From: a virus
DNA length: 27,746 bases
Strand: one strand, 5' to 3'
Virus record (IMG/VR): IMGVR_UViG_3300044636_000739
Coordinates: 1 to 27,746 of that record
Part shown: positions 1 to 27,746 of the stretch, piece after piece
How positions within the stretch are numbered: the first letter of the stretch is position 1
Layout of the letters: each line of letters opens with the position of its first letter
The notes under the pieces: generated by a model
Databases searched by the model: none
Seen by the model: only the letters and a program-made list of their open reading frames with translations
Told to the model about the DNA's origin: nothing
Program-made: the position numbers and the translations under genes

Positions 1-666
1 GTGACCAGCACGTTCGCCCCTCATGGCATTCATGTCACGAAGGGCACCGGAGCGTTCTGGGACCAGACGATGACGAAGATCCTCACGGATCTGTGCAAGG
101 AAGAGACCGAGAACGAGGTCATCTGCACAGTTGATTACGATTCAGTCTTCGAGCCCGACTGCCTGACTCGTCTTCTTGCGGCCATGCTGATCAGCGGGGT
201 CGACGCACTCGCTCCGCTCCAGATGAAGCGAGACGAGAAGCAACTGATGTTCACGCCGCCCGGCTTGGGGGGCAAGGGCCCCACCGAGGTCACGCTCCCT
301 CTGGAGTGGTGGGAGAAGCCGGCCCAGCCCGTCGACACGGCGCACTTCGGACTGACGCTCATTAGGGCGTCGGCAATCCGAAAGATGAAGAAGCCGTGGT
401 TCCTCGGCGTGCCCGGGGAGGACGGAGACTGGGGCCAAGATCGCCAAGACCCTGACATCTACTTCTGGCACAAGTTTCGCGAGGCCGGCAACCGTCTGGC
501 CGTGTGCCCGCAAGTCGCGATCGGTCACGCTGAGCTTGTGATCACGTGGCCCGACCAGCGACTCAAGGCGATGCACCAGTACCCGACGCATTTTTGGAAC
601 AGCGGCGGCAGGCGACCACCGGAGGCATGGGGTTCCAAGGAGCATGCTGAGAGGTCAGAGCGATGA
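1..666 (+). CDS. GT-A fold glycosyltransferase-like protein, probably 5'-partial
   Basis: This looks like a family 2-type nucleotide-sugar glycosyltransferase. A DYDS segment within ICTVDYDSVF (about residues 41-50) fits the metal-binding DxD site of GT-A enzymes. Residues 112-135 (DTAHFGLTLIRAS, then KKPWF) match the usual second conserved block, and DPDIYFWHKFREAGNRL followed by GHAEL matches the C-terminal block. The reading frame is open from base 1, and the usual N-terminal beta-alpha unit before the DxD is short. The GTG at base 1 may therefore be internal, with the true start upstream. It lies directly before head-tail joining genes. GT-A proteins encoded in phage structural modules could glycosylate virion proteins, host surface or DNA; the substrate here is unknown. 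It overlaps the next gene by ATGA. Confidence 0.72.
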   Translation: MTSTFAPHGIHVTKGTGAFWDQTMTKILTDLCKEETENEVICTVDYDSVFEPDCLTRLLAAMLISGVDALAPLQMKRDEKQLMFTPPGLGGKGPTEVTLPLEWWEKPAQPVDTAHFGLTLIRASAIRKMKKPWFLGVPGEDGDWGQDRQDPDIYFWHKFREAGNRLAVCPQVAIGHAELVITWPDQRLKAMHQYPTHFWNSGGRRPPEAWGSKEHAERSER

Positions 667-848
667 GGATCAAGCTGTTGAAGGACTGGCAGTGGCACAA
701 GCAGGGCGACGTCGTCGAAATCTTCGACGCGACGGCGAAGGCGTGGGTCTCCGACGGCATTGCCGTCAAGGTGCCTGACGAGGCTCGGTCCATTGAGGTC
801 GAGCAGGCCACGATGCAAGTCGAGCGTCGCAAGGTGAAGCACCCGTGA
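663..848 (+). CDS. Small phage protein, SH3-like fold suspected
   Basis: This is a 61-aa protein starting at an ATG that overlaps the preceding stop (ATGA). The N-terminal half, MRIKLLKDWQWHKQGDVVEI followed by a DATAKAWVSDGIA stretch, has the pattern 'small beta strand, KxGDVVE turn, DxxAxxxxxxGIA'. That pattern is common in short phage proteins placed between capsid and head-tail connector genes. These look like SH3-like beta barrels, and their role is not established to my knowledge. The C-terminus is charged and probably disordered. It is translationally coupled on both sides (its stop TGA overlaps the GTG of the connector gene), so it belongs to the head-tail operon. Confidence 0.7.
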   Translation: MRIKLLKDWQWHKQGDVVEIFDATAKAWVSDGIAVKVPDEARSIEVEQATMQVERRKVKHP

Positions 849-1471
849 AATACTACGAGCTAGTCCAAAGAGCGAACCTTCGGTATCGGTCGCTCAAGCG
901 GATCACGGAGCCTGTCGTCGAGCCAGTGTCTCTGGCCGAGGCCAAGTCTCACCTCAGGGTGGACGCAGACTTCGACGGCGACGATCAGTACGTCATGTCC
1001 CTGATCTCTGCCGCTCGATATCACGTTGAGACGGTCTGCGACAGGACTCTGATTCGCTCTCAGTGGCAGATAAAGCTCGACACGTTCCCCTCGTGGGACA
1101 TCGAGCTTCCACGACCGCCGATCACGACGGGCGACATCGTCGTCACGTACATCCCCAGCGACGGCGTGTACCAACCGGTGCCGTTCACGAACTTTCGCGA
1201 GGACAGGGACGCAACGCCGGCCGTGATCCGGCCGCAGTGGAACCGCACGTGGCCCTCGACGCGTGGTGCCGAGAACGACGTCGTGATCACGTACTGGGCC
1301 GGGTACGGCGAGGACGGCCGATCCGTGCCCGCCCCCGCCCGCCACGCGATGCTCATGCTGATCGGCGGGTGGTACGCGAATCGCGAGTCGATCATTCAGG
1401 GAGCGATGAACCCGGTCCCGATGGCGGTCGAGATGCTTCTCGGCTCGATCAACTGGGGGCAGTACCGATGA
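845..1471 (+). CDS. Head-tail connector protein (phiE125 gp8 / HK97 gp6-like)
   Basis: This is a probable head-completion or connector protein that sits under the portal and forms the upper ring of the head-tail interface. The N-terminal segment PVSLAEAKSHLRVD, followed by a VMSLISAARYHVETVCDRTLI helix, is the hallmark of the phiE125 gp8 / gp6-like family. The beta-rich middle contains the typical IELPRPPI strand, and the C-terminal half has VVITYWAGYG and a final helix RHAMLMLIGGWYANRES, in the expected order. Its 208 aa is normal for the family. It starts at GTG 845, overlapping the previous stop, and ends in an ATGA overlap with the adaptor gene. The order connector, adaptor, gp10-like, DUF3168-like supports the call. 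Confidence 0.85.
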   Translation: MKYYELVQRANLRYRSLKRITEPVVEPVSLAEAKSHLRVDADFDGDDQYVMSLISAARYHVETVCDRTLIRSQWQIKLDTFPSWDIELPRPPITTGDIVVTYIPSDGVYQPVPFTNFREDRDATPAVIRPQWNRTWPSTRGAENDVVITYWAGYGEDGRSVPAPARHAMLMLIGGWYANRESIIQGAMNPVPMAVEMLLGSINWGQYR

Positions 1472-1806
1472 CGCTGCGGGCCGGCGACCTCCGCGAGGCG
1501 ATCACGATCGAGGTGGCGACGCAGGCCACGAACGCCTACGGCGAGTCGACCGAGACTTGGGCTACGTTTGCCACCCGCAGGGCCGCCGTCGAGGGCCTTA
1601 CGGCCAGCGAGGCAATGCTCGCACAGGAGCTTGCCACCGTCGCCACGCACACGGTCCGGTTTCGCTACGTCCCCGGCCTCACGTCGGCCATGCGTGTCGT
1701 GTGGACAAGCCGCACGCCGACTCGCACTCTCGACATCGTCTCGGTCACCGAGAAGAACAACCGCGAAGAACACTCGCTCATCTGCAAGGAGCGTGTGACG
1801 TCGTGA
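1468..1806 (+). CDS. Phage head-tail adaptor (head-tail joining protein)
   Basis: This 112-aa beta-rich protein is of the Phage_H_T_join type (SPP1 gp16-like), predicted to plug or extend the connector. The diagnostic pattern is an N-terminal LRAGDLREAITIEV strand, a turn with YGESTETWATFATRRAAVEG, then a middle HTVRFRYV strand and a C-terminal half with ILDIVSV-like, NREEHSLICKE strands. I chose ATG 1468 because it overlaps the connector stop as ATGA. The reading frame is open upstream to base 1063, but that part is an out-of-frame shadow of the connector gene. The stop shares bases with the GTG of the next gene. Confidence 0.85.
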   Translation: MTLRAGDLREAITIEVATQATNAYGESTETWATFATRRAAVEGLTASEAMLAQELATVATHTVRFRYVPGLTSAMRVVWTSRTPTRTLDIVSVTEKNNREEHSLICKERVTS

Positions 1807-2204
1807 GCGTCAAGATTTCGGGACTCAGTGAGGTCGTCCAAGGGTTCAAGAGGCTCCCCACGGTCATCGACCGAGAGGCAGTCTACGACGACGTCTCGCA
1901 GACGTTCGCCGCCCGGCTCCGGGCCGCAACGCCGACGGGTTACAGCGGCAAGCTTCGAGACTCCGTGATCTACGAGGTCTCGGAGGCTACGGCCGAGGTG
2001 GGCTATGAGCAGGAGGTCGAGACCGCCGGCAACCCGGAACTGGACAGTGTTGTCCGCCCGCAGACTCGTGGCCGCAGCGTGCTGCGGTGGGTCTCCGTGA
2101 ACGAGCTTTCGGCCGTCCTCGAAGAGACTTTCGATGCCTACGCCCCGGAGGGCGTCACGTTCATGTCTGACAGGTTCGCGGAGCAGATCGATGGCGGCAC
2201 CTGA
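1803..2204 (+). CDS. HK97 gp10-like tail completion protein
   Basis: This 133-aa protein starts at GTG 1803, overlapping the previous stop (GTGA). The N-terminal pattern VKISGLSEVVQGFKRLP, followed by a helix and the segment RLRAATPTGYSGKLRDSV, matches the HK97 gp10-like family. In that family a helix bundle is followed by a conserved 'P.(R)TG.L..S' motif. Members join the tail terminator region to the connector. The C-terminus contains an acidic helix ending in MSDRFAEQIDGG. It overlaps the next gene by 14 bases. The reading frame is open well upstream, but family fit and gene coupling favour the internal GTG. Confidence 0.75.
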   Translation: MSVKISGLSEVVQGFKRLPTVIDREAVYDDVSQTFAARLRAATPTGYSGKLRDSVIYEVSEATAEVGYEQEVETAGNPELDSVVRPQTRGRSVLRWVSVNELSAVLEETFDAYAPEGVTFMSDRFAEQIDGGT

Positions 2205-2586
2205 AAAGTGGCTCCGAGAGCGGCTCGACTCTGCCACCACGGCCGGGATCTATCCCGTTCTGGCGACGCAGAACGCACCGTTCCCGCTGGTCGTCTACCG
2301 AAGGACGGGGACACGGCGAGAGCGTGGCCTGACCGGGAACTACGGCGTGCCCGTGGCGACGTTTTCGGTCGCGATCGTCTCGCATACATACAGCGAGGCG
2401 AAGGACATCGCCGATTCGATTCGTCTCGCTTGCGACAACTTTACGGGTGAATCTCAGGGCGTGAAAATAGTCACGACGGCTCTCGTCTCTGAACAGGACA
2501 ACATGGAACGTCCGTTCGAGGGGCAGGCCAAACCACTGTACAGGGTCGATCAGGTCTACGAGGTCCGTTTCGTCGAAACAGTTTGA
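2191..2586 (+). CDS. Tail completion/terminator protein (DUF3168, gp17-like)
   Basis: This 131-aa protein starts at ATG 2191, inside the end of the preceding gene. It has the DUF3168 layout: an N-terminal helix (EKWLRERLDSA), IYPVLATQNAPFPLVVYRR, a strand with VPVATFSVAIVSHTYSEAKD, a helix DSIRLACDNF, and a final region ending LYRVDQVYEVRFVE. DUF3168 proteins cap the tail tube and contact the head-completion proteins. It is the last gene before the tail tube cluster, which is the normal position. The upstream in-frame ATG at 2134 would add a stretch that is only a shadow of the gp10-like gene, so I reject that start. Confidence 0.85.
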   Translation: MAAPEKWLRERLDSATTAGIYPVLATQNAPFPLVVYRRTGTRRERGLTGNYGVPVATFSVAIVSHTYSEAKDIADSIRLACDNFTGESQGVKIVTTALVSEQDNMERPFEGQAKPLYRVDQVYEVRFVETV

Positions 2587-2607
2587 CGTCCAAGGAGGGA
2601 CGGAAAA

Positions 2608-2979
2608 ATGGCATTTGAAGCTTCGCAGGGCATTGGTTTCACGTTCAGCGGCACCAAGTTCACCGCGAACCAGATCTCGGTCTCCAAGAAGGTCTCCGAG
2701 ATCGACGTCACGTCGCTGGAGTCGCCCAACGGCTCGTATCGCTCCTACCGCCTCGGCTCGATCCGAGACGGCGACGAGTTGAAGGTCGACTTCGTTGGCC
2801 TGACCCTCCCCCAGATGACCGCCACCGGTCAGATCACGTGGGCGATCGACGGATCGGGGTCGAATGCGGGCTTCACGGCGGGGATCCCCACGGCCGCGCT
2901 CTGCACGGCTGCTGACATCACCGCGCAGGTCGGCGAACTCATCAAGGGATCGGCGACGTTCCGGCTGACGCTGAACTAA
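2608..2979 (+). CDS. Tail tube protein, paralogue 1 (candidate major tail protein)
   Basis: This 123-aa beta-sandwich protein is the first of five related tail-tube-like proteins. N-terminal ASQGIGFTFSGTKFTANQIS is followed by EIDVTSLESPNGSYRSYRLG and DGDELKVDFVGLTLPQM; it ends AQVGELIKGSATFRLTLN. The 'EIDVTS' strand, the Arg/Tyr loop and the 'KVDFVG' strand fit lambda gpV / gp17-type tube subunits, which stack as hexameric rings around the tape measure. It has the strongest ribosome binding site of the five (AAGGAGG at 2592-2598, 9 bases before ATG). It is also followed by an AT-rich palindrome, both consistent with it being the major subunit. It is the closest of the five to canonical tube proteins. 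Confidence 0.8.
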   Translation: MAFEASQGIGFTFSGTKFTANQISVSKKVSEIDVTSLESPNGSYRSYRLGSIRDGDELKVDFVGLTLPQMTATGQITWAIDGSGSNAGFTAGIPTAALCTAADITAQVGELIKGSATFRLTLN

Positions 2980-2990
2980 AAACCTTTTAG
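2976..2990 (+). repeat. AT-rich palindrome after the first tail tube gene
   Basis: CTAAAA, then ACC, then TTTTAG forms a perfect 6-bp stem with a 3-base loop, overlapping the TAA stop of paralogue 1. The stem is weak and has no following T-run, so it is not a convincing terminator. It could mark an mRNA processing or stability boundary that lets paralogue 1 accumulate above paralogues 2-5, but this is only a suggestion. Confidence 0.3.
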
Positions 2991-3002
2991 CGAGGCAGCG
3001 GC

Positions 3003-3347
3003 GTGGCCTTTGAGTCTTCGCAGGGAATCACGTTCACCTACGCGAGTCAAGTCTACACGGCCACTCAGGTGTCCGTGTCGAAGAGTCGTCAGGACATAGA
3101 CATCTCGTCGACTGATCTCGACGAAGGAGATCTTCGCCGCATCCGGGTCGGCCCTCTCGACAACATCGAGATCAAGGTCGACTGGATCGGCGGAAGTGTT
3201 CCTCCTGTGAAAGAGGCGCGGGACTTCTCGCTGACTGGAAACCTTGGGGTATCCGGCGGCAAGGCGATCTGCACTGGCCTGTCGATCTCCGGAAACGCTG
3301 GCGACCTCCTGCGTGGTTCGGCGACGTTCAAAGTCTCCCATGACTAG
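3003..3347 (+). CDS. Tail tube protein, paralogue 2
   Basis: This 114-aa protein is clearly homologous to its neighbours. SSQGITFTYASQVYTATQVS aligns with the start of paralogues 1 and 4, IDISSTDLDEGDLRRIRVG replaces the 'VTSL' loop, IEIKVDWIGGSVPP matches IKVDWIG of paralogues 3 and 4, and the C-terminus LLRGSATFKVSHD matches the shared GSATFKVS ending. The start is GTG 3003 with only a weak GAGG upstream. It is the shortest of the five. It probably adopts the same beta-sandwich, but whether it enters the tube, forms a special ring or decorates the tail cannot be read from sequence. Confidence 0.75.
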   Translation: MAFESSQGITFTYASQVYTATQVSVSKSRQDIDISSTDLDEGDLRRIRVGPLDNIEIKVDWIGGSVPPVKEARDFSLTGNLGVSGGKAICTGLSISGNAGDLLRGSATFKVSHD

Positions 3348-3355
3348 GTGATCGC

Positions 3356-3715
3356 ATGCCAGTGAACCCTCCGTCAGCCGCCGGAATCGCGTTCACGTTT
3401 GACGGCGACACGTACACGGCAACGCAGATCAGCGTGAGCCGAAGTGCGGCCGAGTTTGACTGTACTAGTACGGATATTAGCTCCGGTGGAAAGCGTCGCT
3501 ACCGCACGAGCGACATCGAGAACTGCGAGATCAAGGTTGACTGGATCGGACTCTCTTCGCCGCAGATTGAGAAGACCGCCACGTTCTCGATTACCGGCAA
3601 CTCTGCGGCACTTGGCGTTACCGGTTCAATCGCACTCTGCACGGGGCTGAACATCACCGCGCAGGCCGGCGAACTTATCAAGGGCTCGGCCACCTTCAAA
3701 GTTTCTTACGACTGA
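3356..3715 (+). CDS. Tail tube protein, paralogue 3
   Basis: This 119-aa paralogue differs at the extreme N-terminus (MPVNPPSAAGIAFTFDGDTY instead of MAFESSQG). It keeps ATQISVS, the DCTSTDISSGGKRRYR loop, IKVDWIGLSSPQ, ALCTGLNITAQAGELIKG and SATFKVSYD. It starts 8 bases after the stop of paralogue 2, with a modest AGGTG upstream. The ITAQAGELIKGSATFKVS block is identical in paralogue 4 and nearly so in paralogue 1, so duplication by recombination within the cluster is likely. Confidence 0.75.
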   Translation: MPVNPPSAAGIAFTFDGDTYTATQISVSRSAAEFDCTSTDISSGGKRRYRTSDIENCEIKVDWIGLSSPQIEKTATFSITGNSAALGVTGSIALCTGLNITAQAGELIKGSATFKVSYD

Positions 3716-3726
3716 GAAGGTGACGC

Positions 3727-4098
3727 ATGGCATACGAGTCTTCGCAGGGGATTGTCTTCAAGTTCAACGGCGTCAAGTACACGGCCACGTCTGTTGCCGT
3801 CGCCAAGAGTCGCGGAGACTTCGCGTTGACGTCTACGGACATTCCGAAGACCGGCGGCCTTGCCCGCCACCGCCCCGGCGGACTCATGTCTCTGGAGATC
3901 AAGGTGGACTGGATCGGCAAGACGATCCCGCCGACCGACGATCTGTACGCGATCTCGTTTGATGATGGCGACGTCGACCCCACAGATGGAGATCTTGACC
4001 CCAACATGAACAGAGCCGTCTGCACTGGCCTTCAGATCACAGCACAGGCTGGTGAACTGATCAAAGGCTCTGCGACGTTCAAGGTCTCGAAGGACTGA
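3727..4098 (+). CDS. Tail tube protein, paralogue 4
   Basis: This 123-aa paralogue has SSQGIVFKFNGVKYTATSVA, then ALTSTDIPKTGG, LEIKVDWIGKTIPP and the shared ending TAQAGELIKGSATFKVSKD. It carries an unusual acidic insertion (a DDGDVDPTDGDLDPN segment around residues 79-93) between the middle strand and the conserved C-terminal block. The other paralogues lack it, and it resembles a surface or calcium-binding loop, although no classical EF-hand is present. GAAGGTG at 3716-3722 is a fair ribosome binding site. The next gene begins 1 base after its stop. Confidence 0.75.
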   Translation: MAYESSQGIVFKFNGVKYTATSVAVAKSRGDFALTSTDIPKTGGLARHRPGGLMSLEIKVDWIGKTIPPTDDLYAISFDDGDVDPTDGDLDPNMNRAVCTGLQITAQAGELIKGSATFKVSKD

Positions 4099-4099
4099 C

Positions 4100-4489
4100 A
4101 TGACATTCACAACTGAACTCTCCGCTCAGGGAATCACGCTCAACTGGGGAAGCACAGAAATTGGCGTCACCAGTATGCGATGGAGCGGCTCGGCTGCCGG
4201 AGAGATCGACATCACGTCGATGCAGTCGACGTTCGTCGAGGACGAGGACTTCTCGAACCGAAAGCTTGTCAAGAAAGCGATCGACTACGGCGTGATCGAC
4301 CTCGGAGAGTTGTCGTGTGAGTTTTTTGGGCCGGGCGGATTTTCCACCGACCAGATTGGCTCGCAGAAGACGCTCACCGTCAACGGAACAGGCCTGAGCG
4401 CGCCGGCGTACTTGACCGGCATGTCTCAGGAAATCGTGGCTGGGGAATTGGTCAAGGGTAGCTGCACATTCAAACTCTCGAACGAGTAG
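4100..4489 (+). CDS. Tail tube protein, paralogue 5 (most divergent)
   Basis: This 129-aa member is the most divergent. AQGITLNWGSTEIGVTSMRW takes the place of the shared N-terminus, EIDITSMQSTF gives the tube-like 'IDITS' strand, and IVAGELVKGSCTFKLSNE gives the same C-terminal GELxKGSxTFKxS signature. It lacks the KVDWIG strand and instead has LGELSCEFFGPGGF at that point, which resembles the 'GEVSVDF' strand of classical tube proteins. It may therefore be closest in structure to paralogue 1, or serve a distinct role at one end of the tube. Its stop codon overlaps the AGTACGGAT motif. Confidence 0.7.
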   Translation: MTFTTELSAQGITLNWGSTEIGVTSMRWSGSAAGEIDITSMQSTFVEDEDFSNRKLVKKAIDYGVIDLGELSCEFFGPGGFSTDQIGSQKTLTVNGTGLSAPAYLTGMSQEIVAGELVKGSCTFKLSNE

Positions 4490-4497
4490 TACGGATG
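4488..4497 (+). promoter_or_regulatory. AGTACGGATG motif before chaperone/tape-measure genes
   Basis: This is the first intergenic copy of a 9-mer repeated before several genes. It begins inside the TAG stop of paralogue 5 and lies 27 bases before the GTG of the tail chaperone gene. That gene has its own ribosome binding site AAAGGAG at 4510-4516. I infer a promoter-like element that could uncouple chaperone and tape measure expression from the tail tubes. No consistent -35 box is visible. Confidence 0.45.
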
Positions 4498-4524
4498 TGC
4501 GTTCTTTTCAAAGGAGTGTAGGCC

Positions 4525-4872
4525 GTGGGTGCATTGAACAAGAAGGCGATTCTGGACGCGCAGGACAAGAAGATGATCGACGTCGAGGTGCCCGAGTGGG
4601 GCGGCTCGGTGAAGATCCGCGTGATGACCGGCACGGAGCGTGACCGCTTCGAGGGCGAGTTTGTCGGCGGCAACAAGTCGGTCGACATGGTCCGGGCGAA
4701 GCTCGTGGCGAAGTGTCTGTGCGACGACGAGGGCAATCGGCTCTTCACCGAGGCCGAGGTGCCGCAGTTGGGCGAGAAGTCCGCTGCCGTCCTCGACAAG
4801 CTCTTCACCATCTGCATGAAGCACAACCGCTTCACCAAGGACGACGTCGAGGAACTCGCGGGAAACTCCTGA
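4525..4872 (+). CDS. Tail assembly chaperone, short form (G-like)
   Basis: This 115-aa protein starts at GTG 4525, 8 bases after AAAGGAG. KKAILDAQDKKMIDVEVPEW, then GGSVKIRVMTGTERDRFEGE, LVAKCLCDDEGNRLFTEAEV and LGEKSAAVLDKLF, with a C-terminal KDDVEELAGN, follow the siphophage tail assembly chaperone family closely. These proteins coat the tape measure during tube polymerisation and are not in the mature virion. It lies directly between the tube genes and the tape measure, the invariant position for lambda G/GT. Its last codons contain a -1 slippery heptamer leading into the downstream frame. Confidence 0.9.
   Translation: MGALNKKAILDAQDKKMIDVEVPEWGGSVKIRVMTGTERDRFEGEFVGGNKSVDMVRAKLVAKCLCDDEGNRLFTEAEVPQLGEKSAAVLDKLFTICMKHNRFTKDDVEELAGNS
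4860..4866 (+). promoter_or_regulatory. Programmed -1 ribosomal frameshift site GGGAAAC
   Basis: The heptamer G GGA AAC lies in the zero frame of the short chaperone (codons GGA 4861 and AAC 4864). This exactly fits the X XXY YYZ rule for tandem -1 slippage and differs only in the last base from the lambda G/GT site GGGAAAG. The stop TGA follows two codons later, at 4870-4872. The -1 frame then stays open to 5159. Slippage would yield a fusion of about 211 aa. A GC-rich stretch follows immediately, but I did not establish a stimulatory fold. Confidence 0.88.
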
Positions 4873-5159
4873 CGAGGCCCCGCCGGCTGTTCGAGTTTCG
4901 GCTCGCACTAGCCCTCGGCCGGTCTCACAGGGAACTCTTGGCGACGGTCGACGCTGCGGAACTCGCAGAGTGGGAGAGTTATTGGAAAATAGAACCGTGG
5001 GGAGACGAGTGGCGTCAGGTCGCTCGTCTCGCCACGGCCCTGTGTACGGCATGGGGCTCGAAAAACCTCGAAGAGGAAATGCTCATGCCGTCATACCGCA
5101 GGCCGCCTCAGTCGAAGGAGGCGATGATCGCAGAACTCCGAAAGGCATTCGGGGGATAA
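4866..5159 (+). CDS. Tail assembly chaperone, frameshift extension (T-like domain)
   Basis: This is the -1 frame extension, about 97 aa, expressed as the C-terminal part of a G-T fusion. It contains RLFEFRLALALGRSHRELLA, then LAEWESYWKIEPWGDEWRQV and a C-terminal segment LEEEMLMPSYRR. 'LALALGRS..ELL' plus 'L.EW..Y..IEPWG' is the typical T-domain signature. No ATG, GTG or TTG lies between the frame crossing and the first conserved residues, so independent initiation is unlikely and frameshifting is the natural route. The T domain recruits tail tube protein to the chaperone-coated tape measure. The stop is 3 bases before the tape measure start. Confidence 0.85.
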   Translation, partial: LLTRPRRLFEFRLALALGRSHRELLATVDAAELAEWESYWKIEPWGDEWRQVARLATALCTAWGSKNLEEEMLMPSYRRPPQSKEAMIAELRKAFGG

Positions 5160-5162
5160 GCG

Positions 5163-8100
5163 ATGGCGACGATCGGCACCATCACCGTCGAGTTCGCCGC
5201 TGACCTCCTTGGCCTTCAAGAGGGCATCACGGAGGCTCTCGACCTGTTCGAGGAGTTGTCCGACTCCATCGACAGCCTGTCTGAGCAGATCGAGGACGCG
5301 TCCGCAGGCGTCATCAAGATCCGTGCCGAGATGGACAAGGGCTCCATCGCTAAGGCCGAGAGCGACGTCAAGGGCGTCGGCAAGGACGCCGAGCCCGTCA
5401 AAATTGAGGCTGACACGACGGCCTTAGAGCAGTCTGCCTCACGCCTGTCCGGTTTCATTGACTCACTGCGACAATCATTCTCTGGACTTCCGGACGTCAC
5501 GGGTGAAGCTGCCGGGCAGACGCAGAGGTTTGCAGACAACGCCGGCGCGGCGGCGGAAGCCGGCGAAGGGCTGGGGAATTCACTACAGCGAGTAGCAGAC
5601 GGCTACTTGCTCGCGGCAACTGGGCAGAACGCAGAGGAAGCTAAGAAATACGCGGCCAGTTCGTTTTACGCGGCCACCGCTGTCGGCGAGGTCGCGGACG
5701 CTGCTTCGTCGGCAACGTCGGCTGTAGTTGGTTTCACTGAGGCCGCCACTCTTGCGACTTCCGGAAACGTCACCGCAACTTCTGCCATAGACAAGACGAT
5801 CGTGGCACTCGGCCGAAGCTACGGCGCGTACGGCGCAGTTGCCGGTGCAATCACCGGAACGGTCAGGGCGATGGGAGGAATGGCGGTCGTGTCTGCCGCT
5901 ATGGCCGGCAGCACCGCTGCGGCGGCCATATCTCTGGGGACGCTCGCAGCCGCAGCCGTGGGCGGCGCTGCGTCTTTTGTGACGTACAAAGCCGCAATGT
6001 ACGGCGTCAGTCTGCTGACTTCCGGGCTCAGCGACGAAGCTCGCGGATACGTTGAGGCAGTTGCCGCCGTCGGGGCAGCGTCCGCCGCTGCCGTTGTCGG
6101 AATCCGCGCTTCCTCCGTGGCCTATGGGCTTGTTGCGCCTGCGCTTTTCAGGTCTACGTCGGCCAGTCAGCTTCTCCAGAATGCGCTTCAGGGCCTCGGC
6201 GTCGCCGCAGTGCAGGGCGCAACTCGCGCCGCCACCCTGCTTGGAGTCTTGGGCCGGCTTCTTCCGGCAATCGAGCTTGTTGCTGGCGCGGCGAACAAGG
6301 AAATCTCCCTCACTCAGTACGCCGCGCTCACGGCAAGGATCGTGGCAACGTCGGTGGCTTTTGGTGCAGCCGAGGGGGCAATCTCGGCGTGGGTCGCCGG
6401 GACCGGATTAGCAGCCGGCGCAGCGGGCGGCGCCGGCACGGCAGTCTTGGGATTCGCAGCAACTCTCCCGACGGTCGTGCCGCTTGCCATCGCCGCCGCC
6501 GTCGCCACCGGCCGGTACGCTCACGAGCTTGAGGAGCTTAGCCTCAAGGCTCAGGCGATCGACCAGATGGCAAGCCGGTTCGGATCATCCACGGAGGAGA
6601 TCACCAAGCTTCGGCTGGCCGCCGACAACACTGGCGTCGGCATGGGGCAGCTTGCGAAGGGCCAGCAAGCGTTCTACACGAGCCTGTCGAAGATCAAGGC
6701 CGGGCAACTCAACGTCGAGAACGTCCGCGAGGCAAAGCTCGCCTACGACAAGCTCAACATCTCGCTCGACGAACTAAAGAGTCTGAAGCCAGAGGAAGCG
6801 TTCAAGGAAGTCGCCAAGCGGCTCAGCGAGGTCAAGGATCCGGCGGAGCGAACGGCGATCGCGTTTGACTTGTTCGGCAAGCAAGGCGCGGCGATCCTGC
6901 CGGCCCTCAAGGAACTTGGCGAGCTTGAGCAAGACTTCAAGAGGCTTGGCGGGACGCTGACGCAGATCAACTTCGACAAGTTTCTCCAGTTGGAGACTTC
7001 GTTTGACCGACTAAAGGCGTCGTCGTCGAATCTGAATCAGGTTCTGATGATCCCGTTCGTCGAGATGCAGAAAGCGTTCAACAACGCCACGGCGGACATC
7101 AGGGGCGGGCTCGCTGCGGCGCTCCAGCCTGTGATGACTGTCCTCATGGACATGACCAAGCCGCTGGCTGTGATCATCGAGGTGACGGCGAGAGTCGTGA
7201 ACATGATGCTCAGGCTCGTCGGTGCCATCCTCAAGGTGGCCGGTGCCGGGCTTGTGTTTGCCACGATTGCGACGCTGGCCGACATGGTCGGGAAGGTGAT
7301 TCTCGACCTCTTCGGCTACATCGAGGCGGTGATTACGGCAGTCGAGGGAGGAGCGTCCGTCATCGCCACTGCGATGCTCCCGGCAGTCGAGTCTTTCATG
7401 TACCTCGGCGAGGTTGTGGTCGGCCTGATCGGGATATTTACAGGAGACATCTTCGGCGACACCGAGGGTAACGCCAACTCGACGGCCACGGCGATCATCG
7501 CCCTCGGCGGTGCTTACTTTGCGGCGACGTTCAGCACGCAGATTTTCGCCATTGCTATGAAGTCGACGGCCGTGCAGGCGGTTGTCTCTGCGGCGGCTAC
7601 GGCTACGGCGTGGGTCGCAGCCATCGCCGTCGGCATCATCCCGGTCATTGCCGCAGGAATCATCGCGATCGGGGCCTACGCGGCGTCCGTTATCGCCGCC
7701 GCCGCCACGACTGCCGCCGCTGCGGTCGTGATGGCTATCTCGTGGCTCATCGCCCTCGGTCCCATCGGCTTGATCATTCTGGGCGTGGCCGCGATCGGAG
7801 CCGGCCTCGCCACCCTGTACGCGCTCGGCGGAAGCATCGCCAGCTTCTTCACCGGATTCTCCGATGGCTCCGAGAAGATCAACGCCGCCACGGCGTCCGT
7901 AGAAGAGCTTTCTGCGGCGGCAGCAAAGAACAGCCAGAGCGGCCTCCAGAAAGACATGGCGGCAGCTACGTCTTCGGGCGAGGGAGAGTCAGAGACAGTT
8001 CAGGTCGACTTCGGTGGCGCATCGAGAACCGCCACTGCGGAGTTCGGAGGAGCAAGGACGGCCGTCGTCGAGTACGGCGCGGCTATGGGCCTCACTAAGG

Positions 8101-10898
8101 AACAGGCGGACGCACTGTTCAACGCGACCGCCACCGGCGCTGGGGTGATTACGAACGCGATCCTTCCCTCCCTCGACAATGCGGTTGTGTCCGTCGGTGC
8201 AGCGTTTGGTATGAGCGAAGAAAGCTCGCGAGAGGCTTTCGCCGGCATGCAGGAAGACGCCGCAGCGTTCGCGTCGGACGGCGCTGCAATGGCGGCCGAC
8301 GGAGCCTACGCGCTCGCCGCCGCCTTCGGCGTGACTGAGGATGACATCAACGGCGCTATCCAGTCGATGAAGGAACAGTTCGCAGACCTGACAGAGTCCA
8401 TGAAGGGGCCGTCTGTGGACGAGATCGCGGCCAGCGTCACGACCGCTCGCGACCGGATGGGTGAACTGACGATCGAGTCAGCCAAGTTCGGGCAAGCCGG
8501 CGCCGACGCCGCCGCTGCCTCGCAGAAGCAGTTCAATGATCTCCAGCAACAGCTTGCCGACGGCAGCATCACTCTCGAAGAGTTCGATACCGAGGCTGCA
8601 CGGCTTGGCGACAACCTCGAAAAGAACCTTGATATCCTCAAGAACGACGCCCCCGAGGTCACGCTCAAGAAGAACCTCGAACTGTACAAGCAACTCGACG
8701 ACGCCGCGAAGGCCGCCGGCAAGTCTGTCCGAGACATCGGCGCTGGCGTGGTGATCGACGACAAGTTCTTCCCGACGTCGGCAGCCATCAAGGAAAAGGC
8801 TGCCCAGTACAAGAACGAGTACGTCAAAGCCCTCGAAGAGATCAAGAAGAAGCAGCAATCAGGCGGCTTTGCCGCAGAGATCAAGCAGAAGCAGCAAAAG
8901 AATCAGGCCGACTTTGACTCTGGCAAGATCTCGCAAGAGCAGTTCCTCGCCGTCAAGCTCGAACTCGACTCGACGAATGCTCAGGAGCAAGCGTCGATCG
9001 CCGCCGAGGAGGTCAAGCGAGAGTTCGACCGCAAGAACAAGATGGACATCGAGCTTGATATGTCGTTCGCCGACGGCATTCGCAAGTCGCTCGACGAAGC
9101 GTTCCTCTCGCCTGTGCAGAAGTTCGACAAAGAACTGAAGAAGATCAGGGATAACAAGTCTCTCACGCCGGAAGAGAAGCAACTGGCCGAGGTCGATCTC
9201 CGCAAGAAGACCACCGAGAGCCTCGTCGGCAAGTCCGCTCAGGCTCAGTTGACGGACAGGAAGCGAGACCTGAATCAGGCTGCCGACGCTGGACTCATCA
9301 CCGGCGGAAAGCTGGACTCTGAGCTTCAGAAGGCAGCCGACGACTTCGCCAAGGCCGTTGGAGTGACGCAGACGCCTTTCGAGTCGTTCTCTTCGTCGCT
9401 CAACAACATCACTGCGCAGTTCGGCTTCGCCGGGCAGCCGATCGACGAGGTTCGCGAGAAGCTCAAGGGCAACGCCGATCAGCTTGACCTCTTCGATCGT
9501 GCCGTGAAGGAGTCCCGAGATAACCTTCTATCCTCGCTGGGAATTGAGAAGACTCCGCAGGCGATCTTCGACGAGCAGATGAAGAAGATCGACGAGGCGG
9601 CTAACTCGAAGGATCCCAACAAGAGGATCTCGGCGTCGCAGGCAGAGGAGGCAAGGACAGCCGCCACTCGCAAAAGAGACGAGGCACTGGGCGCAGGAGC
9701 GGACGTCGGCGGCCAGCTTCGCGACCGTCAGAAAAAGATTGAAGAAGCGTTCGGCGGTGGCAAAGACCCAGCCAAGCTTGCTGTGGCACAGAACAAGCTC
9801 GACATGGACAAGCGATCCGCAGCCGGCCTCGACCCGACGGCTGCCCAATCGCTCAAGGCCGGCGTCGACAAGGTCAACGACGCATTTGGCGTGACCGGAA
9901 AGAGCATGGCGGAGATTCAGAAGGAGCTTTCTCCGCAAGACTTCAAGGAGTATCAAGAGGCGATCCAGAAGAACTCTGACGCCGTGAAGGCCAGTCTTGG
10001 GGTCGAGAAGAGCGGCGCCGACAAGATCAAGGAGTCTCGCGACAAGCTCTCTGCGGCCGTGGCTGGCGGCGTCATCACTCAGAAAGAGGCAGACAAGGCA
10101 ATCAAGGCACAGAAGGACAGCCTCCTGTCGTCGCTCGGCATCTCGAAGAGCCCCGCCCAAGACTTCGAGGACGCCGTCACGAAGATCCAAGAGAACGCCT
10201 CTGAGCTTAGCCCGGAAGAGTTTGCTAAGGGGATGAAAGAAGCCAAGGACAAGCTCCTGTCCGCCCTTGGCATCGACAAGAGCCCCGCTCAGCAAACCGA
10301 AGACGCGATGAAAAAGCTTCGCGAGGCGTTCGATAAGGGCCAGATCTCGGCGACTGAGTTCGCCAAGGGCTCTCAGAAGGCCAAGGACACGCTGCTTCAG
10401 TCGCTGGGCATCCCGCTCAATCCTGTGACGCAACTCAAGGAGCGGATGGACAACCTCAAGGAAGCGTTCTCCAAGGGGCAGATATCGCAGGAGGAGTTCA
10501 CGCGTGGTCAGGACGAGGCTCGTCGCTCGATGCTCCCCGGCGGCGAAGAAGAAAGCCCCGTGAAGAAGTTCGAGCGAGACATGAAGGCCGTCGACGATGC
10601 TCTCAAGGAGGGACTGATCGAGGGTGACGACGCTGACCTGAGGAAGAAGAACCTCCAAGCCCAGCTTCAGGAAGACTTGAAGCCGTCGCTCGACAAGGTC
10701 GCCCCTGACCGTCGCGGCATCGAGGGCTCCGACACGAGGAGCAAGGGCGGCGTCGACACGTTCTTCCGCATCCTTCGTGGCAACGACAACCCAAGCCTCA
10801 AGGCCCAGCTTGAGGTCGCACGCAACACGAAGATTCTCGCCGAGGCGGCCAAGAGCCCCGAGGCCCGCCCGGTCCTTGTCCAGCTTGCTGCACGCTAG
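5163..10898 (+). CDS. Tail tape measure protein
   Basis: This 1911-aa protein sets tail length. At about 0.15 nm per residue it would predict a tail near 280 nm, which is long for a siphovirus. The N-terminal 80 residues are helical. Residues about 170-450 are Ala/Gly-rich and hydrophobic. Residues about 480-600 hold the family-typical block with LRLAADNTGVGMGQLAKG and FDLFGKQGAAILPAL. Further hydrophobic segments lie at about 670-760 and 780-910, suitable for membrane passage during DNA delivery. The rest is charged coiled coil, ending in 45-aa repeats (about 1456-1850). No peptidase or lysozyme domain was recognised. It starts at ATG 5163, 3 bases after the chaperone stop, and the preceding chaperone pair supports the call. 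Confidence 0.93.
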   Translation: MATIGTITVEFAADLLGLQEGITEALDLFEELSDSIDSLSEQIEDASAGVIKIRAEMDKGSIAKAESDVKGVGKDAEPVKIEADTTALEQSASRLSGFIDSLRQSFSGLPDVTGEAAGQTQRFADNAGAAAEAGEGLGNSLQRVADGYLLAATGQNAEEAKKYAASSFYAATAVGEVADAASSATSAVVGFTEAATLATSGNVTATSAIDKTIVALGRSYGAYGAVAGAITGTVRAMGGMAVVSAAMAGSTAAAAISLGTLAAAAVGGAASFVTYKAAMYGVSLLTSGLSDEARGYVEAVAAVGAASAAAVVGIRASSVAYGLVAPALFRSTSASQLLQNALQGLGVAAVQGATRAATLLGVLGRLLPAIELVAGAANKEISLTQYAALTARIVATSVAFGAAEGAISAWVAGTGLAAGAAGGAGTAVLGFAATLPTVVPLAIAAAVATGRYAHELEELSLKAQAIDQMASRFGSSTEEITKLRLAADNTGVGMGQLAKGQQAFYTSLSKIKAGQLNVENVREAKLAYDKLNISLDELKSLKPEEAFKEVAKRLSEVKDPAERTAIAFDLFGKQGAAILPALKELGELEQDFKRLGGTLTQINFDKFLQLETSFDRLKASSSNLNQVLMIPFVEMQKAFNNATADIRGGLAAALQPVMTVLMDMTKPLAVIIEVTARVVNMMLRLVGAILKVAGAGLVFATIATLADMVGKVILDLFGYIEAVITAVEGGASVIATAMLPAVESFMYLGEVVVGLIGIFTGDIFGDTEGNANSTATAIIALGGAYFAATFSTQIFAIAMKSTAVQAVVSAAATATAWVAAIAVGIIPVIAAGIIAIGAYAASVIAAAATTAAAAVVMAISWLIALGPIGLIILGVAAIGAGLATLYALGGSIASFFTGFSDGSEKINAATASVEELSAAAAKNSQSGLQKDMAAATSSGEGESETVQVDFGGASRTATAEFGGARTAVVEYGAAMGLTKEQADALFNATATGAGVITNAILPSLDNAVVSVGAAFGMSEESSREAFAGMQEDAAAFASDGAAMAADGAYALAAAFGVTEDDINGAIQSMKEQFADLTESMKGPSVDEIAASVTTARDRMGELTIESAKFGQAGADAAAASQKQFNDLQQQLADGSITLEEFDTEAARLGDNLEKNLDILKNDAPEVTLKKNLELYKQLDDAAKAAGKSVRDIGAGVVIDDKFFPTSAAIKEKAAQYKNEYVKALEEIKKKQQSGGFAAEIKQKQQKNQADFDSGKISQEQFLAVKLELDSTNAQEQASIAAEEVKREFDRKNKMDIELDMSFADGIRKSLDEAFLSPVQKFDKELKKIRDNKSLTPEEKQLAEVDLRKKTTESLVGKSAQAQLTDRKRDLNQAADAGLITGGKLDSELQKAADDFAKAVGVTQTPFESFSSSLNNITAQFGFAGQPIDEVREKLKGNADQLDLFDRAVKESRDNLLSSLGIEKTPQAIFDEQMKKIDEAANSKDPNKRISASQAEEARTAATRKRDEALGAGADVGGQLRDRQKKIEEAFGGGKDPAKLAVAQNKLDMDKRSAAGLDPTAAQSLKAGVDKVNDAFGVTGKSMAEIQKELSPQDFKEYQEAIQKNSDAVKASLGVEKSGADKIKESRDKLSAAVAGGVITQKEADKAIKAQKDSLLSSLGISKSPAQDFEDAVTKIQENASELSPEEFAKGMKEAKDKLLSALGIDKSPAQQTEDAMKKLREAFDKGQISATEFAKGSQKAKDTLLQSLGIPLNPVTQLKERMDNLKEAFSKGQISQEEFTRGQDEARRSMLPGGEEESPVKKFERDMKAVDDALKEGLIEGDDADLRKKNLQAQLQEDLKPSLDKVAPDRRGIEGSDTRSKGGVDTFFRILRGNDNPSLKAQLEVARNTKILAEAAKSPEARPVLVQLAAR
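9520..10660 (+). repeat. Degenerate ~45-aa protein repeats in tape measure C-terminus
   Basis: The segment LLSSLGIEKTP (near residue 1456) recurs as VKASLGVEKSG (about 1608), LLSSLGISKSP (about 1653), LLSALGIDKSP (about 1698), LLQSLGIPLNP (about 1743) and finally a degenerate ESPVKKF unit near 1790. The last four are spaced 45-46 residues apart. Each unit has a helix, a short turn of the type KGQIS.EEF..G, and a second helix, reminiscent of SHOCT-like hairpins. Unequal recombination between units would change tail length stepwise. Confidence 0.75.
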
Positions 10899-10905
10899 TA
10901 CGGAT
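10897..10905 (+). promoter_or_regulatory. AGTACGGAT motif before tail-tip gene
   Basis: An exact copy of the repeated 9-mer begins within the TAG stop of the tape measure gene. It ends 10 bases before the ATG at 10916. No purine-rich Shine-Dalgarno sequence lies between motif and start. A TTGTCC hexamer lies 17 bases upstream of TACGGA here, but the other copies lack an equivalent. If the motif is a -10-like promoter element, the transcript would start very close to the ATG. Confidence 0.45.
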
Positions 10906-10915
10906 ACACTTTCTC

Positions 10916-11773
10916 ATGGCTGTTGTTGACTCTCGCGAGATGTTTCGTGGCCGTGCGAGCCAGACTCAGTACGGCGACGTGCCTGTCTACACCCGCGTGT
11001 TTCTCGTCCGCACGGACTCGATGGACACGGACCTCCAAGAGATCGCCGTGGGGACAGGCCTCGTGTGGCTTGAGCCGCACCCGGAAAATGCCAACGCCCT
11101 TCTCGTCGAGTCGAGCGTCCAGCAAGACGGCGACAGCCCCTTCCACTACAAGGTCACGGCCACGTACAAGGTCGGCCAAGACTTGGCGCAGACCCCGTGG
11201 GACCGCCCAGCCCAGTACAGCTTCAACGGCGGACTCGCCTCTGCTCCGGCATTCTGGTACTTTCCAAACGCCGGCGACAACTCGACAAAGCGGATCATCA
11301 TCAACACGGCCGGCGACCCGATCGGCGGTCTGGACCGAGACGAGGGCGAGTTCACGGTCTCGATCACGATCAACAAGGCGCCGCCGTTCGACTACGCCAA
11401 GGCACAGAACTACGTCGGCGCAATCAACTCCGACACGTGGAGCGGAGGCGGCCCGAAGACATGGAAGTGCGTGTCGATCACGGGCACCAGAAAAGTCGAG
11501 GACGTCAACGGCAGCAAGTACGTCTACTGGGAGACGAACGCCACTTTGGCGTATCGAAACACCGGCTGGGACTTGCAGACGTGGGACGTGGGTTTCAACG
11601 AGATCGTCGGCGGGCTTCGCAAGAAGATCCTCGCCGGATCTGAGCCTGTCAGTGAGCCGGCAGCCCTGAGTAACGGCGTCGCCAAGACTCCGGGCCAGCC
11701 GCCCGACATGCTGACGTTCAGAGTCTACCGGACGCTGCCGTTCACGGGCACGTTCCCGACACTCCCGTCGTGA
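10916..11773 (+). CDS. Putative tail-tip/distal tail structural protein
   Basis: This 285-aa protein has no family I recognise. It begins MAVVDSREMFRGRASQTQYG and appears all-beta: alternating strands such as YKVTATYKVG and GEFTVSITINKAPPF, and many Trp/Tyr residues (PAFWYFPN, VYWETNATLAYRNTGWDLQT). It has no signal peptide and no hydrophobic helix. It lies directly after the tape measure, where siphophages encode the distal tail protein or another tail-tip hub protein, so a structural role is inferred from position and composition only. The start has no Shine-Dalgarno sequence but is preceded by the AGTACGGAT motif. It ends 8 bases before the next gene. Confidence 0.6.
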   Translation: MAVVDSREMFRGRASQTQYGDVPVYTRVFLVRTDSMDTDLQEIAVGTGLVWLEPHPENANALLVESSVQQDGDSPFHYKVTATYKVGQDLAQTPWDRPAQYSFNGGLASAPAFWYFPNAGDNSTKRIIINTAGDPIGGLDRDEGEFTVSITINKAPPFDYAKAQNYVGAINSDTWSGGGPKTWKCVSITGTRKVEDVNGSKYVYWETNATLAYRNTGWDLQTWDVGFNEIVGGLRKKILAGSEPVSEPAALSNGVAKTPGQPPDMLTFRVYRTLPFTGTFPTLPS

Positions 11774-11781
11774 GGTGAAGC

Positions 11782-12153
11782 ATGAGTAATGGGCCGGGAA
11801 ACAGCGGCTCTCAGGTCGTCAGCTTCAGTCTGGCTGACGCACAAAGAATCTCTGCCGTCGTTGCCGAGGCCGAGGGGAGCCGTCGTGGCCGAAAGGGCTC
11901 GACGCTGCCGAGGGCTGCCGGCGGTGGCGGGGGTTCTGTGGTTCTGGCGACGTTCACCGGGGCTTGGAGCAAAAACCAAACTAAGGTCGTGAGTCTTCTC
12001 TCTGATCCCACCTCCACAGCGGCTGCGATGAACGTCGTGGCGAACGTGAGTCCGCACACCGGAAACATCGCTCGCGTGTGCTGTTTGGCGATGGCACAGA
12101 CGGCGGCGAGCGGGGCCGCAACGTATGTGGCTATCTCGATCGACAGGTGCTAG
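11782..12153 (+). CDS. Small glycine-rich phage protein, unknown function
   Basis: This 123-aa protein starts at ATG 11782, preceded by GAGGTG. The N-terminal half is polar and low complexity, with an Arg/Lys patch (SRRGRKGS) and a five-Gly run. The C-terminal half has short beta strands (VVLATFTGAWSKNQTKVVSL), a Cys pair and a final YVAISIDRC. I recognise no family. Its position between the putative tail-tip protein and the giant fibre, and its co-directional tight spacing, suggest a minor tail protein or fibre adaptor. The stop is 2 bases before the start of the fibre gene, implying coupled translation. Confidence 0.55.
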   Translation: MSNGPGNSGSQVVSFSLADAQRISAVVAEAEGSRRGRKGSTLPRAAGGGGGSVVLATFTGAWSKNQTKVVSLLSDPTSTAAAMNVVANVSPHTGNIARVCCLAMAQTAASGAATYVAISIDRC

Positions 12154-12155
12154 GA

Positions 12156-15100
12156 ATGCCTTGCGACGATTGCGGGTGCAACTCATACGTCGGCGTCGGG
12201 AACAACGAGTCCGGGCAGGCCGCTCCGCGATCGGAGGTGCGTCACTGCATATTCGGAAATGTTGTTGCCGAGGGGCGGAGATATTTTCCCGACTACTACA
12301 TCGAGAACCCCAACCTGTCTGACGGCTTTTGCGGCGAGAGACGGTGGAAGCGTGTGTTCACAGGTGACGAAGGTGGCATCGGATGCACGTTTGCGATCGA
12401 CATGGAAGACAAGCTGTGGGCGTGGGGCGACAACCGGTGGGGCCAGCTTGGTGACGGCTCGTATCTAGCCAAGGGCAACCCGGTCCAGATCGGCAGCGAC
12501 ACTTGGAAGTTTATCTACACCACTGGTGGCTCGACGCTCGGAATAAAGACCGACGGCTCGCTGTGGGGATGGGGCAAGTGCAACGCGGGCCAGCTTGGGC
12601 TTGGAGGAATCCTTCCGACTAATGCCACGAGATTCAGGAAGATTGGCCCGGGAAATCTAGGATACGGCTGGGAAGACAACACCGACTACTTCAACGCGCC
12701 AGCCGCTCGCGCTGTGCTGAGCAGCGGAATCGACAGCGTCGGGCCGATAAAAGGCCACTACAACGAAAACAATAACACGGCCAATAAGCCAGACTTCAAT
12801 CGCGCTCCAACGGCGTCCGTTGTCTACAACATCGTTCGTCCCGACATAACCCCAAACATTTACAAGGCGGGGAGCGGCGCTGAATTTGTGTGTCTCATCG
12901 ACGGGGCTGTTCAGTCGAGTTCCTCAAAGTACACGAATCTTCGGCCGCTGATAACGAACGGCGGTTCTGGGTACGCGTCTGCTCCAGACGTCAGCTTCGA
13001 GGGCGGCGGCGGGCGCGGCGCGATGGCGAAGGCCACGGTCAGCGGAGGCTCTGTAGTTTCTCTAGAAATCACAAGCGGAGGATCTGAGTACCAGACGCCG
13101 CCCACTGTCGTTTTCAGTGGTGGCGGAGGCTCTGGTGCGTCAGCAACCGTTGAGATTGCCGGCCCAATGCTTGAGGTTCAGGTCAAGTCTCCGGGTAGCG
13201 GATACACGTGCGATCTTCCGCCGGTTCAGGGCATGGGTAGCCTCGGTCCGCTTCCTTATCCTCAGTGGTATACGGATTACTTCTACGGAGACTTTGAGGA
13301 GGCCAGAACGTATGGAGTAAGCAACCACTACACCTTCGACATTTATCCTCGCTACTACAAGACAATAAAGGTAAACTTTCAGGCCTCACCAGAAGACAAA
13401 ATCTCTTATCCGGAGAAGAAGCCTGAGTACATCTACGCACGAGCCCGCCTGAAGCCGGCTCCGATCTCGTCTATCGTTCCGTACTTTGGCGGATCGGTTT
13501 ACTGCCGAGTGAACGTCAGCCAAGAACTCCCGAATGGATTTGACGCAAACTCTCCAGCATATATCAAACCAGACATCGCGATCGAGGATTATGACGTCTA
13601 TGGCGAGGGGTTCAACAGGGCGACCGCCGAAGTGACGAGCTATACGATCGACCAGAACGGCATGAACATCACTGGTATTGCGATTACGAACCCGGGGTCT
13701 GGGTACATCTTTGCTCCAGACGTCGTCATTGGTCCGCCAAACAAGCCTCGCCTCGTCGACTCTGGGTCATGGACTCACGTTTCGGTCTCTAAGGAAGGTG
13801 CTGGGGTCGGCATCAAATCCGACGCCTCCATCTGGGTATGGGGGGCACGTCCTAATCGCGACGAAACGGACGGCTCCGATACTTACAAAGAGCCTCTTTA
13901 CAGTCCAACGCCGCTGGGGCGTGGGCTGAGGCTGTACGCTTCCGTGAATGCTCCGCCGGCGACTCCGTTTACGACGAGCGATCCTCAGTACAACAAGTAT
14001 GACTCGCGAGCGGTTGTGCCATTTTGGAGAAAAGAGTGGGACGCTGGCGAAGTTGAAATCACGAGTGCCCAAGGGTGGGGATACACAAGCGTGCCGACCC
14101 TGAGCCCGACCGAAGGAGGAAAGTGGACTTCTGTTCCCAATCCAGATGTGGGAGTTCCCGCTCAGGTTGCAAAAGTGTCGCCATCTGGATCTGGCAACAA
14201 CACGCTGTCGCGGCTCGGACGCACTCCAGATGAAACCCAGTTTGAGTATTGGCCGGGCGGGAACAATTACGCAGATCGAATCTCCGGAACGGAGGTGTGG
14301 GAAGCGCAGTGGTCAGGCTTCCGCGCTGAACTGAGCGGGCCGTCGGGCGGAGTCAAGTGCTACGCCGACGGTTTCGCGAGGTACGTGATCGACTCCGGAG
14401 GAAGCCTGTGGATCATCAAGAAGAGCCTTCCGCAGCAAGCGAGAACAGGGCCAGACATCAGGAAAACGCTGTGGAATACAGAGACTTACTTCTACCCCGG
14501 AGGTTATCAATGTTTCGTGGCAAGCCTAAGCTCCGATGAAAAAATCGGCACCGAAGATCGGGGTGGGTTTCTAAACCCTGAGCCGTACCCAAACATATTC
14601 GATCTCCCTACGCATGGCGATCTAAGGAAAGAAGGCTCGCACGTCATTCCGAAGACCGGGCTTGTGATCACGGCCACGCAGGGCAGCGAATACTACGACT
14701 ACATCAACGACTACTCGAATTACTCTCCTCCGAAGGCGTGGCTCCGTGCTGAAGTCGAGCATGTGTTTCGCACGTCCTTCAAGTCGACGGAGGAGCCTGA
14801 GTTTATGACAGGATCATGCGGGGACTGGACTCCGTACTGGGGCTACCTTACCGGAGACGCAGTCAACACCAAAGTGTTGGTCACTGGGCCGGGCAATGGG
14901 AAATATGACTGGACAGTTTCCAGAACAACGCGACTAGCTGACATTACGAAGAAGTCGTTTTCGCACGAGAAGATCGCCAGCGTCTCGCTTCATCCGGAAG
15001 TCGTCTGGGGCGGCAAGCTGTATTCGGCGACAACAGTGTCTCTATCTGGGTATGTCCCGAGCGACTCGCATTTGTTTGAGCCGTACTCCACGCTTGATGT

Positions 15101-18100
15101 TCAGACGGCAGGCGTCGAGAACACGGACGTTGGCGGCTCCGGGGGGACTGTTCAGGTGACGGCGAACGATGACCGATACGGCTTCTCGAATAGATTCATG
15201 GCGGAGTGCAAAGGGGCGTGGAGTAATTACTTCCCGAGGCACGGCGTCGCCTCAAGCGAATCCGGCACGCTGACTTTTGGAATGAGGCCACACGAGTACG
15301 GATCTTTTGCCGGGTGGACGGTCCCTCAGGAATACTCCGGGTTTTCCGCTGTCGCAGAAGGAGGCGTCGGCCTCAAGTCAGGCGACACGGCGTGGAGGCT
15401 CCCGGTCGCGTTCTCGCAGCCGCCGGCGAGAATCAATCCGTTCACTCCGACTGTTACGTCCTCTGGGTCGGGGTATACCGAGCCGGCAAAGGCGTCGCTC
15501 TCTCCGGCGTCTGCGACGTCGGCTGCGAGTGTCACTTGCAGCATCAACGGGAAGGTCATCGCCGTCGGCGTTATTGAAGGAGGCAGCGGGTACAAAACGG
15601 CGCCTCAAGTCTCGTTTTCCAACGGAGGGGCACAAGCAACCGCCACAATTGAAGGGCCGGTGTCTAAAGTCACAGTCACAGGTGGCGGTGGCGATTATGC
15701 GGTGCCTCCGACGGTCGTCTTCTCTGACCCCGGAATACCAGCCAAGGCGACAGCCGCGATTTCTGGAGGCATCGCGGAGGTGAGGATGACCGCCACAGGC
15801 AGTGGCTATTTTTCGGCGCCTCAGGTTGAGGTGGACGGCGACGGCAGCGGCGCTGTTGTCACGGCGACGATCAGCGGAGGCGGAAAGGTAGACAGATTGC
15901 TTCTGACGTCTCGCGGAAGCAAGTACACGTCCAGCCCGACTGTGTCCATAACTGGCGGGGGCGGCAGTGACGCAGCGGCAGCCGCAACAGTTGACCTCGA
16001 CGAGGAAAGCGACACATACGGGCAAGTCATAAACTTGACGCTTACCTCGCGAGGGAATGGCTACACTTCTGCGCCAGAGGTTTCCATCACGGGGTCACAA
16101 GACCCCGGCGGCGAGCCAGCAACCGCAACGGCGACAGTAAAAGCAGACGGAGTCGTGACAGGCTTTTCTGTCGTCAGCGGAGGCAGCGGATACACAACTC
16201 CTCCAGCGATTCGAGTTGGAGGAGGCGCCGCCGGTGTTGCAAGGCTTTCTGGATATGTTTCTGACGTGACGATAGTCAGGGGTGGCAAATACAGGTCTGC
16301 CCCAACTTTTTCTTTCGAGACGAAGAAGGAGGTCTCCTCGCTGACGCTCACTTCTGGAGGGAGCGGATACTCAGTGCCTCCGTCCGTGGAAATACTTGGC
16401 GGATACGGCGCGGGCGCTGCGGCTGTCGCTGTTCTTGCGTCCACGCTTTCAAATGCCACAGTGACAGTCACTAAGGGTGGCTCTGGGTACACGTCTGCAC
16501 CACGCGTGACTTTGTCTGGCGGCAGCGGCGAGTTTGCAACCGCGACGTGCAGCGTCAGCGGAGGGGTTGTGACGTCCGTAACCATTCAGTCCCCCGGCGG
16601 CGGATTTCTTTCCGCCCCGACCGTCACTTTTTCAGGCGGCGGTGGTTCTGGCGCTGAGGCCAAGGTTGGCCTGCCGGTGTCGAAGATTCTGTTGTCCGAC
16701 TCTGGGTACGGATACGAAAAGTCCCCGAGGGTTTTCTTTTTTGGGGGCGGCGGAACTGGCGTCGCTGCCACAACGCAGATCTCTCAAGCCCCCGGCAGTG
16801 GAGGGTCTGGAACAACTGAGATCGATGGTTCTGTGGTGTTTGTGTCTGTCACGAACGAGGGAAGCGGCCTGACATCTCGCCCCTCAGTCACCGTGCCCGG
16901 AAACGCTAAGCTTCAGGCTTACGTGTGCGGGACGTTGACGCAGCCAACGGTGACGAACCCCGGATCAAACTACTCAAGCAACGACCTGTTACGATATGGG
17001 CCAACGGGTCTGGAGTATGACAAGGATGGGAAATACAAGGGCCCCGCCGCGACCGTTCTGGGGACTAGGCTGGACTCGCCGCTCGGCGGAGCTGGAGCTT
17101 ACTACAGTTCAGGGTACTGGTTTGATGGCTCTTGGGGGGGTGGCGGGATTACTTCTGTCTCAGTGTATCGATCGCCGCTTCGGCTGACACAAGGCAATCG
17201 CCTGCCGAGGACCGGGTCTCCAATAACAGGAGCCGATTCGATCGCCGGCACGTATGCCACTCCGCCGCTAATCGTTCCGATCGACTCGTTTGCTGTTGCC
17301 CCAAGGACAACGATGCGGCTTCGGTCGCTTGCCATGTCAAAAACGGCAACGTCTATCTCGCTTTCTAACCCAACGAGCGATTCTGAAAAGCATCTGCTTT
17401 ATTCGACTCATCACCGTGGTGTTGTGTGTGGCTCTGGGAAGTCTGCGACTGCATGCGCCGTTCAAGGCCTTTTGATTGTCAAGGGCGATCTTCAATCTGG
17501 ATCTAAGATCAGGTTTTATAGTTTGGTCTCGCCGTTCTTGCACGCAAGATACTCCAAAGCGCCTTCAGTGAAGATCAGGAGCGTCAGCGGGACGGGCGCG
17601 AAGGCGCAACTCTCCATAGACGCCAACGGGGTCGTGGAGTCTGCGTCCGGAATGACAATTACGCAGTCTGGAAGCGGCTACCTGAACGTCGACGGGCTTG
17701 AGTTTGATCAGGGAGAGAGACTGGTGGATGAGCCATCGGCAACCGCCACAGTCGATGCGTCCGGAAGTGTGACCTCAATATCGATCCAGAGCGGCGGAGG
17801 TGGTTTTTACAAGCCGCCGAGGGTCGTGATTCACGGCGGAGGAGGGACAGGCGCCGAGGCTGTTGCGACTCTTGTGGCCGATCCGCAGGGTGGAAACGCG
17901 GTCGTTTACGCAGTTGGGTCAGTGGGAGTCGTGAGTGGAGGGTCCGGTTATTCGACTTCCAATCCTCCGTCAGTCTCGTTTGTTCACTCGACAGAAGATG
18001 AGTCAATCTTCGACCCCCGGTGCGTGGCAACTCCAACTCAGGAGGCAGCCGAGACGTACTTCATTTACGGCGACGACAGCGGCACGGGGATCGCCTTTTA

Positions 18101-18812
18101 CTCTGGCTACGATCCGTCCTCGTATGAGTCTGGATTGAAATATTGGCAGGGCTCTGTGCTACTGCCGCGATTCGGCCAGTACCTGTCTTCTTTGACTGGC
18201 TACGAAAGGTTTGTTGTCCTGTCTGCACTTCCTATTCCCGGCTTGGTGGACGACGTCTTTTCTAAATTTCAGATTCAATACTGCGGCTTCGGCTTGCGTC
18301 AAGAAAATTACGGAGGATTGAGAATGGCCGGCAACAGTTACGCGACGGAACTTGGGGAGAATACTTACGGCTGGCAGAGCCCCAGCTCAATAATGTACCC
18401 GGCCGCAACGAGCCCCTTTTACTACTGGCCTCTCATATCGTCGCAGTCGGCAAAGACATGCTCGATCGACACATCGTTCCCCCCCGTGGCGATGATTTCG
18501 GACGTCTCCGCTGCGTACCAATTTCAACGCGGAGCCCACATAAACAACTGCGACCTATCCGGAAACCCGCTCGTCGTTCCGTTTTTCGATGACGGTCAGG
18601 TGACAGGAGTTGATTCGTATCGATACAGCAACGAGGGGGGCGCTTGTTTTTTGGCTGGAGTGCCCGTGCCCACCTCGTGCAGTGTTTCGGGGGTCGGGAC
18701 TGGGGCAGAAATAAGCATCTCTTCCATAAAGGCCCACGCCGAGGCAAGCGTTTCTCAGTCGGTGTATGGGCAGGTGGCTTCTCACGTAATCATCATTCCG
18801 AAATTTGACTGA
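12156..18812 (+). CDS. Giant tail fibre/adhesin with RCC1-like and GSGY repeats
   Basis: This 2218-aa protein starts at ATG 12156, 2 bases after the previous stop. The frame is open earlier, but the Cys-rich start MPCDDCGCNS with coupling to the upstream gene is preferred. Residues about 75-150 contain two RCC1-like units (DKLWAWGDNRWGQLGDGS and GSLWGWGKCNAGQLGLGG). Further degenerate units occur near 545 and 740. Three blocks of 'GSGY.S.P.V.. GGGGSGA.A' repeats lie at about 267-353, 1101-1545 and 1801-1943. The C-terminal 270 residues are non-repetitive and Tyr/Ser/Phe-rich, a good candidate for the receptor-binding end. Being the last and longest gene of the tail module, it is most likely the host-recognition fibre. 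No peptidase or hydrolase motif was recognised. Confidence 0.8.
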   Translation: MPCDDCGCNSYVGVGNNESGQAAPRSEVRHCIFGNVVAEGRRYFPDYYIENPNLSDGFCGERRWKRVFTGDEGGIGCTFAIDMEDKLWAWGDNRWGQLGDGSYLAKGNPVQIGSDTWKFIYTTGGSTLGIKTDGSLWGWGKCNAGQLGLGGILPTNATRFRKIGPGNLGYGWEDNTDYFNAPAARAVLSSGIDSVGPIKGHYNENNNTANKPDFNRAPTASVVYNIVRPDITPNIYKAGSGAEFVCLIDGAVQSSSSKYTNLRPLITNGGSGYASAPDVSFEGGGGRGAMAKATVSGGSVVSLEITSGGSEYQTPPTVVFSGGGGSGASATVEIAGPMLEVQVKSPGSGYTCDLPPVQGMGSLGPLPYPQWYTDYFYGDFEEARTYGVSNHYTFDIYPRYYKTIKVNFQASPEDKISYPEKKPEYIYARARLKPAPISSIVPYFGGSVYCRVNVSQELPNGFDANSPAYIKPDIAIEDYDVYGEGFNRATAEVTSYTIDQNGMNITGIAITNPGSGYIFAPDVVIGPPNKPRLVDSGSWTHVSVSKEGAGVGIKSDASIWVWGARPNRDETDGSDTYKEPLYSPTPLGRGLRLYASVNAPPATPFTTSDPQYNKYDSRAVVPFWRKEWDAGEVEITSAQGWGYTSVPTLSPTEGGKWTSVPNPDVGVPAQVAKVSPSGSGNNTLSRLGRTPDETQFEYWPGGNNYADRISGTEVWEAQWSGFRAELSGPSGGVKCYADGFARYVIDSGGSLWIIKKSLPQQARTGPDIRKTLWNTETYFYPGGYQCFVASLSSDEKIGTEDRGGFLNPEPYPNIFDLPTHGDLRKEGSHVIPKTGLVITATQGSEYYDYINDYSNYSPPKAWLRAEVEHVFRTSFKSTEEPEFMTGSCGDWTPYWGYLTGDAVNTKVLVTGPGNGKYDWTVSRTTRLADITKKSFSHEKIASVSLHPEVVWGGKLYSATTVSLSGYVPSDSHLFEPYSTLDVQTAGVENTDVGGSGGTVQVTANDDRYGFSNRFMAECKGAWSNYFPRHGVASSESGTLTFGMRPHEYGSFAGWTVPQEYSGFSAVAEGGVGLKSGDTAWRLPVAFSQPPARINPFTPTVTSSGSGYTEPAKASLSPASATSAASVTCSINGKVIAVGVIEGGSGYKTAPQVSFSNGGAQATATIEGPVSKVTVTGGGGDYAVPPTVVFSDPGIPAKATAAISGGIAEVRMTATGSGYFSAPQVEVDGDGSGAVVTATISGGGKVDRLLLTSRGSKYTSSPTVSITGGGGSDAAAAATVDLDEESDTYGQVINLTLTSRGNGYTSAPEVSITGSQDPGGEPATATATVKADGVVTGFSVVSGGSGYTTPPAIRVGGGAAGVARLSGYVSDVTIVRGGKYRSAPTFSFETKKEVSSLTLTSGGSGYSVPPSVEILGGYGAGAAAVAVLASTLSNATVTVTKGGSGYTSAPRVTLSGGSGEFATATCSVSGGVVTSVTIQSPGGGFLSAPTVTFSGGGGSGAEAKVGLPVSKILLSDSGYGYEKSPRVFFFGGGGTGVAATTQISQAPGSGGSGTTEIDGSVVFVSVTNEGSGLTSRPSVTVPGNAKLQAYVCGTLTQPTVTNPGSNYSSNDLLRYGPTGLEYDKDGKYKGPAATVLGTRLDSPLGGAGAYYSSGYWFDGSWGGGGITSVSVYRSPLRLTQGNRLPRTGSPITGADSIAGTYATPPLIVPIDSFAVAPRTTMRLRSLAMSKTATSISLSNPTSDSEKHLLYSTHHRGVVCGSGKSATACAVQGLLIVKGDLQSGSKIRFYSLVSPFLHARYSKAPSVKIRSVSGTGAKAQLSIDANGVVESASGMTITQSGSGYLNVDGLEFDQGERLVDEPSATATVDASGSVTSISIQSGGGGFYKPPRVVIHGGGGTGAEAVATLVADPQGGNAVVYAVGSVGVVSGGSGYSTSNPPSVSFVHSTEDESIFDPRCVATPTQEAAETYFIYGDDSGTGIAFYSGYDPSSYESGLKYWQGSVLLPRFGQYLSSLTGYERFVVLSALPIPGLVDDVFSKFQIQYCGFGLRQENYGGLRMAGNSYATELGENTYGWQSPSSIMYPAATSPFYYWPLISSQSAKTCSIDTSFPPVAMISDVSAAYQFQRGAHINNCDLSGNPLVVPFFDDGQVTGVDSYRYSNEGGACFLAGVPVPTSCSVSGVGTGAEISISSIKAHAEASVSQSVYGQVASHVIIIPKFD
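12956..17985 (+). repeat. Gly-Ser-Gly-Tyr protein repeats within the fibre gene
   Basis: At least fifteen imperfect units share the pattern 'xSGGSGYTSAPxVxxSGGGGSGAxATAxVSGGxVxxVxI' with a usual period of roughly 30-40 residues. They fall in three clusters: about 12956-13215, 15460-16790 and 17560-17985. Some units lose the Tyr (GGGGDYAVPP, GSKYTSSP, PGGGFLSAP). The units are diverged at DNA level, so this is an old expansion. I expect beta-solenoid or beta-sandwich spacers of the kind found in long phage fibres. Confidence 0.8.
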
Positions 18813-18816
18813 TGCT

Positions 18817-19086
18817 ATGGACGACCACCACTTCCAAATCGATCACCAGAAATGGCTCTGGCGGTACTCGCCGCTGAAGGGGGCTGCGGCAGGATGGACA
18901 GAATGGGACAAGCGAAAGGTTTTGATCGACCGGAAGCTCAAGGGTAGGGTGCGGCTGGAGACGGAGATCCACGAGGGGATCCACGCCTGCCTCGGCAAGA
19001 CAATCTCCGAGGAGAGCGTGACGCAGGCCGCCAGCGATCTGGCGAAGATTCTCTGGGCACTTGGGTACAGGATTCAGAAGCCATGA
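18817..19086 (+). CDS. Small HExxH-containing protein, putative zinc metallopeptidase-like
   Basis: This 89-aa protein starts at ATG 18817, 4 bases after the fibre stop. An in-frame TTG lies at 18805 but would overlap the fibre gene. It has two parts. An N-terminal part DRKLKGRVRLETEIHEGIHA contains the HEGIH sequence, which fits the HExxH zinc-binding pattern of gluzincin-type peptidases. A C-terminal helix follows (VTQAASDLAKILWALGYRIQ). Small phage proteins with 'E..HE..HA....L' followed by 'A.DL...LW.LG' are common in siphophages; their substrate is not known to me. The protein is too short for a full peptidase fold, so enzyme activity is uncertain. Confidence 0.6.
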   Translation: MDDHHFQIDHQKWLWRYSPLKGAAAGWTEWDKRKVLIDRKLKGRVRLETEIHEGIHACLGKTISEESVTQAASDLAKILWALGYRIQKP

Positions 19087-19331
19087 GTAAGTTTGAGATC
19101 CTCGTGAAGCAGTTGATCGAGAACGACAGCCGGAAGGCCTCGCGGTCTTGGTACGACAGGCTGCCGGCACCCGGACGTGTCGAGATCGACGCAATCAAGA
19201 AGAGGTTCGCGGCCGGCGAGTTCGGCCGCACGAGCAAGAGAGCGATGGCGAGGGCTATCGTCACGGCCGCGAAGGAACGCGGCTGGCACTGCACGGAAAG
19301 CGGGGTTCGTGAATGGCTCGCGAAAAACTAG
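19083..19331 (+). CDS. Small basic protein, putative HTH/DNA-binding
   Basis: This 82-aa protein overlaps the previous stop (ATGA). It is predicted helical: FEILVKQLIEND, SWYDRLPAPGRVEIDAIKKR, a linker AAGEFGRTSKRAMARAIVTA and a final RGWHCTESGVREWLAKN. The last two segments look like a helix-turn-helix in which AKERG..CTESGVREWL would be the recognition part. The protein is basic and rich in Arg/Lys. I do not know its family with certainty. It overlaps the phosphoesterase start by 19 bases, implying co-translation, and could be an accessory DNA-binding partner. Confidence 0.6.
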   Translation: MSKFEILVKQLIENDSRKASRSWYDRLPAPGRVEIDAIKKRFAAGEFGRTSKRAMARAIVTAAKERGWHCTESGVREWLAKN

Positions 19332-20452
19332 CCGACCACGTCGAGCGGATCGTCGAGGCCGACATCGAGACCGAGAAGCTCCGGGCCCAGCTTGTGGCTC
19401 TCAAGAGGAGCTACAAGGCGGCTCTCGTCGCGATCGACAACGAGCGGAAGAAGTCTCACTCGCTCGCCGCCCTCGCCGGGATCGAGGCCTCGAAGAAGCC
19501 TCCCAAGAGACGCAAGAAGGCCAGAGGCGAGGCCACGGCCGTCGTGCTTCTCTCAGACTGGCACGTCGAGGAGCGAGTCCCCGGCGAGACCATCGGGTGG
19601 AAAAACAACTTCGACCTGAGGATCGCCGACCAGCGTCTGGCGGAGCTATCTGATCGGATCGAGACGCTCATCCATCACGAGCGGCACCTCGCAAAGATCG
19701 ACAGAATCGTCATCGCGGCCCTCGGCGACTTTATTTCAAACATCATTCACGACGACACAGCGGAACTGGCTCAGCTTGCCCCTCTCGCCGCTACACGCTG
19801 GGCCGGCGAGAGACTCAGGTCGATCATCGACCGGGCCGCGAGACTTGCCGACGAGGTAATCGTCGTCACCGCCGTCGGCAACCACGGCCGAAGTGTGATG
19901 AAGCCCCGGATCGGCACGGAACACGACCACAGTTTCGAGCAGAATCTCTACCTGATGATGGCGGCGTCTGAGAAGAACGACAACGTCGTGTGGCAAGTTG
20001 GGGAAGGCTACCTGAATGTCGTCGATTTGGACGGCTACAGGATCGCCTGCCACCACGGCCACGGGATCACGGGGAATATCCACGTCGGCGCGACTCGTGC
20101 GATCGCCCAGTGGCAGAGGTCGACTCCGGTAGACTTGCATGTCTTCGGTCACCACCATCAGTTCTCGTGGTGCCGTGGCAAATACGTGTCGAACGGAAGC
20201 CTGATCGGGTACAATGCTTACGCATTGCGGAACCGTTTCGACTACGAGGCTCCGAGCCAGTCGCTCCTCGTGGTCTCTCACGAGCGGCACGAATGCACGC
20301 GGGCAATTCCAATCTTTTGTGATCGAGATCTTCAGGAGGAGGCAGGCACATGCAAGTCACGGCAGTCGATGGTGGGCACGTCACGAGCATCGACGAGGCG
20401 AACGCGGTCATCCGAAAAATCGTCGAGGCCCGGAAAAGTACGGAAGCGGTGA
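19313..20452 (+). CDS. Calcineurin-like metallophosphoesterase
   Basis: This 379-aa protein carries the full set of metallophosphoesterase motifs in order: D82-x-H84 in LLSDWHVEE, GD at 138-139 in IAALGDF, GNH at 189-191 in VVTAVGNHGR, H247-H250 in CHHGHG, and GHHH at 279-282 in HVFGHHHQF. The enzyme would use two metal ions to cleave phosphoesters. Mre11/SbcD-like nucleases share these motifs, and phage copies are often thought to act on nucleic acid, but specificity cannot be inferred. An N-terminal coiled coil with a basic stretch (KKPPKRRKKAR, residues 61-71) could bind DNA. The last ~35 residues are Arg/Ser-rich and overlap the next gene by 103 bases, so the natural C-terminus is suspect. 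Confidence 0.85.
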   Translation: MAREKLADHVERIVEADIETEKLRAQLVALKRSYKAALVAIDNERKKSHSLAALAGIEASKKPPKRRKKARGEATAVVLLSDWHVEERVPGETIGWKNNFDLRIADQRLAELSDRIETLIHHERHLAKIDRIVIAALGDFISNIIHDDTAELAQLAPLAATRWAGERLRSIIDRAARLADEVIVVTAVGNHGRSVMKPRIGTEHDHSFEQNLYLMMAASEKNDNVVWQVGEGYLNVVDLDGYRIACHHGHGITGNIHVGATRAIAQWQRSTPVDLHVFGHHHQFSWCRGKYVSNGSLIGYNAYALRNRFDYEAPSQSLLVVSHERHECTRAIPIFCDRDLQEEAGTCKSRQSMVGTSRASTRRTRSSEKSSRPGKVRKR

Positions 20453-20952
20453 CCGTCGACGACGGAGAGCTTCAGGCCGAGCTTGATGCGGCCGTCGACA
20501 TGGGCACGGCGACGCCGATGCCGGGGATGTTCGAGATGGCCGAGGGCGACAACCCGAAGGACGTGATCGGCAGCGACAAGCTTCCTCTCCATCTCTGGCC
20601 GACGACGGCTAGTGCGATGGGCTGCATCGCTTTGCTCAACGGGGCCTTGAAGTACGGACGCTCGAACTGGAGGGCCGTGGGAGTGCGAGCATCGATCTAC
20701 GTGGACGCCTGCCAGAGGCACCTCGCGGCGTGGTTCGAGGGCGAAGAGGCCGACGAAGAGGGCGTGCCGCACCTGTCGGCGGCTCTCGCGTGCCTCGCGA
20801 TCCTCGTCGACTGTCAGGCGGCCGGAAAGCTCAAGGACGATCGGCAGTTCCCGGGAGGACACCGTGAACTGATCGACTCGCTGACGCCTCACGTGGCGAG
20901 ACTCAAGGAACTGCACTCAGGGCGGAGCCCGCAACACTATGTCAGACAGTGA
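20350..20952 (+). CDS. DUF5664 / dATP-dGTP diphosphohydrolase N-terminal-like protein
   Basis: This 200-aa protein starts at ATG 20350 after a strong GGAGGAGG-type site (about 20334-20342). Residues about 74-175 match the DUF5664 pattern: NPKDVIGSDKLPLHLWP, GALKYGRSNWR, YVDACQRHLAAWFEGEEADE and GVPHLSAALACLAILVDCQA. The KYG..NW, RH..A and HL..A signatures suggest an all-alpha NTP-pyrophosphohydrolase-like fold. The domain carries that name in the Pfam family as I recall it, and is widespread in phages. A role in trimming dNTPs fits the dCMP deaminase next door, but substrate is inference. The N-terminal 60 residues are unlike the domain. It overlaps the deaminase by 14 bases. Confidence 0.75.
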   Translation: MQVTAVDGGHVTSIDEANAVIRKIVEARKSTEAVTVDDGELQAELDAAVDMGTATPMPGMFEMAEGDNPKDVIGSDKLPLHLWPTTASAMGCIALLNGALKYGRSNWRAVGVRASIYVDACQRHLAAWFEGEEADEEGVPHLSAALACLAILVDCQAAGKLKDDRQFPGGHRELIDSLTPHVARLKELHSGRSPQHYVRQ

Positions 20953-21418
20953 AATGCTGAGGCTGGCCTGCGAGTACGCGGCCGCTCACTCCGACGACCC
21001 TCGCACGAAGAACGGCGCGATCCTCGTGGCAGGCAGGGATCGAGTCTTCGCCGCCAACACGCTCCCGCACGGCGTGCATCGAGCCCCTGAGAGGCTGGAG
21101 CCGCCGGTGAAGTACAGGTTCATCGAGCATGCCGAGAGGTCGGCCGTCTACCGCGCCGCCCAGCGAGGCGTCTCCACGGCCGGCTCGCGAGTCTACTGCC
21201 CGTGGTTCGCCTGCACGGACTGTGCGAGAGCCCTGATCGTCGCCGGCGTGTCGGAGATCGTCGGTCTCGCCGCCTTGAGAAACGCGACTCCGCATCGGTG
21301 GGAGTCCGAGATCACCCTCGCGGAACAAATGCTCCGCGAGGCCGGCGTCGGAATGCGGTGGATCGCCGACAAGGTCAACGCCAAGGTCCGATTCGACGGA
21401 CGCGACATCTACGTCTAG
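20939..21418 (+). CDS. Deoxycytidylate (dCMP) deaminase
   Basis: This 159-aa zinc-dependent cytidine deaminase-fold protein would convert dCMP to dUMP to feed dTMP synthesis. The catalytic HAE lies at residues 64-66 (IEHAERSAVYRAA). The second zinc site is C92-x-x-C95 in CPWFACTDCARALI. The N-terminal substrate-side segment has RTKNGAILVAG, matching 'K.GA.IV' of the family. The insertion and spacing fit dCMP deaminases better than tRNA deaminases, and phages commonly carry dCMP deaminase. It overlaps the DUF5664 gene and is the last plus-strand gene before the convergent integrase. Confidence 0.85.
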   Translation: MSDSEMLRLACEYAAAHSDDPRTKNGAILVAGRDRVFAANTLPHGVHRAPERLEPPVKYRFIEHAERSAVYRAAQRGVSTAGSRVYCPWFACTDCARALIVAGVSEIVGLAALRNATPHRWESEITLAEQMLREAGVGMRWIADKVNAKVRFDGRDIYV

Positions 21419-21480
21419 CCAGCCGGGGGCGAGGCGCCCGACGCCCAGCCTACCCCGTCGGAGTTGCCCCTCCGGCTGGC
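21418..21480. repeat. Inverted repeat and hairpin between convergent genes
   Basis: GCCAGCCGG (21418-21426) pairs perfectly with CCGGCTGGC (21472-21480), so the arms flank the 3' end of the integrase gene. Inside the pair, GGGCG AGG CGCCC (21427-21439) forms a tight 5-bp hairpin. No T-run follows on either strand, so this is not a classical intrinsic terminator. It could still block convergent transcripts between the deaminase and the integrase. Confidence 0.45.
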
Positions 21481-22361
21481 CTTTCTTCCTCCTCGTGCAG
21501 CTTCGGCAGCACGTCGCACGGCGACGGCCCGCTCGCGATGAAGCGGGGATCGACGTAGTAGGCCTTGGCGATCCTCGGCGACGAGTGATCAAGCAGGGCC
21601 GTGGCGTCGCCGCCACCCGCAGCGTAATGAGTCGCCGACGAGCGTCTGATCATGTGGAACTTGGTGCGGCGACTGTCGTCGAGACCAGCACGTCGCACGA
21701 TCTTCCCGAAGACGTGCCAGAGAATCGTCTTCGGACGATCCCAAGAGAAGATGCACTTCGACGGCCCCCTGCCACGGCAGAGTTGCTCGACGAGGTGTTG
21801 CGTCTCGATTGAGAGACGGTAGAGCTTGTCCCTTTTCTTGCCCTTGCGATGCTCCGCACGCACGAGCAAGACGCCGTTCGTGTAGTCAGCGACTTGCACG
21901 GCCATGATCGCTCCGATCCTCTCGGCCGTCTCCCAAAGCACGCTCACGAGAGCGCGGAAGAACAGAGACGCCGGTGCCTTGTCGACCGTGCCCGGCTCAG
22001 AGTCGGTCGCCCGGATCAGCGACTTGATCTGGTCGATCGTCCACGCCGTCGGAATCCGCTCAGGCAGAGTCGCTGGCGGCACGCACGGCTTTTGCTTGAT
22101 CAAGCCCCGGTCCCACGCGAAGCGAGCGAGACTCAGAAGCTGAGTCCTTTCCTTCTCAGCGGTGAACGCAGAACGATCGCGGGCACGCTTAGCGAGAAAC
22201 CTCGCGATTGCAAGATCAGAGAGATCATCGAGAGTCGCTCGATGCTCTAGGTACTTGTCAAAGCTGCGAAGTGTGCAGCCGTAGAGGCGGACTGTGTTCT
22301 CGCTTTTGCCGCGAAGGCGAAGCGGCGCGAATATCGACTCGAAGAACTCGGAGAGAAGCAT
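21450..22361 (-). CDS. int: Tyrosine recombinase (phage integrase)
   Basis: This 303-aa site-specific recombinase would integrate the phage genome at attB through a covalent phosphotyrosine. All catalytic residues are visible: R148 in AERIGAIM, K173 or K175 in HRKGKKRDK, H236-x-x-R239 in FHMIRRSSATHY, H259 in LLDHSS and Y268/Y269 in AKAYYVDP. Residues 1-90 form the SAM-like core-binding domain (TVRLYGCTLRSFDKYLEHR). The ATG at 22361 has AGGGGATC just upstream. A longer frame reaching 22637 contains no typical integrase sequence, so I reject it. The fold details resemble integrases abundant in Planctomycetes. Its direction, opposite to all surrounding genes, is typical of a lysogeny module. 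No attP core was identified. Confidence 0.93.
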   Translation of the reverse strand: MLLSEFFESIFAPLRLRGKSENTVRLYGCTLRSFDKYLEHRATLDDLSDLAIARFLAKRARDRSAFTAEKERTQLLSLARFAWDRGLIKQKPCVPPATLPERIPTAWTIDQIKSLIRATDSEPGTVDKAPASLFFRALVSVLWETAERIGAIMAVQVADYTNGVLLVRAEHRKGKKRDKLYRLSIETQHLVEQLCRGRGPSKCIFSWDRPKTILWHVFGKIVRRAGLDDSRRTKFHMIRRSSATHYAAGGGDATALLDHSSPRIAKAYYVDPRFIASGPSPCDVLPKLHEEEERPAGGATPTG

Positions 22362-22454
22362 GGTGTGATCCCCTGTTGGTTGGTCCCCTCTCTGCGGCCC
22401 CCGCCTTGGGATGCCACGAATGAGGGAGTGTGTCACCTCCTTGCTATCACGAAA

Positions 22455-22481
22455 CCCCCTCCAACCCCGTGCTGGAGGGGG
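22455..22481 (-). terminator. GC-rich stem-loop between the two minus-strand genes
   Basis: CCCCCTCCA (22455-22463) pairs perfectly with TGGAGGGGG (22473-22481) across a 9-base loop. Read on the minus strand it lies downstream of the 73-aa gene and upstream of the integrase, and is followed by TTTCG, a short T-run. It could end or attenuate transcription from the 73-aa gene into the integrase gene, making integrase expression conditional. The T-tract is weak, so intrinsic termination is only moderately likely. Confidence 0.5.
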
Positions 22482-22482
22482 T

Positions 22483-22503
22483 GACGACGCCGCCTGCGTC
22501 GTC
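22483..22503 (-). terminator. Second adjacent stem-loop after the 73-aa gene
   Basis: GACGACGC (22483-22490) pairs perfectly with GCGTCGTC (22496-22503) with a 5-base loop CGCCT. It directly abuts the neighbouring stem-loop, so two perfect hairpins stand in tandem within 50 bases just after the stop of the 73-aa gene on the minus strand. It has no T-run of its own. Tandem hairpins fit a transcription brake or a structured binding site near the integrase gene. Confidence 0.4.
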
Positions 22504-22519
22504 GCAATCGTCACGTCTG

Positions 22520-22741
22520 TCAGACTTGAGCGTCCTCGCAGATGTTTTTCTTGAGCCAGCGGCCGATTTTCTTCGCGGCCTGCTCGTGCGACGTGATCTT
22601 GCCGGCGAACACGTCGGCGATCACCCACGCGATGCACTCGTCGAGAATCAGGTCTGCCGTGGGGTCGACCCCCCTATAGAAGCGACAGTCTTGTCGAACG
22701 ATCCGTCGAAACTCTTGGACTGACTGCGGCGCGGTTTTCAT
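22520..22741 (-). CDS. 73-aa protein of unknown function, upstream of integrase
   Basis: This is a short helical protein with ATG at 22741 and a good ribosome binding site on the minus strand (GGAGGG, about 6 bases before the start). The visible order is SVQEFRRIVRQDCRFYRG, a hydrophobic helix LILDECIAWVIADVFAG, then a charged helix EQAAKKIGRWLKKN and ending CEDAQV. I recognise no family. It is transcribed ahead of the integrase, in the position of small lysogeny regulators, but has no clear HTH. A TTGACA box upstream supports expression from the divergent control region. Confidence 0.65.
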   Translation of the reverse strand: MKTAPQSVQEFRRIVRQDCRFYRGVDPTADLILDECIAWVIADVFAGKITSHEQAAKKIGRWLKKNICEDAQV

Positions 22742-22794
22742 TGGTGTCCCTCCGTGAGCTACCGGCCCGGGGAGCGTCCCTCAGGCCCACCAGA

Positions 22795-22823
22795 AGAATC
22801 CTGTCCCCGCCATTATTTGTCAA
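22795..22823 (-). promoter_or_regulatory. Candidate sigma-70-like promoter for the minus-strand genes
   Basis: On the minus strand, TTGACA (complement of 22818-22823) is followed 17 bases later by GATTCT (complement of 22795-22800). The -35 box is perfect and the spacing ideal; the -10 box matches TATAAT at only 3 of 6 bases. A transcript would begin about 50 bases before ATG 22741. It faces the divergent gene at 22896 across a terminator. Confidence 0.4.
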
Positions 22824-22830
22824 ACGAAAT

Positions 22831-22861
22831 CCGGGGTTTCGCGGTGAAACCCCGGTTTTTT
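22831..22861 (+). terminator. Strong intrinsic terminator in the control region
   Basis: CCGGGGTTTC (22831-22840), loop GCGGT, GAAACCCCGG (22846-22855) and TTTTTT (22856-22861) make a textbook plus-strand Rho-independent terminator with a perfect 10-bp stem. The nearest plus-strand gene upstream ends at 21418, with the minus-strand integrase block in between. It therefore either insulates the next gene from antisense read-through or ends a short plus-strand RNA made in this control region. Confidence 0.85.
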
Positions 22862-22869
22862 AGTAGGAA

Positions 22870-22879
22870 AGTACGGATG
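22870..22879 (+). promoter_or_regulatory. AGTACGGATG motif after terminator, before double-HTH gene
   Basis: An exact copy of the repeated motif lies 9 bases after the terminator T-run and 16 bases before ATG 22896. AAGGAGG follows immediately at 22880-22886. Because transcription arriving from upstream would stop at the terminator, expression of the downstream gene requires a start in this short space. The motif is the obvious candidate core element. Confidence 0.55.
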
Positions 22880-22895
22880 CAAGGAGGGGCAGCAG

Positions 22896-23366
22896 ATGGC
22901 TTTTCACCGACCCGTGTCTATTTCAGAGGCCGCCGACCTGATGGGCTTGACTAAGAGCGGCGTGATCAAGGCAATTGCCACCAAGAGACTTGTCGCGGTC
23001 GCCCTCAGCGGGAGGGGGCTGATGCTCAGCCACGAGCAATGCTCAGGCAAGAAGTTCGACGAGGCCGAGTTCAGGAAGCTCTGCAAGAAGTTCGTGTCGG
23101 TCCCTGAGGCATGCGACATCGTCTACAAGACGGATTCGATGGTCATGCGAGACCTGAGAGCGGGAAGGATTGCCGGGTTCCGCTTGAACGGCAAAGCGTG
23201 GGCCGTCGACAAGCGGTCGGCCGAGCAAGAGTTCGCCGACTATCTCTCTCAGCCACAGCGACGCGGCCAGCCTCGCCGAGTTGGTGACACGAGGTCGCCT
23301 CGTCACCTCCGGAAAAAGCCCTTGACCAAAAAGACGACGCCGGTACGATCTCGTCGCGGCAAGTGA
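22896..23366 (+). CDS. Double helix-turn-helix DNA-binding protein (excisionase-like)
   Basis: This 156-aa protein has two HTH units of the excisionase/MerR-like winged type. The first spans residues 7-35 (VSISEAADLMGLTKSGVIKA) and the second 67-105 (VSVPEACDIVYKTDSMVMRD, then IAGFRLNGKAWAVD). Both start with VS-x-xEA and end in a wing-like 'R..F...GK.W.V' or 'RLVAV' turn. A strongly basic tail (residues 121-156) could also contact DNA. A perfect ribosome binding site AAGGAGG lies about 9 bases before the ATG. Being divergent from the integrase block and next to the control region, it could be the recombination directionality factor or a lysogeny/early regulator. The choice between these is inference. 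Confidence 0.72.
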   Translation: MAFHRPVSISEAADLMGLTKSGVIKAIATKRLVAVALSGRGLMLSHEQCSGKKFDEAEFRKLCKKFVSVPEACDIVYKTDSMVMRDLRAGRIAGFRLNGKAWAVDKRSAEQEFADYLSQPQRRGQPRRVGDTRSPRHLRKKPLTKKTTPVRSRRGK

Positions 23367-23381
23367 CTGCCGCCTCTTTTT
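23356..23381 (+). terminator. Intrinsic terminator after the double-HTH gene
   Basis: GCGGCA (23356-23361), loop AGTGAC holding the TGA stop, TGCCGC (23368-23373) and then CTCTTTTT form a 6-bp perfect stem with a T-rich tail. It overlaps the end of the gene, a common compact arrangement. It should separate the HTH gene transcript from the DUF3310 gene, with the repeated 9-mer motif starting 10 bases further on. Confidence 0.7.
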
Positions 23382-23390
23382 GCTCTGCAC

Positions 23391-23400
23391 AGTACGGATG
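23391..23400 (+). promoter_or_regulatory. AGTACGGATG motif before DUF3310 gene
   Basis: This exact copy lies 10 bases after a terminator and 8 bases before ATG 23409. There is no Shine-Dalgarno sequence in the interval (CGTGTTCC). If the motif acts like a -10 element, transcription would begin within a few bases of the ATG, giving a leaderless or nearly leaderless mRNA for a run of at least a dozen overlapping genes. Confidence 0.55.
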
Positions 23401-23408
23401 CGTGTTCC

Positions 23409-23669
23409 ATGAGCAGCAACGTCGACCACCCGTCGCACTACAACAGCCACCCGGCTGGCATCGAGTGCATCGACGTCGTCGAGTGCATGAGCTTCAACGT
23501 CGGCAACGTGATCAAGTATCTGTGGCGAGCGGATCACAAGGGCCACGAGGTGGAAGACCTCCAGAAGGCCCTCTGGTATCTCCAGCGTGAGATTGCTCGT
23601 CGAGAGAAAGTACGGACACGGTCTCCTGAGTGGAAGTTCGAGGGCAAGGAGCAAGACAACTATGCGTGA
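23409..23669 (+). CDS. DUF3310 protein
   Basis: This 86-aa protein of the DUF3310 family, common in phages, shows the family signature: VDHPSHYNSHPAGIECIDVV, then NVGNVIKYLWRADHKG, EVEDLQKALWYLQREI. The N-terminal NHPSHY-like motif and the GNVIKYLWR helix are diagnostic. Members are sometimes annotated as nucleotide kinases, but I know of no proof of that activity; the fold is small and helical. It heads a tightly overlapping gene series. Its C-terminus overlaps the next gene by 8 bases and contains a partial AGTACGGA at 23609. Confidence 0.9.
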   Translation: MSSNVDHPSHYNSHPAGIECIDVVECMSFNVGNVIKYLWRADHKGHEVEDLQKALWYLQREIARREKVRTRSPEWKFEGKEQDNYA

Positions 23670-23868
23670 GTTCGTTGTGTCTTCGCTCGTGACCGTGTGC
23701 TGCCTCGCTCTGGAGGTCTTCCTGTTGTCGATCGGGTGGAACCTGTCCCGCACGCTCTTCGTCGGGGTGCCAGAAATGCACCTCGGCGAAGCCGTGGGGC
23801 TGTTCGTTTTCTTCAAGATCGTGGGCCTTCAGTTTCGGCCGCCACTCCGCGTCACGCTGCCGAAATGA
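23662..23868 (+). CDS. Small membrane protein, two predicted TM helices
   Basis: This 68-aa protein starts at ATG 23662, inside the end of the DUF3310 gene. Residues 3-26 (EFVVSSLVTVCCLALEVFLL and following) form a clear membrane helix. Residues about 43-60 (HLGEAVGLFVFFKIVGLQFR) form a second. A 'GEAVGL' turn before the second helix is seen in many small phage membrane proteins of unknown role. It ends ATGA into the next small membrane protein. A holin-like or superinfection function is possible, but nothing in the sequence proves it. Confidence 0.7.
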   Translation: MREFVVSSLVTVCCLALEVFLLSIGWNLSRTLFVGVPEMHLGEAVGLFVFFKIVGLQFRPPLRVTLPK

Positions 23869-23978
23869 TGGCTGAAATCCTCAACCTGATCGACGGCCTG
23901 CCGCACGAAGCGTGGCTGATTTGTCTTCTGATTGTCTCAATGCTTGCATGGAGGTTTGACGGTGCTGGATCTCGTTGA
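23865..23978 (+). CDS. 37-aa single-TM protein
   Basis: This very small protein starts at ATG 23865, overlapping the previous stop (ATGA), with a second ATG next in frame. It contains one hydrophobic helix (HEAWLICLLIVSMLAWRF) flanked by an acidic N-terminus and a short basic C-terminus. It overlaps the start of the MazG-like gene by 17 bases. Its coding status is supported by the coupled start and the clean hydrophobic pattern, but a translated peptide is not proven. Confidence 0.5.
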   Translation: MMAEILNLIDGLPHEAWLICLLIVSMLAWRFDGAGSR

Positions 23979-24261
23979 AAAAGTCGAGCGATGGGCGACC
24001 GATCGCCAGATCATCGCGAATAGCACGCCGATGGCTCAGCTTCTCAAGAGCCTCTCGGAGATGGGCGAGCTTGCCGACGCCACCTTGAAGAACGACCGCG
24101 ACGGGATCGTCGACGGCGTCGGCGACGTCCTCGTGACTCTGATCCTCTACGCGAGGCTACAGGGCATTCACATCGAGGACTGCCTCGCGACCGCGTACCA
24201 CACGATCAAGGACCGCAGGGGGCGGCTCACTCCCGAGGGCGTGTTCGTCAAGGAGTCGTGA
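23962..24261 (+). CDS. MazG-like nucleotide pyrophosphohydrolase
   Basis: This 99-aa all-alpha NTP-PPase-like protein starts at GTG 23962, chosen because GGAGG lies at 23950-23954. The ATG at 23932 would place the ribosome binding site inside the gene. The metal-binding pattern is EMGELADA (E33, E36) followed by DGVGDVLVTLIL (D51, D55), then GIHIEDCLATAYHTIKDRRG, the usual MazG-like ending. Such enzymes hydrolyse (d)NTPs to monophosphates. In phages they are thought to reshape nucleotide pools or lower ppGpp signalling. Together with dCMP deaminase and the DUF5664 protein it forms a nucleotide-pool theme, though they are separated by the integrase block. Confidence 0.85.
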   Translation: MLDLVEKVERWATDRQIIANSTPMAQLLKSLSEMGELADATLKNDRDGIVDGVGDVLVTLILYARLQGIHIEDCLATAYHTIKDRRGRLTPEGVFVKES

Positions 24262-24803
24262 TGAACAACTCCGTTCGATTCTTTCCCTACTGGAACCCAA
24301 GCGACATCCGTCAGGTGGTTGGGCTGCTCACGATGGTGAACGCCGTATTCGAGCAGAACCCAGCGGCGTCTCGGTGGATCGAGATCGGCTCGCTGAACGG
24401 CGAGTCGGCGACGTTGTTCTTGGGGTTCCCTCAGATCAAGAAGCTCCAGCTTGTCGAGCAGTCGAAGCGTCACGCAGAGGCCCTGAGGACTAGATTCGTC
24501 TGGCCGATCGCCGAGGGGCGGTGCGAGGTGTACGCGACCTACTCGACGAGCTTTGCGTCGACGGTGGAGAGCGAGAGCGTCGACGTCGTCTACATCGACG
24601 GCTCGCACAAGTACGAGGACGTGGTGAAGGACATCGAGTCTTTCTGGCCGACGGTCGACGTCGGCGGGTTTCTGTGCGGCCACGACTACATGAGGGACTG
24701 GCCGGGAGTGACGAAGGCGGTCGACGAGTTCGTGAGCGGGCACGCCCTCTCGCGGCCGAGGCGATTCGAGGATGGAAGCTGGCTCATTTCCAAGGAGGGG
24801 TGA
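24261..24803 (+). CDS. Class I SAM-dependent methyltransferase (Methyltransf_24 type)
   Basis: This 180-aa Rossmann-fold methyltransferase starts at ATG 24261, sharing one base with the MazG stop and 6 bases after AAGGAG. Motif I is IEIGSLNGESA (residues 40-50), the adenosine-binding acidic residue is probably E66 in LQLVEQS, and the DGSHKYEDV motif (113-121) followed by GGFLCGHDY (136-143) is typical of the family. In this family HDY and the preceding D bind metal in O-methyltransferase relatives. Phage members often sit near glycosyltransferases and may methylate sugars. DNA or protein targets are also possible. It lacks DPPY/NPPY, so adenine or N4-cytosine DNA methylation is unlikely. Confidence 0.82.
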   Translation: MNNSVRFFPYWNPSDIRQVVGLLTMVNAVFEQNPAASRWIEIGSLNGESATLFLGFPQIKKLQLVEQSKRHAEALRTRFVWPIAEGRCEVYATYSTSFASTVESESVDVVYIDGSHKYEDVVKDIESFWPTVDVGGFLCGHDYMRDWPGVTKAVDEFVSGHALSRPRRFEDGSWLISKEG

Positions 24804-25087
24804 TGGCAATTCAGAACAAGAAGCGTCGTCAGATCGACGTGCCGATGCTGTTTCGACTGTGGACGGACAAGACTCTTGAGGTTCGCGAGATCGCGTCGCG
24901 ACTCGACGTCTCGTCCAGCACCGTACTCAAAGAGGCGTCGAGGCGGGGCCTGCCGAAGAGGCGTCGGCAAGTCACGACGAAGCTGTTCGACGACTCTGAG
25001 CCGACGCCGGAGATGATCGCCGAGTACGAGCGTCGCAAGGCCGAGGTCAAGGCGAAGCACTTCGCAGACATGAGGAGCAAGGCATGA
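24803..25087 (+). CDS. Small helix-turn-helix protein
   Basis: This 94-aa protein starts at ATG 24803 after AAGGAGGGG (about 24792-24799), overlapping the methyltransferase stop by 1 base. The segment MLFRLWTDKTLEVREIASRL followed by DVSSSTVLKEASRRGLPKR is a classical HTH of the homeodomain-like/sigma-region-4 type. The C-terminal tail TPEMIAEYERRKAEVKAKHF is a charged helix. Similar short HTH proteins occur in many phages. It could be a transcription factor, but the target is unknown. It couples to the next gene through ATGA. Confidence 0.75.
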   Translation: MAIQNKKRRQIDVPMLFRLWTDKTLEVREIASRLDVSSSTVLKEASRRGLPKRRRQVTTKLFDDSEPTPEMIAEYERRKAEVKAKHFADMRSKA

Positions 25088-25497
25088 TCAGAAGAGACTT
25101 TTTCAAGACGCTCCTCGCCGCGACCGCCGGCCTCGCCGCGTCGCGGGCAGGGGCGGCCCTGCCCTCAGCGGCACCGCCGAAGCCGGAGAGGGAGTGGGAG
25201 AAGCAGATCGCCGAGATGCTCAAGAAGTGTGTCGTGGTCGGCATCCAGCAACACGCGACCCTCGACGGCCCGACCTACTGGGAGGTCGAGTACATCTACG
25301 ATCCCGACAAAAAATGGCGAGGCGCGAGGCTCAACGACGAACTGAAGCGGTCCATGCCGGCGAAGGCTGGCATGAGGGACGTCACAGTCACGGCCGAGGC
25401 TTCGAGAGCTTCGGACACTCTGTTCAACGACTGGGGCATCCGCCTGACTGACGACGAGCCTGAGTACCACATCACCGTGACATGGGTAACGGCATGA
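25084..25497 (+). CDS. Putative exported protein with Tat-like signal
   Basis: This 137-aa protein begins with RRDFFKTLLAATAGLAASRA, a twin-arginine followed by a moderately hydrophobic stretch and an Ala-x-Ala site near AGAALPSA (residues about 21-28). This strongly resembles a Tat signal peptide. The mature part is a mixed alpha/beta domain of about 110 residues (KCVVVGIQQHATLDGPTYWE, DVTVTAEASRASDTLFNDWG, YHITVTWVTA) that I do not recognise. It starts with an ATGA overlap. A secreted phage protein could act at the host envelope. Alternatively the arginine pair may be coincidental and the segment a membrane anchor. Confidence 0.6.
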   Translation: MIRRDFFKTLLAATAGLAASRAGAALPSAAPPKPEREWEKQIAEMLKKCVVVGIQQHATLDGPTYWEVEYIYDPDKKWRGARLNDELKRSMPAKAGMRDVTVTAEASRASDTLFNDWGIRLTDDEPEYHITVTWVTA

Positions 25498-25787
25498 GTA
25501 ACGGCGACCGCGAATTCTTCGGCATCCTCGCCGGTGTCATCCTTGTCATCGCAGTGATGCTCGTCGCGATGATAATTGCCTCCAATCGCCCTGAGCCGGC
25601 CGTCCGCGACCTCACTGAGAGCTACGCCATGCCGCCGCACCTCGCCGGCTGCAAGGTTTTCTTGCTCCTCCCGAAGGGGCACGGCAGAGGGCTCTACGTC
25701 GTGACCGACGGCGAGCGGCCACTCGCGACCTCGTGGGATGAAGTCCACTCGAAGCACACTGAGCGGGTGACGGTGGAGACGCCATGA
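25494..25787 (+). CDS. Single-pass membrane protein of unknown function
   Basis: This 97-aa protein starts at ATG 25494, overlapping the previous stop (ATGA). Another in-frame ATG lies at 25482 but has poorer coupling. Residues about 8-30 (FFGILAGVILVIAVMLVAMI) form one membrane helix, with a short polar N-terminus. The remaining 65 residues are soluble and contain VFLLLPKGHGRGLYVVTDGE, possibly a small beta domain. No family is recognised. Topology would place the soluble part outside the cytoplasm or inside depending on orientation. It lies beside the Tat-signal protein, so the two may work together at the envelope. Confidence 0.6.
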   Translation: MSNGDREFFGILAGVILVIAVMLVAMIIASNRPEPAVRDLTESYAMPPHLAGCKVFLLLPKGHGRGLYVVTDGERPLATSWDEVHSKHTERVTVETP

Positions 25788-26236
25788 GCGACATCGCAAG
25801 AGACCTACGCGCCGCAGCCTACGTCCTGCTTGAGTGCCCTGAACACGCAGAGACGGTTGACGGCGGTGTCTTGGTCAATCTGCACAAGCGGGCCGACGAG
25901 TTGAATGCCGCCGCCGACGAGATCGAGCGTCTGCGTGCGATGCTGCTGTCGGCGGAAGAGCCGGCCGCGTGGGCGGTCACGATGGGGGACGGCTCTACCT
26001 ACGAAGCGTTCGCCGCTCACCAGCGTGGCGAGGCTGAGGCGCTTGCGAACGAGTGTCGATTTGGGAACAAGAGCTTACCTCTCCCTCTGGCTCCGCTGTA
26101 TCTGCGAACGCAGCCCGCGCTCACAGCCGAGGAGCGAAAGACGATTGAGTGGTTTTCGCGGTTGTCGTATGGCGATGGCGGCCCATTGCCAACTTACTGC
26201 GCCACGCTCCGCGCCATGCTGGAGAGAACCAAGTGA
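25784..26236 (+). CDS. Hypothetical phage protein with helical N-terminus
   Basis: This 150-aa protein is coupled to the previous gene by ATGA. The first 60 residues are helical (LHKRADELNAAADEIERLRA and onward), consistent with a coiled coil. The middle has the pattern WAVTMGDGSTYEAFAAHQRG, then a short strand PLPLAPLYLRTQPAL. The end is EERKTIEWFSRL plus a conserved-looking CATLRAMLERTK. That C-terminal TLRxxLxRTK ending reappears in another frame at the end of the 27341 gene, which suggests a shared tail module. Function unknown. Confidence 0.6.
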   Translation: MSDIARDLRAAAYVLLECPEHAETVDGGVLVNLHKRADELNAAADEIERLRAMLLSAEEPAAWAVTMGDGSTYEAFAAHQRGEAEALANECRFGNKSLPLPLAPLYLRTQPALTAEERKTIEWFSRLSYGDGGPLPTYCATLRAMLERTK

Positions 26237-26649
26237 CTGACCGCGACACGTTCGCCGCAGCGGCGTTGACGGGGCTGCTGGCCCAAGGCGATGACGGCTC
26301 GTTCTCGGAGGAGTCCTACGTCCGCTCTGCCTACCGATGGGCCGACGCCATGCTCCGCGAGCGTGAGCAAACAAAAGAAAAAGACGCCAGTTTTTCTTGC
26401 ACGAATCATGACGCCGCGCCGGCGGCGACAGCCCGTACAGATGCCGACAGGGCCCGCACTGATAAAGCGGCCACCCGACCCGGCGAGGGCACCGGCGATA
26501 TTCCAGATTCCAGAACGCGACTCTCCGAAGCCGAGATCGACGCTATTGAGCGTGTGGTCGAGGACGGCAGAATCGCCAGCATGAGCATCTACGGCGTAAT
26601 GCGGTCGCTGCTCGTCAGGGTGCGGCCGGAGTGGGAGGCGAAGCCATGA
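26233..26649 (+). CDS. Hypothetical protein with disordered linker
   Basis: This 138-aa protein starts at GTG 26233, overlapping the previous stop (GTGA). The N-terminal 45 residues (DRDTFAAAALTGLLAQGDDG, then SYVRSAYRWADAMLRERE) form two helices in a pattern I believe recurs in phage accessory genes. A low-complexity, Ala/Thr/Asp-rich linker follows (about residues 50-95). The last 35 residues form a small helical unit (EAEIDAIERVVEDGRIAS, then MRSLLVRVRPEWE). The unlike halves suggest a two-part protein. Role unknown. It couples to the next gene by ATGA. Confidence 0.55.
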   Translation: MTDRDTFAAAALTGLLAQGDDGSFSEESYVRSAYRWADAMLREREQTKEKDASFSCTNHDAAPAATARTDADRARTDKAATRPGEGTGDIPDSRTRLSEAEIDAIERVVEDGRIASMSIYGVMRSLLVRVRPEWEAKP

Positions 26650-27344
26650 GTATCCAGTCCCGAGCCACTCGCCCCACATCCCTAAGCGACTTCGGTCGCG
26701 TCGGTGCCGTTCCTGAATTGGTTCGCGTCTTGGTGTTGTCGCCACCATCCCGAGAGCAGCATGTCCTTCGGATGCTTATTCGCAGGCCATACGAAGGGCT
26801 TCGTCTGCCGCATGAACTGCAATGGGTGTTGCCGCTGGTTGGCGTAGCAGAGTCGCGTCAGGCAGTCATTGCAAGGCACCCATTTCTGTATCTGACGGTT
26901 CGCAACGGAGTCGTCGCGAGCGTCGGGGACGACAGGTGGCATGTCGATGGGTTCTCCATGCAGTACCACCATCTGCCAGAGCAGAACTACACATGGACCG
27001 ACTACGCAGGCACCGAATACTACGACGGACCGTGCGAGATACCCGACGACTTCGATCCGTTTCGGCACAACCTACACAGCTACATCCAGACACAAGTCAA
27101 TCCGGCCAAGGTTCGCCGCACGCTCCCCTACTACGCTTACGTCATGGACCCGTATGTGATCCATCGTCGACCCCCGGAAACGTCGGGGCGGCGGCGGTGT
27201 TTTGTGCGTCTCTCCTACACGCCAATAGAGATTGCTGACAGAAACAACACGCCAAACCCGCTTCTGCCGACGAACTACACGCGAGACGGCGTCAAGGACT
27301 TCCGAGACGCGCTGGTAAGGTACGAAGAGGATGTTAGAGCATGA
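26646..27344 (+). CDS. Putative Fe(II)/2-oxoglutarate-dependent oxygenase-like protein
   Basis: This 232-aa protein starts at ATG 26646 (ATGA overlap). The layout suggests a double-stranded beta-helix. A WHVDGFSMQYHHLPEQNYTW segment supplies H99-x-D101 of a possible facial triad. The distal metal ligand would be H173 in DPYVIHRRPPE, and an Arg for the 2-oxoglutarate carboxylate could be R183 or R188 in GRRRCFVRLSYTP, 10-15 residues later as expected. The N-terminal 90 residues are a mixed region with LYLTVRNGVVASVGDD before the triad. The fit is by motif only, and related cupins would look similar. In phages such enzymes can hydroxylate nucleobases, proteins or small molecules. No substrate clue is present. 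Confidence 0.5.
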   Translation: MSIQSRATRPTSLSDFGRVGAVPELVRVLVLSPPSREQHVLRMLIRRPYEGLRLPHELQWVLPLVGVAESRQAVIARHPFLYLTVRNGVVASVGDDRWHVDGFSMQYHHLPEQNYTWTDYAGTEYYDGPCEIPDDFDPFRHNLHSYIQTQVNPAKVRRTLPYYAYVMDPYVIHRRPPETSGRRRCFVRLSYTPIEIADRNNTPNPLLPTNYTRDGVKDFRDALVRYEEDVRA

Positions 27345-27694
27345 CACGCGAAATCGGCCCCGAACTCGTCGCCCGCATCCGGCACGTTGCCGACAGCCTA
27401 GAGGCTATCGCGCGTGGCGAGGTCGATAGCCCGCAGCCTTTCATCGCCGCGTACGCGGTGTACCTCAACGGCGTCTACGACTCGTCATACGGCCCTGACG
27501 CGATTGATGAGGCGATGGAGATCGCCGCCGACTGCAACGGCGAGGTGGTGCCGCTCTACCGTACACCGCAGACGCACGCTACACCGAGCGAGGGTACACG
27601 GCAGGAGCGGTGTACACTCACGCGCCAAGGCGCGGCTGCGAACTGCGTATGTGCCGGACGACGAGACTGCCGCTACGCTGCGCGGTCTTCTTGA
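27341..27694 (+). CDS. Hypothetical protein, possibly frameshifted near its end
   Basis: This 117-aa protein starts at ATG 27341, overlapping the previous stop (ATGA). Its first 75 residues look natural: a helix LVARIRHVADSLEAIARGE, then FIAAYAVYLNGVYDSSYGPD, a helix DEAMEIAADCNG and EVVPLYRT, a small alpha/beta unit. The last 30 residues (ending CVCAGRRDCRYAARSS) look unnatural. In the +1 frame the bases up to 27707 encode VPDDETAATLRGLLDRTK, resembling the TLRAMLERTK end of the gene at 25784. A single-base change around 27580-27650 could have moved the frame. Function unknown. Confidence 0.5.
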   Translation: MTREIGPELVARIRHVADSLEAIARGEVDSPQPFIAAYAVYLNGVYDSSYGPDAIDEAMEIAADCNGEVVPLYRTPQTHATPSEGTRQERCTLTRQGAAANCVCAGRRDCRYAARSS

Positions 27695-27735
27695 TCGGAC
27701 GAAGTGAGAACGTGAAGGATCAGGAGCGGCGAACG

Positions 27736-27746
27736 ATGAGCAACGA
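27736..27746 (+). CDS. Start of a further gene, cut by the window end
   Basis: An ATG at 27736 lies 9 bases after AGGAG (27722-27726), with the frame open to the last base (encoding MSN). An in-frame GTG at 27712 is an alternative start. Only a few codons are visible, so the product cannot be judged. Confidence 0.3.

Follow-up and report, generated by a model that had tools for sequence, protein, structure and literature searches.

A contiguous element of about 18 bp with the consensus TWGT[AC][CT]GGAYAC-N4-AC is, judging from its sequence and placement, most likely the second kind of gene-start switch in a family of uncultivated phages. The element is probably the core of a phage-specific promoter class that lacks a -35 box. 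It was identified in the window, the whole 27,746-nucleotide stretch of DNA that was analysed (positions 1 to 27,746 of IMG/VR virus record IMGVR_UViG_3300044636_000739). A promoter-like core without a -35 box had been proposed in a sequence-only reading of the window, and recurrence, orientation, footprint, the absent sigma70 signal and terminator spacing back it.

The 9-mer AGTACGGAT occurs six times in the window, at 3467, 4488, 10897, 15295, 22870 and 23391, always on the + strand and never on the - strand. Six copies compare with 0.07 expected, and six were reached in 0 of 100 shuffles. Four of the six lie no more than 40 nt ahead of a gene start on +, a zone that takes in 4.0% of positions (binomial P = 3.7e-5, post hoc, using a hand-made list of + gene starts from the window ORFs in which one start was entered as 23663 and should be 23662). 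Eight 9-mers have at least six + copies in the window; AGTACGGAT is exceptional by placement, not by copy number alone. The excess over shuffled sequence and the enrichment near starts, which the sequence-only reading had proposed as checks, were both found. Its exact copies ahead of genes, at 4488, 10897, 22870 and 23391, end 28, 10, 17 and 9 nt from the start codon (9-28 nt, where 8-27 had been given), and those at 4488 and 10897 overlap a TAG stop codon as described. It had classed 3467, 15295, 20437 and 23609 as partial or coding copies, some perhaps due to chance. This stands for 3467 and 15295, which are exact but lie within coding sequence. The other two carry one mismatch each to AGTACGGAT, and 23609 is probably real because it scores highly (20.1) and a gene with a homologue in the related phage G030 (compared by eye) starts downstream at 23662. 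A copy at 20651 is coding, in an LKYGRSNW stretch. The real unit is the 18-bp motif, of which the 9-mer is only a piece; the exact 9-mer was dropped as the recognised unit, and the degenerate motif fits instead.

The motif copy TAGTACGGATGTGCGTTC (4487..4504, +, score 18.6) contains the TAG that ends the preceding tail gene (4100-4489). The next gene starts with GTG at 4525 and has the ribosome site AAAGGAG, and the element also lies ahead of the corresponding 115-121 aa gene in G004, G009, G031, G033 and L015. TAGTACGGATACACTTTC (10896..10913, +, score 25.9) contains the TAG of the tape-measure gene (5163-10898) and is followed by an ATG at 10916 without a ribosome site. At the tape-measure junction the element was found in 6 of 25 loci (a count with near-duplicates) and in other relatives as well; its absence from the remaining 19 loci counts against a promoter. 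AAGTACGGATGCAAGGAG (22869..22886, +, score 14.4) lies between an intrinsic terminator (22831..22861, +), which ends 7 nt before the motif, and the gene for a 156-aa two-domain winged-helix (excisionase/MerR-like) DNA-binding protein (22896..23366, +), a candidate regulator. A weak terminator-like hairpin of 6 pairs, CTCTTTTT (23356..23380, +), sits at the end of this gene, and its T-run is not kept in the relatives G030 and G006. Beyond it, CAGTACGGATGCGTGTTC (23390..23407, +, score 12.4) has an ATG at 23409 without a ribosome site and orthologues in G030, G032 and G006. Both terminators had been called well formed; the one before 22870 is good (11-pair stem and TTTTTT), and the one before 23391 is modest. 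The accompanying claim that transcription of the downstream gene has to begin at this exact place is unproven, since polymerase could read through and the second terminator is a weak one. AAGTACGGACACGGTCTC (23608..23625, +) lies within the 3' end of the gene at 23409-23669, upstream of the overlapping gene at 23662, which has AAGGAG. The exact 9-mer in a tail-protein gene (3466..3483, +) is probably coding sequence only (TSTDIS), and the one in a long repeat-rich tail gene (15295..15303, +) is a poor 18-bp match, below score 11.5.

The motif recurs family-wide with strict orientation and a conserved footprint. Across 20 records of related uncultivated phages, TAGTACGGA shows the strongest enrichment in noncoding sequence of all 9-mers shared by at least 5 of them, with 18 of 30 copies noncoding (15 of 26 without G032), where "noncoding" is approximate outside the window because the ORFs there come from a simple longest-ORF caller. 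G032 is a near-copy of G030 and was excluded from most counts, the sigma, T7-polymerase and 20-record 9-mer searches being the ones that kept it. The degenerate motif runs along transcription in 187 copies and against it in 8 (19 records). A second tool gave along/against counts of 25/0 in G009, 20/0 in G027, 21/1 in G028, 21/1 in G029, 18/0 in G030 and 15/0 in G012. Records of 75-97 kb carry 15-25 copies each. The conserved columns are -2 to +9 and +14/+15, and no column upstream of -3 exceeds 0.22 bits (from -40 in one alignment, from -62 in another); the second alignment left out the 95 of 184 distinct + copies that lie in stretches open in some + frame. That about half of the + copies lie in open frames counts against a promoter. 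Just past the major capsid gene, compared across 11 non-redundant phages, identity is 0.90 in the core, 0.35 in the leader and 0.80 in the next gene, and the core is exact in 8 phages and variant in 3. The start of the winged-helix gene is visible in 13 records of the 20-record set, and a GT[AC][CT]GG element precedes the gene in all 13.

The two central positions of the motif are coupled (41 AC, 37 CT, 7 CC and 4 AT). A shift in HTH specificity behind GTCTGGA in G012, G034 and G026 was considered and dropped because both core variants coexist in large records. Most copies of bare GTACGGA are coding (104 sense, 76 antisense and 38 noncoding), and by count it does not stand out from its 420 anagrams: 23 of 65 copies lie outside + ORFs, compared with an anagram mean of 11.9 of 48.9. 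Noncoding copies are more numerous for several of the anagrams, and this, too, counts against a promoter. Two scans of genome contigs for host identification found no relative, plasmid and phage collections gave distant matches or none, and an annotated phage collection held no close relative of the three proteins searched (tail, capsid and winged-helix). Planctomycetes is no more than a guess for the host. No title on the element appeared among the matches listed in the open-licence literature.

The earlier reading found no shared -35 box, and this was borne out. The sigma70 match upstream of the element is at the random level (5.24 versus 5.28 mismatches, n = 33), and 8.7 kb of the window hold one weak sigma70 match, with 1.0 expected. 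A separate class in the same phages combines [TC]GTGTCATA with TTGACA-N17-TATACT. A sigma70 match is present at 16 of 16 noncoding TGTGTCATA-type boxes (2.12 versus 5.59 mismatches; + boxes passing the noncoding filter). The nearest element is 324 bp from any of 29 such boxes (+ boxes, unfiltered), and terminators lie 9-11 nt before a box at six places. One element copy, at 41178 in G030, lies just upstream of a sigma70-like promoter, an arrangement that counts against a promoter at the element. An apparent sigma70 promoter upstream of the element before the SNF2-like gene in G030, G028 and G009 was rejected; read by eye, this sequence closes the coding frame that comes before.

The element is also spaced from terminators and starts. 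A terminator lies 12-13 nt before it (T-run start to motif start) in nine records, at one orthologous junction. The terminator caller made 140 + calls, most weak-looking and within genes, and 12 of these have the element within 150 nt downstream. ATG starts rise clearly above chance only from 16 nt past the motif start: 10 were observed at offsets 15-19 versus 2.3 expected, and the excess continues to offset 54. At offsets 0-4 there are 5 versus 2.2 expected, perhaps from motif starts that read ATG. In rows outside open frames, scored with a picker that favours ribosome sites, starts 7-12 nt past the core lack a ribosome site in 11 of 16 cases and starts at least 15 nt past it have one in 33 of 39. 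The pattern fails in open-frame rows, where 14 of 34 distant starts have a site; like the excess at offsets 0-4, this counts against a promoter. In G009, G028 and G030 a strong T-run hairpin (weaker in G030) comes closely after the element that precedes the primase-polymerase gene. It could cut short the element's own transcript, and it counts against a promoter, as does the G/C-rich core, which is unusual for DNA melting.

An unusual sigma factor, an activator or a phage polymerase had been suggested as the reader, and neither an alternative sigma factor nor a T7-type polymerase is recognisable. Sigma region 2 was found in 0 of 29 records, which may be fragments (controls rang in 10 of 14 genomes), and the T7-type polymerase family PF00940 in 0 of 29, using a search that matches T7's own enzyme at 9.9e-110; a very divergent polymerase or one in missing sequence could escape it. 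These null results count against a promoter. Sigma region 4 gave sub-threshold matches alone, in 3 of 12 records. GcrA was absent from 12 records, and a GcrA-like reading of the small HTH proteins is unsupported. The models used in the sigma and polymerase searches were those of families other than AsiA, MotA and the T4 late sigma factor. A candidate for the reader, or for a repressor, is the winged-helix protein. It matches HTH_17 below the cut-off, and its structure model (mean pLDDT 78.6) has two helix-helix-hairpin units whose best folds are TraN and Pukovnik Xis, all at E > 0.01. The full-length two-domain protein occurs in 14 records with 175 main-strand sites in 863 kb, versus 2 sites in 195 kb in the 5 records where the second half was matched alone. 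An integrase-containing cluster is found across 11 of 12 records.

T7-type promoters have conserved base pairs, four variable ones and then a conserved pair at the RNA start. The element shares this layout: it is contiguous over about 18 bp, lacks a -35 box and combines about 12 conserved bp with 4 variable ones and a conserved pair where RNA could start, and it too has many copies in one direction. Its sequence differs, and no such polymerase was found in the 29 records. T4 middle and late promoters (MotA box, late sigma) are likewise a short phage-specific class beside sigma70-type early promoters; in the excerpted text of PMC2988021 the MotA box lies 12 bp from a strict -10 element, whereas the element has no conserved -10.

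The main rival to a promoter is a set of stoperator-like repressor sites. The two-domain winged-helix protein would bind the asymmetric element at prophage gene boundaries, block one-way RNA polymerase and silence lytic genes. L5 and cluster A stoperators, as excerpted in PMC9283540, are asymmetric, lie in one orientation in many copies in short intergenic gaps and are read by a protein with two DNA-binding domains. The element resembles them in its asymmetry, its density, its orientation along transcription and its frequent position in short gaps beside stop and start codons, yet the open-frame copies depart from this. The integrase cluster fits a prophage repressor, and so does the co-occurrence of the full protein with the element, but this tracks phylogeny and could be explained by ancestry. 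Such a repressor should also control the sigma70-type class, as L5-type sites do by serving as operators at early promoters, and no element lies within 323 bp of the 29 boxes. The element is instead tied to terminators and starts, and its sequence is different. At the gene of the regulator itself it directly follows a terminator, a place that calls for a promoter, and an onset of start codons 16 nt past the motif start is unexpected for roadblocks. We consider repressor sites unlikely on balance.

Still less probable is a signal at the RNA level, in which the transcribed element would recruit ribosomes as a leader, be a site of processing or load antitermination factors. It adjoins start codons, follows stop codons, is the only candidate ribosome site at 11 of 16 close starts and precedes a terminator-like hairpin in three phages. 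Start spacing varies from 16 to more than 50 nt, however, distant starts outside open frames mostly come with a ribosome site of their own (33 of 39), and the element directly follows a terminator in nine records. Rfam gave no match in the window, and hairpins are not in excess after the element (7 of 89 versus 6-14 in shifted controls). The start-associated sequences (SAS) of cluster K are similar in their single orientation upstream of starts and may include the stop codon; according to PMC3203893 they contain AGGAG, typically at a distance of 3-7 bp from the start, and occur only in the non-structural half. The element has no AGGAG core, has ATGs 16 to more than 50 nt from the motif start and is found at structural genes as well. 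Repetition by chance or through common peptides such as KYGY or STD encoded by AGTACGGAT is very improbable as a general account. It is likely for the coding copies (3467, 15295 and 20651), given the mostly coding GTACGGA and the eight 9-mers with six copies, and unlikely for the intergenic ones in view of the noncoding enrichment of TAGTACGGA, the footprint conservation and the 187:8 orientation. The 17-bp Corndog repeat, which recurs more than 30 times across the phage genome, both within genes and between them, is palindromic in the excerpt of PMC4351075, whereas the element, also found in and between genes, is asymmetric.

Under the promoter reading, a transcription machine would read the element in one direction, and RNA would start near the conserved A at motif position 17. 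An ATG at position 17 or a few bases on would give a leaderless or near-leaderless mRNA, and other genes would have a short leader with a ribosome site. The element would serve structural, replication and other genes, and the gene cluster beside the immunity region would use the sigma70-type promoters with the upstream TGTGTCATA box; the two classes may correspond to early and later expression. Host RNA polymerase would be redirected by a factor that the phage encodes, perhaps the two-domain winged-helix protein. Tentatively, this may be an undescribed system, in which temperate phages with no recognisable sigma factor or polymerase transcribe their replication and structural genes from an 18-bp promoter that lacks a -35 box, through an unrecognised phage factor, plausibly a tandem winged-helix specificity factor, with an AC/CT core switch.

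If the element is a promoter, an uncultured temperate phage lineage has a second transcription class whose reader lies outside every family tested, and the hunt for that reader could start from a defined target of 18 bp, with some 20 sites in each large genome. The coupled AC/CT centre is a testable DNA-recognition rule. Transcription units and the split into two gene classes could then be drawn from metagenomic sequence alone.

The plus strand of the window, a 27.7-kb virus record, contains six exact copies of AGTACGGAT, and the minus strand has none (0.07 expected). Copies at 4488, 10897, 22870, and 23391 precede start codons as the sequence-only reading had described, with measured gaps of 28, 10, 17, and 9 nt (8–27 bases in that reading). 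As it also stated, two overlap stop codons: those at 4488 and 10897 start within the TAG of the preceding gene. The copies at 22870 and 23391 lie 3′ of hairpins, and those at 3467 and 15295 are intragenic. A fifth probable site (23608–23625, plus strand), one mismatch from the 9-mer, precedes the gene starting at 23662. Copy number carries little weight by itself, since six copies are reached by eight 9-mers of the window. Placement is the stronger evidence: 4 of 6 copies are in the zone up to 40 nt upstream of starts that makes up 4.0% of positions. Five successive genes at 2608–4489 resemble, by eye, tandem paralogues of one tail-type protein with a common ‘GIxFxF...KGSxTFxxS’ pattern. The 2,244-codon open frame at 12078–18812 is probably a tail gene and has numerous degenerate ‘SGYTSAPxVxxSGGGGSGA’ repeats.

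Related loci were collected with the tail protein adjoining the tape-measure gene (25, later 65) and with the capsid protein (19). G001, a contig of 45,186 bases and thus longer than the window, comes from the same phage or one almost identical to it, and is not letter-identical to the window; it adds no exact 9-mer copy to the six and has TAGTACGGAAAC immediately 3′ of the major capsid gene. No relative turned up when bacterial and archaeal genomes were scanned twice. The annotated phage collection gave no match to the tail or winged-helix proteins, and the capsid matches listed there were approximately 25–32% identical over part of the protein only.

Twenty related records were taken as stretches oriented by coding strand, and all 7-, 8-, and 9-mers in the noncoding DNA of at least 5 of them were ranked by noncoding enrichment. 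The top-ranked 9-mer was TAGTACGGA (noncoding in 18 of its 30 occurrences, with log10 p −14.4; in 15 of 26 without G032, a near-copy of G030), followed by TATGACACA, the reverse complement of TGTGTCATA. In an earlier set of 39 non-redundant loci, each covering the tail gene and its surroundings over at most ∼21 kb, TAGTACGGA was enriched (6 of 11 noncoding, log10 p −6.7) yet outranked by ribosome-site and junction words. The bare 7-mer GTACGGA was dropped as a distinctive unit: its copies are mostly coding (104 in sense, 76 antisense, 38 noncoding), and for several of its anagrams the noncoding copies are more numerous. Its outstanding property is the 33:5 orientation of the noncoding copies.

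Alignment of the 38 noncoding GTACGGA sites revealed conservation at −2 to +9 and +14/+15, and positions −40 to −3 never exceeded 0.26 bits. A GTCTGG variant was first noted in the copy preceding the winged-helix gene of G012, G034, and G026. GTCTGGA is oriented too, with plus/minus counts of 10/0 (G009), 11/0 (G012), and 10/0 (G027), and GTCCGGA counts are 6/0 (G009) and 5/1 (G028); seven control patterns mostly had 0–1 matches and a few up to 4. The general pattern [TA][AT]GT[AC][CT]GGA.[AG]C has 187 plus and 8 minus matches in 19 records, and it matched in 25 of 30 related records, once only in five of them. Among 184 distinct sites, 95 in stretches open in some plus frame were left out; the remaining 89 give the columns T-W-G-T-[AC]-[CT]-G-G-A-Y-A-C-N4-A-C, in which the core letters were fixed by the search pattern and the remaining letters are independent of it. 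The two center bases are coupled (AC 41, CT 37, CC 7, AT 4). AC and CT exchange at orthologous sites, and therefore the two centers look interchangeable.

The sequence-only reading had proposed a search of related phages for conservation. On the 3′ side of the capsid gene, 11 non-redundant phages keep the core; it is exact in 8, and the others have GTACGTA, GTCTGGA, and ATACGGA. Pairwise identity here is 0.90 for the core, 0.35 for the leader, 0.45 around the ribosome site, and 0.80 for the 30 nt that open the following gene. Within the 20-record set, the start of the two-domain winged-helix gene is covered by 13 records, and GT[AC][CT]GG precedes the gene in all 13. The tape-measure junction has the element in 6 of 25 loci, near-duplicates included, and lacks it in 19, which argues against uniform use. 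The element is real and conserved.

The best reading is that the element is probably a phage-specific promoter class without a −35 box. The lack of a shared −35 box held up: the best sigma70 match in the 90 nt upstream averaged 5.24 mismatches versus 5.28 for random stretches (n = 33). All 16 tested noncoding [TC]GTGTCATA boxes, which mark a separate class, had −35-like and TATACT-like hexamers 16–17 nt apart (mean 2.12 mismatches versus 5.59). These boxes (29 plus, 2 minus) lie apart from the element, the closest element to any plus box being 324 bp away. In G009, G027, G028, G029, and G030 they form one cluster right of the winged-helix gene, outside of which are one isolated G027 match and two reverse G009 matches; G001 and G012 have none. 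Carriers also include G006 and G010, and across all carriers the boxes lie mostly in a cluster right of that gene. TTGACA/TTGCAA starts at 13–14 or 24–26 nt, two distances about one helical turn apart, followed after 16–17 nt by the TATACT-like box. This class looks like an early sigma70 promoter under activator or repressor control. Hairpins with T-runs lie 9–11 nt ahead of the box in six places, and 12–13 nt ahead of the element in nine records, at the winged-helix gene only. Behind these putative terminators, the element occupies a promoter's place. ATG starts (ORFs of at least 70 aa) exceed expectation from motif offset 16 on, with a smaller excess at 0–4. When only sites outside open frames are counted, a ribosome site is missing from 11 of 16 starts 7–12 nt past the core and present at 33 of 39 starts at least 15 nt past it, the latter figure being 14 of 34 inside open frames; the pattern is indicative only because the picker prefers starts with ribosome sites and orthologues are counted separately. 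It fits an RNA start at about motif position 17.

Of the readers that the sequence-only reading had suggested (an unusual sigma factor, an activator, or a phage polymerase), neither a recognizable sigma factor nor a T7-type polymerase is supported, which speaks against the promoter reading: sigma region 2 (controls positive) and T7-type polymerase (the same search recovers T7's own enzyme) were each found in 0 of 29 records. Some records may be incomplete, and so this is no proof of absence. A search of 12 records yielded no GcrA and, for sigma region 4, sub-threshold matches only, in 3 of the 12, one being the window's small HTH protein (∼24.8–25.1 kb). This protein (24806–25087) matches several HTH families weakly, all below cut-off, including sigma region 4 at E 0.019. 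No title on this element appeared among the matches listed from the open-licence literature. Roles of the element at the RNA level are improbable. Leader hairpins after it are not enriched. Also against the promoter reading, ahead of the primase-polymerase gene of G009 (63090), G028 (72974), and G030 (49073), the element is followed by a close, strong hairpin with a T-run, weaker in G030, which could be an attenuator or a sign of another function. At G030 41178, the element lies immediately upstream of a sigma70-like promoter.

It is unlikely, though less so than an RNA-level role, that the sites are stoperator-like, bound by a repressor that blocks RNA polymerase in one direction. The candidate reader of the element, as activator or repressor, is the 156-aa winged-helix protein (22896–23366), modeled as two similar helix-helix-hairpin units (mean pLDDT 78.6). 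It matches Pfam HTH_17 below cut-off, and its nearest folds are Enterococcus TraN and the phage Pukovnik excisionase, every E >0.01. The L5-type repressor is described in PMC9283540 as a two-domain monomer that reads an asymmetric site; by analogy, the winged-helix protein could repress rather than activate the element sites. The full-length protein occurs in 14 of 30 records, whose 863 kb hold 175 main-strand sites in total; 5 records match its second half only, with 2 sites in 195 kb, and the 11 without a match have 0–10 main-strand sites each. The second-half-only records are distant relatives (G037, G038, G039, G049, and G051) in which the element is nearly absent. This co-occurrence may reflect a link between protein and element or plain ancestry.
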